From positions 350,544 through 414,543 of the forward strand of contig NW_008705579.1 in NCBI RefSeq assembly GCF_000186865.1: a stretch of 64,000 nucleotides of DNA. Direction: 5' to 3'. Both the position numbers and the translations under genes were made by a program. The stretch's first letter is position 1. Every line of letters starts with the position of its first letter. The notes under the pieces are model-generated. The model did not search any database and was not told where the DNA came from. It saw only the letters and a list, made by a program, of their open reading frames with translations. Shown here in pieces: positions 1 through 64,000 of the stretch. This stretch comes from Aureococcus anophagefferens (lineage: Eukaryota; Sar; Pelagophyceae; Pelagomonadales; Pelagomonadaceae).

Positions 1-1947
1 ACGGCTTCGTCGTCGTCGAGGACTGGCTCAGCGAATCGGACGCGGACGCCTTCCGCGGCGACGCCATGAAGCAGCGCGCCGAGGGCCGCTTCGTCGCGTC
101 CAAGGTCGGGAGCCGCCGCGTCGACGCCGCCGGCGACCTCGTGTCGTCGAACGGCCTCGCGGAGGAGACGCGGGCCGGCGAGACGTGCTGGCTCCGGCCG
201 CCGCCGCCGGTCGCCTGCGGCGACGTCGCCGCGCGGCGAAAACTCAACGCGCGCGTGGAAGACTTGCGGGTCGCGCTCGCGGCGAGCTCGGGCGCCGCGC
301 TGCTGCCCTTCGCGACGGAGCTCGGCTACGCGTTCTACGAGACCGGCGGCTTCTACAGGAAGCACGTCGACGTGCCGCGCGGCGTCTACTACGAGCTCGG
401 GCGGTCCGGCGCGACGAACTTCGCGCTCCAGGAGCGGCGCGAGTACAGCGTACTGCTCTATTTGAACCCGCGGGACTGGGACGCGGACCGCGACGGCGGC
501 GCGCTCGTCGTCGACGGGCCCGGCGGCGCGACGGTCGCCGTGTCGCCCCGGGGCGGCACGCTCGTCGTCATGTCGTCGGATCGCACGCCCCACGAGGTCC
601 TCGCCTCGAAGCGGCCGCGGATCGCCGTCGTCGGCTGGTTCCGCACGCGCCGGTCCGAGGAGGCGGCGCGGCTCAAAGAGTCGGAAATCTTCGCCGCCGC
701 CGAGGCCTTCGAGCGCTTCGGCTACGACGCCGCGGCGCTCGCGACGTTCCGGCGCGCGCGGCCCCACCTGACGGAGCCCGTCGAGGTCGCCTACTGCTTC
801 GCGCGGGAGGCGCACGCGCTCTTCGACGGCTTGGACGACCGGGACGGCGCGGCCGCCGCGTGGCGGTCGGCCCAAAACCTGGACCCGGGCAACGCCGTGA
901 GCCTGCTGGGCCTGGCCATGACGACGCGGGACGACGACGAGCGGGCGGCGTCCCTCGCGGCGGCGCGACAGGCCGAGCCGGAGTCCGCGCGCGCGGCGCT
1001 CCTGCGCGCGGCGAGCCTCGACGTCGGCGACGCGGAGCGCGCGGCGCTCGCCGCGGACCTGTCGCGCTGCGCGCCCGCGGCGGCCTGCCTCGCCGAGTCG
1101 CTGGCGTGGCTCGACGCGGAGGGCTTCGACGCCCGGGAAGCCGCCAGTGCTTCTACTTCCCACTGTCTGTCCGTCGCGGCGGCGGCCGCGGCGGCGAACG
1201 CGGCCGGCGCGCCGCGCGCGTGCGCGGAGTTTGGCATCTACCACGGCCGCTCGCTGCGCCTCTTGGACGCGCAGCTCCCGGAGAACTGGGAGCTCCACGG
1301 CTTCGACTCCTTCGTGGGCCTGCCCGAGGCCTGGGCGCACGAGGCCGCGGGGTCCTACTCCGTGCTCGGCGACCGCCTGTGTGCAAATCAAATCTTCAAC
1401 TCGACTTCAATGTGAGCGTATTCGAATGTTTTGACACGAGCACTTCCGCTGTGCTTCGAGAACTCGATGAGAGCAATCGATTCGTCCAAAAATCAGCCGA
1501 ATCGACGTCAACTTGACCGAGATAGAGAGTTCTGAAGTTTGGCCCCGACGTCCCAGCTCACTGGTTGATTTCCACACAGGCGACCGCGGCCTCGACGCGG
1601 ACGCGGCCCTCGACGGCGCGGCGTCGCCCTACCCGGCGCGCGCCACGCTCCACCGGGGCTGGTTCGCCGACACGGCGGGGCCCTTCGCGGCGACGCCCGC
1701 CGCGGACAAACTCGGCCTCGTGCACCTCGACTGCGACCTGTACAGCTCCGCGCGCGACGTGCTCGCCGCGCTGGGCCCGAAGCTCGCGCCGGGCTGCGTC
1801 GTCGTCTTCGACGATTTTCTGGTTCACGCGACGTGGCGGGAGGACGAGAAGCGCGCCTGGGACGAGGCCGTCGCCGCGTTCGGCCTCCGGGCGCGCGTCG
1901 TCGCCGCGTCGCTCCTGACGAAGCAGGTCGTCTTCGAACTATTATAG
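1..1947 (+). CDS. 2OG-Fe(II) dioxygenase / TPR-like / TylF-type methyltransferase fusion (5' partial)
   Basis: The frame is already open at base 3, so the true start lies upstream. The N-terminal part is a prolyl-4-hydroxylase-like 2-oxoglutarate dioxygenase: the HxD iron ligands are HVD (bases 363-371) and the distal His is in TPHEVL (base 591), with basic residues after it. A helical TPR-like stretch follows. The C-terminal third resembles TylF/macrocin O-methyltransferases: the SAM motif is AEFGIYHGRSL and the later block is LVHLDCDLYSSA, then FDDFL. The exons are 1-1368 and 1580-1947, joined in phase 1 across a family-2 introner element; splicing gives SVLGDRGLDAD. Without splicing the frame stops at 1415. 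The order hydroxylase-TPR-methyltransferase in one chain is unusual, and the substrate is unknown. It ends 3 bp from the stop of the opposite-strand neighbour. Confidence 0.8.
1377..1579 (+). mobile_element. Introner element, family 2, copy a (intron 1369-1579)
   Basis: This 203-bp insertion lies inside the dioxygenase/methyltransferase gene. The terminal inverted repeats are CTGTGTGCAAATCAA on the left and the complement of CTGTGTGGAAATCAA on the right. The target duplication GCGACCGC is at 1369-1376 and 1580-1587. The inferred intron is the left duplication plus the element, with a GC donor (G|GCGACC) and acceptor CACACAG. It is AT-richer than the surrounding exon. Strand is given for the orientation that reads CTTCAAYGTGAG. 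Confidence 0.92.
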
Positions 1948-1950
1948 GTG

Positions 1951-4482
1951 TTAGGGGCATACGTAGTCCCCCGCCGTCCGCGGCAGGGCGCGCGGCCGCC
2001 GGGCCGGCGTCGTCGCGAGCGCGCTCTGGGGCCGCGCGCGCCGCGTCCGGCGGCCCGTCGCGCTCTTGGAGCCGAGTTTGCCCGCGGTCGCGCTCTTGGG
2101 CCGCGGCGCGGCCCTGTCGAGCTGGAGGGGCGTGGTCCACGTCGCGCGGCCGAGCCCCGCGCACTCCGCGCGGACGCGCAGGAGCTCCTCGCCGATGATG
2201 TTCGTCAGGAGCTCCTCGTCGCTGAGCCGCATCGTCTTGGGCGTGTAGGTCGGGATCGCGCCGGGCCGGAACTTGGACAGCGACGGCTGCGGCCTCGGGA
2301 CGTCGAAGAGCCGCTTCGGCGTCTTCGCGCGCGGCGGCGGCGCGGCGTCGGCGCCGTCGGCGACCTCGGGGACGGGCGCCTCGGCCGGCGGGTCCGCCTC
2401 GCGCGGCGACGGCGGCGCCGCGCGGCGCGGCGCCGCCGCGGGCGCCGCGGGCCGCGCGGCGACGGCGGCCCGCAGCCGCTCCAGCTCGCGCTCGGCGGCG
2501 CTCCGCGCGGCGCCGTGGGCCTCGGCGTCGCGGAGCGCCGCGTCGAGGCGCCGCAGCAGCCGCTCGTGGTCGCGCGCCGCGGCCGCGGTCTCGCCGTCCG
2601 CGGCGTCGCGGTCCGCCCGGAGCGCGTCGCGCTCGTCGCGGAGCGCGTCGCGCTCGGCGACGACGACGCGGTACTGCACCTCGACGCCGTCGCGCATCGT
2701 CGCGTCGTCGGAGAGCGCCTCCGTGCGGTGCCGCGACGCCTGGACCGCGCGCAGCGCCTCGTCGCGCGCGCGCCGCGTCTCGCCGTGGAGCCGCCGCTCG
2801 TCGTGGAGCCGCTCCTGGAGCGAGATCTTCTCCTCGGCGGAGCGCGCCGTCGCATTTTGCAATTTTGCGCGCGTCGCGTCGTGGTCAACGCGCTCGCGCG
2901 CGAGCGCCTCCGCGGGGTCCTCGTCGGCGTCGAACGCGTCGGGCGCCGCGCCCTTCGACGGCGACGCCGCGGGCGACGCGAGCGCGCCGTCGAGGCGCGA
3001 CCGCGTCTTCTCGTGGGCGCCGCGCTCCGCGTGGAGGTCCTCCTCGGCCTTGGCGCGCGAAAAGTCGCTCGCCGCGAGCTTCTCGCGGAGCTCCGCGAGC
3101 CCCGCGTCGTCGCCGCCGCCGCCGCCGGCGGCGTCCGCGACGCGCCTCCGGAGCCTCGCCACCTCCGCGTCCGCGTCGCGCCGCGCGCCCTCGGCGACCT
3201 TGAGCGCGGCGCGCGCCGTCGACTCGTCCGCGGCGGCCGACCGCCGCAGGTCGTCGAGGGCGCCCTTGGTCCGCTCGTGCGCGGCCCGCTCCTTCGCCGC
3301 GGCCTCCTTCTCGGCGACCAGGGCGCTCTTGAGGTACGCGGCCTCGCCCGCGCCGTCGCCGCTCGCCGCCGCGGCCTTCTGTAAGACGTCGAGCGCCGCG
3401 TCGCGCTCGACGAGCAGGGCGTCGCGCTCGGCGAGCTGGGCGTCCTTCTCGCCGAGCGCGTCTTTGGCCGCGTCGCGGTCCGCGAACGCGCCGTCGCGTT
3501 CCCGGAGCGCCGCGCGGAGCGCCGCGTCGCGCTCCCGGAGCGCCCGGGCCGTCGCCCGGTCGCGGGTCGCGTAGTGGTGCCTCGCGAAGGCCCAGAAGCC
3601 GCGGCCGCGCGCGGCCCGGTCCCGCCGCGCGGCCGCGGCCGCGAGCGCGCGCGCGACGACGCATAGTTCGCCGCGCGGCGTTCCCGGAGCGTCCGCGGGC
3701 GGCGCGGCGCCGCTCCAGTCGCGCTGGCGGAAGACCGTCGTCTTCGGCGCCTCGACGTCCTCGCCGTTGGCGATGGCCTTGGCGTAGGCGAAGTTGGGCG
3801 TCCCGCGGTCGCCCCGGAGGAACGAGCCCCGGTCGACGCCCGGCGGCGCGAGGCCCTGCGCGACGATGGACTGGCGCCGCCGCTGGCCGAGCTGCGTGAT
3901 GATGCCCGGCGCGGCGCCGTCGGCGGCGGAGACGGCCGGCAGCTCGTCGGCGTCCGCCTTCTTCCGCCAGCGGAACTGCTCCTCCGTGGCCTCCGTGGGA
4001 ACCATCTGCCCGTTCTTCCAGACGAACGGCGTCTTCGGCGCGGGGTCCGGCGCGGGCGTCGCCGACGACGGCCGCCGGAATTTGTAGGGCGTCGCGGCCG
4101 GTTCGGGCTCGGGCTCGGGCTCGGGCGTCGCCGACGACGGCCGCCGGCTCCAGCGGAACTTCTCCGGCCGCTCGTCGCCGCCGTCCGCGAACTCGCGCGT
4201 CGACGGCCGCCGGCTCCAGCGGAACTTCTCCGGCTGCTGCGGCGCCGACGCGGCGGGCAGCGCCGACGACGGCCGCGGCGGCAGCGCCGCCTTGCCCCCG
4301 CCCTCGCTCTCGCCCTCGGACTCGCCGTCGTCGCCGTCGCCGCGGCGGAGGCGGAAGTTGGCGCTCTGCGGCCGCGTCCGCGCCATGCTCTGCCGCTTGC
4401 GCGCCGCCAGCTGGTTGAAGATGGACCGGTCGCTGCTGGCCGCCGTGTCCACCGACTCCTCCTGGCGGATGTGGGCCAGCAT
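1951..4482 (-). CDS. Coiled-coil protein with RPQSA / KFRWSRRPSS repeats
   Basis: The function is not recognised. From the ATG at 4482 (an upstream non-ATG extension is possible) the protein is 843 residues. The N-terminal 250 residues are disordered and carry a recurring KFRW-type motif (EKFRWSRRPSS at least twice, then YKFRRPSSAT and QFRWRKK). The middle 450 residues are a long Ala/Glu/Arg-rich coiled coil built on ERDAL and DRDA heptads. The C-terminal tail is basic, with RPQSALATTP. RPQSA-like motifs also occur near the N-terminus and in the zinc-finger protein at 30092-33304. A cytoskeletal or flagellar-type role is only a guess. The gene is a single exon, tail-to-tail with the gene to its left. 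Confidence 0.75.
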   Translation of the reverse strand: MLAHIRQEESVDTAASSDRSIFNQLAARKRQSMARTRPQSANFRLRRGDGDDGESEGESEGGGKAALPPRPSSALPAASAPQQPEKFRWSRRPSTREFADGGDERPEKFRWSRRPSSATPEPEPEPEPAATPYKFRRPSSATPAPDPAPKTPFVWKNGQMVPTEATEEQFRWRKKADADELPAVSAADGAAPGIITQLGQRRRQSIVAQGLAPPGVDRGSFLRGDRGTPNFAYAKAIANGEDVEAPKTTVFRQRDWSGAAPPADAPGTPRGELCVVARALAAAAARRDRAARGRGFWAFARHHYATRDRATARALRERDAALRAALRERDGAFADRDAAKDALGEKDAQLAERDALLVERDAALDVLQKAAAASGDGAGEAAYLKSALVAEKEAAAKERAAHERTKGALDDLRRSAAADESTARAALKVAEGARRDADAEVARLRRRVADAAGGGGGDDAGLAELREKLAASDFSRAKAEEDLHAERGAHEKTRSRLDGALASPAASPSKGAAPDAFDADEDPAEALARERVDHDATRAKLQNATARSAEEKISLQERLHDERRLHGETRRARDEALRAVQASRHRTEALSDDATMRDGVEVQYRVVVAERDALRDERDALRADRDAADGETAAAARDHERLLRRLDAALRDAEAHGAARSAAERELERLRAAVAARPAAPAAAPRRAAPPSPREADPPAEAPVPEVADGADAAPPPRAKTPKRLFDVPRPQPSLSKFRPGAIPTYTPKTMRLSDEELLTNIIGEELLRVRAECAGLGRATWTTPLQLDRAAPRPKSATAGKLGSKSATGRRTRRARPQSALATTPARRPRALPRTAGDYVCP

Positions 4483-4597
4483 CGTCGCGACGCCGGCCGG
4501 TGCCAACGCGCTCGACCGGTCGACCGGGCTGCCCTCGCCCCTTGGAACGAGTTTGCACCGTGAACCGCTTCGTTAGCCTGGCCCTTTACGCACTTCT

Positions 4598-5377
4598 TTA
4601 CGCCGCCGCGGCCGTCGCGCGGTCCAGCGCGCCGAGGACCTCGTCGACGATGGCCTCGAGGCCGTCGCCCCGCTTGACGGAGGCGAAGACCGTCGGCCCG
4701 TCGCCGCGCATCTTCCTCGCGTCGCGGTCCATGACGCCGAGGTCCGCGCCGACGGCCTCCGCGAGGTCCGTCTTGTTGATGACGAGGACGTCGGACTGGG
4801 TGATGCCCGGCCCGCCCTTGCGGGGCACCTTGTCGCCGCCGGCGACGTCGATGACGTAGAGGCTAAAGTCCGCGAGCTCCGAGCTGAAGTGCGCCGCGAG
4901 GTTGTCGCCGCCGGACTCGCAGAGCAGGAGCTCGACGCCCGCGTGCGTCGCCGTGAGCGCCTCCAGCGCCTCGAGGTTCGCGGACACGTCCTCGCGGATG
5001 GCCGCGTGGGGGCAGCCGCCCGTCTCGACGGCGGCGATGCGGTCCGGTGCGAGCGCGGAGTTCCGCGCGAGGAATTCCGCGTCCTCGCGCGTGAAGATGT
5101 CGTTCGTGACGACGGCGAGCGACCGCTCCTCGCGGAGGCGCCGGCAGAGCGCCAGCGTCAGCGCCGTCTTGCCGGACCCGACGGGGCCGCCGATGCCCAC
5201 GGTGAAGGCGCGCGACGCCCAGTCGCGCGTCGCCCAGAAGGCCGGCAGGCCCGTGTCCCGCGCGCCGAAGGACCCGGGGTGGTCGTAGTGCTCGTGGCTG
5301 TGGGAGTGGGCCGCGCGCGTGCGCGCGGCGGCGATGCGCGTCGCGGCGGCGCGCCGCAGCGCGCGGAGCGCGAGCAT
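4598..5377 (-). CDS. ureG: Urease accessory GTPase UreG
   Basis: UreG is the SIMIBI-class GTPase that delivers nickel to apo-urease in complex with UreD/UreF. The 259-residue protein has a P-loop GPVGSGKT, the block [15 protein letters not shown], the UreG metal/CPH motif [14 protein letters not shown], the ESGGDN block, and the G4 motif NKTDL. The N-terminal [10 protein letters not shown] stretch is the usual nickel-binding His-rich leader. It is preceded by about 24 Arg/Ala-rich residues that could be a weak targeting signal. The ATG at 5377 is chosen because upstream in-frame codons lie in the lower-GC promoter. It is head-to-head with the UreD-UreF gene, 207 bp away, and a few kb from urease itself. 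Confidence 0.95.
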
Positions 5378-5584
5378 GTTGGTCGAGGTCGGGGCGAGGC
5401 TGGTGTTGCCGCAGCGCGCTGCAGCGCTCGCCGAATATTGCCGTGAGCTGGAGTTGTTGCCTGCCCTGTGCTGCGAGATGGCAGGCGTTTGAGAGCGTCG
5501 AGACTGCACGCGGAGGCTTAAAAACGCAACACCAAGCTACGCATACGAGAGGCTTAAGAGCACACGACACCACGCTACGAAAAG
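5378..5584. promoter_or_regulatory. Bidirectional promoter between ureG and ureD-ureF
   Basis: These 207 bp separate the two divergent urease accessory genes. The half nearest the ureD-ureF start carries an imperfect direct repeat of about 28-30 bp. Copy 1 is 5514-5541 and copy 2 is 5550-5579; each begins AGGCTTAA and ends CTACG. A shared promoter would let both accessory proteins be co-expressed. The role of the repeat is inferred from position only. Confidence 0.5.
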
Positions 5585-7012
5585 ATGGACCGCGTGCGCC
5601 ACGGCTTCGCGCGCATCACCGCCGAGGTCGTGCAGCAGAAGACGGTGCTCACGCGCATCGCGCACAAAGCACCCGCGCGCCTGCTGCCGCTGAAAACGGC
5701 CGCAGCGGCGAGCGTCGGCGCGGCGCGCTGCGTGCTGAGCTCGCTGGGCGGCGGCCTGCTGAGCGGCGACGCGCTCGACTTCGAGATCGTCGTCGAGGAC
5801 GGCGCGACGCTGCACCTCGGCACGCAGGCGTCGACGAAAGTCTACAAGGGCCCCGCCGGCGCGAGCCAGACGCTCGAGGCGTCCGTCGGCTCAGGAGCGC
5901 TGCTCGTGTCGACGCCCGACGCCGTGACGCCCTTCCGCGCCTCGACGTACACGCAAACGCAGCGCTTCGAGCTCGCGGACGGCGCGTCGGTCGCCGTCGT
6001 CGACTGGCTCGGCGCGGGCCGCGCCGCGAACGGCGAGCGCTGGGCCTTCGACGCCGCGACGACCCGGAGCCGCTACGTCGTCGGCGGCGCGGAGATCGTC
6101 GACGCGCTGCGCCTCGGCGGGCCGGCGGCGCGCTTCGACGTCGATACGACCACGGAAGCCTACGACGTCGCCGCGTCCTTGGTGCTCGTCGGGCCGCGGG
6201 CCGCGGCGGCGGCGGCGGCGACGCGCGGCGTCGCGGGCGACCTCGCGGCGCGGCGCGGCGCGCGGCGCCTGGAGAAGGGGCCCGCGTCCGCGGGGCGCCT
6301 CGCGCTCGAGGGCGCCGTCGTCATGGGCGTCGGCGACGCGGGCGGCGGCGCGACGGTCGCGCGCCTCGTCGCCGAGTCGCCGGACGACGCGTACCGCGTG
6401 CTCCGCGCGTGCCTCGAGCCGCTGGCGAGCGAGCTCGGCGAGGCGCCCTACGCGGACCGCATCCACGCCGTCGGCGGCTTCGGCGCGGCGGCGCGGCCGC
6501 GGACGTGTACCGAGCGGCGGCCCGCCGCCGCCGACGCGGACGGCGGCGCGCCGCTCCGCCGCGCTCAGCGCCTCGCGCTCGCGCAGCTCGTCGACTCGGC
6601 GCTGCCGACGGGGGGCTTCGCCCACTCGGGCGGCGTCGAGGCGGCCTTCCAGCTCGGCCTGCTGCCGCCGGGCGACGAGGCCGCGGCGCTCCGGTTCCTC
6701 GACGTTTTGCTCGCGTCGCACGCGGCCGTCCAGGCTCCGTTTTTCGCCGCGGCGCACGGCGGCGGCGACGCGGCGGCGCTGGACGCGGGCCTGGGGGCGC
6801 TCCTCGCGGCGACGGCGCCGGCGCACCGCGCGTCGCTGGCCGCCGGCGCGGCCGTCACCCGCGTGGCCGCGGAGCTCGCGCCGGCGCCGGCGCGCGCGAA
6901 GCACGGCGCCGTCGCGCTCGGCGCGCTCGCGGCGCGCCTCGGGTTGCCCCGGGACGCGGCGCTCGACGCCTTCGCCTTCACGGCCGTGCGCGACGCCGCG
7001 TCCGCCGCCGGC
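5585..7012 (+). CDS. ureD-ureF: UreD-UreF urease accessory fusion (cut by assembly gap)
   Basis: One open frame of about 476 codons runs from the ATG at 5585 into the N gap. Residues about 30-300 match UreD/UreH: TQASTKVYKGP, TPDAVTPFRASTY, VVDWLGAGRAANGERW and EIVDALRL. From about residue 335 it becomes UreF: LAQLVDSALPTGGFAHSGGVE, then the helical region up to FAFTAVRDAASAA. UreD and UreF normally form a separate-subunit complex that bridges UreG and apo-urease. Here they read as one polypeptide joined by about 25 linker residues. The UreF C-terminus is lost in the gap. An unseen intron or a frame error in the linker could still make them two genes. Confidence 0.85.
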
Positions 7013-7217
7013 NNNNNNNNNNNNNNNNNNNNNNNNNNNNNNNNNNNNNNNNNNNNNNNNNNNNNNNNNNNNNNNNNNNNNNNNNNNNNNNNNNNNNNNN
7101 NNNNNNNNNNNNNNNNNNNNNNNNNNNNNNNNNNNNNNNNNNNNNNNNNNNNNNNNNNNNNNNNNNNNNNNNNNNNNNNNNNNNNNNNNNNNNNNNNNNN
7201 NNNNNNNNNNNNNNNNN
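7013..7217. other. Assembly gap (205 N)
   Basis: A run of 205 N. It removes the end of the UreF domain and its stop codon. The 70 bases between the gap and the next ATG (7218-7287) are lower in GC and look like the 5' leader of the next gene. Confidence 1.
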
Positions 7218-7287
7218 GTCGACCCGCCTCGTGAAACGCCCCGTGAAATATCTGCGAACGACTCGCCTGAAAATCTCCTGAAAACCC

Positions 7288-8286
7288 ATGCGACATCCGA
7301 CCGTCGTCGCGGCGTGTCTCGCCTCCACGGCGACCGCCTACGGCCCCGAAACGCTTTCGAATGAAACGGCCAGCCCGACCTCGGCGCCCGCGCCCGTGTC
7401 CGCGTTCGAGTCGCGAGAGGAGCTCCTCGACGCGATCGAGCATTGGTACGACGACGAGGGCCACGCCGACGGCTGGTGGCGCGGCGAAGACCGCTACGGC
7501 CCCATCGGCGCCTGGGACACGTCGCGCGTCGCGGACATGAGCCGCCTCTTCTGCTACGCGGACTACTGCTGGCCGCACTCGCACGTCGGAGCGATGACGT
7601 TCGACGAGGACATCTCCGGCTGGGACACGTCGCGCGTGACGGACACGTCGTTGATGTTCCGCGGCGCGAACGCCTTCGACCGGGACGTCGGCGCCTGGGA
7701 CACGTCGTCCGTCACGGACATGTCCTACATGTTCCGCGGCGCCGACGCGTTCGACGGCGACGTGGGCTCGTGGGACACGTCCGCGGTCGCGAGCGCGGTG
7801 CAGATGTTCAAGGACACCTACCGCTTCGACCAGGACCTGTCGCAGTGGGACGTCTCGCGCCTCGCCGACATGCGGGACATGTTCGCGCACGCGGCGGCCT
7901 TCGACCAGGACCTGAGCGCGTGGTCCGTGCCGTGCCAGGCGATGTATTTTCACGGCTCCGCGTGCGAGGAGGTGTCATGCGGTTTGTGGTGCGGCGGCGA
8001 CGACGACTACGTCGCGGAGGACGACCCGGACATCACGCTCGTGTCCTTCTTCCTCGCCGCGACCGTGTCCATCCTCGCGAGCTACGCGATCATCTCGTGC
8101 TTCGTCCGGTTGCGGAGCTGCGGCAGCAAGGGGCCGGGCGGCGCGTCCGTCCACCCCATGGACCCCCCGGACATCGACCTCTGGGAGGACCACCCCGCGC
8201 CGGCGCCGCCGCCCGTCTCGTCCGGCGGCGTCGCGTCGCGCTGGGGCGCGCTGCGGCGCGCCGCGGCAATTGGCAACCACGAATGA
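7288..8286 (+). CDS. BspA-like / DUF285 leucine-rich-repeat membrane protein
   Basis: The 332-residue protein has an N-terminal signal peptide (MRHPTVVAACLASTATAYG). It then has five or more tandem 25-residue units of the form WDTSxVxDMSxMFxxAxxFDxD, the hallmark of the DUF285 / BspA-like surface repeat family. A Cys-containing linker follows (HGSACEEVSCGLWC), then one transmembrane segment (TLVSFFLAATVSILASYAIISC) and a Pro-rich cytosolic tail. It is probably a type I surface or endomembrane protein with a protein-binding ectodomain. It sits in the middle of the urease cluster without an obvious link to urea metabolism. Its stop lies 26 bp from the urease stop on the opposite strand. Confidence 0.85.
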   Translation: MRHPTVVAACLASTATAYGPETLSNETASPTSAPAPVSAFESREELLDAIEHWYDDEGHADGWWRGEDRYGPIGAWDTSRVADMSRLFCYADYCWPHSHVGAMTFDEDISGWDTSRVTDTSLMFRGANAFDRDVGAWDTSSVTDMSYMFRGADAFDGDVGSWDTSAVASAVQMFKDTYRFDQDLSQWDVSRLADMRDMFAHAAAFDQDLSAWSVPCQAMYFHGSACEEVSCGLWCGGDDDYVAEDDPDITLVSFFLAATVSILASYAIISCFVRLRSCGSKGPGGASVHPMDPPDIDLWEDHPAPAPPPVSSGGVASRWGALRRAAAIGNHE

Positions 8287-8312
8287 AATCACAATACATG
8301 TGCTTAGTCTGT

Positions 8313-9215
8313 TTAGAAGAGAAAGTAGCTCTGGGCGAGCGGCACGGCCGTCGCCGGGTCGCAGGTGAGGGTCTCGCCGTCCGCCTTGACCTCGAAGGTC
8401 TCCGGGTCCACGGTGATGTCCGGCGTCGCGTCGTTGAGGACCATGTCCTTCTTGCCGACGGTCCTCGTGTTCTTGACCGCCGCCGTCGACTTGGAGAGGC
8501 CGTAGAGGTCCTTGACGCCGCGGTCGTGCGCCGCGCGCGACACGAACGCGAGCGACGTGTCGCCGACGGCCTTGCCGAGCGCGCCGAACATGGGGCGCAT
8601 CTTCACCGGCTGGGGCGTCGGGATGGACCTGGGCGAGGGACGAGGTCGGTTGCAAAAACGGGGAAGGGGACGCGGCAACCGGACGCGTTCGGGTCGCCCA
8701 TCTGGGCCCAGGCGATGGCCCCGCCCTTGATGACCATCTCGGGCTTGGCGCCGAAGTGGCTCGGCTTCCAGAGCACGAGGTCCGCGAGCTTGCCGACCTC
8801 GACGCTGCCGATGTGGTCGGACATGCCGTGGGCGATGGCCGGGTTGATCGTGTACTTGGCGACGTAGCGCTTGACGCGCGTGTTGTCGTCGCCGGCGGCC
8901 GCGTCTTCGGGCAGCGGGCCGCGCTGCTTCTTCATCTTGTCCGCGGTCTGCCACGTGCGCGTGATGACCTCGCCGATGCGGCCCATGGCCTGGGAGTCGC
9001 TGGAGATGATGGAGATGGCGCCCGTGTCGTGCAGGATGTCCTCCGCGGCGATGGTCTCGCCGCGGATGCGCGACTCGGCGAACCTGCGAACGCGCGCGGG
9101 TCGGCGGTAAAACTCCGGGGGGGGGGGGGGGGGGCGAACCGACGGCGAGAGCCTCGCCGGGCGGCGCGAAGAAGGGACGCGGGAAAACCGACGCGACGTC
9201 CTCGGGGATCGACTT

Positions 9216-9255
<40 letters not shown>

Positions 9256-11086
9256 TCGATGGTGTTGACCGTGAAGGGCCGCGTCGGGTTCGTCGAGCTC
9301 GGCAGCACGTTCGGCTCGCCGCAGACCTTGATGATGTCCGGCGCGTGGCCGCCGCCGGCGCCCTCGCTGTGGTACGTGTGGATCGTGCGCCCCTTGATGG
9401 CCCCGAGGCTGTCGTCGACGAAGCCGGACTCGTTGAGCGTGTCCGTGTGGATCGTGATCGCGACGTCGTTCTCGTCCGCGAAGGTCAGGCACGCGTCGAT
9501 GGCCGCGGGCGTCGTGCCCCAGTCCTCGTGGAGCTTGAGGCCCGCGGCGCCTGCGCGAGCGACGTCTTCGCGCGCGAAAGAAAAACGCGGGACGCCGCGA
9601 ACGCGCCGGCCTCGATGACCTCGAGGAGCCCGCCCGGGTCGCTCGTGTTGCCCTTGCCGGAGAACCCAAAGTTGAGCGGCAGGTCGTCCGTCGCCTTGAG
9701 CATCATCTCGACCTCGCTCGGCGCGGGCGTGCACGTCGTCGCGCAGGTGCCGGACGCGGGGCCCGTGCCGCCGCCGTACATGGTCGTGAGGCCCGACGCG
9801 ATGGCGTCGTCGCACTGCTGGGGGCAGATGAAGTGGATGTGCGTGTCGACGCCGCCGGCCGTGACGACGAGCTTCTCGCCCGCGATGGCCTCCGTCGTGA
9901 CGCCGACGGTCATGCCCGGCGTGACGCCGTCCATGACGTCCGGGTTGCCCGCCTTGCCGACGCCGACGATGCGGTTGCCCTTGAGGCCGATGTCGCATTT
10001 CACGACGCCGAGGACCGCGTCGACGACGAGCGCGTTCGTGATGACCGTGTCGAGGGCGTCCGCGGCCGCGCAGCCCGTCTGCTGGCCCATGCCCTCGCGG
10101 AGCGTCTTGCCGCCGCCGAACTTGCACTCGTCGCCGTATGACGTGAAGTCCCGCTCGACGCGCACGGACAGCGCCGTGTCTCCCAGGTGGACGACGTCGC
10201 CGACCGTGGGCCCGTAGAGCTCCGCGTAGTGGGACCGCTCGAGCTGCAGCGGCTCGCCCGGCGCGGACCCGGCGTCCTCGTGGCCGAAGCCGCGCGCGGT
10301 CACGCGGGCCATGACCTCGTCCTTGCGGTCGGCCGTCGCCGCGCCGTCGGTCAGCAAGTTTCCGCTGCGCACGACCCGGGCGCCCGCGATGTCGACCAGG
10401 CTCACGACCTTGCGCTCGCCCGGCTCGAAGCGCACGGAGCTCCCCGACGGCACGTTGAGCCGCCGGCCGTAGGCCTCGCCCCGGTCGAAGACGAGGGCCG
10501 CGTTCGTCTCGATGAAGTGGTAGTGGCTCCCGATCTGGATCGGCCGGTCGCCCGTGTTCGTCACCTTGACCTCGACGACCGCGCGGCCCGCGTTCAACGT
10601 CACCGCGCCGTCGCCGCAGGCGAACGCGCCCGGCGCCGCGGGCGCGGCCGCGTCGCCGAAGGCCGCGAGGTCCGGCGCCGGCAGGCAGGACCCGTGGAGC
10701 GCCAGATCCAAATCGCCGTCGAGGGCCGAGATGGGGTGGTGCACCGTGAGGAGCTTCGTGCCGTCGGGGAACGTGCCCTCGACCTGGACCTCGCCGACGA
10801 CCTCGGCGACGCCGGGTAGCACCTGGCGGCGGCCCAGGAGCCGCTGGCCCACGGTCATGAGCTCGGCGACGGACGCCCCGTCGCGGATCTTCTCGAGGCA
10901 CACCGTCGCGATCAGCGCCGTCGCCTCGGGCTGGTTGAGCTTGAGGCCCCGGGCCAGGCGCTTCTGGGCGAGAGCCCCCACCTGGTGGAGCTGCAGGTGG
11001 TCCGCCTCGCGCGGCGTGAGGTGGAGGCGCCGCTTTTGGAGGAGTCGGAGCGGCGCGCGCCGCGTGAGCGCCAGCATCGCGTCCAT
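8313..11086 (-). CDS. URE: Urease (fused gamma-beta-alpha, plant type)
   Basis: Urease hydrolyses urea to ammonia and carbamate. The exons are 11086-9607, 9550-9193, 9083-8685 and 8628-8313; the phases agree and give 850 residues, close to the usual 840 of plant ureases. The order is gamma ([21 protein letters not shown]), beta ([10 protein letters not shown]) and alpha. Active-site blocks are the nickel ligands [10 protein letters not shown], the carbamylated lysine in GLKLHEDWG (about Lys499, split codon at the first junction), [21 protein letters not shown] and [10 protein letters not shown]. Intron 1 (9551-9606, 56 nt) is GC-AG, because only the GC donor restores EAGAAGLK. Intron 2 (9084-9192) and intron 3 (8629-8684, 56 nt) are GT-AG. 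The start is the ATG at 11086. The gene is head-to-head with a carrier gene. Confidence 0.97.
9117..9134. repeat. G18 homopolymer in urease intron 2
   Basis: Eighteen consecutive G (C on the coding strand) lie in the middle of urease intron 2. The exact length is likely variable or mis-sequenced. Confidence 0.9.
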
Positions 11087-11220
11087 CCGCCGGAGCCGAT
11101 CGGGCAGCCTCAATCGACAAGGAAGGCGCCAAGGTGGCTTCTCGGGTTGATGATGCCGATTCTTGATTTTGTGGGAGCCTGCCTGAGCCTGAGCCTGTGG
11201 CAAGGCTGTAATCCAGGCCG
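11087..11220. promoter_or_regulatory. Bidirectional promoter between urease and SLC25 carrier
   Basis: This 134-bp interval separates the divergent urease and mitochondrial carrier starts. It is less GC-rich than the flanking coding sequence. It must hold both 5' leaders and core promoters, so the two genes probably share regulation. No motif could be assigned with confidence. Confidence 0.5.
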
Positions 11221-12039
11221 ATGGACGAGTGGCGCGCCGTCGCCATCGACACGCTCGCCGGCTGGGCCGCGGGCGTCGTGTGCACGGTGGCCTTCCAGCC
11301 CGTGGACACGGTGCTCACGCGCCAGCAGTACGAGGTGCGCGCCGCGGGCGCGGCGAGCGTCGTGCTGCGCCAGGGCGGCCTCTGGCGGGGCACGGCGCCG
11401 CTCCTCGCGCTCGTGCCGCTCCAGAACGCGCTGTTGATGGTCGGCTACGGCGCGGGCGAGCGCTGGGGCCGGGGCCTCGGGTCCGCCGCGGCGGAGCCGG
11501 CCGCGGCGCCGGCGCCGGCCGCGGTCTTCGCGGGCGGCTGCGCCGGCGGCCTCGCGCAGTCCTTCGTCGCGTCGCCCCTCGAGCTCGCCAAGGTGCGGCG
11601 CCAGCTCTGGCAGCCCGCGCCGCCCGTGGGCGCGGCGTTCCGGGGCCTCTCGGCGACGTTCTATCGGGACGTCGTGCCGCACGGCGTCTGGTTCCTCGCG
11701 TACGCGGACGCGAAGGCGCGCCTCGAGGCGAGCCGGGGCGCCGACGACGCCACGGTGCCCGTCGTCGCGGGCGCCTGGGCCGCGACGGTGGCCTGGGTCG
11801 TGGGCTACCCCTTCGACCTGCTGAAGACGCGGATCCAGGGCTCGCCGACGCCGCTCTCGCTGACGGGCGCCGCGCGGGACCTGCTCCGGCGCGAGGCCGC
11901 GCCGGGCGCCGTCAGCGCCGTCGCCGTCCTCTACCGGGGCCTCGGGCTCAAGCTCCTCCGCGCCGTGCCGTCGTCGGGCCTCAACTTCTTCGCCTACGAG
12001 TCCGCGAAGCGCGAGCTCGAGGCGCGATGGGCCGTCTAA
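11221..12039 (+). CDS. Mitochondrial carrier (SLC25) family protein
   Basis: The 272-residue single-exon protein has the three-fold carrier architecture. Each repeat has a signature with P-x-[DE] and a following basic residue: [11 protein letters not shown] (about residue 27), [11 protein letters not shown] (about 118) and [11 protein letters not shown] (about 199). Gly/Ala-rich hydrophobic helices lie between them. Short termini and the absence of EF-hands argue against a calcium-regulated carrier. The substrate cannot be read from sequence. Its head-to-head position with urease makes a nitrogen or one-carbon metabolite plausible, but that is context only. It converges on the epimerase gene, with 47 bp between stops. 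Confidence 0.9.
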
Positions 12040-12086
12040 ATTTCTAGCGTCGTTCTCGAGCCCGACGCTGAGACTCGTCGCCCGCA

Positions 12087-13544
12087 CTACAGCTCGCGCC
12101 GCCTCTGTTCCATGGCCGCGAGCTTGGCCGCGAGGCCCGCGTCGGCGTCGAGCGGCGGCGTGGCGGGCTCGCGGGACCGGCGCCGCACGGCGACGTGGTA
12201 CTCCCGCGCGGCCGCGTCCTTCGCGTACCACGCGACGACCGCGCGGACCGCGTCCCGCAGGGGCGTCGGCCGCCAGTCGAGGGCGAGCAGCGCCTTGTGC
12301 ACGGCCACGGGGCCGACGTCGTGCTGGGGCATAGACGCGACGGCGGTTTCGTCGAGGACGGCGGTCGCGTTCGCCACCTTGGCGACGACCTCCGCCATGT
12401 CGGCGACGGTGACGCGCGCGACGTGCGCGACGTGGAAGACTTCGCCGTAGGCGGCTGCTCCGGCCGCGTGCGCGGCGAGCACGGCGTCGACGACGTCCGG
12501 CGCGTAGACCCACGACATTTTGGGCGCGGCGCCGGCGGGCTGGCCCCGCGGCCGCACGCGCTCCGGCGGGACCAGCGTCGCGACGGGCCGCCCCGCGAGA
12601 ATCGGGTCGACGAAGCTCTCGAAGAACCCGCCGAGGTTGTCGTAGACGCCGTAGACGTCCGGCAGGCGGAGCGACGTGTAGGGAAACCTGGGCAGCACAA
12701 GGGTGATTCAACGTCGCTTCAACGTGAGTGTTCCGCGCGCGCGTTCCGACAAAAGCATCCACGCTTCGAGACCGTTCCGAGAGATGATCGCTCGTCCAAA
12801 AGTCAGCCGAACGAGTGGAAAACGACCGAGATAGGAGCCATTGAAGTTGGGAATTTCGCTCTCTTGTGCTGCCCTGAGGGAAACCGCTCCGACTCCCAGG
12901 CCTCGGCCAGGGCCTCGTCGCAGGAGAGCTTCGCGCCGCCGTAGCGCAGCTGGTACGCGCCCTCGGGCGTCCGCGCAGCGACCGCCGCGTGCGCCGCGGC
13001 CTCGTCCGGCGGCGGCCGCGCGCAGCAGTCTTCCGCGAGCGGCAGGCCCCCGTCGAGCGGCAGCGGCGTCGCCTGGTAGACCTAGGACACGCGCGTCTTT
13101 GGGGGTGTGAGACGCGTACGCCGCACGGGTCGAGACCGAGTCCGTCGAGATGTGCACGAAGTGCGCGCCCGTGCCTCGGAGCGCTCGCACGGCGTCGAGC
13201 GTGAACTGCCGTTCGAAGCCGACGAAGTCGACGACGAGATCCCAGGGCCCGCGCTCCGCGACGAGCCGCGCGAAGCGCTCGCGCTGGTTCATGCGGTCGC
13301 ACTTGAGGTGCGCGAGCTTGCCGCTTGCCACGGCCCGGCGCAGCGTCTCCGGCAGGACCGTGTGGCCGCGATTGAGCATGGCCACCTCCGCGCCGTCGAA
13401 CTCCAGCAGCCGCTCGACGAGGTGGCGGCCGACGAACTGCGTGCCGCCGATGACGAGGGCGCGGCCTCGGAAGGCGTCGCAACGTCCGAGCAAGGCGAGA
13501 AGGGAGAGCGCGCGCATCGTCTGAGGGCAGCCCATCGTCAACAT
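12087..13544 (-). CDS. CSP41-like NAD-dependent epimerase, probably plastid-targeted
   Basis: This is an extended-SDR protein related to chloroplast stem-loop RNA-binding protein CSP41. The exons are 13544-13137, 13081-12885 and 12687-12087, giving 401 residues. The nucleotide-binding motif is VIGGTQFVGRHL. Later blocks are DLVVDFVGFE, VHISTDSVYQATPL, QLRYGGAKLSCDEA and ERFPYTSLRLPDVYG. Intron 1 (13082-13136, 55 nt) is GT-AG and restores STDS-VYQ. Intron 2 (12688-12884) is a family-1 introner element with a GT donor from the target duplication and restores SERFPYTS. The leader (from MRALSLLALLGRCDAF) is a signal peptide followed by Phe at the likely cleavage site, as in plastid proteins of algae with secondary plastids. 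An RNA-binding or endonuclease role versus a sugar epimerase role is not settled. Confidence 0.85.
12688..12876 (+). mobile_element. Introner element, family 1, copy a (intron 12688-12884 of the minus-strand gene)
   Basis: This 189-bp element has ends CTGGGCAGCACAAG and the complement of CAGGGCAGCACAAG. The target duplication AGGGAAAC is at 12680-12687 and 12877-12884. On the host (minus) strand the intron starts GTTTCCCT inside the duplication and ends CTGCCCAG at the element end. It is therefore a GT-AG intron made of duplication plus element. The internal orientation is antisense to the host gene. Confidence 0.95.
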
Positions 13545-13729
13545 TCAGGTACCTTTGGCTGTCGCGAATAGATCTGCATTGTTCAACTTGCTTTTTGGCC
13601 CTTTTTTGATGGAAAAAGTTGATGGAGAATCGTACGAAAGTGCGGCTGCACGAGGGCTGCCGCTCCCGGTCCGGACCGGGCGTCCCGCACACAGATGTGG
13701 GCAATGTTTGAGTCAGCAGCCCGCGCGTG

Positions 13730-16700
13730 ATGTGGGCGGTGTTGCTGATGGCCGCCGCGGCGGCCGGGCTGCTGGCGACGGAGGGCCGCACGGCGCAGCA
13801 GATCGAGGCCGTCGCGGCCGCGCTCCTCGCCGTCGACGACCTCAACGCCGCCTACGCGTCGGACAACATCACCTTCACGCTCGCGGCGGCCTGGGGCGAC
13901 TACGACGTCGACGTCGTCGAAGCGTCGACGAACGCGACGGCGGGCGGCTTCGTCGTCCTCGCGCGGCCGCCGCCCTGCGACGTCGGGACGGCGTGGAACG
14001 GCACGGCCTGCGAGGCCTGCCCGCCGGGCTTCACGCGCGTCGAGGGCGACGCCTGCGCGCCCTGCGCGCCGGGCTCGTTCTCGGACGACCGCCTGCTCTG
14101 CGAGCCCTGCGACGAGTACTCCTACCAGCCGGCGTTCGCGGCGGCGTCGTGCCTCGCGTGCCCGGCGAACGCGAAGCGCGTGTCCCAGCGGGGCCTCGTC
14201 GTCGGCGACGGCTCCTCCGTGGACCAGTGCCTCTGCGAGGCCGGCTTCTACAGCACGGCGCCGCTGCCGAACGCGACGGCCTTCGACGACGCCTGGGGCG
14301 CGCCGGGCGTCGCGTGCGCGGCCTGCCCCGAGGGCGCCGTCTGCCGCGGCTACGCCTACGCGCCCTACAACGAGAAGAACTACTGGGCGGACCCGGCGAA
14401 CCCCGCGGTCGTGCAGGAGTGCTACAACGACGGCCAGTGCAAGCGCAAGTTCCGGTGCTTCGAGGCCTACGAGGGCCGCGCGTGCACGGAGGTGCGGACG
14501 CACGAGTACTTCCTCCTCGGCGGCGCCCTCGAGCTCAAGTGCCCGTCGACCTTCGGCGCGCGCCTCGCGCTCACGGTCTCGCTCGTGCTCGTCGCCGTCG
14601 CCGTCTGGATCTTTTTCAACAGCCTCGTGCTGGCCGAGTGCGAGCTCTTCGACATCCTGCTGAGCTACGTGCAGACCGTCGCCATCATCTCCTCCTTCCA
14701 CATCTCCTGGCCCAAGCACGCGCGCTACCTCTTCGTGTTTTTCAGCCTGCTCCTCTTCGACGTCGACGCGGTCGCGCCGAACTGCCTCGTGCGGTGGACG
14801 AACCGCCACGCCTACGCGGCCCAGTACGGCCTGTGCCTCGTGGGCACGCTCAAGTGGTACAAGGTCGGCGGCCTCCTCGCCGCGAAGCTCTGGCGCGAGC
14901 CCGAGGCGCGGTCGTTCCGCGGGGTCCGCGACGCGTTCCGCTTCGAGACGGGCGATCTCAGCGACGTCGCCGTCGACGCGCTCGTGACGTCGCTGACGGT
15001 CCTCGACCTGCAGCACTTCATCCTGACCTACAACTTCTTCTCGGCGCGCCCCGGCGTCCCTTTTTTTCTTTCTTCGAGCGCGACGCGCGTCCCCGCGTCG
15101 CAGATCTTCAAGTGCTCCGACGGCGACGTCGACGGCGTCGCGTCGTACGTGCTGAGCATGCCCGACATCCGCTGCGAGTCGCGGCTCCACAAGAAGCTGC
15201 TGGCCGGCAGCGCCCTGCTCTGGATCATCGCGGGCGTCGGCATCCCCCACGCGATCATGGTCAAGATCTTCCGCGAGTACGCGACGCACGCGGGCTGCCA
15301 CAGCCCCGCGGTGCTCGCGCGCTTCGGCTGGTCCTTCGAGCGCTTCCGGAGCCCGCTCCACTTCTGGTACATCGTGCTCAAGTGGCGGTCCATCCTCATC
15401 TGCGCGATCACGACGCTCGACGACGGCGCGGTCCAGCTCTTCTGCGGGTCCGCGGTCATCGCCTGTGTGGATTCCAAATCTTCAACCCGACTTCAATGTG
15501 AGCGTAATCGACGGTTTCGACGCGAGGCTTTCTACCGTGCTTCGAGAACTTCACCAGAGTAATCGATGCGTCCAAAAATCAGCCGAATCGACTTCGATTT
15601 GACCGAGATAGAGAGTTCTGAAGTTTGGTGGGGACCCCCAAACCAGTGGTTGATTTCCACACAGGTCATCGCCGTCGAGCAGACGCTGAGCCTGCTGTTC
15701 CGCCCCTACGAGAAGACGCTGCTCAACGGCGTCGACACGGCGGGCTTCGTGCTCGTCGCGGCCTTTGCGTCGTCGACGATCGTCCTATTCTCCGACGAGG
15801 CGCACCGCTTCAAGCAGACGTGGCTCGTGTCCGTCGTCGCGTTCGTCGTCGCGGCGTTCGGCGCCGTCGCGGTGCACGAGGTCCTCGCGAAGCGCGACCG
15901 CCTCTTCAAGCAGGCCGCGACGCAGGAGACGAAGCGGCGGTTTCGCGTCGACGACCACCGGGGCATCCTCTCGAAGCGGCTGTCGGAGTTGCAGCACCGC
16001 GCGTCGTCCGTCGCGCACGAGCTCGTCGACAGGGCGCTGCACCACCACGGCCGGTCGAGCCCCTCGAGCCGCGACGCGCCGAAGCACGCGGCGGAGGGCG
16101 GGCGGCGCGTCGACCCGGAGCTGCTCCTCGACGCGGTCGCGGAGCTCAGCGACACGCTCTGCGGGAAGCCCTGGCACGCGTTCGTGACGGACCCGGACAC
16201 GTCGGACGCGGTCTGGGACGACTACCGCGACGCGTCCCTGGCCATCCGGCCCTTCGTCTGCGACGCGTCGCCGACGAGCCGCTACTCCGCGGACGCGCGC
16301 GCGTGCTACTGGCGCCTCTTCTGCAAGGCGCGGCCCCGGCGTCCCATTTTCTTCCTCGAGCGCGACCCGCGCCCCCTCCGCAGAACTACCCGGGCGTCAT
16401 CGACTTCGTCGTCGAGGAGCTCACGCACGTGGAACGGACGATCTACTTCGGGTGCATGCTGCGCCTCGAGCGGTTCCTCCAAAAGGACGGGCACACGCGG
16501 CTCCACGATTTGATCGAGGAGGCGGACCGGTCGTCGATCCTCTACTTCCTGCTGTCGGCGTCGAAGGCCGACGCGGACAAGCTCGTCACGGTGCTCCACG
16601 GCATCCTCCGGAGCGCGGACGCGGACGCCGCGGCCCGCGGCGACGCGCTCTGCCGGCCCCAGGGCAGCACAAGAGAGCGAAATTCCCAACTTCAAAGGCT

Positions 16701-17252
16701 CCGATCTCGGCCGTTTTCCACTCGTTTTGGCTGACTTTTGGACGAGCGATCATCTCTCGGAACGGTCTCGAAGCGTGGATGTGTTTTCCGTAACGCGCGC
16801 GCGCGGAACACTCACGTTGAAGCGACGTTGAATCACCCTTGTGCTGCCCAGGCCGGCCCCGGCGCGCGCGGACGGACGTCGCGGGCCGGCGGCCCTCCTA
16901 CGGGCTCCAGGACCTCGCGACGCCCGGCGGCGTCAGCTCGAGCCTCGCGGCGGTCCAGGACCAGGTCAGTGGCCACGCGAACGAGCACCACGCGAAGCAG
17001 CACAAGACGACCGTCGAGGACTGCGAGAAGGTCGAGGTGCGGGCCGTGCTCCTCTCGCACGTCGTGACGAAGAAGGACGCCGACGACGAGGCGCCCGTCG
17101 TCGTCGTCGACGACGAGATGCCCGAGGCCCTGGGCGAGGTGGCGCGCCGCGAGTCGCGGCGGGCCCTCGTGCCCTACCCGGAGTCGCTCGGCGCGTTCTT
17201 CTGCGCGTCCCAAGACGACCCCGTCGTCGGCATCTACGCCTGCGGCGACTGA
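13730..17252 (+). CDS. Secreted-type cysteine-rich, multi-pass membrane protein (ephrin-receptor-like GCC2/GCC3 repeats)
   Basis: The five exons are 13730-15043, 15104-15454, 15665-16327, 16384-16651 and 16852-17252, about 998 residues. A signal peptide (MWAVLLMAAAAAGLLA) leads a luminal region. This carries tandem CxxC-rich repeats (ACPPGFTRVEGDACAPCAPG, CEPCDEYSYQPAFAAASC) of the type annotated as ephrin A/B receptor-like in stramenopiles. Several transmembrane helices follow (LALTVSLVLVAVAVWIF and others), then a long cytosolic tail. Introns 15044-15103 and 16328-16383 are short, with GCGCG donors; for the first, an internal GT at 15056 would also keep the frame. Introns 2 and 4 are introner elements of family 2 and family 1, so one gene hosts both families. 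The ligand and role are unknown. Confidence 0.85.
15463..15664 (+). mobile_element. Introner element, family 2, copy b (intron 15455-15664)
   Basis: This 202-bp element begins CTGTGTGGATTCC and ends with the complement of CTGTGTGGAAATCAA. The target duplication GTCATCGC is at 15455-15462 and 15665-15672. The intron begins GTCATCGC and ends CCACACAG (GT-AG, phase 0). Splicing restores GSAVIAVEQTLSLL. It aligns along its length with the copy at 1377, with the same orientation relative to the host gene. Confidence 0.95.
16660..16851 (-). mobile_element. Introner element, family 1, copy b (intron 16652-16851)
   Basis: This 192-bp element lies in the plus-strand gene with its interior antisense to it. 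The ends are CAGGGCAGCACAAG and CTTGTGCTGCCCAG. The target duplication GCCGGCCC is at 16652-16659 and 16852-16859. The intron is GC-AG (CT|GCCGGC), phase 1, and restores DALCRPRRARTD. Confidence 0.94.
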
Positions 17253-17456
17253 GCGGGCGCTCGGATGTCGCTAACTTTCGTTCGGTCGAGTCCGAGGAGG
17301 AGAAGGAGGCGGCTGTGCCTCAAGCGCCGGGCGTCCTGGGCTAGCGTCCTTCAAGTACCCGGCACGGTCCGAATATATTTGGCTTCTTGGCCAACTCAGT
17401 GAGGCCGGGCTGCTTCCGCACCATCGTCGGCGCCGTCAGCGCCGCGTGCCACCACC

Positions 17457-18398
17457 ATGGGCCTCGTCAACAGCGTCGGCTCTCGCGCCATGCGCCCTCC
17501 GAACCCGCCGTCCTACGGCCTCGAGGCCGACGGCGACGGCTGGCGCTTCACGAGCCCGCCGCTGGACTACGGCTGCGCCGCGTGGTCGCCGCAGAACAAC
17601 TACGCCAACGGGTGCCCCATCGGGTTCCCCGGCGCGCGCAAGGCGCGGTCGTCGCACCTCGCGCACACCGTGACGAAGCGGCGCAGCGCGGAGACGGGGC
17701 GCGACATCGCGCTGCTCCGCGTCTACTCGACGGAGCCGAGCGCGGCGCGGCCGACGCTCCTCTACTCCAAGGGCAACAGCTTCGACATGGGCATGCTGCG
17801 CTACCACTGCGTCCAGCTGGCGCAGCTTTTCGACGTCGACGTCGTCTACTACGACTACGGCGGCTACGGCGCGTCGTCGGGGTCGCCGTCCGCGGCGGGC
17901 ACGGTCGCGGACGCGAAGGTCGCCGCGGACTACGTCGAGGAGCTCGGCGTCCCCTGGAGCCGCGTGATCCTCTACGGCTTCTCGCTGGGCAACGGGCCGA
18001 CGTGCGCGCTCGCGGGCGACGTCCTCCGGGGCCGGGGCCTCCGGGGCGTCATCCTCCGGTCGGGCTTCGTCTCGGGCGTCGCCGCGGGCACGGACCTCGT
18101 CCAGCGCTACGCCGCGTCCTACGTGCCCGCGGGCGCCCTGCCGAGCTGGATGGACGTCTGGCCCAACGAGAAGCGCTGCGCGGACTTCGACGCGCCGACG
18201 CTCGTCGTCCACGGGTCGCGGGACGAGCTCCTGTCCATGTGGCACGCGGAGCGGCTCCTCGCGGCGCTGCCGGAGGGCCGCCGCGCCGCGCCCTTCTTGG
18301 AGGACATGGGCCACTTCGACGTCGAACGGCACCCGGCCTACGTGCCGCGGCTCCGGAGCTTCATCCACGGGGAGACCGCGAAGGCCTCGGCGGCCTAA
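17457..18398 (+). CDS. ABHD17/FAM108-like alpha/beta hydrolase, predicted N-myristoylated
   Basis: The 313-residue single-exon protein resembles ABHD17-type serine hydrolases, which remove palmitate from membrane proteins. The Pro-rich start PPNPPSYGL is typical of that group. The nucleophile is in GFSLGNG (about Ser176), the acid in HGSRDELL and the His in GHFDVE. The oxyanion-side block is LLYSKGNSFDMG. Family members are usually anchored by palmitoylated N-terminal cysteines. Here the start MGLVNS fits an N-myristoylation signal (Gly2, Ser6). A 17-bp segment from the end of the coding region (18360-18376) recurs in the 3' UTR (18416-18432). Confidence 0.85.
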   Translation: MGLVNSVGSRAMRPPNPPSYGLEADGDGWRFTSPPLDYGCAAWSPQNNYANGCPIGFPGARKARSSHLAHTVTKRRSAETGRDIALLRVYSTEPSAARPTLLYSKGNSFDMGMLRYHCVQLAQLFDVDVVYYDYGGYGASSGSPSAAGTVADAKVAADYVEELGVPWSRVILYGFSLGNGPTCALAGDVLRGRGLRGVILRSGFVSGVAAGTDLVQRYAASYVPAGALPSWMDVWPNEKRCADFDAPTLVVHGSRDELLSMWHAERLLAALPEGRRAAPFLEDMGHFDVERHPAYVPRLRSFIHGETAKASAA

Positions 18399-18452
18399 AA
18401 TAGCACCTCGGTACCTTCATCCACGGGGAGACGAAAATGGAACCTCCGTTAC

Positions 18453-19976
18453 CTAGGGCCTTGGTCCGGCGGCCTCGCCCTTGTCGACGGCCGCCTCGCC
18501 CGCGGCGAGCGCGGCGGCGAACGCGTCCTCGTCCATGTTGATCTGGGACGCCTCTACCGTGAGGAGGAATTCGATGGCGGAGCGCAGGTTCACGAAGCAG
18601 TAGCCCGCCTTGGACATGAGCGCGGTCGGGTTGTGGAAGGCCTCGACGTAGTCGCAGTTGCTGTGGAGCCGCGGCACGTCCGCGTGGAGGACGACGTAGA
18701 TGAAAATGGGCAGAAAGTCGTCGGCGCCCGCGCGGCTCTCCGACGTGCCCTTGCGCGAGCTGTTCTCCGCGCGCGCCAGGTTCAGCACCGAAAAGATCAT
18801 GGACGCGCACCTCACGACGCAGTCGACCTTGTCCGCGGGCGCGCGGCTGTGGTCCATGCGGCGGAGCTCGTCGCGCGCGATGTTCAGCACGACCTCGTTG
18901 CAGAGGTGGGCCTTGACGTCGAGGTGGCCCGGCGTCACGAAGCGGCTCAGCGCGCGGCAGCGCCGCCTCAGCTCCGCGTCGCGGCCGTCGTTCCGCACGG
19001 CCTCGAACGCGAGCCCGCCGACCTTGGACATGACGTACTTCTCCAGCGCGGACCGCGCCGACGACAGGCCCCGCGCGCCCAGCGCGCTCCACTCGGGCCG
19101 CTTCTCGAGGTGCGCCTCGGCCGCGGCGAAGAACTGCGCGCACGTCGCCGGGAGCTCCGCGAGGGCTTCCGTCCGCGCGTCGCCCTCCAGGCCCTCGAAC
19201 TTGCCCAAAATCTGCAGCACAAACGTGCGCACGTGGCCGACGAGCTCCGCCGACGACGGCTGCATGAGCCGCGTCAGAAACTCCTTGTAGGACAGCTGGC
19301 TGCCCTCCGCGGCGTCCTCGGCTTGGCGCCGCTCCTCGCGGTCCGCGGCGGCCTTCGCGCGCGCGGCCTCGCGCCGCGCCGTCGGCGCGTCGGCCTCCGG
19401 GGACCGGTCGTACAACCCGAAGACGGCCGCGGACGTCGACGGCTGCGACGGCTTCGGCGCGTCCTTCTTGACGAACGCGGACGCGCCGAGGCCCGCGTCG
19501 TCGTCGAGCCCGCGGACCGCGGGCGGCGGCGGCGTCGGCGGCCGCGGCGGCGTCGCCGGTGCCGGCGGCGCGGCGAGTTCGCCGCCGTCGGAGAAGATGT
19601 CCGGCTCCGAGTCGGTGCTGCCGGAGCGAGCGGCGTCCTTTTTGAACACGGAGATGCGCCGCATCGCCGCGGGGATCGGCGCGGCGCCCTCCTCGGACGC
19701 GCGCTGCTGCTCGAGCGTCAGGCGCCGCTCGGCCGCGGCGACGTTCTCGACGCCGAAGCCCGACGCGTCGAGGCGCGCCTTCAAGATGTCCGACGGCCGC
19801 CGCGCGGCGAACGCGGCGGCGTCGGCCGCGTCGCGGAACGCGCCCTCGCCGCCGTCGAAGGGCAGCTCGCCGGACGCGCAGCGGCTCGGCGCCGCCGGCG
19901 CCTCGACCTCGTCGAAGTCGGGCTCGTCCAGGTACTCCTTCATGTCGTTGAGGTCGACGTCGAACTCGTCGGCCAT
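18453..19976 (-). CDS. VPS9-domain Rab5-family guanine exchange factor
   Basis: The 507-residue single-exon protein starts at the ATG at 19976 (MADEFDVDLNDMKEYL). The first 210 residues are disordered and Pro/Ala-rich, with acidic motifs. The C-terminal half is a helical bundle plus VPS9 domain. Key blocks are DKVDCVVRCASMIF, ADDFLPIFIYVVLHADVP (with the catalytic Asp region) and the Tyr-containing AGYCFVNLRSAIEFLL. VPS9 proteins load GTP on Rab5/Rab21-type GTPases in early endosomes. No FYVE, RIN or ankyrin module is seen, so targeting probably depends on the disordered N-terminus. Confidence 0.9.
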   Translation of the reverse strand: MADEFDVDLNDMKEYLDEPDFDEVEAPAAPSRCASGELPFDGGEGAFRDAADAAAFAARRPSDILKARLDASGFGVENVAAAERRLTLEQQRASEEGAAPIPAAMRRISVFKKDAARSGSTDSEPDIFSDGGELAAPPAPATPPRPPTPPPPAVRGLDDDAGLGASAFVKKDAPKPSQPSTSAAVFGLYDRSPEADAPTARREAARAKAAADREERRQAEDAAEGSQLSYKEFLTRLMQPSSAELVGHVRTFVLQILGKFEGLEGDARTEALAELPATCAQFFAAAEAHLEKRPEWSALGARGLSSARSALEKYVMSKVGGLAFEAVRNDGRDAELRRRCRALSRFVTPGHLDVKAHLCNEVVLNIARDELRRMDHSRAPADKVDCVVRCASMIFSVLNLARAENSSRKGTSESRAGADDFLPIFIYVVLHADVPRLHSNCDYVEAFHNPTALMSKAGYCFVNLRSAIEFLLTVEASQINMDEDAFAAALAAGEAAVDKGEAAGPRP

Positions 19977-20206
19977 GATGGCTCTGCAGCGATGCGGCGG
20001 CTGGGCTGGCGCGGGCCGAGGCCGGCGGCGCGTTCGGCGCGACGGCGCGCCGCGGCGACGACGAGACCGACGCGCCGCAGCGACGACGACTCGGGCGACG
20101 AGGCCGAGGCGCCGCGGCCCGCTGCGGAGCCGGGCGAGAGGAGACCCACACCTTTTTTTACCACAGACTTTTTTGCAAGTTGCAGCGTTTGTTGAACCGC
20201 CTAGAG

Positions 20207-21112
20207 TTACGCGCCGCGGCGTCGCAGGTGCAGCAGGTACTCGCGGTTGCCCTTCTCCTCGTAGAAGGGGCACTCGAAGGCCGCGAGGGGCTCGCAGTCG
20301 TCGAGCTGCGCCTCGCAGAAGGCGCGGACGCCGCCGAGCGCCGCCTCGCGCGCGGCGGCGTCGCGGACGACGCCCTTGCCCTGGCGGACGATCGCGGGCC
20401 CGACCTCGAACTGGGGCTTCACGAGGCAGACGAGGTCTGCCTTCGCGCGGGCCCAGGCGTTGGGCAGGATGAGCTCGAGCGAGATGAAGGACACGTCGAT
20501 GACGACGAGGTCGTAGGCGTCGCGGAGCGGCAGTTTCGCGAGCGCGCCCGCGTCGCGGCAGTTGATGCCCTCGAAGTTGCGGACGCGGTCGTCGCCGAGG
20601 AGCGACGCGTGGAGCTGGCCCGTGCCCACGTCCAAGCAGTCGACGGCCGCCGCGCCGTGCTTCAGAGCGCAATCGGTGTAGCCGCCCGTCGACGCGCCGA
20701 AATCCGCCGCGGTGCCGCCGCCGGCGAGCGACCGCGCGATGGACGGCCAGCGCTCGAGCGCCGCGTGGAGCTTCTCGCCGCCGCGGCTCACGTAGCGCGT
20801 CAGCGAGCCCTCGGCCACGCGGATCTCGCAGTCCGGATGGAGCTTTTGGCCCGGCTTCGTCGCCGCGACGTCGCCCGCGAGCAGCACGGCGCCGGCCTTG
20901 ACGAGCGCCGTCGCCTGCGACCGCGACGGCGCGAGGCCGCGGCTTAGGAGGAGGCTGTCGAGGCGCTCCTTCGTCGTCGACGGCGCGGCGATGGTTGCCG
21001 CCTGCAGCGAGGTCGAGCGCTTGCTGGCGGATGCGCGCATCGTCATCGCTCGTCGCGTTGCAAAGCGCAGGCTCTGCGCCGTAGCAATGAGGAGCATGAC
21101 CGGGAGCCGCAT
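20207..21112 (-). CDS. TlyA-type S4/FtsJ rRNA 2'-O-methyltransferase, probably organellar
   Basis: An S4 RNA-binding domain (RLDSLLLSRGLAPSRSQATA, GDVAATKPGQKL) is followed by an FtsJ/RrmJ Rossmann methyltransferase: DFGASTGGYTDCAL, DVGTGQLHASL, VIDVSFISLELILP and CLVKPQFEVG. The family methylates rRNA cytidines; older databases call it haemolysin A, but the sequence shows an RNA methyltransferase. From the ATG at 21112 the protein is 301 residues. About 45 residues precede the S4 domain and are hydrophobic then Arg/Ser-rich, consistent with plastid or mitochondrial import. An upstream ATG at 21220 is possible, but that stretch is low in GC like a 5' UTR. Confidence 0.88.
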   Translation of the reverse strand: MRLPVMLLIATAQSLRFATRRAMTMRASASKRSTSLQAATIAAPSTTKERLDSLLLSRGLAPSRSQATALVKAGAVLLAGDVAATKPGQKLHPDCEIRVAEGSLTRYVSRGGEKLHAALERWPSIARSLAGGGTAADFGASTGGYTDCALKHGAAAVDCLDVGTGQLHASLLGDDRVRNFEGINCRDAGALAKLPLRDAYDLVVIDVSFISLELILPNAWARAKADLVCLVKPQFEVGPAIVRQGKGVVRDAAAREAALGGVRAFCEAQLDDCEPLAAFECPFYEEKGNREYLLHLRRRGA

Positions 21113-21839
21113 TGGAAGATGGATTGCGATTTGTGCTGCTGGCGAACGATGGATTGATTTCACCACGGCATCGCTTGGGAATGAGGTGTCCTGCAACACT
21201 CTGAAACGTTGGCTCATCATGGGGGGGGTTGCTCCGGCAAGGTCGGCGCCGTCGCGCGACGGCGGCGTCTAAAGTCACTCTTTTTTGCATGCGCCGGGAG
21301 AGGTCCGGTGGCTACGCTCGCGTGAAGCAAGCTCTTTCTAACTCGACGATCTCGGCACAATATCCTCGAAAAAGGACCAAATACGAATACGCGCGTTTAC
21401 GCGCCAGCCATGCGCTGCGTATAGGTGCAGAACGGTCGCTTTTTGTGGTCGGGGCGACGCCCCATGACCCCTGGCGTCGCCCTGGACGGTTGGTGAGTGC
21501 CGGAGACGCCGTTTCGGTGTCGGTCCAAAATCCACCCTACGGGCCTCGCTCGTCCACCGCGCTCCTACGGACAAATCCGGCACAGCCGATCTCGCCACCA
21601 TCGATGGTGTTGGACGTGCCCCTTGGTTTCCGAGTCGACGGTACTATGAAGGTTCGATCGCGCTCAAGATCGTGACTTTCGAGTACCGCGTCGCTGCGCT
21701 GGAGGGGTCGGCCGGGGCGCCACTACGGAGCAAACTCCCCCCTGCTCATCGCTGAACCGCTGGCCACAGCGCAAACACGACTTGTCGACTTGAGGTAGCA
21801 GAGGAGCGCGTCGATCGAGCTCGCCACGATCAGCACGCC
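21113..21839. other. Intergenic divergent region, lower GC
   Basis: This stretch of about 730 bp separates the TlyA-like gene (minus) from the Hsp70 gene (plus). Base composition drops clearly around 21290-21830. It presumably contains both promoters and 5' leaders. No tRNA fold, transposon end or convincing coding frame was seen. Confidence 0.6.
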
Positions 21840-22493
21840 ATGTTGTTTGCGCGCGCCGCGCGCAGCGTCGCCAACGTCGGCGCGCCCGTGCTCGGCGTCG
21901 CCGCGCTCCAGTGGCAGTTCGGCGCGCCGGAGGAGCGCGTCGGCCGGCCCTGGACCTTCCAAAACACGGTAGCGCGCTGCGACGGCCCCGGCGTCGCCGT
22001 GGGCATCGACCTGGGCACGACGTTCAGCTGCGTCGGCGCCTACAGCGCGGACAAGGGCCGCGTCGAGATCCTCGCCAACGCCGAGGGCCACCGGACGACG
22101 CCCAGCTACGTCGCGTTCGCGTCCGGCGGCGAGCGCCTCGTCGGCGACGCGGCGAAAGCCCAGGCGTCGCGCAACGCGACGGGCACGATCTACGACGCGA
22201 AGCGTTTGATCGGTCGCCGCGCCGGCGACGCGTCCGTGAAAGCCGACGAGAAGCGCTGGCCCTTCGCGGTCGCCGCCGGAAAAGACGGCAAAGCGATGGT
22301 CAAGGCCGTCGGCCCCGACGGCGACGCGCAGACGCTCCACCCCGAGGAGATCTCCGCCGCCGTGCTCTCGAAGCTCAAGAAGGACGCCGAGGCGGCGCTG
22401 GGGAAGGCGGTGACGAAGGCCGTGATCACGGTCCCCGCGTACTTCAACGACGCGCAGCGGCAGGCGACCAAGGACGCGGGCGCGATCGCGGGC

Positions 22494-22525
<32 letters not shown>

Positions 22526-23987
22526 GGCGGCGGCCCTGGCCTACGGCCTGGGCGGCAAGGACAGCGCGGGCGCCGACGCCGACGCGAAGAACGCCGCGAA
22601 GCCCGTCAAGGTCCTGGTCTACGATCTGGGCGGCGGCACGTTCGACGTCACGCTGCTGGAGATGGAGGCCGGCGTGCTCGAGGTGAAGGCGACGGCGGGG
22701 GACACGCACCTCGGCGGCGAGGACTTCACGAACGCGTTGGCGGACCACGCGGCGGCGGCCTTCGCCGCGGCGAAGCCCGGGCTCTTCTCCGGCAAGTCCG
22801 GCGCCGCGGACGCGTCGTGGCTCGACGCCAAGGCGCGGCGGCGGCTCTACCTCGCCTGCGACACGGCGAAGAAGGCCTTGAGCGCGTCGTCGAAGACGGC
22901 CATCGAGGTCGACGCGCTCTACAAGGGCGAGGACTTCGGGCCGCTCGACGTGTCCCGCGCGACGTTCGAGAGGCTCAACGACGCGGCCTTCGACCGGTCC
23001 ATCCGGTCCGTCGCGCGCGTGCTCAAGGACGCCAAGGTCGAGGCGTCCGACGTCGACGAGATCGTGCTCGTCGGCGGCAGCACGCGCGTGCCCAAGGTCC
23101 GGGAGAAGCTCCTGGCGTTCTTCGAGGCCAAGGGCAACAGCCGGCGCACGCTCAACTGCAGCCTCAACCCCGACGAGGCCGTGGCCTACGGCGCGGCGGT
23201 CCACGCGGCCGTGCTCGCGGGCGCCGACGCCGACGGCAACCTGGGGGACCTCGTGCTCCTCGACGTCGCGCCGCTGAGCCTCGGCATCGAGACCGCGGGC
23301 GGCGTCATGGCGCGATTGATCGAGCGGAACACGACGATCCCGGCGAAGCAGTCCCAGACCTTCACGACGCACGCGGACAACCAGCCGGGCGTCGACATCA
23401 AGGTCTACGAGGGCGAGCGCGCGCTCACGCGGGACAACCGGCTCCTCGGCGACTTCTCGCTCGGGGGCATCGCGCCCGCGCCGCGCGGCGCGCCGCGCAT
23501 CACCGTGACCTTCGACGTCGACGCCAACGGCATCCTCAGCGTCTCCGCCGACGACCAGGCGAGCGGGCGGAGCCAGAAGATCACGATCACCGCGGACAAG
23601 AAGGGCGGCAAGCTGAGTCGGGCCGACGTCGAGCGCATGGTCGCGGACGCGGAGGCCCACGCGGCCGACGACTCCGCGGCGCTGGACCGGGCCCACGCGC
23701 GCAACGACTTCGAGGCGGCCTGCTACGCCGCGCGGTCCACGCTCGCCAAGGCCGACGCGGTCGACGAGTCCGACAAGACCGCCGTCGAGCGCGAGGTGTC
23801 CGCGGCGCTCGCGTGGCTCGAGGCCGAGGCCGGCGCCGACGGCGACGCGGTCCGCGCGCGCCGGGCCGACTTCGACGCCATCGTCCACCCCGTCGTCGCG
23901 AAGATCTACGAGAGCCAACAGCCCGACGAGCCGCCGCCGGACGCCGCCGGCGACGACGACCAGTTCTTCGACGGCGACCGCAAGTAA
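21840..23987 (+). CDS. Hsp70 chaperone with N-terminal extension and no EEVD end
   Basis: The 715-residue single-exon Hsp70 has an ATPase domain from about residue 53: [50 protein letters not shown], then [13 protein letters not shown]. The substrate domain follows ([34 protein letters not shown]), with a helical lid and a disordered acidic tail ending DGDRK. The ATPase domain is of the eukaryotic cytosolic/ER type. The C-terminus lacks both EEVD and an ER-retrieval signal. An extra 50-residue N-terminus ([19 protein letters not shown]) could be a targeting peptide. Location is therefore open: organellar import or a divergent cytosolic form. It converges on the next gene with 7 bp between stops. 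Confidence 0.92.
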
Positions 23988-23994
23988 CCGGCGT

Positions 23995-24603
23995 TTAGGG
24001 CATGACGGGGAGGCCGCAGGCGACCAGGGCCGCGCGGGCCCGGGCCTGCGCGGGGTCCGGCGCGAGCTCGTCGCGCTCCGCGGCCGTCAGCGGGGCCGCC
24101 GTCGGCTCGAGGTACTTCGCCGGCGGCGCGATGATGTCGTCGATGGGCGGCGGCGGCAGGTCGCCGAACATCTCCTGCGTCGCCTCGACGAGCCACTGCG
24201 CGGGCTTGTCGTCGAAGGGCCGCGGGTTGTGCGCCGGGTCGCCGCCCCCGCACACGTCGGGGAACTCCCGCTGGTACGCGTCCGCGAGCTCGACGGACGA
24301 GAACATGTACTCGCTCGGGTGCGGCGCCGGGTGGTAGTCCGCCTGGCTCTCCTGCCAGCGGCGGTCGAGCTCCTGCGCGAGCCAGGGGTCGTGGTACTTC
24401 TCGTGCGCCTCGGCGAAGATCTTCTCCCGGTCGAGGTAGCCCATGTCCTCCGGGTTCGGCGGGAAGGCGCCGGGGTGCCGGTCCTCGGCCGCCGGCGGCT
24501 CGTAGAGCCGCGGGTGCCGGACGGGGTCGTCGATGTTTGGGGTATCGCCGGTCGCGGGCTCCGCTGCCGGGGCCGGGGCTGCGGCTGGAGGCGCGGCAGC
24601 CAT
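23995..24603 (-). CDS. Hypothetical Pro/Asp-rich protein
   Basis: The 202-residue single-exon protein starts with Ala/Pro-rich residues. A conserved-looking segment follows, rich in aromatic and acidic residues: RHPRLYEPP, PEDMGYLDREKIFAEAH and QSQADYHPAPHPSEYMFSS. The tail contains PPPIDDIIAPPAKYLEP and a C-terminal helix. No signal peptide or transmembrane segment is present. The motif spacing recalls small accessory subunits of respiratory complexes, but no family is recognised. Confidence 0.7.
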   Translation of the reverse strand: MAAAPPAAAPAPAAEPATGDTPNIDDPVRHPRLYEPPAAEDRHPGAFPPNPEDMGYLDREKIFAEAHEKYHDPWLAQELDRRWQESQADYHPAPHPSEYMFSSVELADAYQREFPDVCGGGDPAHNPRPFDDKPAQWLVEATQEMFGDLPPPPIDDIIAPPAKYLEPTAAPLTAAERDELAPDPAQARARAALVACGLPVMP

Positions 24604-24799
24604 GCTTGCACGGTTACAGGCTGAAGGAGCAGCTCCTAGAGTAAGGAGCACCTACCTTGCATACCCTCTCTCCGCGAGCTCCGCGCCGACGCCTGCGCTC
24701 GGCGCAGTCGCTGCTACAGGAGGCCCAGCCGCGCCGTCGCGTGCGCCGTGCGCCGTCGCTGCTGCAGCGCTTGCTAGACATCACAAAATAGTCGCATCG

Positions 24800-25432
24800 A
24801 TGCGCGCACAAGCGCTGCTGCTGCTGCTCTGCGCCGCCAGAGCACATGCGCTCGCGACGCTGACGCGGCGGCGCTGCCTCGCCGGCGCCACCGCCAGCCT
24901 CGCCGGCGCCAGCGCCATCCTGGCGCCGGCGGCGCCCGCCGTCGCGGGCTACTCGTCGGAGACCGTCGCGAAGGCGAAGGAGGCGTGGGCCGTCGCGGAC
25001 CCGAGCCGCGCGCAGGACTGGGTGCCGCTGATCGTCGCCGGCGACGGCGCGCTGGGCGAGCTCCTCGACAACTGGCCGGCGATCACCGCCAAGAACGACG
25101 GCGACGCGGTCCGGCGGTACCTCGGCACCGTCGGCATCACGTCGCCGCTCTTCAAGATCCGCCCGGCGCTCGCGGCGATCATCAAGGCGCGGGACCTGCC
25201 GGACGCGTTCGACGTCGTCGCGTTCGCGGAAGTCTCCGAGGAGTTCCTGAGCGACCTGCAGGCGGCGGAGGGCGCGGCCTACGGCGCCAACTTTGCGGAC
25301 TTTTCCACGAGCGTCGGCAAGGGCGGCCTGTCGCCCGCGGCGACGCAGCTGGCCAAGTGCCGGGAGGACGTCAGGCGCCTGAAGAAACGGTCCGGCGAGC
25401 TGGTCGCGCTCCTCGGGCCGCTCCGGAAGTAG
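24800..25432 (+). CDS. Thylakoid-lumen-targeted helical protein (PsbQ-like in layout)
   Basis: The 210-residue protein has a tripartite leader: an ER-type signal peptide (MRAQALLLLLCAARAHA), a short basic segment, then a twin-arginine lumen signal (TRRRCLAG, with a hydrophobic Ala-rich core to APAVAG). That is the pattern for lumen proteins of complex plastids. The mature part, about 160 residues, is predicted all-helical, with TSPLFKIRPALAAIIKARDLP and a basic end. Small helical lumen proteins attached to photosystem II fit this size, but identity with PsbQ is not shown. Confidence 0.75.
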   Translation: MRAQALLLLLCAARAHALATLTRRRCLAGATASLAGASAILAPAAPAVAGYSSETVAKAKEAWAVADPSRAQDWVPLIVAGDGALGELLDNWPAITAKNDGDAVRRYLGTVGITSPLFKIRPALAAIIKARDLPDAFDVVAFAEVSEEFLSDLQAAEGAAYGANFADFSTSVGKGGLSPAATQLAKCREDVRRLKKRSGELVALLGPLRK

Positions 25433-25612
25433 GTTCGCGAGTCTCAATTCGAGGGGGTGGTTAGGGGGTCCGAAGGGGGGCGGGAGAGAGTCGGCGGCGC
25501 GGCGGGCGCGCGAAGAGGCGGCGGCGGGCCGCGGCGGCGCGCCGGAGGTCGGGGGGACGCGCGCGCTCCCCGCCGCGGGAGCGGCGGCGCGTGCTGGAAG
25601 CGGCGCCCGACT

Positions 25613-27481
25613 TTAGAGGATGGTGCAGGCGCCGGACTTGGCCTTCTCGCCGCCGCCGCCGCCGCCGCCGCCGTGCTTGGGCTTGCCGCCGTTCTTCTCC
25701 GCCTCCCACTGGAGGAGCCAGACGATCTCGGCCTGGTAGGCCTTGGAGCTCACGAAGTTCCAGGCCTTGATGTCGAAGTCCTTGTCCTCGAGGGACACCT
25801 CGGCGCCGAGGGACTCGAACTCGCCGATCGCGTCCGCGTCCTTGGCGTTGATGGCCTTGCCCGGCGCGAAGGGCGGCTCGATGGTCTCCGCGACGATGGC
25901 GTCGAAGTCGAGCTCGGAGAAGTACTGGTGGTCCATGATCTCCTGGCAGCCGCCGGCGCCGAGGCGCTTGTCCGGGTCCTTGTTGAGGAGCTTCTTGCAG
26001 AACTCGCGGCAGTGGCTCTTCTTGAAGTCGGGCTCCGTCCAGATGTCCGCGGACATGTCCGGGTTCATCTCGAGGATGGCCTGGGCCATCTTCGCGCAGG
26101 CGTCCTTCTTCTTCGCCGCCTTGGCCGCCGCCGGGTCGCCCTCGTCGTCCTTCTTCTTCTTCTTCTTCTTCTTCTTGCCGCCCCAGTTCGCGGCCTCTTT
26201 CGTCCGGAAGGGGCAGACGCCGAGGATGAACTCGACGAGCATGCAGCCGTAGGAGAAGTAGTCGACGCGCTGGTCGTAGACCTCCTTGCGGAGCATCTCC
26301 GGCGCCATGTAGCCGGGCGTGCCGCTCGCGCCCTTGAGCTCCGTGTGCACGCGGCACGCGAGGCCCAGGTCGCTCAGGCGGATGCGGCCGCTCTCGTCGA
26401 CGAGCATGTTCTCGGGCTTGATGTCGCGGTAGACGATGTTGAGCTCGTGGAGCGCCTTGAGGCCCAGGATCGTCCGCGCGGCGTAGTACTGCGACCGCTT
26501 GTAGTCGAAGGTCTTGTGCTGCGCGAGCCAGTACTTGAGGTCGCCGCCCATCATGAGGTCGATGACGAGCACGAGGCGGTTGCGGTCCTTGAAGGCGAAC
26601 TTGAGGTTCACGGCGAAGGGCGAGTCGAGCTGCTTCAAAGCCCAGTGCTCGTTCCAGCAGAGCTCGAAGGCCTTTCGTCGCTTGATGCGCTTCATGCAGA
26701 TCTCCTTCATGGCGTACATCTTGCCCGTGGCGAAGGTGCGGCAGCCGTAGACCATGCCGAAGCCGCCCTTGCCCAGGATGCGGAACTTGTTGAAGTCCTC
26801 GGGCGTCAGGTTCGTCTCCTCGCGGTACCGGTACTGGAGGTACTCCTTGCAGAATTCCGACGCCTTGAACTGGGGGATGTAGCCGCCGAGCGTGCCGACG
26901 ACGAGGGCGTCGAGCTTGTCGAAGGCGTCGGGCTGCGTCGTCGTCGGGGCCAGATCCGTCGCCTTGGCGGCCGTGATCGGCCACGTGCCGTGGCCGCTCC
27001 GCGTGGACCCGCGCTGCGACTTGCCCTTGGAGCCGCGGTTCATCATCGTGCCGCCGACCTTCTGGTTCTTGGGCACGGGCTCCTCGCCCGGCAGAAAGGT
27101 CCGGCACAAATCGATCTGCGCGAAGGGGATCTTGTCCTTCTTCGGCGGGCCGCCTCCCATGTAGCTGGCCTTCATGGCCTCCTGCATGGTCTTGCGGTGC
27201 GCCTCGCTGAGCGACCTCTTGTAGAGGACGCAGTCCATGACGAAGCAGCCCATGGCCAGCGCCACCTCGCCCTGGCCCTCGAGGAACCGCGTGAACTCGT
27301 AGAGCCCGAGCGGCCCGGACATGATCGCCGCGACGGTGAACTCGCCCTTCATCTCGAGGTCCGCCGTGAACGTCTTGATCTGGGCGTCGTCGACCTTGGC
27401 CATGGCCTTCTGGGGGTCCGGCGTCTCCATCTGCATGGCCGACGCGTACTTGACGTCGGCCATGAGGTCATTGAGATCCAT
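25613..27481 (-). CDS. GRK-like RGS-AGC protein kinase with C-terminal CaaX box
   Basis: The 622-residue single-exon kinase combines a split RGS homology region (about residues 40-215: SGPLGLYEFTRFLEGQ and PQFKASEFCKEYLQYRY) with an AGC kinase domain (about 232-525). Motifs are GKGGFGMVYG, YAMKEI, the catalytic loop VYRDIKPENMLVD, SDLGLA (the DLG typical of G-protein-coupled receptor kinases instead of DFG), and GTPGYMAPE. The chain ends CTIL, a CaaX box whose final Leu predicts geranylgeranylation, as in some animal visual GRKs. A nine-lysine tract from a TTC run at about 26149-26176 interrupts the C-lobe. The expected role is membrane-bound phosphorylation of a seven-helix receptor. Confidence 0.92.
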   Translation of the reverse strand: MDLNDLMADVKYASAMQMETPDPQKAMAKVDDAQIKTFTADLEMKGEFTVAAIMSGPLGLYEFTRFLEGQGEVALAMGCFVMDCVLYKRSLSEAHRKTMQEAMKASYMGGGPPKKDKIPFAQIDLCRTFLPGEEPVPKNQKVGGTMMNRGSKGKSQRGSTRSGHGTWPITAAKATDLAPTTTQPDAFDKLDALVVGTLGGYIPQFKASEFCKEYLQYRYREETNLTPEDFNKFRILGKGGFGMVYGCRTFATGKMYAMKEICMKRIKRRKAFELCWNEHWALKQLDSPFAVNLKFAFKDRNRLVLVIDLMMGGDLKYWLAQHKTFDYKRSQYYAARTILGLKALHELNIVYRDIKPENMLVDESGRIRLSDLGLACRVHTELKGASGTPGYMAPEMLRKEVYDQRVDYFSYGCMLVEFILGVCPFRTKEAANWGGKKKKKKKKKDDEGDPAAAKAAKKKDACAKMAQAILEMNPDMSADIWTEPDFKKSHCREFCKKLLNKDPDKRLGAGGCQEIMDHQYFSELDFDAIVAETIEPPFAPGKAINAKDADAIGEFESLGAEVSLEDKDFDIKAWNFVSSKAYQAEIVWLLQWEAEKNGGKPKHGGGGGGGGEKAKSGACTIL

Positions 27482-27808
27482 GGTCGACCGCGCGTAAGGC
27501 CCCGGAGGGTTAACCCGCGCGACCGCGCCTCACGCCCCCCGCGGCAGGACGCCCCCCGGTCGTCCCGGGGTCGATGGAGACGGCGCCCCCGGCGGGCAGG
27601 CTCAGCCCCTCTCGTAACCGCAGAGCAGCCTTTGAGGCGCTTCGCCACTCGATAGTAACGCGTTGATGAAGATATCGGGAGAAACGCCTGCTTCATGTTG
27701 AAGTCGAGTCGACGCTTGAACTTGAAGCCCGATTGTTGAAGCAAATATCCGCCCTCTCCCGACCGCGAACCCCGCCACCCGGCGCATGTACACGTAAGCC
27801 CCCCACTG
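27482..27808. other. Intergenic region between two minus-strand genes
   Basis: About 327 bp carry the GRK promoter/5' leader and the 3' flank of the next gene. GC drops near 27640-27760. No gene, inverted repeat or introner end was found. Confidence 0.5.
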
Positions 27809-29953
27809 TTACCACAGCGCCGTCCCCTTGGGGTCGCGCCACTGGGGCCGCGGCCGGGGTCGCGGCGGCGGCGCGCGCTTCTTCTTCCGCCGCCGCGGCG
27901 CGGGCTCCGCGGCCGCGAGGGCCGCGGCGACCTCCTCGTAGGCGCCCCAGGCGCTCTCGACGCCGTCGCGGGCGCGGAGCTCCGCCGACGCGGTCACGGG
28001 CGGCGGCGGCGGCGACGTCGAGCCCCGGAGCGAGCCCGGCGACCGGAGGCTCGGCGGCGGCGACGCGCCGCGCGGCGACGCGCGGGACGGCGACGACCCG
28101 CGCCGCGGCGACGCCCGGGACGGCGACGCCGGCTCCGCGCGGGGCGCGCGGCCCGCCGCGGCGAGGATCGCGTAGGACTTGGCCGCCCGGTCGACGAGCT
28201 GCTCCTGCGCCTTCTCCGCGAAGGCGTCGATGGCCTCGTGGCCCTCGGCGAGCTCGTCCTCGAGATCCTTGGCGAGGCGATCGAGGTCCGCGAGGCGCTC
28301 CTTCATGCCGCCGCGGGGCGCGACGACGTAGGGCGCGGGCGACGGCGGCTCGCCCCCGGCCGGCGACGCGACCGGCGACGGGGCCTCGTCGGGCTCCTCC
28401 CGCGGCGGCCGCTCGCCGCGGATGTCCGAGACGTGGAGGAAGGGCCGCGGGTGCGCCGCGACCGCGTCGCCGTCGAAGATGAGGCCCTTGGACACGGACC
28501 CGTCGCTGTCGCTGTCGTCGGACTCGCGGTCGAGCGCGGCCGCGGCGCGCAGCGCGTTCGCCGCGCGCGCCTGGCGCGCGAGCACGTCCCGCGCGTTCCG
28601 CGCCGCCTCGGCGCGCTTCATCGACGACGGCACGACGACGCGGCCGTCGACGACGTCGAACGCTTCGCCGTCGGCCTGGCACGCGAAGCTCTGCGTCGCC
28701 ACGGCCGGCGGCGACCGCGGCTTCGGCGGCGACGTCGGCAGCGCCGGCGACCGCGGCGGCGTCGCCTGGCGCGGCGGGTCCGCCGGCGGCGGCGCGGGCG
28801 CCTCCGCCTCGTCCCGCCGCGCGGCGAGCCCCGCCTTCCCGGCGCCCTTCGGGAGGCCGAGCGCGAACTCGAGGCGGTGGACCTCGAGGTCGCGCTCCGC
28901 GGCGCGCTTCGCGTCCTCGGCGCGGGCCGCGTCGTAGCGCTTCGCCGCCTCGTCGACGCCGCGCGCGAGGACGTCGAGGCCCTCGTCGTCGTCGCCGCCG
29001 CCGCGGCGCGCCTTCGCCGCGTCCGCGTCGCCGGCGTCGACGATGTCCGCGAGGTTGCGCCGGCCCTCGTCGATCATCTCGGCGTGCGTCGGCTTGCCCG
29101 TGGGCGACGGCTCGTAGGTCGACAGGCGGAAGCGGCGGTCCGCCTCGGCCGAGTTCGCCGACGACCGGGGCGTCGCGGACGCGCGGCGCCGGTCGTCGGA
29201 GCGGCGGTCGTCGGAGCGCCGCAGGGGCGACACGCTGCCGGGCCCGTCGCGCCACTCGACGGACTCGGTCATGGGCGCGGCCAGCGGCGTCCGCGCAGTC
29301 GCGGGCCGGCCGGAGAAGGCGTCGCGCGTCGCCTCGGGCGTCTCGGGCCGCGGCGACCGCGCGGGCGCGCGGGGGATCCAGGACACGCGCGCGTCGCCGG
29401 CGTAGGACTCGCCGTCGGAGCTCGACAGGCCCGTCGGCGGCGCCGTAACCTCCGTGTCCGTCGCGCTCGGGAGCGCCGCGGCGACGTCGACGAAGAGGTC
29501 CTGCCGCCGGTCGCCGCGCGGCCGCAGCACGTCCAGCGCCGGCGGCAGGTCCGTGGGCTTCGCCGCCGCGGCCTGCGTCGCCCGGCCGAGGAAGGCCCGG
29601 AGCGCGTCGTCGGCCGCGCCGGGCGCCGCGGTCTCGTAGCGCGGCCGCGGCCTGCTCTTCCGCGCGGCCTGCTCGGCGGCGCGCCGCGCGTAGGCGCTCG
29701 TCCAGCGCTCGCCGCGCGCCGAGCTCCGCATGACCAGCGACCCGGACGGGTCCAGGCCGTCGGCGGAGCTCATGCGCAGCAGCTTGAGGGCCGCGGCGGA
29801 GGCGAGGGACGCGTGGAGCGACGCCTCCGTCGACGCCGACGCGACGCTGTCGTCGCCGCCGGCGAGCGAGTCGCCCATGACGCTAAAGAGCTCCGGCGAC
29901 TCGGGCGAGCTGCCGCCGCTCTCCTCGAGCGAGCCCAGCGGGGACTCGTCCAT
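27809..29953 (-). CDS. Disordered Ser/Arg/Pro-rich protein with coiled-coil segments
   Basis: The function is not recognised. From the ATG at 29953 the protein is 714 residues. It has an acidic Ser-rich start (MDESPLGSLEESGG) and long disordered stretches rich in SPE and RASP. It also has a short coiled-coil segment (EDAKRAAERDLEVHRLEFAL) and a recurrent SPSRASPRxGSSPS block near the end. The C-terminus is strongly basic (RRRKKKRAPPPRPRP). It is head-to-head with the zinc-finger/coiled-coil gene, 138 bp apart. The composition suggests a phosphorylated scaffold or cytoskeletal protein. Confidence 0.65.
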   Translation of the reverse strand: MDESPLGSLEESGGSSPESPELFSVMGDSLAGGDDSVASASTEASLHASLASAAALKLLRMSSADGLDPSGSLVMRSSARGERWTSAYARRAAEQAARKSRPRPRYETAAPGAADDALRAFLGRATQAAAAKPTDLPPALDVLRPRGDRRQDLFVDVAAALPSATDTEVTAPPTGLSSSDGESYAGDARVSWIPRAPARSPRPETPEATRDAFSGRPATARTPLAAPMTESVEWRDGPGSVSPLRRSDDRRSDDRRRASATPRSSANSAEADRRFRLSTYEPSPTGKPTHAEMIDEGRRNLADIVDAGDADAAKARRGGGDDDEGLDVLARGVDEAAKRYDAARAEDAKRAAERDLEVHRLEFALGLPKGAGKAGLAARRDEAEAPAPPPADPPRQATPPRSPALPTSPPKPRSPPAVATQSFACQADGEAFDVVDGRVVVPSSMKRAEAARNARDVLARQARAANALRAAAALDRESDDSDSDGSVSKGLIFDGDAVAAHPRPFLHVSDIRGERPPREEPDEAPSPVASPAGGEPPSPAPYVVAPRGGMKERLADLDRLAKDLEDELAEGHEAIDAFAEKAQEQLVDRAAKSYAILAAAGRAPRAEPASPSRASPRRGSSPSRASPRGASPPPSLRSPGSLRGSTSPPPPPVTASAELRARDGVESAWGAYEEVAAALAAAEPAPRRRKKKRAPPPRPRPRPQWRDPKGTALW

Positions 29954-30091
29954 GCTTTCTGTCGGCTGCTCAACTGATTTGTCGATGGTGCAGACTTCAT
30001 CCACGAACCACCCCCAGTGCAGCCCGCGGTTTTAGCGCAGGCATGGGGCAGCCGAAATTCACGACCTAGTGAGGTGCCGCTCGCTCGAACC

Positions 30092-33000
30092 ATGCAGGCG
30101 CGGTCGACGAACCGGTCGCCGCCGCGCGCGACGCAGAAGACGTCGCCGCGGAGCACGCAGCAGGCGCGGTCGACGACGAGCTCGCCGCGGAGCACGACGC
30201 AGACGCCGCGCTCCGCGTCGCCGCGGAGCACGCTGTCCCCGCGGAGCGCGCAGTCGCCGCGGTCGGCGAGCCCGCGCTACAGCACCTTCCGCGGCGGCGA
30301 CTTTAGCACGGGCGCGCGCGGCGCCTACCACCGCCCCTACGCGGAGGACGACATCGCGGAAGCGTCCGAGTCCGTCGACGCGAGCGACCCGTCTCGGTCC
30401 GTCGCGTCCGCGGCGTGGACGGCGGCGGACGACAGGTCCCAGTTCGAGGAGCAGCGGCGCGGCGCCTTCGAGATGGAGGAGCGGCGCACGCGCATCCTCA
30501 GCGCCATCGGCGAGGACGACGACCGGCCGAAGCGGCTGGTGTGCTACGTCTGCGGCGGCGAGTTCGAGGCCACGAGCCTCGGCGCCCACATCCGGAGCTG
30601 CCGCCGGCGCCGCGAGCAAACCCAGAATTCATGGCCCCGGAGCTGGCGCACGGACGAGGGCGAGTGGCCCGAGAACGTGAGCGTGCCCCGGTCCGCGCGA
30701 TCGCCGCGGTCCGCGTTCGACGCGTACAACGGCCTCGCCTGGAACGTCTTCGTGAACTCCTGCGCGCGGAGCTGCGGGACCTGCGGCAAGCCCTTCGGGG
30801 GCGGGCCGGAGGAGAAGAAGGCCCACGCCTGCGAGGGCGTCGCGGCGCGGCCGTCGTGGCTGCCCCGGTGCCTCCCGAAGAGTTTCGACGCGAAGCTGCC
30901 CGAGACCGACGACCTGGCGCTGCTCGCGCGGTTGAACGGCCGCGACGAGCGGTCCGAGGCGTCGGCGAACGCGGACCCCTGGGGCCACGCCATCTTCCAC
31001 ACGTTCAAGCACGCGGGCTTCGGGCCCGTGACCGAGCCTTTGTCCCGGTCCGTGCTCGCGCGGGTCTTGCGGGAGCTGCGCCTGCCGGCCGACGATGGCG
31101 CCGTGGACCGCTTCCTGGAATTTTTGGACGTGCAGTCGGCGGACGAGGACGTGCTGCGGGGCCAGCTCGTGGCCTTCTGGAACGGCGAGCACGACCGGCT
31201 CTGCCGCCGCGCGCTCGAGCGCGACGAGAGCTCGCAGTCGCTCGCGATCGACCCCATCGTCGCGACGCTCTTCGAGGAGGCGCGCCTGACCAACGCCCAG
31301 GCGCCGGCGCTGTCGCCGCGGCCGCCGGAGGACCGGGGCCTCGTCGTCAGCGACAGCGTGTCCGAGGCGATCCGCCGCGGCGCGGCCGTGGAGCAGCTCC
31401 GGGGCGGCCTGGCGGACGCGAACCCGCTCGCGGCGGCGTCGGTGTCCAAGGCGTCCGTCGGCGAGGAGGCGAGCTTCTGGTCCGCCACCGCCGGCGGCGA
31501 CGGCGACGCGCCCTTCTCGCCGGGCGGTGACGAGGCCGCGCTCCGCGAGGAGATCTCGCGGCTCCGGGGGGACCTCGCGGCGGCCGCGGACGAGCTCGAG
31601 CGAAATCGCGCGGCCGAGGCGCGGCGCGGCGACGACGCGGCGCGGCGCGACGACGCGGCCAGGGCCGCCGACGAGGCGCTGAAGCGCGAACTCGCCGACT
31701 CGGAGGCCGCGCGCGACGCCGCGCTCGCGGCCGTCGCGTCCGCGGCCTCGGACCTGGACCGCGCGCGGCTCGCCGTCGACGACGCGCGCGCGGAGGCGGC
31801 GCTCCAGGCCCGGGCGCGGCGCCGCGCGTCGGCGACGGCGCTCCGGCTCGTGGAGGCGGAGCTCGACGTGGCGCCGTCGGCGACGCCGCGGCGCGCGGCG
31901 CTCCTCGACGCGCTCCGCGACGCCGAGGCCGAGGCGACGCGCCAGGAGGCGCGCCTCGCGTCCGCGAAGCGCGACGCGTCCCACGCCGCGGCGCTCGAGG
32001 CCGAAAGAGCTGTAGCTAGGACCCTGGAGGCGTCGCTCCGGGTGAAGACGGCCGCGCTCGACGCGGCCGAGGCCCGGCTCGCGGCCCCGTTCTCGAGCCT
32101 CGCGACGCGCTCCGAGGCCGACGCGCCGCCCTACTTCCCCGAGGCGTCCTACGTCTGCTCCGTGGCGTCCGCGGCGCCGCCCGCGTTCGCGCGCGCGCCC
32201 GCGCCCGCGCCCGCGGCCGCCGCGCCCGCGCCCGCGGCCGGCGTCGTCGAGGCGCCCGCGCCCGCGGCCGCCGACGTCGGCTGCGGCACGTCGCCGCGCC
32301 TCTTCGCGGACGCGTCGACGCTGACGTCGCCGCGGACGCGGCCCGCGGCCGCCATGGACGTCGACGCGCGCGCGGGCGGGCGCCGCGACGCCGCGAGCGC
32401 CGTCGAGGGCGACGTCGTGCGCTTCGACCCGTACCTCGTGCTCCGGAGGGGCGTGAAGACGTCCGACGCGACGGCGCAGACGCTGGCCGTCGAGGACCCC
32501 GGCGGCGCGCCCGCGCTCCGACGCGCCGTCGACGACCTCGAGAACGCGCTCAAGGGCCGCGTCGCCGACGCCGTCGCGGCGCGCGCGGCCCTCGCGAACG
32601 CGCGCGGCGACGCCGCGCGGCTCGAGGTCGAGCTCGCCGCGCTGCGGGCGTCGCACGAGGGCGTCCGGGCCTACGCCAAGTCCATGATGCGCAGGGTGAA
32701 GGTCGAGGCCGCGACGCAGACGCCCGCGCCGCGGCCCGAGCCCGCGGCGGCGCCCGCGCCGCGGCGGCGGCGGCCCCAGTCGGCCCGGGACCGCTACGGC
32801 GACGAGCGCGCCTTCGTGCCCACGTGGAAGTTCCTGCGCAAGGGCGGGGGCTCGAACGTGAGCCACGGCCGCAAGTGGGCGTCGACGCTCGACGGCGTCG
32901 CCGCGGAGCGGCGCAGCCGGGGGACGCGCGCGGCGGCGCCCGAGCCGCCGCGCGCCGTGACGCCGAACCCGCTCCTGCCGGACATCGACGGCGGCCTGCC

Positions 33001-33304
33001 GGGGGGGCCGCCGCCGACCTTCGCGAACATCGGGGCGTACTCCCCCGCGCCGCACGGCGGCGCGCCGTCGCCGCCGCCGCCGCTCTCGGACCGGCGCGAC
33101 GACTTCGGCGCCTGGCCCGAGCGGCCCGCGACGGCGATCCCGGCGGCGCCCGCGGCGGACGCGACGACGCGGCCGAGCACGGCGCCGGACCCGTACCGCG
33201 GCCTCGGGGGCTCCGTGGCCATCCCCGCGGTGCCGTACGTGAACGTGTCCCGGCGGCCGTCGCGCGACACGCCCCCGGTCTCGGTCCGCGCGAAGTCGCG
33301 TTAA
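30092..33304 (+). CDS. C2HC zinc-finger, coiled-coil protein
   Basis: The 1070-residue single-exon protein starts at the ATG at 30092. The N-terminal 70 residues are Ser/Thr/Pro/Arg-rich with repeated SPRSA units. A C2HC finger follows (CYVCGGEFEATSLGAHIRSC), then SPRSAFDAYNGLAWN and a second, looser finger (CGTCGKPFGGGPEEKKAHAC). A helical region and a long Ala/Glu/Arg coiled coil cover about residues 490-690. The tail is Pro-rich, with RRPQSARDRYGDE. Paired C2HC fingers with RPQSA-like motifs occur in cilia- and centriole-related proteins of other protists, so a microtubule-linked role is plausible but unproven. Its TAA overlaps the stop codon of the opposite-strand phosphatase. Confidence 0.8.
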   Translation: MQARSTNRSPPRATQKTSPRSTQQARSTTSSPRSTTQTPRSASPRSTLSPRSAQSPRSASPRYSTFRGGDFSTGARGAYHRPYAEDDIAEASESVDASDPSRSVASAAWTAADDRSQFEEQRRGAFEMEERRTRILSAIGEDDDRPKRLVCYVCGGEFEATSLGAHIRSCRRRREQTQNSWPRSWRTDEGEWPENVSVPRSARSPRSAFDAYNGLAWNVFVNSCARSCGTCGKPFGGGPEEKKAHACEGVAARPSWLPRCLPKSFDAKLPETDDLALLARLNGRDERSEASANADPWGHAIFHTFKHAGFGPVTEPLSRSVLARVLRELRLPADDGAVDRFLEFLDVQSADEDVLRGQLVAFWNGEHDRLCRRALERDESSQSLAIDPIVATLFEEARLTNAQAPALSPRPPEDRGLVVSDSVSEAIRRGAAVEQLRGGLADANPLAAASVSKASVGEEASFWSATAGGDGDAPFSPGGDEAALREEISRLRGDLAAAADELERNRAAEARRGDDAARRDDAARAADEALKRELADSEAARDAALAAVASAASDLDRARLAVDDARAEAALQARARRRASATALRLVEAELDVAPSATPRRAALLDALRDAEAEATRQEARLASAKRDASHAAALEAERAVARTLEASLRVKTAALDAAEARLAAPFSSLATRSEADAPPYFPEASYVCSVASAAPPAFARAPAPAPAAAAPAPAAGVVEAPAPAAADVGCGTSPRLFADASTLTSPRTRPAAAMDVDARAGGRRDAASAVEGDVVRFDPYLVLRRGVKTSDATAQTLAVEDPGGAPALRRAVDDLENALKGRVADAVAARAALANARGDAARLEVELAALRASHEGVRAYAKSMMRRVKVEAATQTPAPRPEPAAAPAPRRRRPQSARDRYGDERAFVPTWKFLRKGGGSNVSHGRKWASTLDGVAAERRSRGTRAAAPEPPRAVTPNPLLPDIDGGLPGGPPPTFANIGAYSPAPHGGAPSPPPPLSDRRDDFGAWPERPATAIPAAPAADATTRPSTAPDPYRGLGGSVAIPAVPYVNVSRRPSRDTPPVSVRAKSR

Positions 33305-34841
33305 GCGGAGTTGTGCGTGCGGTTTGCGAAGGACCCGTGGCGGCGCTGGACGAACCAGACGTCGTCGACGACGGGCGCCGCGGCGCAGTGGGCCTCCGTG
33401 CACTCGTACTGCCAGCGCGCGTGGGACGCGTTGTGGACGACGAGGCGGCCGTAGCCGAACTCCTCGAGGCGCACGAGGGAGCGGTTGCCCGCGTTGGGGA
33501 GGTGGAAGCCGAGCTTGCCCTCGTCGGACCCGCCGCCGCCGACGACGACGTGCGTCGTCGCCGGCATGTCGACCGTCGTTTGCGTCGAAATCCCGCCCGG
33601 CGCGACGTCCGCGAGCCGCTCGTAGTTGTGGACGTGGCCCGAAAAGTAGAAATCGACGCCGTAGTCGTAGAAGAGCGCCTCGATGCTCGCGTTCCCGGAG
33701 CCGCGCATCGCGGCCGCGGGACCCTCGCAGTTGCCGTTGGCCGTGCAGTACATCGGGCGGTGCGAGTGCGCGATGATCCAGGGAGCGGACGACCGGTTCG
33801 CGTTCGCGGCCGCGAGGTCGGCCTCGAGCCACGCGTACTGCGCGGCGATCATCGCAGCGTCGCCGCCCGCGCAGACGACCTCGCCGTTGAGCGCTATGAC
33901 GTGCGTGAGGCCGTAGTTAAAACTGTAAAAGAAGTTGTTGGGCGCGACGCCGTTCGACGTCGTCACCGTCGGGGTCCAGGCGGCCCGCGACGCGTCGGTC
34001 TGGGACGCCGCGGCGCCCCGGAAGAACTCCGCGTAGTACGCGTAGCCGTACATGCTCTCGTGGTTGCCCAGCGACACCATGTAGGGCGCGCGCGCCGAAT
34101 AGTTTTGGATCGCGTTCATGAAACGGCGGCCCGTGTCGCCCCTGTTGGAGTCCAAATTGTAGCCGAAATCGCCGACGTGGACGACGAGGTCCGCGCGGCC
34201 GTCGATGATCTCCTTGGAGACGAGGGGCATGTCCGTCGAGTACCCGGGGTGCGGCCGGTCCACTCCCATGTCGCCGTAGAGGATAAACGTCGTCGTTCCC
34301 ACGGTCTCGGCGTCCGGCGCGGCCGCGAATTGGAACACCTCCGAACTATTGCCGCCGTCGACCTCGACGCGGTACGAATAGACCGTCGACGCGGCGAGCT
34401 CGACGAGCGCCGCGGTGTAGAGCGACATGACGAGCTGCGTGTTGTTCAGGTCGAATTTGCTGCACGCTCCGGCCGCGCGGCGCGCGTCCGCGGGCGGCGC
34501 GCTGCTATTGCCGCGCCAGTAGCGCACGTGCGCCGCGGAGGCGCACAACGCGGACGCGTTCGTGCCCACGTCCGACGCCCATTGCACCGTCATGGTGTCG
34601 GGTGTCTTGCCGAGGCTGAGGTGGATCTGCTCCGGCGCGACGATCGCCGCGTAGCTACCGATGTGCGCCGGCGCGACGATCGCCGCGGCCGCATCGCTGC
34701 CCGTGAATTCGCCTTCGCGCAGGTCCGTGGACGCTGCAAGCGCCGCGGCCGCATCGCTGCCCGTGAATTCGCCTTACGCAAGTCCGTGGACGCTGCAAGC
34801 GCCGCGGCCACGGTCAGGGCAGCCCAGCAAAAGCGATCCAT
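33301..34841 (-). CDS. Secreted purple acid phosphatase
   Basis: This is a metallophosphoesterase with an N-terminal fibronectin-like domain. All five metal-ligand blocks are present: YGDMG, VGDFGYN, GNHE, AHSHRP and GHVHNYER. Exon 1 (34841-34778) encodes the signal peptide MDRFCWAALTVAAALAAST. A proposed 44-nt GT-AG intron (34734-34777) then joins exon 2 (34733-33301), giving 498 residues. After splicing the frame reads through TDLREGEFTGSDAA into APEQIHLSLGKTPDTMTVQW, the classical PAP start. Without splicing the signal peptide is out of frame and a TAA blocks the upstream frame. The enzyme should release phosphate from extracellular organic phosphate. The exon-intron boundary lies in a tandem duplication. 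Confidence 0.93.
34681..34800. repeat. Two-copy tandem duplication of about 60 bp at the phosphatase 5' end
   Basis: Two direct copies (about 34681-34740 and 34741-34799) differ at a few bases and by a 1-base length change. On the coding strand the upstream copy contains GCGTAAGG where the downstream copy has GCGCGAAGG. The difference creates a GT donor, and the inferred 44-nt intron runs from the upstream copy to a CTTGCAG in the downstream one. Confidence 0.9.
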
Positions 34842-34904
34842 GCTCGCTGCCTTCTCAGAATGTCAATGTTTCGCTTCAACGAAGCGCTTCAAGTTTCGAA
34901 TCTC

Positions 34905-36188
34905 TTAGGCCTGGACGCCCGAGAGCTGCTGGTGCTCCTTCTCGCGGAACATGTACTTGATCTGGCGGGGCTCGGCGTTCTGGATCTCCGGCGGGAAGAG
35001 CGCGCCCGCGTCCGCGCTGAGCTTCTTCAGCTCCGCGAGCTCTTTTTTGGTCGCGAAGCGCTCGCGCTTGAACTGGTCGCAGACGGCCTTGCCCAGCGCC
35101 TCGACGAGGGGCGGCTCCGCGTCCGGGTAGACGGAGATGAGCGACTTGCAGACGTCGTCGACGCACGCGGTCCGCTCGTCCGTGAGCTGCTGCTGCAGGT
35201 CCCAGACGGACGACCGCACGGCGCGGCCGTCGATCTCGCCCGGCGACGCCGGCAGGAGCCGCGCGGCGTTCTTGATGAGGAACTGGATGTCCTCGAGCTC
35301 CAGGGCCTTCTCGTCGTCCTCGGCGACGTAGATGGACCGGATGTAGCCCTCGACGGCCGCGGGGTCGATGTTGTCGTAGTAGAGCGCGCGCATCTTCAGC
35401 TCGAGCTCCGCGGACAGGCGCTTCTTGTCGTTCTCGCGCCGCAATCCGGTGAACTGGGCCCGGATGCGCCGCGCCGCGAGCTCCGGCGGGTGCAGGCCCG
35501 GGTCCGCGGGGAGGAGCCGGTCGCAGTTGCGGACGACGTTCCGCATATCCGGCAAATCCGGGAACTCGTCGGAGACGGCCGCGACCAAATCGGAGATGAA
35601 GTCGCGCTGCGCCGGCACGTCGGCGATCTCGCGGTAGACGCCCGCGCAGGCGCGCTCGAACATGTCGAGGCGCAGCGTCGCCCGCTTGTCCTGCACGTCG
35701 AGGTACGACATGAGGCGGTCCGTGTCGATGGGGCTCGTGAAGAGGTGCCGGTCCGCGAGGGACGCCTCGTAGGGCGTGTTCGTCAGGTCGATCTCGTTGA
35801 GGTTCCGCAGGCGCCCGAGCTCCCGCGGCACCGTGGCCAGGTCCGTGTTCCTGAGATCGATGCACTTGAGCTTCTTGCAGAACTGGATCTCCGTCGGCAG
35901 CGCCGCGATGGGGTTGTCGTTGAGCCAGAGCTCCTCGAGCTTCGCGAGCTGGCCGATGGCCGGCGACAGCTCGCTCAGCTCGTTGTGGCCCACGTCGAGG
36001 CGCAGGAGGTGCGACAGCGTGAAGACGTGGTCCGGCAGCCGGTAGAGGCCCAGCATGGTCAGGTGCAAGTTCTTGTTCCGGAGCGACATGGCGTAGCGCG
36101 GCTCCAGCGACTCGAGGTCCGTCCCCTCGCGCACGAGCCCCACGCTCGCGTGGCTCGGCACCTTGAGCTTGCCGGTGCGCGCCAGCAT
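34905..36188 (-). CDS. Leucine-rich-repeat protein with long helical C-terminus
   Basis: The 427-residue single-exon protein carries about five typical LRRs between residues 40 and 150: HLLRLDVGHNELSELSP, KLEELWLNDNPIAALPTEI, KLKCIDLRNTDLATVP and NLNEIDLTNTPY. The remainder (about 160-427) is a conserved-looking helical domain with many charged residues, ending KYMFREKEHQQLSGVQA. There is no signal peptide, transmembrane segment or catalytic motif, so it is a cytosolic interaction protein. The LRR-plus-helix layout resembles proteins of small-GTPase or axonemal complexes in protists, but no orthologue is recognised. Confidence 0.82.
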   Translation of the reverse strand: MLARTGKLKVPSHASVGLVREGTDLESLEPRYAMSLRNKNLHLTMLGLYRLPDHVFTLSHLLRLDVGHNELSELSPAIGQLAKLEELWLNDNPIAALPTEIQFCKKLKCIDLRNTDLATVPRELGRLRNLNEIDLTNTPYEASLADRHLFTSPIDTDRLMSYLDVQDKRATLRLDMFERACAGVYREIADVPAQRDFISDLVAAVSDEFPDLPDMRNVVRNCDRLLPADPGLHPPELAARRIRAQFTGLRRENDKKRLSAELELKMRALYYDNIDPAAVEGYIRSIYVAEDDEKALELEDIQFLIKNAARLLPASPGEIDGRAVRSSVWDLQQQLTDERTACVDDVCKSLISVYPDAEPPLVEALGKAVCDQFKRERFATKKELAELKKLSADAGALFPPEIQNAEPRQIKYMFREKEHQQLSGVQA

Positions 36189-36340
36189 CGTTTCGAAGCA
36201 GCGTTGACGGCGCGATGGGTGGGCTACCGCGTGATTTAATGCACGTTTGCGGCACCACTAGCTCAAAAGCAGCCCAAACTCAAAATCTGGGCAGCTCGAC
36301 GCGCCGCTGCTCCTCCTCTTGGAACGGCACCGACGACGCG

Positions 36341-36847
36341 ATGTCCGAAGCTCTGGAGCCCGCCGGTGGGAAGCGCAAACGCTCCGAAGGCGGCTTCGTC
36401 GAATCCCTCGGTCGCGAAATCCTCGTTCAGGCGCGCGAGCTCGACAATGCGAGCGGTACGAAGTTCGGGGTATCACGTTTGATCCGGGGAGCTTCAGTTA
36501 TGGCCTTCTGGATTTCGAAGGTGCAAAAGAGCGCAGGGGACGCGGTTTACGTCGTCAGGAGCTGCGTAGTCTATTTTACGGTGGCTCGGGTTACCGCGAC
36601 GTTCGGAGATTTGTCTAACGCGATCGAATGTTTCATGACGATATTGGAGGGAGGAATGACCAGAAATGAGGACACGATTTACGCGTTTAGTGTGTGGGAG
36701 GCGCGCCCGGTGATGAAGATTTCATTACACACTGATCGCCCAGAGCGAGAGCGTCGGGCGCTGTTGGAAAAATGCAGGGCGGAGCAGATCGGCATGCTCA
36801 CCAGACTCCTCGATGACTCGGTGGCCATTGTAGCCGACAAGAAGTAG
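36341..36847 (+). CDS. Hypothetical protein, atypically low GC
   Basis: An open frame of 168 codons from the ATG at 36341 (MSEALEPAGGKRKRSEGGFV) begins with a basic KRKR motif that could be a nuclear signal. It ends with a charged helix (PERERRALLEKCRAEQ). Base composition is clearly lower in GC than the neighbours, and third positions are not GC-biased. An overlapping second frame (to 36618) also reads plausibly (YEVRGITFDPGSFSYGLLDF), so an intron or a frameshift between frames is possible. No family is recognised. Confidence 0.45.
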   Translation: MSEALEPAGGKRKRSEGGFVESLGREILVQARELDNASGTKFGVSRLIRGASVMAFWISKVQKSAGDAVYVVRSCVVYFTVARVTATFGDLSNAIECFMTILEGGMTRNEDTIYAFSVWEARPVMKISLHTDRPERERRALLEKCRAEQIGMLTRLLDDSVAIVADKK

Positions 36848-36878
36848 AATCGCGCGTAACAGCCTTACACGCACCCCC

Positions 36879-37724
36879 TCACAGCTTGTCGGCGAGGCGC
36901 TCCGGGTGGGGCGCGCCGAGGTCGACGGCCCTTCGGACGTCGAGCGCCTTCTCCTTGTGGAGGGCGTCGCACCAGCTCGCGAGGTCCTCGTTGAGCGCCT
37001 TGACGGCCGCCGTCGCGCCGACGGCCGGCGCGTCCGCCGGCGGCTCGAGGTCCGTGGGACCGAACGACGGCGCGCCGAAGCCGCCGTAGCGCTCCGCGAC
37101 GCGCTTGCAGCCGGAGGCGAAGCCGCCGGCGGCGCAGCCGGAGCAGACGGCGAGGGTGTCGCAGCTCCAGAGGCGGTCGTCGGCGCCGTCGCGGGCGAGG
37201 GGCCACTCCGCGAGGTCGCCCGCGGCCGCCGTCGCGCGCGGCAGCGCCGATAAATCGGGAAACTTGGCCTCGAAGGTGCCCGCGCAGACCTCGTCCAAAT
37301 GCGCCATGGCCTGCCAGGCGCAGACCATGGCCCAGGCGTCGACGCCCGCGTCGCACGCGGACCCGCAGAGCTGCCCGAAGTTCGTGTCGGGCGACATCGC
37401 CGCGTCGCCGCACCAGTGGGCCCGGTCCTGCGCGGGACACTCCTCGCGCAGGGGCACGCCGCTGGGCCCGCCGATCGCGTCGGGCTGGAAGAGCTCGTTG
37501 GCGCAGGCGTCGACGACGGACCGCACGGCCGCGGTGCCGCGCGACCGCTCCGCGAACGCGTCGCTCGCGGGCAGCCGCAGCTGGAGGCTCCGGGCGCTGT
37601 AGCACGTCGCGCCGAGGGCGACGACGCAGAGCGCGAGCCGCGCTCGCCAGAGCCCGCGGCGCGCCGTCGAGAGATGGAGCGCGTCGGCGTCGTCGGCCAG
37701 CAGGTAGGCGGCCTCGGAGGCCAT
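36879..37724 (-). CDS. Type II membrane / secreted cysteine-rich protein
   Basis: The 281-residue single-exon protein has about 27 cytosolic residues and then one hydrophobic anchor (ARLALCVVALGATCYSA). Its luminal domain has about a dozen cysteines (CANELF, PLREECPAQDRAHWCGD, GQLCGSACDAGVDAWAMVC, WSCDTLAVCSGCAAGGFASGC, SWCDAL), which suggests several disulphides. No glycosyltransferase or protease motif is visible. The family is unknown. The 5' leader contains an impure CTG/CAG-type triplet tract. Confidence 0.7.
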   Translation of the reverse strand: MASEAAYLLADDADALHLSTARRGLWRARLALCVVALGATCYSARSLQLRLPASDAFAERSRGTAAVRSVVDACANELFQPDAIGGPSGVPLREECPAQDRAHWCGDAAMSPDTNFGQLCGSACDAGVDAWAMVCAWQAMAHLDEVCAGTFEAKFPDLSALPRATAAAGDLAEWPLARDGADDRLWSCDTLAVCSGCAAGGFASGCKRVAERYGGFGAPSFGPTDLEPPADAPAVGATAAVKALNEDLASWCDALHKEKALDVRRAVDLGAPHPERLADKL

Positions 37725-37733
37725 TGCGCACCG

Positions 37734-37806
37734 GAGCTGTTCCTGCTGGAGCTGCTGCTGTTGCTTGAGCTGCTGCTGCGCGAGGTGCTGCTGCTGCTGG
37801 AGCTGG
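37734..37806. repeat. Impure CTG triplet tract
   Basis: About 70 bp dominated by CTG with GAG and TTG interruptions lie just upstream of the minus-strand gene, in its likely 5' leader (CAG on that strand). It is outside the coding frame. Confidence 0.8.
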
Positions 37807-37996
37807 GCAAGGATGCTTGCTGGCTATGCGACGCACACGGACGCTGCTAGGGCTGCCCCGCAGGCCGGAATGGAACCTCGCTATGACGCCACGACGGTGC
37901 TGCAACAAAAAAGATACATCAAGGTGCTGCCATTTTGGACGACGACGACCTCTGCCGGCGGCCGCGCCGCCCGCACCGGCTCCGTCGCTCGCGATC

Positions 37997-38564
37997 ATGG
38001 GGCGCGCCCTCGCGCTTGTCTGCGCCGCCGTGACCTGCGCGGTCGCGGCGGGCGCCGGCGCGAACGAGCCCATCGCGCCCAACGAGCTGGGCCTGACGGC
38101 CATCGACTGCGCGACGCAGTACTGCACGTCCAAGGACTCGCTCCTCCTCTGGCTGGCCCTGGAAAACACGTGCTTCTCCGACAAGCAGCCGCGCGCCGCC
38201 GCGTCGTAGAACTTCGCCGGGCCCCGGGGGTGTTCGCGGCGTCGCGCCGGGGGCGGAGGATCCGCGGCGGCGGCGGCGGAGAACGTCGCCGGCCCCCGGG
38301 GCGTCGGGGGCCCGCGTCGCGCCGCCCGCGGAAGATCCGTGCACGCCTCGCCTCGTCGCGCGCGCTCCTCCCATCGGTTTCCCGACGCCGTCGCCTTTCA
38401 GGTACTCGACGTCGACGTCGCTCGCGGCCGTGGACGTCGCGGCGTCCGTGTCCCAGCTCTGGTCCTTCAACGTCGTCGGCGCCATCACCATGTCGATCAT
38501 GGCCGTCGGCCTCGTCGTCGGCTACGCCGCGGGCGCGCGCTCCGCGGAGCAGCACCGGCGATAG
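37997..38564 (+). CDS. Small secretory-pathway single-pass membrane protein
   Basis: Two exons (37997-38205 and 38402-38564) give 123 residues. An N-terminal signal peptide (MGRALALVCAAVTCAVAAG) leads a short luminal domain with three cysteines (DCATQYC, ENTC) and a C-terminal hydrophobic helix (VVGAITMSIMAVGLVVGYAAG), ending in a basic tail. The 196-bp GT-AG intron (GTAGAA to TTTCAG) is longer than the others and contains an internal duplication. Unspliced, the frame stops at 38209. No family is recognised. Confidence 0.68.
38210..38340. repeat. Imperfect tandem duplication inside an intron
   Basis: Copies of about 57 bp (38210-38265 and 38282-38340) share AACKTCGCCGG at one end and GATCCG at the other, with a GGC-rich spacer. 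Both lie wholly within the 38206-38401 intron and explain its unusual length. Confidence 0.7.
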
Positions 38565-38657
38565 GCGGCGCGGCGCGCGTTTTTGCTCTCTAAATACATC
38601 CTCTTTCATTGTACTATGGAACCACAGCCCGCCCGAGGGACACGTTACCCGCCGCTC

Positions 38658-39188
38658 CTAGGCCTGCTTCGGCTTCTCCTTGTCGAAGAGCGTGGCGAAG
38701 AGCGACAGGCACATGACGCCGACGACGCCCGGGCAGAGCTGGGACTGGACCATCTTGATCTCGTCCGTCGGGCACGCGCCGTGCTTGGCGCACGTCTCCG
38801 CGTAGAATGCCTCGAGGCCCCAGTAGCCGCCGACGGTCATGGCCAGCGCCGTCGTCGCGAGCGCGCAGCGCAGCATCTTGACGTCGCCGAAGAGCGCGCA
38901 GCACGCGCAGAGGAGCCAGAGCGGCAGCTGGAACGCGTGGTCGAACAAAGCGCCGATGCGCGCGATAGAGATCTCGCGCCTGGGAGTTTTAGCCGTGACG
39001 CGCGAGCGAGACGGCGAAGACGCGGAAACGCCGACGGCTTGAGCTTGGGCTTGGCCTCGAAGCCCTTCTCCCAGGAATCGCCGCCGTTGAGCACGTTCGC
39101 GGCGCCTACGCTTCGGCGTGAGAGTTTTCCTCTCCAAAAAGCACCGCGCCGCGCCGAAGATCATGAGCCCGCACCAGGTGAGCAGCAT
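38658..39188 (-). CDS. Small multi-pass membrane protein
   Basis: Three exons (39188-39155, 39105-39036, 38979-38658) give 141 residues. The first junction uses a GC donor (TTCG|GCGCGG, intron 39106-39154). The second is GT-AG (38980-39035, 56 nt). Spliced, the protein reads LMIFGAANVLNGGDSWEKGF, then KLKPREISIARIG. Hydrophobic segments lie at the N-terminus (MLLTWCGLMIFG), in FQLPLWLLCACCALFG, in LRCALATTALAMTVGGYWG and near the C-terminus (GVVGVMCLSLFATLF), for about four helices. An upstream in-frame ATG would add 20 residues but lies in low-GC sequence. Function is unknown. Confidence 0.65.
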   Translation of the reverse strand: MLLTWCGLMIFGAARCFLERKTLTPKRRRRERAQRRRFLGEGLRGQAQAQAVGVSASSPSRSRVTAKTPRREISIARIGALFDHAFQLPLWLLCACCALFGDVKMLRCALATTALAMTVGGYWGLEAFYAETCAKHGACPTDEIKMVQSQLCPGVVGVMCLSLFATLFDKEKPKQA

Positions 39189-39748
39189 GCAGCGGCTGCC
39201 AAAGGCAATGGCACCTATTTGAATGGGGTTTCCATATTGAACAGGCATCGATGGATTTGATGGTGATCCACCAGGAGCCAACCAGCGCACGTCCAGGCAT
39301 GCGTCGCGCGAGAAAAAACACGCAAGATCGTGACGCTGCATCGCGCCCATGGTGGCGCGCGACGGCGCGAGAATGCACGCTACAACGAGAGGCTGCCCCG
39401 GCAGCAACCACTCGTGCTTGCGACGGACACAAACAATGTTGAAGCATGAGTTGCTGTAATCCTAGCCTGCGACGTGTGGCGAGCCGCTCGAGGCTCTCTG
39501 AAGCGTGGACGAGACGCTGGACGGCGTCGCCCTCCCGCGTCTGTTCGCGACGCGACCAGGCGCTATCCGCCTCCCAGCAATTCCTCGGTTGAAGGCCGTG
39601 CACTGCTGCACGTGCTCGACCTGAAAAAAACTGGTCTCGGGGCAAATCGCGCCGCCCGAAACCCCCGGGAATCCAGCACATCGCCGGTAGCCGGGAGCGA
39701 GGCCCAGCTCGTGCACTTCGGGCTGGGAGCCGCCCCCGAAGAAAAACC
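39189..39748. other. Intergenic divergent region, lower GC
   Basis: About 560 bp separate the divergent membrane-protein and Ser-rich genes. Composition is less GC-rich than in coding DNA. Several frames stay open, but none has coding-like composition on either strand. No transposon end, tRNA fold or clear repeat was seen. Confidence 0.5.
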
Positions 39749-42572
39749 ATGTCGTCGCGGCCGATCAAGGGCATCCACTCGATCAACGTCGACAGGGGCT
39801 TCGGCCCCGATGGCCGCCGCGTCAAGTCGCCGTCGGACGGTTTGAGCCTGCAGGCGCGCGCGCCGCGTCCGACCCGGGGCCCTCGCCGCGCGACGACCCG
39901 CGCGCGCCTCCCCCCGCGCGACACACACCTCGCGCGCAAAACTCCAACCACCAACCCTCTAGGTCGCGTCGGACAAGCGGCGCTCGCCGACGCACCACCA
40001 CAAGCGGTCGCCCGCGAATTCCCGGACGCCGAGCCCGAACCTCGAGAAGCAGTTCGGCCGGAGCAGCGGTGGCCGCGCCAAGACGGCGAGCGACATCTAC
40101 CACGCGTCCATCAAGAGCCCGCGGTCCGCGTTCCAGGCGCCCGGCGAGGGGTCGTCGAGCAAGAACAAGTCCGGCGGCGCCAAGGCCTGGCGCGCGTCGC
40201 CCGTCGGCGCCAAGGCCGCCGGCGCCGGCGGCCGCGAGCGCAAGTCGCCGAGCCCCTACAGTAGCTCGAGCCGCAAGTCGCCGTCCGCGGGCCTCGGCGG
40301 CGACGAGAAGAAGAAGGCGCTCGGCGCGAAGGAGCGCAAGGAGCGCGACCGCGCCGCCGCCGCGGCCGCCGCGGCGTCCGCGGCCATCGTCGAGGAGGAG
40401 CTCAAGCACGACGACGACGACGACGACGAGCCCGAGAGCGACGTCGACGACGTCGAGCTCCAGTCCATCACCGCGGGCCTCAACCAGGGCGCGCTCGGCC
40501 CGCGGCCCCAGAACGGCGCGAGCCACGTGCCCTCCCGGCTGCCGAGCCACCTCGCGGGCGACGAGAAGAAGGAGGCGGCGGAGAAGAAGGCGCCCAAGGA
40601 CAAGACCGACCCGCCGCGGCCGCGGTCCGCGCCGGGGAGCCGCGGCCACGGCGCGGACGCGGAGCCGCGGCCCCGCGACCGGTCCGCGTCCGTCCGCGAC
40701 GGCTCCGCGAGCCGGGGCAGCCCGCGGTCCGCCGTGCACCGGCGCCACGTGAGCGACATCCGCGTCGACGCCGCGCCCGCGGGGCCCGACGGCGAGCCCC
40801 TGTCGCCGTCCGCGCCGCGGCGCCGCCGCGGCGACGCGGACCGCGGCTCGTCGGACCGGAAGCCGCCCAAGGAGGATCACAAGGCCAAAGAAGAAATCGC
40901 GCCGCCCCCGGCCCGCGACCGGGCCGGCTCCGAGCCCGCCCCCGAGGAGACGGACGCGTCCCTGCGGACGAGCCTCCAGCGCGTCCTCGCGGCGGAGCAC
41001 GGCCCCGCGCGCGACGACGGCATCAGCATCCGCGAGATCGAGGAGCTCCAGCTGCTGCTGGACTACAAGAAGCACCAGCTCCTAGCGGCCCAGCACGGCG
41101 AGGCGCCGGGCCGCGACCGCGGGTCGTCGCTGGAGGACGTGGCGCTGCCGCCGCGACCCGGCGACGCGGACCTGCCGCATCCGCCGCCGCCGCCGGACGA
41201 CGAGCCCGACTCGGAGCTCGCGCGGACCATCGCGGCGCTCCAGCGCCTGCCGTCGCAGCTCCGCGTCGACAACCGGTCCGCGTTGAGCCACCTGACGGAG
41301 ATGTCGCGGCGGCTGAGCGCGTCCGTGGGCGCGGCGGCCGAGGCGTTCTCGGGCGGCCGCGCGGCCGACGAGCCCGACGACGAGGAGCCGGAGCTCGAGG
41401 GCCTCGCCCGCGACGCCTACGGCTTGGGCGCCGTCTACGGCGGGTCCGTGAACTCGGACTCGAGCCTGGGGGCCACGGGCAGCCTCGGCACGACGTCGAC
41501 GGCCGCGGCGCCGGAGCCGCCGAAGGAGCCCGAGAAGACGGCGGCCAAGACCTTCGAGCCCCGCGACGACCGCGGCGTCGACGTCTTCACGGAGTCGATC
41601 CTCCAGTCGAAGCGCGACGAGGACGAGGCCCTGGCGAAGTCGCCGACGGCCGCGGCGAACGGCCTGTTGCGGGGCGCGAACGAGAAGTCGCGCGCGGAGC
41701 GGCTCGCGCGGCTCCACGCGTCGGCCTGCGCGCCCAACGACAAGATGTTCTCGTCGGCCTACGGCGCCTGGGTCACGTCCAAGGGCGGCCGGGGCAAGAA
41801 GGTGCCCATCGTCCGCAAGGACGCGCCGAAGAAGGTCGAGAAGCCCGCCGAGGGCGACGACGCCGCGGAGCCCGAGGAGAAGGCCGGCAAGCCCGCGGGC
41901 CCGCCGCCGCGGCCGAGCCGCGCGCCCGTGCCCGAGGTGTCCTTCGGTCTCGGCGTCGTCGGCTCGACGCGCGAGGGCCGGCCCGCGGACGGCGCGCCGA
42001 CGCTCAACTTCTCCGTGCTCGACGACCTCGAGGAGCGCACGGGCGTCCAGGCCGTCGTCGTCGGCCACGCGCCCGCGGCCTTCGCCGAGTCGTTCCGGAG
42101 CCCCTTCCACCGCCTCGTGGACTTTGGGCCCGACGTCGACCCGGACCGCGAGGACGAGATCAACGACCGGTCGCGCCAGCGCGAGCGCGACTGGCTGCGC
42201 GACGGCGGCGACCGCGCGACGCACTCCGTGCGGTCGGCCCTGAGCTCGCCGGAGACGGTCATCTCCTCCGTGTCCGACTACACGGCCTGGTCCTGCGCGA
42301 GCCCGAGGTCGCCGAACCACGTCGAGTTCTCCTACCGGCCGCCGCCGTCCTTCGTGCCGCGGATCCGCCTCGAGGCGCTCCGCAGCCCGCGCCGCGGCGT
42401 CGTCGACGACTACATCCTCAGCCCGGACCCGGCCAAGTCCATCTCGACGCTCTACTCGCCGCGGTCCGCGTTCACGCCCCGGTCCTCCGCGTCCAACGAC
42501 GACCTCCGCTCCGCGGGGAACGCGCCCGCGGCCAAGCACACGACGAACCACAAGGCCCGGCCCGGCGAGTGA
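39749..42572 (+). CDS. Ser/Pro/Asp-rich, largely disordered protein
   Basis: Two exons (39749-39853 and 39963-42572) give 904 residues. The 109-nt intron has a GC donor (CTGCAG|GCGCGC) and ends CCCTCTAG; it joins SLQ to VASDKRRSP in phase 0. The N-terminal part is Lys/Ser/Pro-rich (KRSPANSRTPSPN). An acidic stretch follows (KHDDDDDDEPESDVDD), then a helical region (REIEELQLLLDYKKHQLL). The C-terminal 350 residues are more ordered (FEPRDDRGVDVFTESILQSK, FHRLVDFGPDVDPD). SPRSAF motifs occur twice and recur in the zinc-finger protein at 30092. No known domain was recognised. Confidence 0.75.
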
Positions 42573-42735
42573 GCGCTCGCGCCGGCCGCCTCCCTGTCTG
42601 TGCCCCCGGACGCGCGCGCGGCGTACCTTTAAACACCGCGCGGGCGTGCTCGAGGACGAGTATCGGGGACGCGTCCGCCATGGTGAAGCCGACCGAGTCG
42701 AGGCAAGGTCGTGAGAGAGGCGAGTGCTCGAGCCC

Positions 42736-45700
42736 ATGGCTCTCAGCACTCTCGACGCCGAGCGTGATTATGCAGCTCGGCTGTTCGGCGTTCACGCCAT
42801 CCGCGTGGCCGCCGCGAGCGCCGACGACGACGACGGCGACGCGCTGCTGCTCCAGTGCGCCTTTCTGGAGGAACCGGACGAGGACGAGGCCTCCAACGCC
42901 TTGCTGGACCACAGCGAGGGCGGGAGCGGCCAGCTCGCGGACGACGCGACGCTGCGCGTCGCGCTCGTCTGCGTCCAGGAGGCGCCCGCCGCCGTCGCCC
43001 GGGCGGGGCTCGAGCGGCTCTACGGCGCGGACCGGCTCCGCGGCGCGGGCCCGCTCCGCGCGGTCGCCGCGCGGCGCCGCGGCGCGCGCGGCCAGAGCGG
43101 CGGCGCGTCGCTGCTGCCGCTCCTGCGCTTCGGCGCCGTCGGCGACGGGAGCGGCGCGCGCGGCTGCAGCGCGCACCCGCAGCTCGCGAGCCTGCGGCGG
43201 ATCCTAAGGGCGAAGAGCGGCGTGCTCCGGAGCTCGGCGCTCGCGGGCCTCTGCGGCGGGCAGGGCAGCAAAAGGGTGATTCAACGTCGCTTCAACGTGA
43301 GTGTTCCGCGCGCGCGCGTTTCGGAGACAGCACCTATGCTTCGAGAGCGCTCCGAGAGATGATCGCTCGTCCAAAAATCAGCCGAAACGAGCGGAAAACG
43401 ACCGAGATAGGAGCCTTTGAAGTTGGGAATTTCGCACCCTTTTGCTGCCCAGGCGGCGGGTCGCGCGGCGCGGTGGACCTGCAGCTGCGCTTCGTCGCCT
43501 ACCAGCTCCTGCGCTGCCTCATGGCGGCCCACGGCGCCGGCGTCGCCTTCGGCGGCCGCGTCGACTCGCGGAGCCTCTTTGTCAGCGACCGGCTCTGGCT
43601 CCGCGCGCTGCCGCGCGTCGCCGCCGTCGCGGGCGAAGCGGCCGGCGACGCGCCCCTCTGCCGGCCGCCCCTGCACCGCAAGCCCGTCGTCGCGCGCTGG
43701 GTCGACGGCTCGCTGTCGAACTTCGAGTACCTCGTATTATTAAACGAGGCCGCGGGCCGCGGCAACTGCCTCAACAACGACCACTTCGTCTTCCCCTGGG
43801 TGTCGGACCTCAAGAGCCGCGACGGGGACGACCACTGGCGCGATTTATCGAAGACGAAATTCCGCCTGAACAAGGGCGACCTCATGCTGGATCGCACCTA
43901 CGGCGCGTCGAGGCACCACGTGCCCGAGCCGGGGCTCTCGGAGCTCGCGCTGTGCATCTATCTCGCGCGGATCACCCCGATCTCGGTGCTGCGCCGCGTC
44001 GTCCGCGCGAACTTCGTCGCGGAGCACTACCCGGCGACGGTGGAGCGCCTGTACGCCTGGACGCCCGACGAGGCCATCCCCGAGTTCTTCTGCGATCCGT
44101 CCGTGTTCAAGAGCCGCCACGGCGACCGGCTCCGGGACCTCGGCGTGCCCGGGTGGTGCGCGTCGCCGGAGGACTTCGTGTCCTACCACCGGGCGCTCCT
44201 CGAGTCCGACGCCGTGTCGTCGAACCTGCACGCCTGGATCGACGTGACCTTCGGCTACGCGCTCGTCGGCGCCGCGGCCGTCGAGCGCAAGAACGCGCCT
44301 TTGAGGGAGCGGCCGCGGAGCCTCTTCGACCGCGTGGACCACCGCGCGCCGGGCGCGGCCGTGCTCTTCGCCGCGCCGCACCCGCGGCGCGCCGTGGCGC
44401 CGCGGGCGGCGTGCGACGCCGCGGCGCGGGCCGCGGACCGGGAGAAGCGCGCGCTCGAGGCGTTCCTGCGGCTCGAGCCCGCGAGCTCGCGCGGCGTCGA
44501 CGCGCCGCGGCCGCCGGCGGACGCGCCCGCGGCGTCGCGCCGCCTGGCCTTCGACGCGTTCGGGGATGCGCACGCCGTCGCGGGCGACGTCGACGCGCCC
44601 CTGCGGCGGCCGCCGAGGAGGCCGGCGGTCCGTCCGTTCGACGGCGCCGTCGCCGCGGACGCCGCGGCCGCGGGCGCGGTGCTCCTGGAGCTCTACCTCG
44701 GCGCGGCGCCGGACGGCGGCGGTGCGGCGCCGGCGCCCTGCGCCGTCGCGCCCCTGCCCGCGCCCGTGCGGCGCGCCGCCGCGGCGCTCGCGGCCGGCCG
44801 CGCGTCGCTCGACCGGATAGCGGCGACGGCGCCGCCGGCCGCGTCCGACGACGACGACGACGCGCGGCGGCGAAAACCGGACTACGAGGACGCGGCGCCG
44901 TGCCTCTTCCCGAGCCACTTCGCCAAAGCCTACGACCTCGTCGCCGCCGTCGAGCGCGCGGCGACGCCGCGCGACGCCGTCGACGCCGTCCTGGGGAGCC
45001 TCGACGCGTTTGGCGACCTGGAACTCGCGGGCGCGCTGCTCTGCCTGCCCCACTACCTCGCGTGCCTCGACGACACCAAGGGCTGGAGCTTCCTCGCGGG
45101 CGACGAGAGCGACGACGACGACGACGAGAAACGCGCGGGGAGCTCCGACGACCTGTGCCTCTTCGTCGACGTCGTCGGGGCCAAGATCGGCCAGGGCGCC
45201 GCGGCGCACGCGCTGGCGCCGCGCGTGGCCGCCTTCGTCGACGCCGTCGTCCAGCTCGAGGGCGAGGCGCCGGCGACGTTCTTACGCTACGGCGACTTAG
45301 TGTTTCGGAGCGTCGTCGACCGCTGCGGCGCGCGCGCGTTCGCCAAGCTCTTCGTGCCCACGCTGTGCGACGTCGCGCGGGGCGCGGGCGACGTCGCCGT
45401 CGCCGCGGCGGGCGCGTTGGGCCGCCTGGCGTCGCGCGACGCCCTGGGGCCGGCGCTCGCGGCGCGGCTCGTGCTTCCCGCGGTCGTCGCGGATCTCGGC
45501 CGCGAGCAGCTCCACGACGACCCCGCACTGGGCGACGCGCCGACGCCGCGCGTCTTTGCCGTCGTGGAGCTCTGCGACGCGTTGGGCGCCGAGGCCGTGG
45601 CGCCGGCGGTGCTGAGCCCGCTATTGGACGGGCGCGGCGCGTTGGCGGTTTTAGAGGGCGCGCTCTCGGATCCGCACAACGGCGCGGCGCGGCGCGCGCT

Positions 45701-48338
45701 CCTCGAGATCATCCGGGTCTTACGGTCGCTCGTGGGCGCGTTGTCCCCGGCGACGGTGCTCCACTTTTACGTCGACGTGCCCCCCGTGCCGCTGCCGCGC
45801 CTGTTAGGCGCGCTGCTCCCGACGACGTCGACGCTGACCGACGCGGCGAGCGTCGCGGCCGCGAAGCGCGCGCTCACGGACGTCGCGAGCCTCGTGAGCC
45901 TCGTCTGCTTGGCGGTTGGGCCCGCGGCGTCGACGAAGCATTTGTTGCCGGAGGTGGACCGCTTCTTCGGCCAGCTTGCGCATCTGCGCGCGTCCGCGGC
46001 GGCGCTCCCGGGCGCGGTCTCGGAGCTCGCGGAGCGCCTCGCGCTCGACGTCGCGACGGAGCTCTACACGCCCCTGGCGGCGACGCTGGGCATCGAGACC
46101 ATGCGGCGCCACGCGCCGTCGGCGCGGGGCCTGCTCGGCGAGGCGCTGCCGGGCGACGACGCCGCGCGCGACCGCGCGCCGCCGGGCGGCGCGGCGCGCG
46201 ACGACGACGAGCTCCACAAGCGCGCGCTCGACTGGGGCCACGACCAGTTCGAGAAGGGCCTCGACTGGCTCACGCGCACGGCGGACCGCCTCGGCGGGCC
46301 CCCGGGCGCCGAGCCGCGGCGGCGGCGCGAGCACCCGGACGACGTGACCGTCGACGACGAGGCGTTCGGCCGCGGGGCCCGGAGCGCGGAGGCGGCGGCG
46401 CCCCGCGTGCCGCCGCCGCCGCCGCCGCGGCACCAGACGTCGCCCGGCGAGCGGCTGGGCACGAAGCGGCCCCCGCGCGCGCCCGCGGTCCTCGACGAGG
46501 GCCGGCGGCAACGCGTCCAGTCCGTCGTCGAGAACCAGGTCTCCGAGGGCATGGAGCTCCACCGGCTCCGCGACGCGCGGTCCGCGGCCGCGCCCGCCGC
46601 CGCGCGGGCGCCCCGCCCGCCGAAGCCCGCGGCGCGGTCGTCGCGGCCGCTGCACGTCAAGGTGCTCACGCACTCGTCGTCGCTCCGCGGCGACTTCGAC
46701 CCGCGCCAGTCCGTCGACACCTACGACGGCGAGCCCCGCGCGGACTCGAGCGACGACGACGACGACGACAAGCCCGGCGACGCCCCGCAGAAAGCGAAGG
46801 CCCCGGAGCCCGTCGTCAAGGGCCTCCAGCCGCAGGGCGCGAACGCCGCGGCGATCCGCGACGAGCGATTGTGGCTGCTGGGCGCGTACCCGCGGTCGAC
46901 GCTCGTCGACGAGCGGCCCTGGGAGGCCCTCGACGAGCCCTGGGCGCCGCGCTTCTCCGTGTCGTCGCGGCCCCTGGCCTGGGTGCCGCCGACGGTCGCG
47001 GGCGCGGCGCGGACGGCCGGCGGCGCGGCGCCGGCGGCCGGCGCGGCCGCGGACTCGCGGGGCGCGCGCGTGCTCGCCGTCGACGCCGCGGAGACGGTGG
47101 TGCTCTGCGGCGGGCGCGACGGCCTCGTGCGCGTCTGGAGCCTGCGGCGCCACCCGCCGGAGCTGCAGGCGCGCGGCTACTCGGCCGCGTCCTACGGCCG
47201 GTCCGGCGCGCGGCGGGCCGTGCGCGCGCTCTTCACCTTCGACGGCGGCGGCGGCGGCGGCGGCCTGCGCGCGGGGAGCTGCGACGGCGCCTATTTGGAC
47301 GTCTGGGACGTGGAGCGGACGAAGACGATCCGGCGGTGGGCGTGGCCGCGCGCGCGCGCCGCGGCGCAGGCCGCGGCCGCGCCCCCCGCGGCCGCGGGGC
47401 CGCCGGGCGCGCCCTACGGGGCGCCCTTCCCCGACGCCGGGTCCCAGCTCATCGTCGACGCGGCGCCCATGCCCCTGGGCTACGGCGCGGGCGGCGCGAC
47501 GGCTGCGAGTCCAGGCGCGGCGTCCGCGCAGCAGCTCGTCGTCCTCGCGGAGCGCGCGCTGTCCATCGTCGACGTCCGCGCGCGCGACGGCGCCGCCGCC
47601 GAGTGGCCCCTGCTCTTCGAGGGCGCCGACGACCACGGCGCGCCCCCGAAGCCGGGCCGCGATTCGCGCGGCGACGACGACGCGGCCGCGGCGGCGCCCG
47701 CGGCGCCGCCCGCGACGCCCGGCGCGGCGTTGGAGGAGCCCCACGCGGGCCTGAGCTCGCCCGAGCCCCTCTTCCACGCGCGGGGGCGCGGCGGGTCGCG
47801 CGCGCGGTCCGTCGCCGCGTCCGCGCGCGGGTCGTGGCTCGCCGCGGGCTCCGAGCACGGCGCCGTCGCCGTGCTCGAGCGCCGCGCGGGCAAGGTGCTC
47901 GCGACGTTCCAGGCGCACCACAGCGCCGTCGTCGCCCAGCTGCCCGTGGGCCGCCACGAGCTGCTGACGGTGGCCGCGGACACGACGGCGACGCTCTGGG
48001 ACCTGCGCGGCGCGCAGCCCCGGGCCGTCGCGACGGTGCGGGGGCTGCCCGACTACCGCGGCGGCCTCCACGCGGCGAACGTCAAGGCGCTCCACTTCGA
48101 CCAGGGGGGGCTGCTGCTGCTGGCGGCGAACGGCCACAAGGTCGCGGCGACGCACGTGCCGCCGCGCGCGACGGCGCAGGCGCCCTACGCGTCCCAGGCG
48201 CACAAGCGCCACTTCGTCGACGACCGGGGCAACCGCATCCACCGCCACCACCTCGCCATCGAGTCCCTCGCGGTCCTCCCCATGCGCCGCATGCTCCTCC
48301 TCGGCTGCGAGGACGGCCACGTCCGCGTGACGGCCTAA
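42736..48338 (+). CDS. WDR81-like BEACH-WD40 protein
   Basis: Two exons (42736-43252 and 43453-48338) are joined in phase 1 across a family-1 introner element and give 1800 residues. The BEACH domain spans about 260-450: SNFEYLVLLNEAAGR, HWRDLSKTKFRLNKGD, HHVPEPGLSELALCIY, WTPDEAIPEFFCDPSVF and LESDAVSSNLHAWIDVTFG. That pattern is closest to WDR81, whose animal form acts with WDR91 in endosome maturation and autophagy. A helical repeat-like middle region and a disordered linker follow. WD40-like repeats fill about 1320-1800 (DAAETVVLCGGRDGLVRVW and others). The first 170 residues form a divergent pre-BEACH region. Confidence 0.88.
43261..43452 (+). mobile_element. Introner element, family 1, copy c (intron 43253-43452), inverted relative to host
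   Basis: This 192-bp element has ends CAGGGCAGCAAAAG and CTTTTGCTGCCCAG. The target duplication GCGGCGGG is at 43253-43260 and 43453-43460. The intron is GC-AG (CT|GCGGCG), phase 1, restoring AGLCGGSRGAVDL. Its interior is sense to the gene, opposite to the other three family-1 copies, yet the downstream end still gives the CAG acceptor. Confidence 0.94.
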
Positions 48339-48359
48339 GCAGCGCGTGTTTTACGAAGG

Positions 48360-49910
48360 TTAGATCCACAACACGACGTTCTTCGGCACGCCCCCGTATT
48401 CGGCGTCGAAGAAGGCGAGGACGTCGTCGCGCGAGTAGCGCAGGGACCAGTGCACCAAGACGAAGGTCGTCTTGGGGAAGGCGGCGATCCAGGGGTGGAG
48501 CTGCGTGTAGTGCGTGTGGCCCTTTCGACGCGTGGACTCGTCCAGCGACTCCGACGGCGCGCCGAGGAACGTCACCTCGTGGATCACCGTGCGATATTTC
48601 GGGAGGATCTCGCGCCACCGCTCCCGCAGCAGCTCGATCCGCGTGTCGCCGCTGAACCAGATGAGGCCCTGCTCGTACGTTTCGCGGATGTCGGCGCCGG
48701 ACCGCAGCAGCCGCCCGAGCTCGGACTTGGGGAGCGACGCGTATTCCTCGCGGAGCCGCGCCTTTTCGCGGTAGACGCCGTAGGACACGGCCGGGATCGC
48801 GCCCTTGTGCGGCGCGCGGAAGACCTCGACGCCGATGGGCGTCGGCGACGAGCGGTAGCAGTCCTTGGCCAAGAGGATCTTGTCGCCGTCTTCCACGGGC
48901 TGCAGGGGGAACTCGCCGAGCGCTGCGACGGTCTCCTCGTCGGTCTGCGGGAAGCCGTAGTTCAGCTGCGCCTCCGCCAGCAGGAACTTTCTCACGGCGC
49001 CCTCGAGCTTCTTGGGGACCAATATCTTCCTCGCGGTCCGCGCGTGCGTCGGCAGCGCCGCGGTGTGATCCCGATGCCCGTGCGTGAGGAGGACCGTGAG
49101 CGGGTTGATGCTCTTGACGTGGATGCCGCAGTCGAAGACGATGCCCAGCTCCGGCAAAAAGTAGGCGGACGCGTCCGCGGAGCGCCCGAGCCCTACCACC
49201 GACAGGCCCCTGTCGAACTCGATGGTCTTCAGGGAATGGTCGTCGCCGGGCCTCCCGACGTGCCACGCCTCGCCGCGAGGCGCGCTCGTGACGTCCGTGC
49301 CCTCCGTCGGCGGCAATAATTGGAGGCTGCCGGCCAGGGCCCGCAGGGGCTGCGGGAACACGTTCGTGCGCGGCGCGCGCTGGACGACGTCGAAGAGGCC
49401 CGCGAGCTCCGTGAGCGAGACCTTGCCGTCGCCGTCGGCGTCCGCGAGGAGCAGCAGCTTCGACGCGACGCGGTCGATGGTGCCCCGCTCGTCGTCGGCG
49501 AGCACGCGCCGCGCGTGGGCCCGCGCGCCCGACCGCGTGTTCGCGCCCTCGGCGAGCTCCGTGACGATGGACCGCGCGAGCGACGTGAAGAGCGCCTGCG
49601 CCTCGTCGCGCGAGAGCGTGCCCGAGGAGCAGTCGTCGAACGCCGCGAGCGCCTTCGCGATCGTCTCCTGCTTCGTCTCCGCGCCGCCGGCGAGCGCGAC
49701 GGCGGCCTCCTCGTCGCCCGCGAGCATGGCGACGGTGATGCCCGCGAGCTTGCCGATGGCGTCGAGCACGTCGTCGGGCACGTCTCTGGTCGGCGCGAGC
49801 GTCGCAGGCGCGACGGTGGTGCGGCGCGGCGCGTGGCGTCGCACGGATGGCACGAGTGTATGCGCTGTGCTCAGCAGCAGCACGAGCGCAAAGGAAGCGC
49901 GCATCATCAT
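48360..49910 (-). CDS. EF-hand plus metallo-beta-lactamase-fold (RNase Z-like) protein
   Basis: From the ATG at 49910 (MMMRASFALVLLLSTAH) the 516-residue protein begins with a signal-peptide-like leader and a basic stretch, so secretory or plastid import is likely. Two EF-hands follow: a degenerate one (FDDCSSGTLSRDEAQALF) and a canonical calcium loop (DADGDGKVSLTE). The C-terminal 300 residues form a metallo-beta-lactamase fold: the HxHxDH motif is in LLTHGHRDHTAALP (about residue 275), with later zinc-ligand blocks GLIWFSGDTR, VIHEVTF and FVLVHWSLRYS. The layout resembles RNase Z-like hydrolases of plants and algae. The substrate is unknown. Confidence 0.85.
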   Translation of the reverse strand: MMMRASFALVLLLSTAHTLVPSVRRHAPRRTTVAPATLAPTRDVPDDVLDAIGKLAGITVAMLAGDEEAAVALAGGAETKQETIAKALAAFDDCSSGTLSRDEAQALFTSLARSIVTELAEGANTRSGARAHARRVLADDERGTIDRVASKLLLLADADGDGKVSLTELAGLFDVVQRAPRTNVFPQPLRALAGSLQLLPPTEGTDVTSAPRGEAWHVGRPGDDHSLKTIEFDRGLSVVGLGRSADASAYFLPELGIVFDCGIHVKSINPLTVLLTHGHRDHTAALPTHARTARKILVPKKLEGAVRKFLLAEAQLNYGFPQTDEETVAALGEFPLQPVEDGDKILLAKDCYRSSPTPIGVEVFRAPHKGAIPAVSYGVYREKARLREEYASLPKSELGRLLRSGADIRETYEQGLIWFSGDTRIELLRERWREILPKYRTVIHEVTFLGAPSESLDESTRRKGHTHYTQLHPWIAAFPKTTFVLVHWSLRYSRDDVLAFFDAEYGGVPKNVVLWI

Positions 49911-50051
49911 GGTCGATCCTCGAGTGAACAAGAGGTCGCTCAAAAGCACCGCCGAAGCGTGCGACGAAGCTCCATCGGCATTCGAGCTGCTTCACATTGG
50001 CAACGTTGGCATCATCTCTGCATCTTGAATCTTGAGGGGCAGCCCGATGGG

Positions 50052-50294
50052 CTAAGCTTGCGACCATCGGGGTGCGCGCCTCCCCCCAATTGGAGCTCTG
50101 AAACCTCGACGACGCAGCGCGCGATGAGCGCCGAGACGATCGTGCGGCGCATCTTGCGGAACGCGCTGCAGAACCACGTCAGCGACGACGAGGTAGAAGA
50201 GCACGACCGCCATGATGGACAGGCCCGTGAGCAGCGCGCACCACCGCTTCCCGCCCGCCTTCCTCACGAGCTCCTCCGTCTTCCGCGTGAGCAT
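50052..50294 (-). CDS. Possible small single-pass membrane protein (overlaps next gene)
   Basis: An 80-codon frame begins MLTRKTEELVRKAGGKRWCA and continues into a strong hydrophobic helix (LLTGLSIMAVVLFYLVVADVVL) flanked by basic residues, as in real tail-anchored or single-pass proteins. The last 35 residues are low quality and may be replaced by a second exon in another frame. It lies antisense to the proposed first 57 codons of the HMG-box gene, and the two readings cannot both be right throughout. Confidence 0.4.
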   Translation of the reverse strand: MLTRKTEELVRKAGGKRWCALLTGLSIMAVVLFYLVVADVVLQRVPQDAPHDRLGAHRALRRRGFRAPIGGRRAPRWSQA

Positions 50295-52287
50295 CCCTAC
50301 AAAGAGAACGAGAAGGCTGCGGTCGACTATTTTGCGTGCGTCTTCGACAAGTTAGTGGCGGAAGGTTTAAGTCCGGCGGCGGCGGAGGTGAACTTGACAG
50401 AGGCCATACGACAGGAGTGGGTCGCCCAGGGCTTCTGGGGCAACGCCGAGGACGAGGACGAGGGCGTCGCGCCCGAGCCGGCGGCATTGACCGACGCGGA
50501 GGTGAAGCGCGCCGTTCTGAACGTCGTGCAGCTGATGCACCTCGCCGGGAATCTCGACCTGGAAACTGCTTCTGCGGTAGAGCACAACGAAGTCTTGGTG
50601 GGATCCGTGGCGAAGCTCCTCGGGGAGTCGGACGGAGGCGAGCGTCTGGGGAAGGACTTCATGCCTGCCATCGGAGAGGCAATGCAAGATTTCTTGTCGG
50701 GGCTCGAGCCGGAGCCGGAGTCTACCGGCGACTCCGCGGAGCAGGCTTGCGCGCGCGCAGCGCCGCATCTCTATACGTCTGATCAGCTTCAAGCCCTTGA
50801 CCTTTCGGGACTCGTGCAGATCGAGGAGCTTTGGTTCCAGAAGCAATACGCGGAGCCGCAACCCACCGCGAAGCAACGCATGCTTTCGCCGGAGGCCATC
50901 CACAAGGAATTCAGTGCTCTGAAAAAGCCGCGGCGCGCGTTCGTCTTCTTCGCCCGCGACGAGCGCCCGGCGCTGGAGAAGCGCGGCATGTCTCTCGGCG
51001 AGATCGGCGCGGAGCGTCGTCCCGCTTTCTTACGCGCGACGACGTCCAACCCCCGCAGGCTTGACGCTTGGCAAGATGTGGAGCTCATTGACGCGAGAGC
51101 GGAAGATTAGATACGAGATCATGGAAAGTTCCGATCAGCGACGCTACGAAACGGAGCTGGATTTTTCAGATTTCACGGTTGTCGGCGGTATTTCGATGGT
51201 CTATTTTCCTTTGCACTGGATATACCCATGCACCGGCATGCGCAGCTATCACGGCGAGAGTTGCCTCGAGACCCCCGGCGAGCCACTCGTGGCCGCGGCA
51301 AACGGCGGGAGTGGTCCCGCCACGTGGAAAATGGAGAAAGGCGACGATAGCGAGTACCTCGCGACGGTCGGGCTGCCCGAAGTTGCGCTGACGAGCGGCA
51401 AATGGTATTACGAGGTTACGATCTTGGAAGCTTGCGAGTCCGTACGTCTGGGCTGGGCGCGGAGAGGTTTCTCTGCAGATCAGAATCACTGCTGCGGGGA
51501 CGACGAGTTTTCCTACTCGGTCGCCGGCGGAGTCGACGAATGCTGTTTCTTTCACGATATGGAGGAGAGGTGGCGGCATGAGGGCGAGCCGTTTGAGGTG
51601 GGCACCGTCGTCGGGTGCATGCTTGACCTCGAGTGCCGCGAGATCCGCTTCTGCGTCAACGGGTTTGACGACGACGAGCCCGCGTTTAGCGAAGTTAGCC
51701 TCGAGAGCGGATACTTTCCCGCGATGAGTATGGTCTCTGGCAGAATCGAGGTTAATTTCGGAGAGGGCGACTTTCGCTTTCTTCGCGAAGGCTACAGCGC
51801 TGTCCCATACCATGTCACGGAGCACGACAGAAAGGCGCAGGCGGACGCGCAGGCATGGCGCGCGGCAGAGGTCAAGTCGAACATGCGGGCAGATCGCCAG
51901 TACGAGCTGAGCACGATTCTACAAAACCCCGACCTCAGCGGCGCGTTGGCCGTCCTCGAAATCCTCGACAGGGTCGACGCGGCGCGCGGCGGTTGCGAGG
52001 CCGCGCCGAGCCAGCGCGACGCCACCGAATCCGGGACCTCGGGATGGCGCCGCGCCAGCGTCGAGGACTATGGTGTTGCGATGCGCGCCGCCCTCGAGGA
52101 GCTTGCCGAGAGCGACCGCCGCGAGATCGAGCGCCTTCGCCAGGAGCACGACGAGATCGCAGCAGAGGTGGATCGCGAGGAAGAAATCGCACGGCAGGCG
52201 GAGTGGGATGAAGAAGAAAGGTATGAGGCGGAGATGATGAAGGGGGTCCCATTATGGGCGTGGGACGACGAGAGCAGGGCCCCATAG
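50124..52287 (+). CDS. HMG-box plus SPRY domain protein, low GC
   Basis: Exons 50124-51006 and 51059-52287 give up to 703 residues. The junction falls inside an HMG box: KKPRRAFVFFARDERPALEK...SLGEIG then LTLGKMWSSLTRERKIRY. Removing a 52-nt GC-AG intron (51007-51058, donor GCGCGG) restores the family spacing EIGxxLGxxW exactly. A SPRY domain follows: SGKWYYEVTILEACESVRLGW, EFSYSVAGG, VGCMLDLECREIRFCVNG. The tail is an acidic coiled coil (LRQEHDEIAAEVDREEE). HMG boxes bind DNA and SPRY domains bind proteins; the combination is unusual. GC is lower than in neighbouring genes. The first 55 codons overlap a plausible minus-strand gene, so the true start may be nearer 50300. Confidence 0.72.
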
Positions 52288-52348
52288 TACTTGTGAACTT
52301 GACATCGGGGAGCAGTAGCTACCAGCGTTTGGCGAAGTGTGAGAGGGA

Positions 52349-52364
52349 TTTTTTTTTTTTTTTT
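52349..52364. repeat. T16 homopolymer
   Basis: Sixteen T lie just beyond the stop of the minus-strand lipase gene (A-run on that strand) and 60 bp after the HMG/SPRY stop. It lies in the shared 3' flank of the two convergent genes. Confidence 0.85.
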
Positions 52365-52374
52365 GGCTGCAGTC

Positions 52375-53667
52375 TTACGCGGTCCCCGCGGCCGCGGCGA
52401 GCGCGGCCTCGTAGGCGTTGGGGAAGTGGTCGACGAGCATGCGGCGGTGGAAGCGGACGCCGCGGAGCTCGGCGGCGTCGCGCGCGACGATGCCCCCCCC
52501 CTCGAGGTGGAAGAACTCGTCGCCGACGTGGTCGAGGAGCGGGAAGCTCGACGTCGGCGCGAAGTGCCTGAGCGCCTTCGCGGACGTCGCGCGCGCCGCG
52601 GCGGCGTCGCCGGCCGCGAGCAGCTTCACGCGGGCCGCGACGCCGAGGTCGAGGCGGTCGATGGCCAGCAGGCGGAGCAGCACGAGGGCGACGGACCGGA
52701 GCGAGAGCTGGGGCACGCAGTCGTCGGCGTGCGCGTAGGTCTTCACGGCGAGGTTCGCCGGCGTTTCGCGGGCCGTGATCGTCGGCGGCGGCGCGAAGGC
52801 GTAGCAGGCGACCCGCGTGCCCGGGAGGCGCTCCGCGAGCCTCAGGCTCGTCAACACGGCCGCGCCGCCGCCGAGCGAGTGGCCGACGACGACGAGCCGC
52901 CGCGGCGCGCCGACGGCGGCGGCGCAGCCGTCGGCGATGGCCTCCGCGGCGCGGAAGATGCCCGCGTGGGCCCGGCCGCCGCCCGCGGCGCAGTCGGACG
53001 CGACGAGGTCCGTGAGCGCGTCGCTCAACGTCGACGTGCCGCGGATGCCCAATACCACAACGCCGTCGGGCCGCCGGCAGACGTAGTGGCTCGGCACGCC
53101 GGGCGCGCCGGGGTGCAGGTAGGGCACGTCGCGCGCGCCGCAGTGCGCCGCGAGGGCCACGCGCACGTCGCGCTCCGCGAAGGCGCACGAGAAGTCGTCG
53201 GCGTCCTTCGCGGCCCGGGGCGTCAGGAGGCCGAGGGCGAGGAGGAACGCGCCGCCGTAGGCCGCCGAGGCGTACTTCATCATCTCCAGACCCTCCTTCG
53301 CTTCGTCCGCGCCGGCCGCGCGCCGCGGCGGCGGCCGCGCCGCGTCCTCGACCAGCGCCAGAAGGCTCAGGTTCGCGAAGAGCGGGTGCGACGTTTCGGT
53401 CAGCGGCGACTTGCCGAGGAAGACCTTCTCCTCGAGCGCGTCGACGACCTGCTTGATGATCTGCAGCTGCTCGTACCACTCCCTGCCGACGACCTCGCGC
53501 AGCGTCGGCGGCGACAGCCGGCGCAGCAGGGGTATGGAGAGCAGGGCGACGCAGGCGGCCGCGGCGACCTCCTTGGCGGTGGCGCGGCTGCGGCGTTTGA
53601 GGGAGAGGGCCCAGAGCGTCGCAGCGCCAGCAGCCGCCGCCAAGCCCTTGACCTTCCAAAGCTGCAT
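52375..53667 (-). CDS. Class 3 (diacylglycerol-lipase-like) lipase
   Basis: From the ATG at 53667 (MQLWKVKGLAAAAGAATLW) the protein is 430 residues. A hydrophobic N-terminus likely anchors it in a membrane. The alpha/beta-hydrolase core has the oxyanion loop VLGIRGTSTLSDALTDL, the nucleophile VVGHSLGGGAAVLTSL, the acid region HADDCVPQLS and a candidate catalytic His in LLDHVGDEFFHLEGGG. This set matches fungal lipase / sn-1 diacylglycerol lipase families, which hydrolyse membrane or storage glycerolipids. It is a single exon and divergent from the methyltransferase-like gene. Confidence 0.9.
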   Translation of the reverse strand: MQLWKVKGLAAAAGAATLWALSLKRRSRATAKEVAAAACVALLSIPLLRRLSPPTLREVVGREWYEQLQIIKQVVDALEEKVFLGKSPLTETSHPLFANLSLLALVEDAARPPPRRAAGADEAKEGLEMMKYASAAYGGAFLLALGLLTPRAAKDADDFSCAFAERDVRVALAAHCGARDVPYLHPGAPGVPSHYVCRRPDGVVVLGIRGTSTLSDALTDLVASDCAAGGGRAHAGIFRAAEAIADGCAAAVGAPRRLVVVGHSLGGGAAVLTSLRLAERLPGTRVACYAFAPPPTITARETPANLAVKTYAHADDCVPQLSLRSVALVLLRLLAIDRLDLGVAARVKLLAAGDAAAARATSAKALRHFAPTSSFPLLDHVGDEFFHLEGGGIVARDAAELRGVRFHRRMLVDHFPNAYEAALAAAAGTA

Positions 53668-53871
53668 TGCGAAAATGTGCCCAGGTCGTGCAGGAAGCGG
53701 TGAGGCTGCAGTCCTAGACGCGCTGGCACACCTCGACAGCCCCTCACATGCCCGGGCGCGAGAAAAGCGACCCCGCAGCAACGACGACTGCAACATAAGT
53801 CGGCGGCATACGATGGATGCGTGATGGCGCTAACAGCAGCCTGATCATCGTCGCCGATCGCATCACTCGCG

Positions 53872-54936
53872 ATGCCTCGCGCCGCTTCGCCACGCGCGGC
53901 GCTCGTCGCGCTCGCCTTTGGGGCGGCAGCCCGCGCCGAGATGGTCGCCATGAACATCGCCGTCGGCGCCGGGTGGCTCGCCTTCGAGTTCGACACGCTG
54001 GACGGCCGCGAGGCGTTCGAGGCGCGGGCCATCCGCTTCGCGGCGGAGAACGGCCTCAACATGGGCGAGGGCTGCCACGCGCCGAAGACCGACGAGCTCG
54101 GCTACGAGTGCGTCGGCCGGCGCATGGCGCGCAAGATCATCGAGGAGCGGGGCCACGAGCGCGTCGTCGCGCCGGCGATGGCGTCCGTGGCGGGCTACGC
54201 GGAGAAGAAGAGCGACGCGCCGTCGGCCGAGGAGGCCGCGACCTGCCGGCGGGAGGTTTTAAGGCTCGCCGAGTCGGGCGCGTGGCGCGGCGTCGACCTC
54301 GGGCCCTTCGACGACCTCAACGACCGCGTCACGGCGGCGACGGCGTCGGCGGACCAGGTGCGCCTCGGCCACACGGGGCGCACGTCCGCCGCGCGCCGGT
54401 GGTACGTCGCCGCCGCGCGGCTGCCGTGCGTGAAACGGATCTGCGAGGTCGGGTTCAACGAGGGCCACTCGGCGTCGCTCTGGCTGCTCGCGAACCCGGA
54501 GGCGGAGGTCGTCATGTTCGACCTCTACGAGCAGCCGTCGGCGCCCCTCGGCGAGGCGTTCCTGCGGGACGCCTTCGGCGACCGGCTCTACGTCGTCCGG
54601 GGCCCGTCGGAGGTCACGGTGCCGCACTTCGCCTTCTCGCACCCGGCGACGAAGTGCGACCTCCTCGTCGTCGACGGCTCCCACGAGGAGGCCGTCGTGT
54701 CCGCGGACATCGCGAACCTCCGCCACCTCGCGCGGTCCGCGTTCCACCTCCTCCTCCTCGACGACACGGCCGCGTGCCGCGCGGAGTACTGCGCGGGGCC
54801 GAACGCGGCCCTCGCGGACCACGAGCGGCGCGGCACGGTCGTCGCGCCCATCTTCGCCGTCAGCCAGGACCCGTCCTACCTCGACGGCTTCCTCAGCGGC
54901 ATGACGGCGACGGCCTACGCGCGGCCCTGGGCGTAA
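53872..54936 (+). CDS. Secreted methyltransferase-like protein (Methyltransf_24 type)
   Basis: The 354-residue protein has an N-terminal signal peptide (MPRAASPRAALVALAFGAAARA). After a helical segment with several Cys it contains a SAM-type Rossmann domain: RICEVGFNEGHSASLWLL (motif I), VVMFDLYEQPS, then CDLLVVDGSHEEAVVSADI and FHLLLLDDTA. This arrangement fits class I methyltransferases of the family-24 group found in secretory pathways of algae. The acceptor is unknown, and the luminal location makes a glycan target possible. It converges on the ankyrin gene with 19 bp between stops. Confidence 0.82.
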   Translation: MPRAASPRAALVALAFGAAARAEMVAMNIAVGAGWLAFEFDTLDGREAFEARAIRFAAENGLNMGEGCHAPKTDELGYECVGRRMARKIIEERGHERVVAPAMASVAGYAEKKSDAPSAEEAATCRREVLRLAESGAWRGVDLGPFDDLNDRVTAATASADQVRLGHTGRTSAARRWYVAAARLPCVKRICEVGFNEGHSASLWLLANPEAEVVMFDLYEQPSAPLGEAFLRDAFGDRLYVVRGPSEVTVPHFAFSHPATKCDLLVVDGSHEEAVVSADIANLRHLARSAFHLLLLDDTAACRAEYCAGPNAALADHERRGTVVAPIFAVSQDPSYLDGFLSGMTATAYARPWA

Positions 54937-54955
54937 CCGAAAGCCGCGCGCTTTC

Positions 54956-55663
54956 TTAGTCGATGACCTCCACGCTCGGGCAGCCGTACTGGTGGAGCAC
55001 CTCGGCGACGTCGTGGTGGCCCGCGAATCTCGCGTGGTCCGCGGCGTTGCGGCCCGCGACGTCCGCGGCGGCCATGTTCGCGCCCTTGTCGAAGAGCCAC
55101 TCGCAGGCCTCGAGCTTCCCCGCGCGGGCCGCGACGATGAGCGCGGTCTCATCCCGTTGCCCCTTGGCGTCGATGAAGAGGCCGGCGGCAGCGAGCGCCT
55201 CCATCAACTCCACGTCGCCGACGTGCGCCGCCGCGAAGAGCGCCGCGGTCCCGTTGTCTCGCCGCCCGTCGCCGTCGACGCCGTTGACGAAGTCGGCGTA
55301 GCAGTCGAGGCGCCGCGCGCGCGACAGCGGGTCGTCGCCGTGGCCGTGCCTCGGATGGTCCGGCGCGCGCGACGACGGCCGGCCGCGCGACGGGCGCCGC
55401 GGGTGGTCCGGCACGTCGACGACCGCCGGCGCGATTCGCGACCCGCGCGCCTTCTTCTTCGGCTCGTCGGCGCCGTGGCGGAAGTTCGACTTGCGCGCGG
55501 CGATGATCTCCGGCGGCGGCTCCCGGTACGGCCGCGGGCCGCGCTCCCAGGTCATGCAGCAACACAGGATGCGGCAGTAGACGCGCTCGCGGCCCGTCGC
55601 GACGTACTCGTAGTGGTCGTTTCCGTTCGTGCGCGACTGGTGCCGCCGATTGAAGCGGCGCAT
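54956..55663 (-). CDS. Ankyrin-repeat protein
   Basis: The 235-residue single-exon protein has a basic, Cys-containing N-terminus (VYCRILCCCMTWERGPRP), which could be palmitoylated. A disordered Arg/Pro-rich linker follows, then about three ankyrin repeats at 135-230: NGTAALFAAAHVGDVELMEALAAAG, RDETALIVAARAGKLEACEWLFDKGA and AGRNAADHARFAGHHDVAEVLHQYG. No enzymatic motif is present, so it is a protein-interaction module. Confidence 0.83.
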   Translation of the reverse strand: MRRFNRRHQSRTNGNDHYEYVATGRERVYCRILCCCMTWERGPRPYREPPPEIIAARKSNFRHGADEPKKKARGSRIAPAVVDVPDHPRRPSRGRPSSRAPDHPRHGHGDDPLSRARRLDCYADFVNGVDGDGRRDNGTAALFAAAHVGDVELMEALAAAGLFIDAKGQRDETALIVAARAGKLEACEWLFDKGANMAAADVAGRNAADHARFAGHHDVAEVLHQYGCPSVEVID

Positions 55664-56011
55664 GGCGCAGGAAGCGTTTTTACCACGCTGGTATTGCGCG
55701 GCTGCGTGTCACATTTATTAGCGCGCACATAATCGCAACGAGCTACGGCATCAACGATCCCGGATTCCAGGCCGTCGAGCTTTCGGTTGGCCGGGGGTCG
55801 GGAGCGCACCACCACGAGTCCGAAAGCGGCGTAGTGAGGTTATGTGAAAACGCGTGGCGACCCCCGAGAAGCGGGGCGTCGCCCGAGGCCGCGCCAAGAG
55901 GGCGCCCGCGGGGCGCGCGGTGTGGTCCGCGCCCGCGCGGGCGGTGTTCGACGCGGGTCCGCGCGCGCGCCGGTCGCGCGCGGGCGGGTCGACTCGCTCG
56001 CGGCGCGGGGC
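55664..56011. other. Intergenic region between two minus-strand genes
   Basis: About 350 bp between the ankyrin-gene start and the end of the USP gene. The half next to the ankyrin gene is lower in GC and probably holds its promoter. The rest is very GC-rich. No feature could be supported. Confidence 0.5.
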
Positions 56012-59000
56012 CTAGGCCCTGGCCGCGGCTTTTCGTTTGTAGAAGAGGACGTAGGCCTGGCTGGAGACGACCGTGCTCGGGTCCGCGCGCGAGACGAGCG
56101 AGTCGTTATAGTGGCTGCGGCGGGGACGGCGCGCGTCGAGACAAAAAAAAAGAAAAAACGAACGCGGGGAGAACGCACTACCAGACCTGGGTCGCGTCGT
56201 CGATGGCCGTGGCCGTGTAGTGGCCGCCGCCGAGGCCGCCGCTGTGCTCCGAGACCGCGTAGAGGTCGTAGAGGCAGCCGCGCGGGTCGTCCTTGGCGCC
56301 GAGCACCTGGGAGCTCAGGTCCAGGTCCCGCAGGGGGAAGCTCACGAGGTCGTCGAGCTTCTGGCGGTGCACGAAGTAGGTGTTCTGCGCGTACTGGAAG
56401 CGCTTGAGGTGGAGGATGAGCACGTCCGGCACCGACCAGAGGTCCAATTTCTTGAACGCGCGCGAGTGCTGCTTGCACTTGGCGCAGTACCACTGCTCCG
56501 TCTCGCCGAGCTGCTCGCGCTCCGCGAGCTTCCGGAAGCAGTCGAGCACGTCGATGGACGCCGCGCCGCGGCCGCCGTCGTCGTCGCGGCGCCGCGCGGA
56601 CGCGTGGTCGTCGACGGCGTCGCGCTCCGACGCGTCGACGCGGCCCGCCAGATCCTCGTCGGACCACTCCAAAGTCACGGTCTGCACCGTCGACGGCAGC
56701 GCTTCGGCCTCGGCGCCCAGGTCGCTCTCGAAGCGCGTGCCCGACGCCGTGGACGCGCAGCACCGGTACGCGTCGCCGTCGCCCGACGCGACGAACCGCG
56801 CGCAGTGCGCCGCGACCTTGGCCCGCAGGTCCCCGCACGTCGCCTCGTCGTTCACGGCGACGCGCAGCGGCAAGCCGAAGAGCTCGTACTGCTTCGCCGG
56901 GCCCGCGCCCGCCGCGCCCGGCGCGCGGAACGCGGACCCGGAACCTCTAGCCGCCGCGACCTTGCCGAAGAGCACGTCCACCGTGCGGCCCTTGGGCTTG
57001 CCGTTGGCGCCCCGGCGGTCCAGCTCGAAGGCAACCAATTCATCGTTGGGCTTGATGTGCTCCACGGAGAACGCGTCCGCGAACGTCCGGTAGACGCGGT
57101 GGCCCCAGACGTCGCACAGATCCAGATCGCCGCCGCTCCGCGCGTCCGCGCCGTAGGCCAGCGCCACGAGCGCGTCCTTCAGCGCGCCCACGGTCTCGCG
57201 CGCGGGCACGGCGACGACCAGCTTCAGCGGCCGCGTGCCCAGGGGCAGCTTGAGCAGCGTCACGGCGACGCGGCGCGTCTTCGCCGCCGGCAGCGGCAAC
57301 GAGAGGCTCAGGTAGGGGTCGAAGGTGATGGACTCGTGGTTGCAGTTCGGGCAGGTGATGTGGCTCTTGAGCTGGCCGTAGCACGTGTCGACGATGACGC
57401 TCTTGTTGCGCATCTGGAACCGGCTCCACGACTCGCGCGACACCTCGGCGTCGGGCCGGCCGTTCGACTCGAGCGTCTCCGTGTAGGGCTTGCGCTTGAT
57501 GCGGTTCAGGTCCTCGTGGAGGCCGTCTAATACGTAGTTCATGAGCTCCTGGCTGTCCTGCTGCTGGTAGCCGCTGAACTGGGGCGCGTGCGTGCCGATG
57601 GACCGCTTCAGCGCCGTCGGCACGACGACGGCGAACTTGCCGCTCCAGACGTCGCGCACGAAGTCGGCGTAGGCCCGGGCGATCTGGCCGCCGGCGCCCA
57701 GGGGATTGTCCTCGTTGATCTCGTCGAGGAAGGTCGGCCGGTTGTTGCCGTCGTCCTCCAAAAAATAGTTCGTGAGCGGGTGCGTGTGGCTCAGGCACTG
57801 GAGCCTGGGCAGGACAAGGGTGATTCAACGTCGCTTCAACGTGAGTGTTCCGCGCGCGCGCGTTCCGGAAAAAGCATCCACGCTTCGAGACCGTTCCAAG
57901 AGATGATCGCTCGTCCAAAAATCAGCCGAAACGAGTGGAAAACGGCCGAGATATGAGGCTTTGAAGTTGGGAATTTCGCTCTCTTGTCCTGCCCTGACTG
58001 GAGCATCGAGTTCATGAAGCACGTGTTGCCCAGGTTCGACAGCCCGACGGCGCCGCGCGCCGGCGGCGCGCCGCGCACGTGGGACCGCGCGGGCCGCGCG
58101 TCCGCGCGCGAGGACGCGAGGCGATCCGCGCGCGCGTAGGCCGCGCCGCCGGGATCGGCGCCGGACCGGTGGTGCTCCGCGAGCTGGCGGTCCCGGTCGT
58201 GGCGCGCCGCCGCCGACGCGCGGCTCTTCTTGATGTGGGTCCCCATCTTGCAGAGCTGCTCGCTCGACGTCTCGAGCCACCGCGGCGCGACGGCGGCGCC
58301 CGGCGCGACGGTCGACACCTCGACGCGGTCGCCCGAGCAGTCGACGACGCGCGCCTCGTACCACAGGGGCTTCTTGGCGTCCTCGGACCGCACCTCGCAG
58401 GCGTCGCCGACGCGCAGCCGGCGCCAGTCCTCGGTCCGCGCGAAGAGGGGCTGGAGCGACGACTGGTCCTCCTTCTCGACCCACGTGTCCCACCGCGAGC
58501 TCCACCCGCGGAAGTGGACCTTGACCTTGGAGCCGTCGACCTCCACGACCACGGAGTCGAACCAGCGGCCCTCGCTGTCGCGCGCGTCGACGACGTCGCC
58601 GGCCTTGAGCCGCGCGCGCCACCGCTCCCTCCGGACGTCGCGCGGCCAGAGCCGGTTGCCGCCCGGCGCCGACGGGCTCCGGAACTCGACCAAAGCCCCC
58701 CAGCGCGGCGCCTCGCGGCTCCCGAAGACGGCGGGCACGCCGCCGATCATCGCCGACTCGTCGCCCTCGAGCAGCTGCCAGAGCTCCTCGCCCTGCGCGT
58801 CGTCGTCGCCGCCGCGCCCCCAGAAGCGGTCCTCGCGCAGCTCCCGGGGCTCGCCGGCGACGGACTCGCCCGTGAAGTCCTCCTCCGCCGCGGCCCGCAC
58901 CCAGATGCGCCGCTCGTCGCCGAGGCCGCCGCGGCCCGCGCGGAAGAGCCGGTCCCGGCAGCCGCCGACGCGGTCGTAGCGGCTGCAGAGCACGGGCCGC

Positions 59001-59464
59001 GCGCCGCGGTCCGCGGCGCTCGCGCGGCCGTCGCGCTCCACGACGCGCACGTCGAAGCGCAGCGGGTAGACCTCGACGTAGACCTCCGCGGACGACGCGC
59101 CCTGGACGACGCGGACGGGGTAGGCGGGCCCTCCGCCGTACCAGCCCTCGAGCGCGGCCCAGACCGGCGCGGGCACGAGGGCGTAGTCGTCGTGCTCCAC
59201 GAGGCCGACCTTGAGGAAGCGGTCGCCCTCGGGCGACGCGAAGCTCAGCGGCTCGTTGCCCACGGGGCCGGGCTCCGCGGCCGCGGAGCCGCTCACGGAG
59301 AGCTGCTCGAGCGAGCCCTCGAGGCCCTGGTCGTAGCCGACGTACTGGCGCCAGGACGCCCACCACTTCTGGGAGACCACGTAGTACGTGTCGCCGAGCC
59401 GCATGCGCGCGGCCTCGAGGGCATCCTTCACCTGGGCCCGCTGCGCCGTCCGCGACGCCGCCAT
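56012..59464 (-). CDS. Ubiquitin-specific protease with DUSP and Tudor-knot-like modules
   Basis: Three exons (59464-58005, 57804-56182, 56114-56012) give 1061 residues. A DUSP domain opens the protein (DTYYVVSQKWWASWRQYVGYD). Two Tudor-knot/chromo-barrel-like segments follow at about 295-410 (DSEGRWFDSVVVEVDG, HFRGWSSRWDTWV). The USP core starts at GLSNLGNTCFMNSMLQCLSH (Cys482) and ends at GGLGGGHYTATA (His1015) with HYNDSLVS. CxxC zinc pairs are seen (CPNC, CAKC). Intron 1 (57805-58004) is a family-1 introner element that splits the Cys box itself between NSM and LQC. Intron 2 (56115-56181) is GT-AG and brings in the final exon ending SSQAYVLFYKRK. The expected role is deubiquitination. Confidence 0.92.
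57805..57996 (+). mobile_element. Introner element, family 1, copy d (intron 57805-58004 of the minus-strand gene)
   Basis: This 192-bp element has ends CTGGGCAGGACAAG and the complement of CAGGGCAGGACAAG. The target duplication ACTGGAGC is at 57797-57804 and 57997-58004. On the host strand it is a GC-AG intron starting GCTCCAGT and ending CTGCCCAG. Both ends carry the same variant GGACAAG. The interior is near-identical to the copy at 12688. Confidence 0.95.
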
Positions 59465-59787
59465 TTTCTATACAGCTAGCTTGTCCCTGCGGCCGCGCGC
59501 CCGGTTTCGATCACCGGGCGCGCCGCGGCGGCGGCGCCGGCCGCGAAGGAGGTCTGCGCGCCCCGGAGCGCCGGGCGCTCTGCGAGTCCGGAAAGACGAC
59601 GGACGCCGGCGGCCGTCCACGCGAGGCCAATGCACAGAGAGCGACGCTGAGGCGCTTTGGCCACGGGTAACATTGATGTGAGTTGCCGTCCAAGGGCCGA
59701 TCTTTCCCGTCGCTCTAACAATCCATCGTCCCGTGGCCACCGAAGCTGCCCCTGCCGTCGCATCCCGCCGCCGCCACACCTCACACC
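59465..59787. other. Divergent promoter region between USP and DeSI genes
   Basis: These 323 bp separate the head-to-head USP and DeSI-like genes. Two mildly AT-rich patches lie near each start. No coding, RNA or repeat feature was seen. Confidence 0.5.
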
Positions 59788-60513
59788 ATGGCCGCCATGG
59801 CCGCGAAGCCGGCCCCCAAGAAGTCGATGGACGCGCCGAAGAAGCAGCTGAGCCTCGGCCCGGCCTACGACAAGACGGGCTGGGAGGCCGTCGTCGAGAC
59901 CTTTGGGTGCGGCACGACGGTGAGCGAGGACGACATCAAAGAGATGGTCAAGGAGGCGAAGACGCCCGTGACGCTGCACGTCTACGCCGTGGGCCACGCC
60001 AAGGCCATCCAGGAGATCAATTACGTCGTGGAGAACTTCCTCAACGAGGGCGGCGTCTTCCACGGCGCGATCGAGGTCTACGGCCAGGAGTTCTCCTTCG
60101 GCGGCTGCCGCCAGAACAAGAGCGGCATCTTCGCCTGCAAGCCCAAGTCCTGCCCCATGCACACGTACCGCGAGTCCATCTACCTCGGCGACTGCAAGAA
60201 GACCATCAAAGAGGTCCAGTCGATCCTCGACTCCATGAAGCCCGAGTGGATGGGGCCGACCTACAACCTGCTCCGCAAGAACTGCTGCTCCTTCAGCAAC
60301 GCCTTCGCGCAGAAGCTCGGCGTCGGCGAGATCCCCAACTGGGTCCACCACCTCGCGGACGTCGGCGCCGCGCTCGACGACGACGTCAAGGCCGTCGTCC
60401 ACGGCCTCCACAGCATCGAGGACAGCGTCGAGGGCGTCTTCCACCACCAGACGGTCCACGACCCCGACGACCCGGCGCACCCGGGCCACCCGGAGCACCC
60501 CTCGAACAAGTGA
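59788..60513 (+). CDS. PPPDE / DeSI-type isopeptidase
   Basis: The 241-residue single-exon protein belongs to the PPPDE (DeSI) thiol-peptidase family. Some members remove SUMO, and others act on ubiquitin or palmitate. The catalytic His is in VFHGAIEVYGQEFSFGG (about His92) and the Cys in LLRKNCCSFSNAFAQKLG (about Cys166). The blocks CPMHTYRESIYLG and IPNWVHHLA are typical. The C-terminus is His/Pro/Asp-rich (DPDDPAHPGHPEHPSNK). It shares a promoter interval with the ubiquitin protease on the opposite strand. Confidence 0.92.
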   Translation: MAAMAAKPAPKKSMDAPKKQLSLGPAYDKTGWEAVVETFGCGTTVSEDDIKEMVKEAKTPVTLHVYAVGHAKAIQEINYVVENFLNEGGVFHGAIEVYGQEFSFGGCRQNKSGIFACKPKSCPMHTYRESIYLGDCKKTIKEVQSILDSMKPEWMGPTYNLLRKNCCSFSNAFAQKLGVGEIPNWVHHLADVGAALDDDVKAVVHGLHSIEDSVEGVFHHQTVHDPDDPAHPGHPEHPSNK

Positions 60514-60630
60514 GACGCGCCCCCAGCCCCACGTCCCGGCCCGCGCGGCCGGAGGATACTCTAGTAACGGCCCCCTTTGTACCCGGAAAGACCGCCCATC
60601 CACGAACCGAGCTCACGGGCACCCCGAAGC

Positions 60631-63570
60631 TTACTGCGTCGGGCTCGTCGCGGCGAGGGCCTTCTCGTAGAGCTCGAAGCGCCGCTGGGACGTGGCGAGG
60701 AGGCGCCGCTCCGCGACCTGGTGGAGCTGGATCATCTTGCGGATGCAGAGCGTCGGCGGCTTGAAGCCCTTGGGCGACGGCGCGCCGCTCAGGTCGTCGC
60801 CCTCGTCGAGCGTCGGGCTCGGCGGCGCCGGCGGCGCCGCGGGCGTCGACGGCGCGGACCGCCGCGCGCCGTCGTCCGCGAGCGACAGCCCCGTGGACGA
60901 GCTCGACGACTTGGGCCGGTCGCCCGCGGGCAGGTCGCCCAGGGGCTTCGACGCGCGGTGCTGGAGCCCCGCGGCGCGCGCGCGGCGCCGGCCCTCGCGC
61001 GCGAGGAGCAGCGTCGACGTCTTCGGCCGGTGGACGTGGGGGTCGATGGTCGGCAGCCCGAAGCTGCCTAAAGTTCGCTCCTGGTCCAGGCTCAGCAGGC
61101 TCTCCTTCTTGATGATGTCCATGGACCGCGCGAGGCCCTCGCCGACGACGACGTCCGGCTCCTTGGGCCGCCGCCGCCGCCGCCCGGCGAAGTCCCCGTG
61201 CTCGGACGCGGGCGTGACCTCGAGGTGGTTCAGCACCCGGTGCACCTGGTTCATATGGCCGCGCTCGTCGCTCGGGTCGTCGGCCGGCGACCCGGGCGCG
61301 TCGCCGTCGCGCGCCTCCTCCGCGAGGCGGCGCCGCTCGCTCCGCTTCGACCACTTGTCGATCATCTTCTTCGTCTCCGCCTTGCCGTGGTCGCTGTCGA
61401 GGAGCGCCTCGTTCAAATTGACGAACTTGGTCACGCGCCGCTTCGCGCCCGCGCCGCCGCCGCGGCTCACGTTCTTCGTCGCGAGCGCGTCGAGCCGCGC
61501 GCAGTGCGAGTTCACCGTGAGGCGGCCCTTGTCCGGCGACGGCTCCGGCGACGACGACGCCGGGTCGTCGCCGTGGTGGTGGCGGTGGTGGCGGCGCCGG
61601 CCCGGCGAGTCGCCGCCCGGCTCCGCGGGGCCGTCGAGCTTGTGGACGATGGTGCCCTGGGCCTCGCGCCGCCGCAGTCGGCCCTCGGCCATGTGCGTGC
61701 GCACGCGCTCCTGGGCGAGCTTCGACATGCGCTCCTCGCAGAGGTTCGCGCGCGCCTTGAGCTCCGTCGCGATCTGCGCGCGCGCCGCGCGGTCCATGTC
61801 GCCGTTCTTGACGAGCTCGTTGGCGCGCTTGAGCATCTTCGTGCAGATCTCGTGGCACTTGCCGATGATCTCCTCGGCCCGCAGGTACTCGCCCTGCTGC
61901 TCGTAGACCTCCGCCTCCGCGAGGAGCGTGATCGTGCTCGCGACGACGTCCTCGAGGTCCGCGCGCGCCTCGGCCCGCCGGCTCTTCGTGTCGCTCTTCT
62001 TCTTGTTCGCGACCTGGGTCACGCCCTCGGGGTTGATCTGGTAGTTGGCGTAGGTCATCATGGCCGGCGTGATCGACACGTGCTCCTGCGCGTAGCTCGC
62101 CTCGCAGACGGCCTCCCAGTGCATCCGCGCGGTCACGGCCTTCAATGCGAGCGCCTTCGTCCGCGGGTCGAGCACGCTCAGCTCCCGGGCGATGGACATG
62201 GAGATGACGAAGACTTCCGTGACGGTCTGCGCGACGGCCCAGCGCGTCGCCTCGAAGAAGCCCATCATCTCGACCAACCCGAAGATGTCGTCGGGCCCCA
62301 ACAGCGCGACCTCGATGGCCGAATCCTTGCCGCCGGCGCCCAGGCGGAAGATCTTGAGGGAGCCCGTCTGGATGAAGACGACCTCGGACGCGTCCGCGCG
62401 CGAGACCTGCTGCTTGGGCTTGACGACGCGGCGGCTCATGCGGCTCGCCATCTTGTAGAGCTCCTCGATGGGCCAGTGGCGGTAGAGCAGGTTCGACTTG
62501 AGGCACGCGACCTTGACGTCGAAGAGCTTGTTCCGCTCACCATAAATACGCTCGAAGGTCGACGGCGGGATCACGAAGCAGACCGTGCGGCCGAAATCGC
62601 GCGCCGTCGCGTCGTCGAGGTCGAGGATCTCCGCGTCGCCCGTCGCGACGATGGACGCCGCGCGGCCCTCGGAGTGGGCGCTGAACGCCACCTCCCCGAA
62701 GCCCGCGCCGGCCTTGAGCTCGACGACGCGCCGCCCGTAGTCGCGCACGAGGGGGTCGCTCGCGTCGCCCGGCGTCGGCGGCTCGTCGTCCGTCGCCTTC
62801 TTGTGCACGGCGACCGCGCCGTGGAGGCACGTGTAGTAGCCGTCGGGCTTGTCGCCCTCGCGGAACACGAGGGCGCCGCTCGCGTAGAACCGCAGCTGGC
62901 CCTGGCTCAGCACCTCGAAGACCTCCTCGTTCGTCATGTTCGACATCGACTTCGGCGCCATGAGGTACAAGATCTGCTGCGCGGTGTCGAGCCAGCCCCG
63001 GTCCATCTCCGGGGGCCGCTCCCGGAGCAGGTCCTGCAGCCGCAGCACCTGGATGTACCGCGAAAAGCGCGACAGCACGCGCGGGTCCTGGTCCATGAAG
63101 ACGATGGGATGCATGAGCACGACCCACGACGGCGAGTAGCCGCGGTACTCCGATATGCCCAGGTGCTTCACCGTCGAGTTCGTGAGCTGGCGGAACTTGT
63201 GGAGGTGCAGGTGCTGCAGGAATTCGCCCTCGGCGGCGGAGATGCCGTACTGCACGAGGAGGCCCTCGCTCAGCAGGTTCCGCATGCGTTTGATGACGAC
63301 GACGCGCGCCTCGCGGCACCATGCAATAACATCTCTCCGCGACTCGTCGTCGAGCAGGTCGAAGAGCTTCTGCAGGAACTTCTTGTCGTCCTCGGGGAAG
63401 ACGGCGTAGTCCGTCTTCGCCTTGAGCGCCTCGCCGCTGCGGTAGGCCGCGCTGTAGACCTCGTTCGGTAGGCTCCGGTCCGGCGTGAGGCCGCGCGCGA
63501 ACTCGAGGATCTTCGTCTCCCGGGTCACGCGCGGCCCGGCGATGGTCCCGCGCGGCGCCGCCTGCGCCAT
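60631..63570 (-). CDS. Protein with two cyclic-nucleotide-binding-like domains
   Basis: The 979-residue single-exon protein starts at 63570. The first 200 residues are helical. Two cNMP-binding-like beta barrels follow: about 205-340 (FYASGALVFREGDKPDGYYTCLHG, AGAGFGEVAFSAHSEGRAASIVAT) and about 365-480 (VVFIQTGSLKIFRLGAGG, GPDDIFGLVEMMGFF). The first keeps FGEVAF and a following Arg (EGRAAS), the phosphate-cassette pattern. The second is degenerate and may not bind ligand. A long helical and disordered tail with a His-rich tract (RRRHHRHHH) completes it. There is no channel or kinase domain, so it may be a regulatory or scaffold protein. Confidence 0.83.
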   Translation of the reverse strand: MAQAAPRGTIAGPRVTRETKILEFARGLTPDRSLPNEVYSAAYRSGEALKAKTDYAVFPEDDKKFLQKLFDLLDDESRRDVIAWCREARVVVIKRMRNLLSEGLLVQYGISAAEGEFLQHLHLHKFRQLTNSTVKHLGISEYRGYSPSWVVLMHPIVFMDQDPRVLSRFSRYIQVLRLQDLLRERPPEMDRGWLDTAQQILYLMAPKSMSNMTNEEVFEVLSQGQLRFYASGALVFREGDKPDGYYTCLHGAVAVHKKATDDEPPTPGDASDPLVRDYGRRVVELKAGAGFGEVAFSAHSEGRAASIVATGDAEILDLDDATARDFGRTVCFVIPPSTFERIYGERNKLFDVKVACLKSNLLYRHWPIEELYKMASRMSRRVVKPKQQVSRADASEVVFIQTGSLKIFRLGAGGKDSAIEVALLGPDDIFGLVEMMGFFEATRWAVAQTVTEVFVISMSIARELSVLDPRTKALALKAVTARMHWEAVCEASYAQEHVSITPAMMTYANYQINPEGVTQVANKKKSDTKSRRAEARADLEDVVASTITLLAEAEVYEQQGEYLRAEEIIGKCHEICTKMLKRANELVKNGDMDRAARAQIATELKARANLCEERMSKLAQERVRTHMAEGRLRRREAQGTIVHKLDGPAEPGGDSPGRRRHHRHHHGDDPASSSPEPSPDKGRLTVNSHCARLDALATKNVSRGGGAGAKRRVTKFVNLNEALLDSDHGKAETKKMIDKWSKRSERRRLAEEARDGDAPGSPADDPSDERGHMNQVHRVLNHLEVTPASEHGDFAGRRRRRPKEPDVVVGEGLARSMDIIKKESLLSLDQERTLGSFGLPTIDPHVHRPKTSTLLLAREGRRRARAAGLQHRASKPLGDLPAGDRPKSSSSSTGLSLADDGARRSAPSTPAAPPAPPSPTLDEGDDLSGAPSPKGFKPPTLCIRKMIQLHQVAERRLLATSQRRFELYEKALAATSPTQ

Positions 63571-63746
63571 GGCCGCCGCGTCGGGCAGCGGCGCGACGGG
63601 CGGACTGGTCGCAGCCCGCCCAGAGCTAGCGCGCTCGGCGCCGGCGGCATCATTGGCACGATGCCGCTGACAAATCTCATAAAACCATCACGATGGCACA
63701 AGGCGCTCTAACATGACCATGGGGCGGTAGCTCATCACCCGCGAGC

Positions 63747-64000
63747 ATGGTGCGGGTGACGCCCGTCGTCAAGAGCGTGTCGCTGACCGTGAACCTCGCC
63801 AACGCCGTGCGGAAGAAGAAGCCGGACGAGGCGAAGCCGGCAGCCTTCCGTTTCTCCAGCAAGAGCGCGCCGCCGAAGCCGCGGCCGAGCCGGCCGTCGC
63901 GGCGCGTCGCGCCGGACAGCGGCGACCAGCGCCGGGCCGCGGCGGACCGGGCGGCGGCCAAGGCCGAGGCCCAGCGCGCCGAGGCCCAGCGGCTCGCGGT
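63747..64000 (+). CDS. Hypothetical basic protein (3' partial)
   Basis: An open frame starts at the ATG at 63747 and runs off the window. It reads MVRVTPVVKSVSLTVNLANA, then a Lys/Pro/Arg-rich stretch and the beginning of an Ala/Glu/Arg coiled coil (DRAAAKAEAQRAEAQ). It is divergent from the cyclic-nucleotide-binding gene, 176 bp away. The composition recalls other coiled-coil proteins in the window. No function can be assigned. Confidence 0.55.
   Translation, partial: MVRVTPVVKSVSLTVNLANAVRKKKPDEAKPAAFRFSSKSAPPKPRPSRPSRRVAPDSGDQRRAAADRAAAKAEAQRAEAQRLA

Follow-up and report, generated by a model that had tools for sequence, protein, structure and literature searches.

The six insertions in the window, the whole stretch of 64,000 nucleotides of Aureococcus anophagefferens DNA that was analysed, are almost certainly introner elements, that is, short, non-autonomous, MITE-like DNA transposons with inverted terminal repeats and an 8-bp target duplication produced by staggered cutting, each of which forms one intron. 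This reading, proposed in a first-pass annotation of the same DNA, is supported by the duplications, the inverted repeats, the AG at the end of each element, the GT or GC (GY) at each putative donor, and the continuous reading frame. These features, together with thousands of copies of a shared core, the occurrence of bodies in both orientations and the continuity of coding strand and frame, can be read directly from the DNA. To our knowledge, no large-scale source of new introns is better supported than introners.

The elements are 189-203 bp long and the introns they are predicted to form measure 197-211 bp (n = 6, window). All six are flanked by exact 8-bp direct repeats and carry inverted terminal repeats, precisely where the first-pass annotation had placed them. 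E1 (type A, 203 bp, 1377..1579, plus strand) lies in a 2OG-oxygenase/TylF-methyltransferase gene; its putative intron spans 1369-1579, with a GC donor and a CACACAG acceptor, and the upstream target duplication GCGACCGC (1369..1376) has its second copy at 1580-1587. E2 (type B, 189 bp, 12688..12876, minus strand) interrupts a gene of the NAD-dependent epimerase family, with a putative intron at 12884-12688 that has a GT donor; the duplication on the upstream (donor) side, GTTTCCCT in minus-strand reading, occupies 12877..12884 and recurs at 12680-12687. E3 (type A, 202 bp, 15463..15664, plus strand) is found in a gene with weak, below-cut-off Pfam matches only (Ephrin_rec_like), where the predicted intron, 15455-15664, has a GT donor and the upstream duplication GTCATCGC (15455..15462) is repeated at 15665-15672. 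E4 (type B, 192 bp, 16660..16851, plus strand), probably located in the same gene, would form an intron at 16652-16851 with a GC donor, flanked by GCCGGCCC (16652..16659) and its second copy at 16852-16859. E5 (type B, 192 bp, 43261..43452, plus strand), whose body runs opposite to those of E2, E4 and E6, sits in a BEACH-domain gene, with a GC donor for the candidate intron 43253-43452 and the upstream duplication GCGGCGGG at 43253..43260, duplicated at 43453-43460. E6 (type B, 192 bp, 57805..57996, minus strand) interrupts a ubiquitin-specific protease gene; the putative intron, 58004-57805, has a GC donor, its junction lies in the catalytic Cys box (NTCFMNS^MLQC), and the upstream (donor) duplication, GCTCCAGT in minus-strand reading, covers 57997..58004, with the second copy at 57797-57804. 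The assignment of the six to five genes is also supported, as E3 and E4 appear to share one gene; an ordinary intron of 56 bp, identified by eye, separates the two, and no homologue covers both. An nhmmer search covering the entire window, run with every filter disabled, returned nothing above threshold beyond the six, the best other match having E = 0.25.

Read in gene sense, the elements all terminate in AG (6/6); the duplication on the upstream side opens with GT in two cases and with GC in four. At all six sites, a splice running from the GY of the duplication to the AG of the element would excise the element with one copy of the duplication, leaving the coding frame intact. We infer that each element contributes the 3' splice site only, its terminal AG, and that the GT or GC opening the duplicated target serves as the 5' splice site.

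Once the element and one duplication are removed, a single open frame with coding-like composition on both sides is present at 6/6 sites. The earlier statement that removal restores an open, family-consistent protein is accordingly correct for the open frame throughout and for family consistency at four of the six sites (E1, E2, E5 and E6), frame and composition being the only grounds at E3 and E4. The E1 junction falls within TylF/Methyltransf_24 matches, the E2 junction within an Epimerase match and the E6 junction within the UCH catalytic Cys box, where NLGNTCFMNS^MLQC aligns without gaps with human USP4; at E5, the alignment with three relatives is gapless across the junction. With the element kept, E2 and E5 still have open frames of 913 and 1,228 codons, respectively, that lack coding-like composition; since other frames are also long in GC-rich DNA, the coding frame was picked by composition and homology rather than by length. 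In that coding frame, a retained element would bring a stop within 15-56 codons at E1, E3, E4, E5 and E6 and within 27 codons at E2. Removal of the element with both duplications kept was rejected, as the additional 8 nt, not being a multiple of three, necessarily put the downstream sequence out of frame at all six sites. Some frames shifted by 8 nt are open by chance in GC-rich DNA.

The exact 15-base core present in all six window elements occurs 2,702 times in the 49.05 Mb genome, against 0 for a reversed-pattern control, and the genome-wide search suggested in the first-pass annotation thus reveals many dispersed copies. The density that was thought to make this a special locus is not exceptional, with six elements against 3.5 expected per 64 kb from the genome mean of the core, about 1.7-fold. 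Among 80 core matches sampled without a duplication filter, 69 were near full length. In 64 of these 69, both flanks are coding on the same strand and the frame is continuous across the inferred splice according to a codon model, and 63 of the 64 read GY-AG (39 GC, 24 GT); five of the 69 fail the strand and frame test, and one of the 64 lacks GY-AG. In 63/69 sampled copies there is agreement in position, strand and frame as well as in the splice dinucleotides, which makes this a very clean introner set. The duplications of the 69 copies comprise 50 that are exact over 8 bp, 14 with 1-2 mismatches and 5 with 3-4. In stretches of contig C1 where core matches were taken in map order, 47/50 copies are consistent, 46 of them GY-AG, and the subset with exact duplications gives 48/51 frame-consistent copies. 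Because training of the codon model used the six gene segments of the window, this test is circular for the window's own six; without them, the counts are 42/45 (exact-duplication subset) and 58/63 (near full length). The remark that no element lies between genes is true of the window but carries little weight from the window alone, in which 74-88% of 180-nt blocks look coding, depending on the threshold. Elements lie in coding sequence in 45-51 of 51 cases, an excess that is significant (p 0.0002 to 0.009) but modest in effect because the window is so gene-dense.

GY opens the duplication in 48/48 frame-consistent copies with exact duplications, coding sense being called from the flanks, against a background of 20% of dinucleotides in element flanks, and a 24-base type B end reading AG has 455 matches genome-wide, 447 of which are followed by GY. 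GC donors form the majority (59 of the 100 donors listed); in the GC-rich coding targets, 79% of GY dinucleotides are GC, and GT donors are favoured two- to threefold relative to availability. Position 3 of the duplication is G in 27/48, and a search of the 48 duplications for a longer donor consensus detected no GTRAGT-like pattern beyond that position. The non-donor end is enriched for the mirror dinucleotide RC (19/48, background 0.217, p = 0.005). In consistent copies whose duplications have acquired mismatches, the donor is still GY in 16/17, and the first base, G, is unchanged in 17/17.

The two subfamilies differ in their ends and have a common body. Type A ends (E1, E3) read CTGTGTG...CACACAG, and type B ends (E2, E4, E5, E6), in gene sense, CAGGGCAG...CTGCCCAG. 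The inverted repeats of type A are complementary at positions 1-15 in 17-21 of 21 copies; those of type B are complementary at positions 1 and 3-14 in 22-27 of 27 copies and at position 2 in 0/27, the second base in gene sense being A at both ends in 24/27, and the terminal CWG lies outside the type B inverted repeat. Type A ends (CTG...CAG) provide AG on both strands, so that a copy can serve as an intron with its body in either direction, and type A bodies lie forward relative to the gene in 10 copies and reverse in 11. Type B provides AG on one strand only; judged from these ends, type A can be spliced in both orientations and type B in one. In body orientation (n = 29), type B ends are A/A in 6 copies, T/T in 19 and, in 4, T on the left with an altered base on the right, and the T/A pair, which would be able to splice both ways, is absent among the 29. 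Both type B ends seem to change together; it is a doubtful but conceivable explanation that one junction base of a joined-end (circular) transposition intermediate was copied to both ends, or that the body flipped between the repeats. The tree puts A/A copies in three places, but because it is poorly supported and a single A/A clade is not rejected (AU p = 0.116), two founder lineages stay the simpler reading. Folding predictions pair 10 or more of the first 15 nt with the last 25 in 18/21 type A and 27/27 type B copies, compared with about 5% of shuffles. An RNA hairpin as proof of function was rejected, since inverted repeats pair by construction and such folds only show that pairing is possible.

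Related proteins in public databases read through two of the sites. The ENA contig protein P0001 is 98% identical over 1,028 aa and ungapped across the E6 site, and another ENA contig protein, P0121, is identical at 546/577 residues (95%) with 0 gaps across the E1 site. The comparison with empty sites advised in the first-pass annotation was therefore fruitful at the protein level, and unoccupied alleles very probably exist at E6 and E1. P0001 and the window ORF share their in-frame stop, which lies within a downstream intron shown by the relative P0003 to be removed by splicing; P0001 therefore appears to be an ORF predicted from genomic DNA without splicing. The best named matches belong to A. 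anophagefferens (a stretch of P0125, 99.7% over 319 aa; P0126, 98.1% over 107 aa). In these two A. anophagefferens gene models, P0125 (JL721_2268) and P0126 (JL722_6344), the first part of E5 is translated (RAGQQKGDSTSLQR), the exon ends at an internal GTGAGT (by eye), and the upstream frame that is used lacks coding-like composition. Both public models appear to be wrong at the E5 site, and annotation in A. anophagefferens should consequently allow GC donors.

These models exemplify a very improbable alternative, in which both splice sites belong to the element, the 5' site being the GTGAGT at base 37 of the forward type B body, and the start of the element plus a duplication copy are kept in the mRNA. 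Besides P0125 and P0126, which place the donor inside the element, Gozashti et al. 2022 (PMC9860276) record an Aureococcus sp. family that adds 12 bp. The reliance of both models on a frame without coding-like composition argues against it; an internal donor would, moreover, add residues missing from relatives at E1, E5 and E6, has no gene-sense GTGAGT to use in the reversed bodies of E2, E4 and E6 (by eye), and leaves unexplained the GY at all 48 duplication starts and after 447 of the 455 ends. Somewhat less remote, though still unlikely, is that the GY rule reflects a cutting preference of the transposase rather than a filter imposed by splicing. Part of the GY signal may indeed be target preference, given the mild RC enrichment at the non-donor end, but a symmetrical preference would affect both ends equally, whereas the dinucleotide is present in 48/48 at the donor end and 19/48 at the other, and which end is the donor is set by the coding strand, itself called from the flanks.

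It is scarcely credible that the elements are ordinary gene-disrupting MITEs, the host genes being pseudogenes or the elements being retained. Retention would halt the coding frame within the few dozen codons given above for each site; however, for 64 of the 69 copies the surrounding sequence is coding-like and keeps one frame once the element and 8 bp are removed, and donors have kept GY, and their first G, in copies with decayed duplications. Equally hard to sustain is a spread through reverse-spliced intron RNA, the route that has been suggested for introner-like elements of fungi. The copies are, as that process would predict, introns with intact splice sites, but exact 8-bp duplications, inverted terminal repeats and both body orientations, nearly balanced in type A, fit DNA transposition and not reverse splicing, and the pattern that would favour the latter, copies all in RNA sense without duplications, was not seen.

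Under the favoured interpretation of the elements as DNA transposons that become introns, staggered cutting at insertion would double 8 bp of the target, and the spliceosome would take the GY of the duplication as the 5' splice site and the AG of the element as the 3' splice site, the donor being co-opted from the target and the acceptor carried by the element. The mRNA would be left unchanged by the insertion, consistent with the unchanged protein in relatives, and insertions without GY in the right place would presumably be lost through gene breakage. The inverted repeats may pair in the pre-mRNA beside both splice sites, and such pairing may assist a weak donor. No autonomous partner was detected among the four transposase families sought genome-wide, two of which had silent controls. 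Whole-genome profile searches ignoring introns gave no match to the MULE transposase (PF10551; 3/14 control genomes positive) or the Merlin/IS1595-type transposase (PF12762; 1/14 positive), and the hAT dimerisation domain (PF05699) and the Zisupton/KDZ transposase (PF18758) were without match in the whole genome, the control genomes being silent for these as well.

Introner elements were reportedly described in Aureococcus anophagefferens by Huff, Zilberman and Roy in 2016, apparently the same species as here, in line with the first-pass remark that the class is known. The additions of the present analysis are the majority of GC donors, the preference for GT, and the predicted ability of type A to be spliced both ways, as against one way for type B. 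A share of 39.6% GC-AG introns in A. anophagefferens was called an enigma in a 2011 survey (PMC3033335). We offer a simple cause: many introns would be GC-AG because their donors are taken over from coding targets rich in GC, where most GY is GC, with GC accepted at roughly a third to half of the GT rate. A 2013 paper already links GC donors to introners for Micromonas IE-A1 (PMC3879977), with 53% GC donors; no paper making this link for Aureococcus was found in the literature search, which did not reach Huff et al. 2016.

The known A. anophagefferens introners resemble those of the window in their characteristic length of about 210 bp (Pelagomonas paper, PMC9481584), close to the 197-211 bp of the window introns, in their terminal inverted repeats (TIRs) and direct repeats (PMC7789003), and in splice-site co-option and insertion both ways, credited to Huff et al. 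in PMC10228655. They are described as having canonical splice motifs (PMC7789003), whereas most donors predicted here are GC, and insertion between nucleosomes has been reported for them (PMC9860276). Gozashti et al. 2022 (PMC9860276) found introners of different species to lack homology unless the species belong to one genus, and also mention some TARA cases. The same source describes Aureococcus sp. introner family 4 (TARA MAG), of the same genus and with the same 8-bp duplication, which brings both splice sites with it and lengthens the transcript by 12 bp, whereas the splice proposed here adds nothing. It also describes introners of Symbiodinium microadriaticum, a different lineage, which share TIRs, a target duplication, an element-borne 3' splice site and a 5' site co-opted from the duplication, but whose duplication is 4 bp rather than 8 bp. 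In Micromonas pusilla CCMP1545, also a different lineage, IE-A elements (Verhelst et al. 2013, PMC3879977) have thousands of copies, counted as 3,566 introners in PMC9860276 and 9,904 in an older count, and many GC donors, as here; their donors follow a set consensus, whereas those analysed here have none after GY.

The six insertions described in the first-pass annotation are present, and the claimed exact 8-bp target duplications match without mismatch in 6/6 pairs. They belong to two subfamilies, which have a common body (~75% identity over the core) and different ends. Type A, ending in CTGTGTG...CACACAG, comprises E1 (1377-1579; duplication GCGACCGC, all duplications being given in gene sense) and E3 (15463-15664; GTCATCGC), and type B, ending in CAGGGCAG...CTGCCCAG, comprises E2 (12688-12876, minus strand; GTTTCCCT), E4 (16660-16851; GCCGGCCC), E5 (43261-43452; GCGGCGGG), and E6 (57805-57996, minus strand; GCTCCAGT). 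When a profile built from the six was run against the whole window, no further elements exceeded the threshold. The window also contains a run of 205 N (7013-7217) and three 75-bp tandem repeats (7587-7811; 60-76% identity to the first) with the common block GGGACACGTC.

Removal of the element and one duplication had been said to restore an open, family-consistent protein in every case; an open, coding-like frame is indeed obtained at 6/6 sites, and homology across the junction was shown at E1, E2, E5, and E6. The third-position GC of the joined frame is 0.92-1.00 upstream and 0.94-0.99 downstream across all six sites, where several other frames are open as well, as expected from DNA of 72% GC. 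With the elements retained, the coding-like frame stops shortly past the insertion point, and frames without coding-like composition continue for 913 codons (E2) and 1,228 codons (E5). The E1 junction is located within TylF and Methyltransf_24 matches, that of E2 within an Epimerase match, and that of E6 within a UCH domain. At E6, the catalytic Cys box is restored as NLGNTCFMNS^MLQC, with an ungapped alignment to human USP4. A BEACH domain is encoded downstream in the E5 gene, and three protein relatives (P0127, P0128, and P0131) read through its junction LAGL^CGGS with no gap.

Strains JL721 and JL722 also carry the E5 insertion, the first bases of which are translated in their public gene models. 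In JL721_2268 (P0125) and JL722_6344 (P0126), a GTGAGT within E5 seems to have been taken as the donor (site 43253-43452) and the upstream frame lacks coding-like composition, so both models probably mistranslate the junction. These A. anophagefferens proteins are the best named matches, with 99.7% identity over 319 residues for P0125 and 98.1% over 107 for P0126; in longer alignments of P0002, P0125, and P0126, identity declines to 76-90% because the gene models have different exons.

A genome-wide search (49.05 Mb), as proposed in the first-pass annotation, located a 15-base core at 2,702 places, compared with 0 for the reversed control. Copies were sampled from the window, seven loci, and 40 stretches of one contig (C1) chosen by map order of core matches, an eighth locus (L001) being dropped as lying inside the window. 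Among the 80 profile hits in this sample, 57 have some exact 8-bp match, 51 of them credible. The strand and frame of each flank were called, blind to the element, with a codon model for which the six gene segments of the window (4,066 codons) served as the training set. Both flanks have the same strand and a continuous frame in 48/51 exact-duplication copies (42/45 without the six training copies), and in the flank-called sense the duplication of all 48 consistent copies starts with GY (31 GC, 17 GT). When no duplication filter was applied, the test covered the 69 near-full-length hits, the remaining 11 of the 80 being fragments that were left out; 64/69 are consistent (58/63 without the window), the failures being L002, L004, L016, L033, and L040. 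GY at the start of the upstream duplication and AG at the element end are combined in 63 of these 64 copies (39 GC, 24 GT), L023 being the exception. Within the C1 stretches, 47/50 copies are consistent, 46 of them GY-AG. Genome-wide, a 24-base type B end reading AG has 455 matches, followed by GY in 447.

The second base of type A forms a T-A pair in 19/21 copies, so that AG stands at the end of both strands, and the bodies lie forward in 10 and reverse in 11 relative to the gene. In type B, 24/27 copies, read in gene sense, have A as the second base of either end, so that AG stands at the end of one strand only, and 5 bodies lie forward and 22 reverse. The second base aside, type B arms are largely complementary despite variation, position 9 being C-G in 15/27 and G-C in 10/27. 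A tree of 29 type B copies is compatible with a single or repeated origin of the A/A copies, which have A at both ends in body orientation. Two type A copies (L013, L041) have a different terminal repeat, CTGTGCCG...CGGCACAG, with the two arms altered together. GTGAGT occurs in E5 at 43297-43302 and GTGAGC at the matching place in E1 and E3 (gene sense); this consensus-like donor is found in forward-lying bodies, and type B is mostly reversed (22/27), type A not (11/21).

The comparison for empty sites, also proposed earlier, yielded ungapped relatives of two genes at the protein level, very probably reflecting unoccupied alleles. P0121 (5.1-kb ENA contig) is identical to the E1 protein at 546/577 residues with zero gaps, and P0001 (14.5-kb ENA contig) matches 1,028 residues of the E6 protein at 98% identity, likewise with zero gaps. 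P0001 is most likely an unspliced ORF, as it ends at an in-frame stop that also ends the window ORF, and the relative P0003 runs on beyond this stop (VWYHYND) into an exon found by eye in the window, behind a 64-bp GT-AG intron (56178-56115). On this basis, the DNA behind P0001 should lack the E6 element.

In coding flanks, GY accounts for 20% of dinucleotides, and GC for 79% of GY. The GC share of donors is below this availability, both in the exact-duplication copies (31/48, p = 0.019 vs 79%) and at type B ends, where the first 100 matches listed of the 455 have 59 GC and 41 GT by eye (p = 5e-6); GT is therefore favoured two- to threefold relative to availability, with GC still in the majority. 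Decayed duplications occur in 17 consistent copies; none of these has a mismatch between the intron and exon copies at the first donor base, and six have one at the second (L006, L031, L003, L012, L019, and L045). Since 4/6 of these have T in the exon copy and C in the intron copy, drift from GT may account for some GC donors. Of three ordinary introns encountered and read by eye, 2 are GT-AG and 1 is GC-AG. The GC-AG intron, 56 bp long, separates the E3 and E4 exons (16328-16383; donor AAG/GCGCGG, acceptor CGCAG) and indicates that GC donors also occur outside introners. One study reports GC-AG introns in A. anophagefferens at 39.6% and calls them an 'enigma' (PMC3033335), and a 2013 article ties GC donors to introners in Micromonas (PMC3879977).

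Judged by their sequence, in which every defining feature tested was found, E1-E6 are DNA-transposon introners, and we infer their splicing. The original account of introners in A. anophagefferens is reportedly that of Huff et al. (2016). The finding of the first-pass annotation is thus correct and well seen, but of a kind already known: as that annotation had itself noted, the class is described, and the elements agree in species, length, repeats, and splice-site co-option with the A. anophagefferens introners cited in four publications (PMC9860276, PMC9481584, PMC7789003, PMC10228655).
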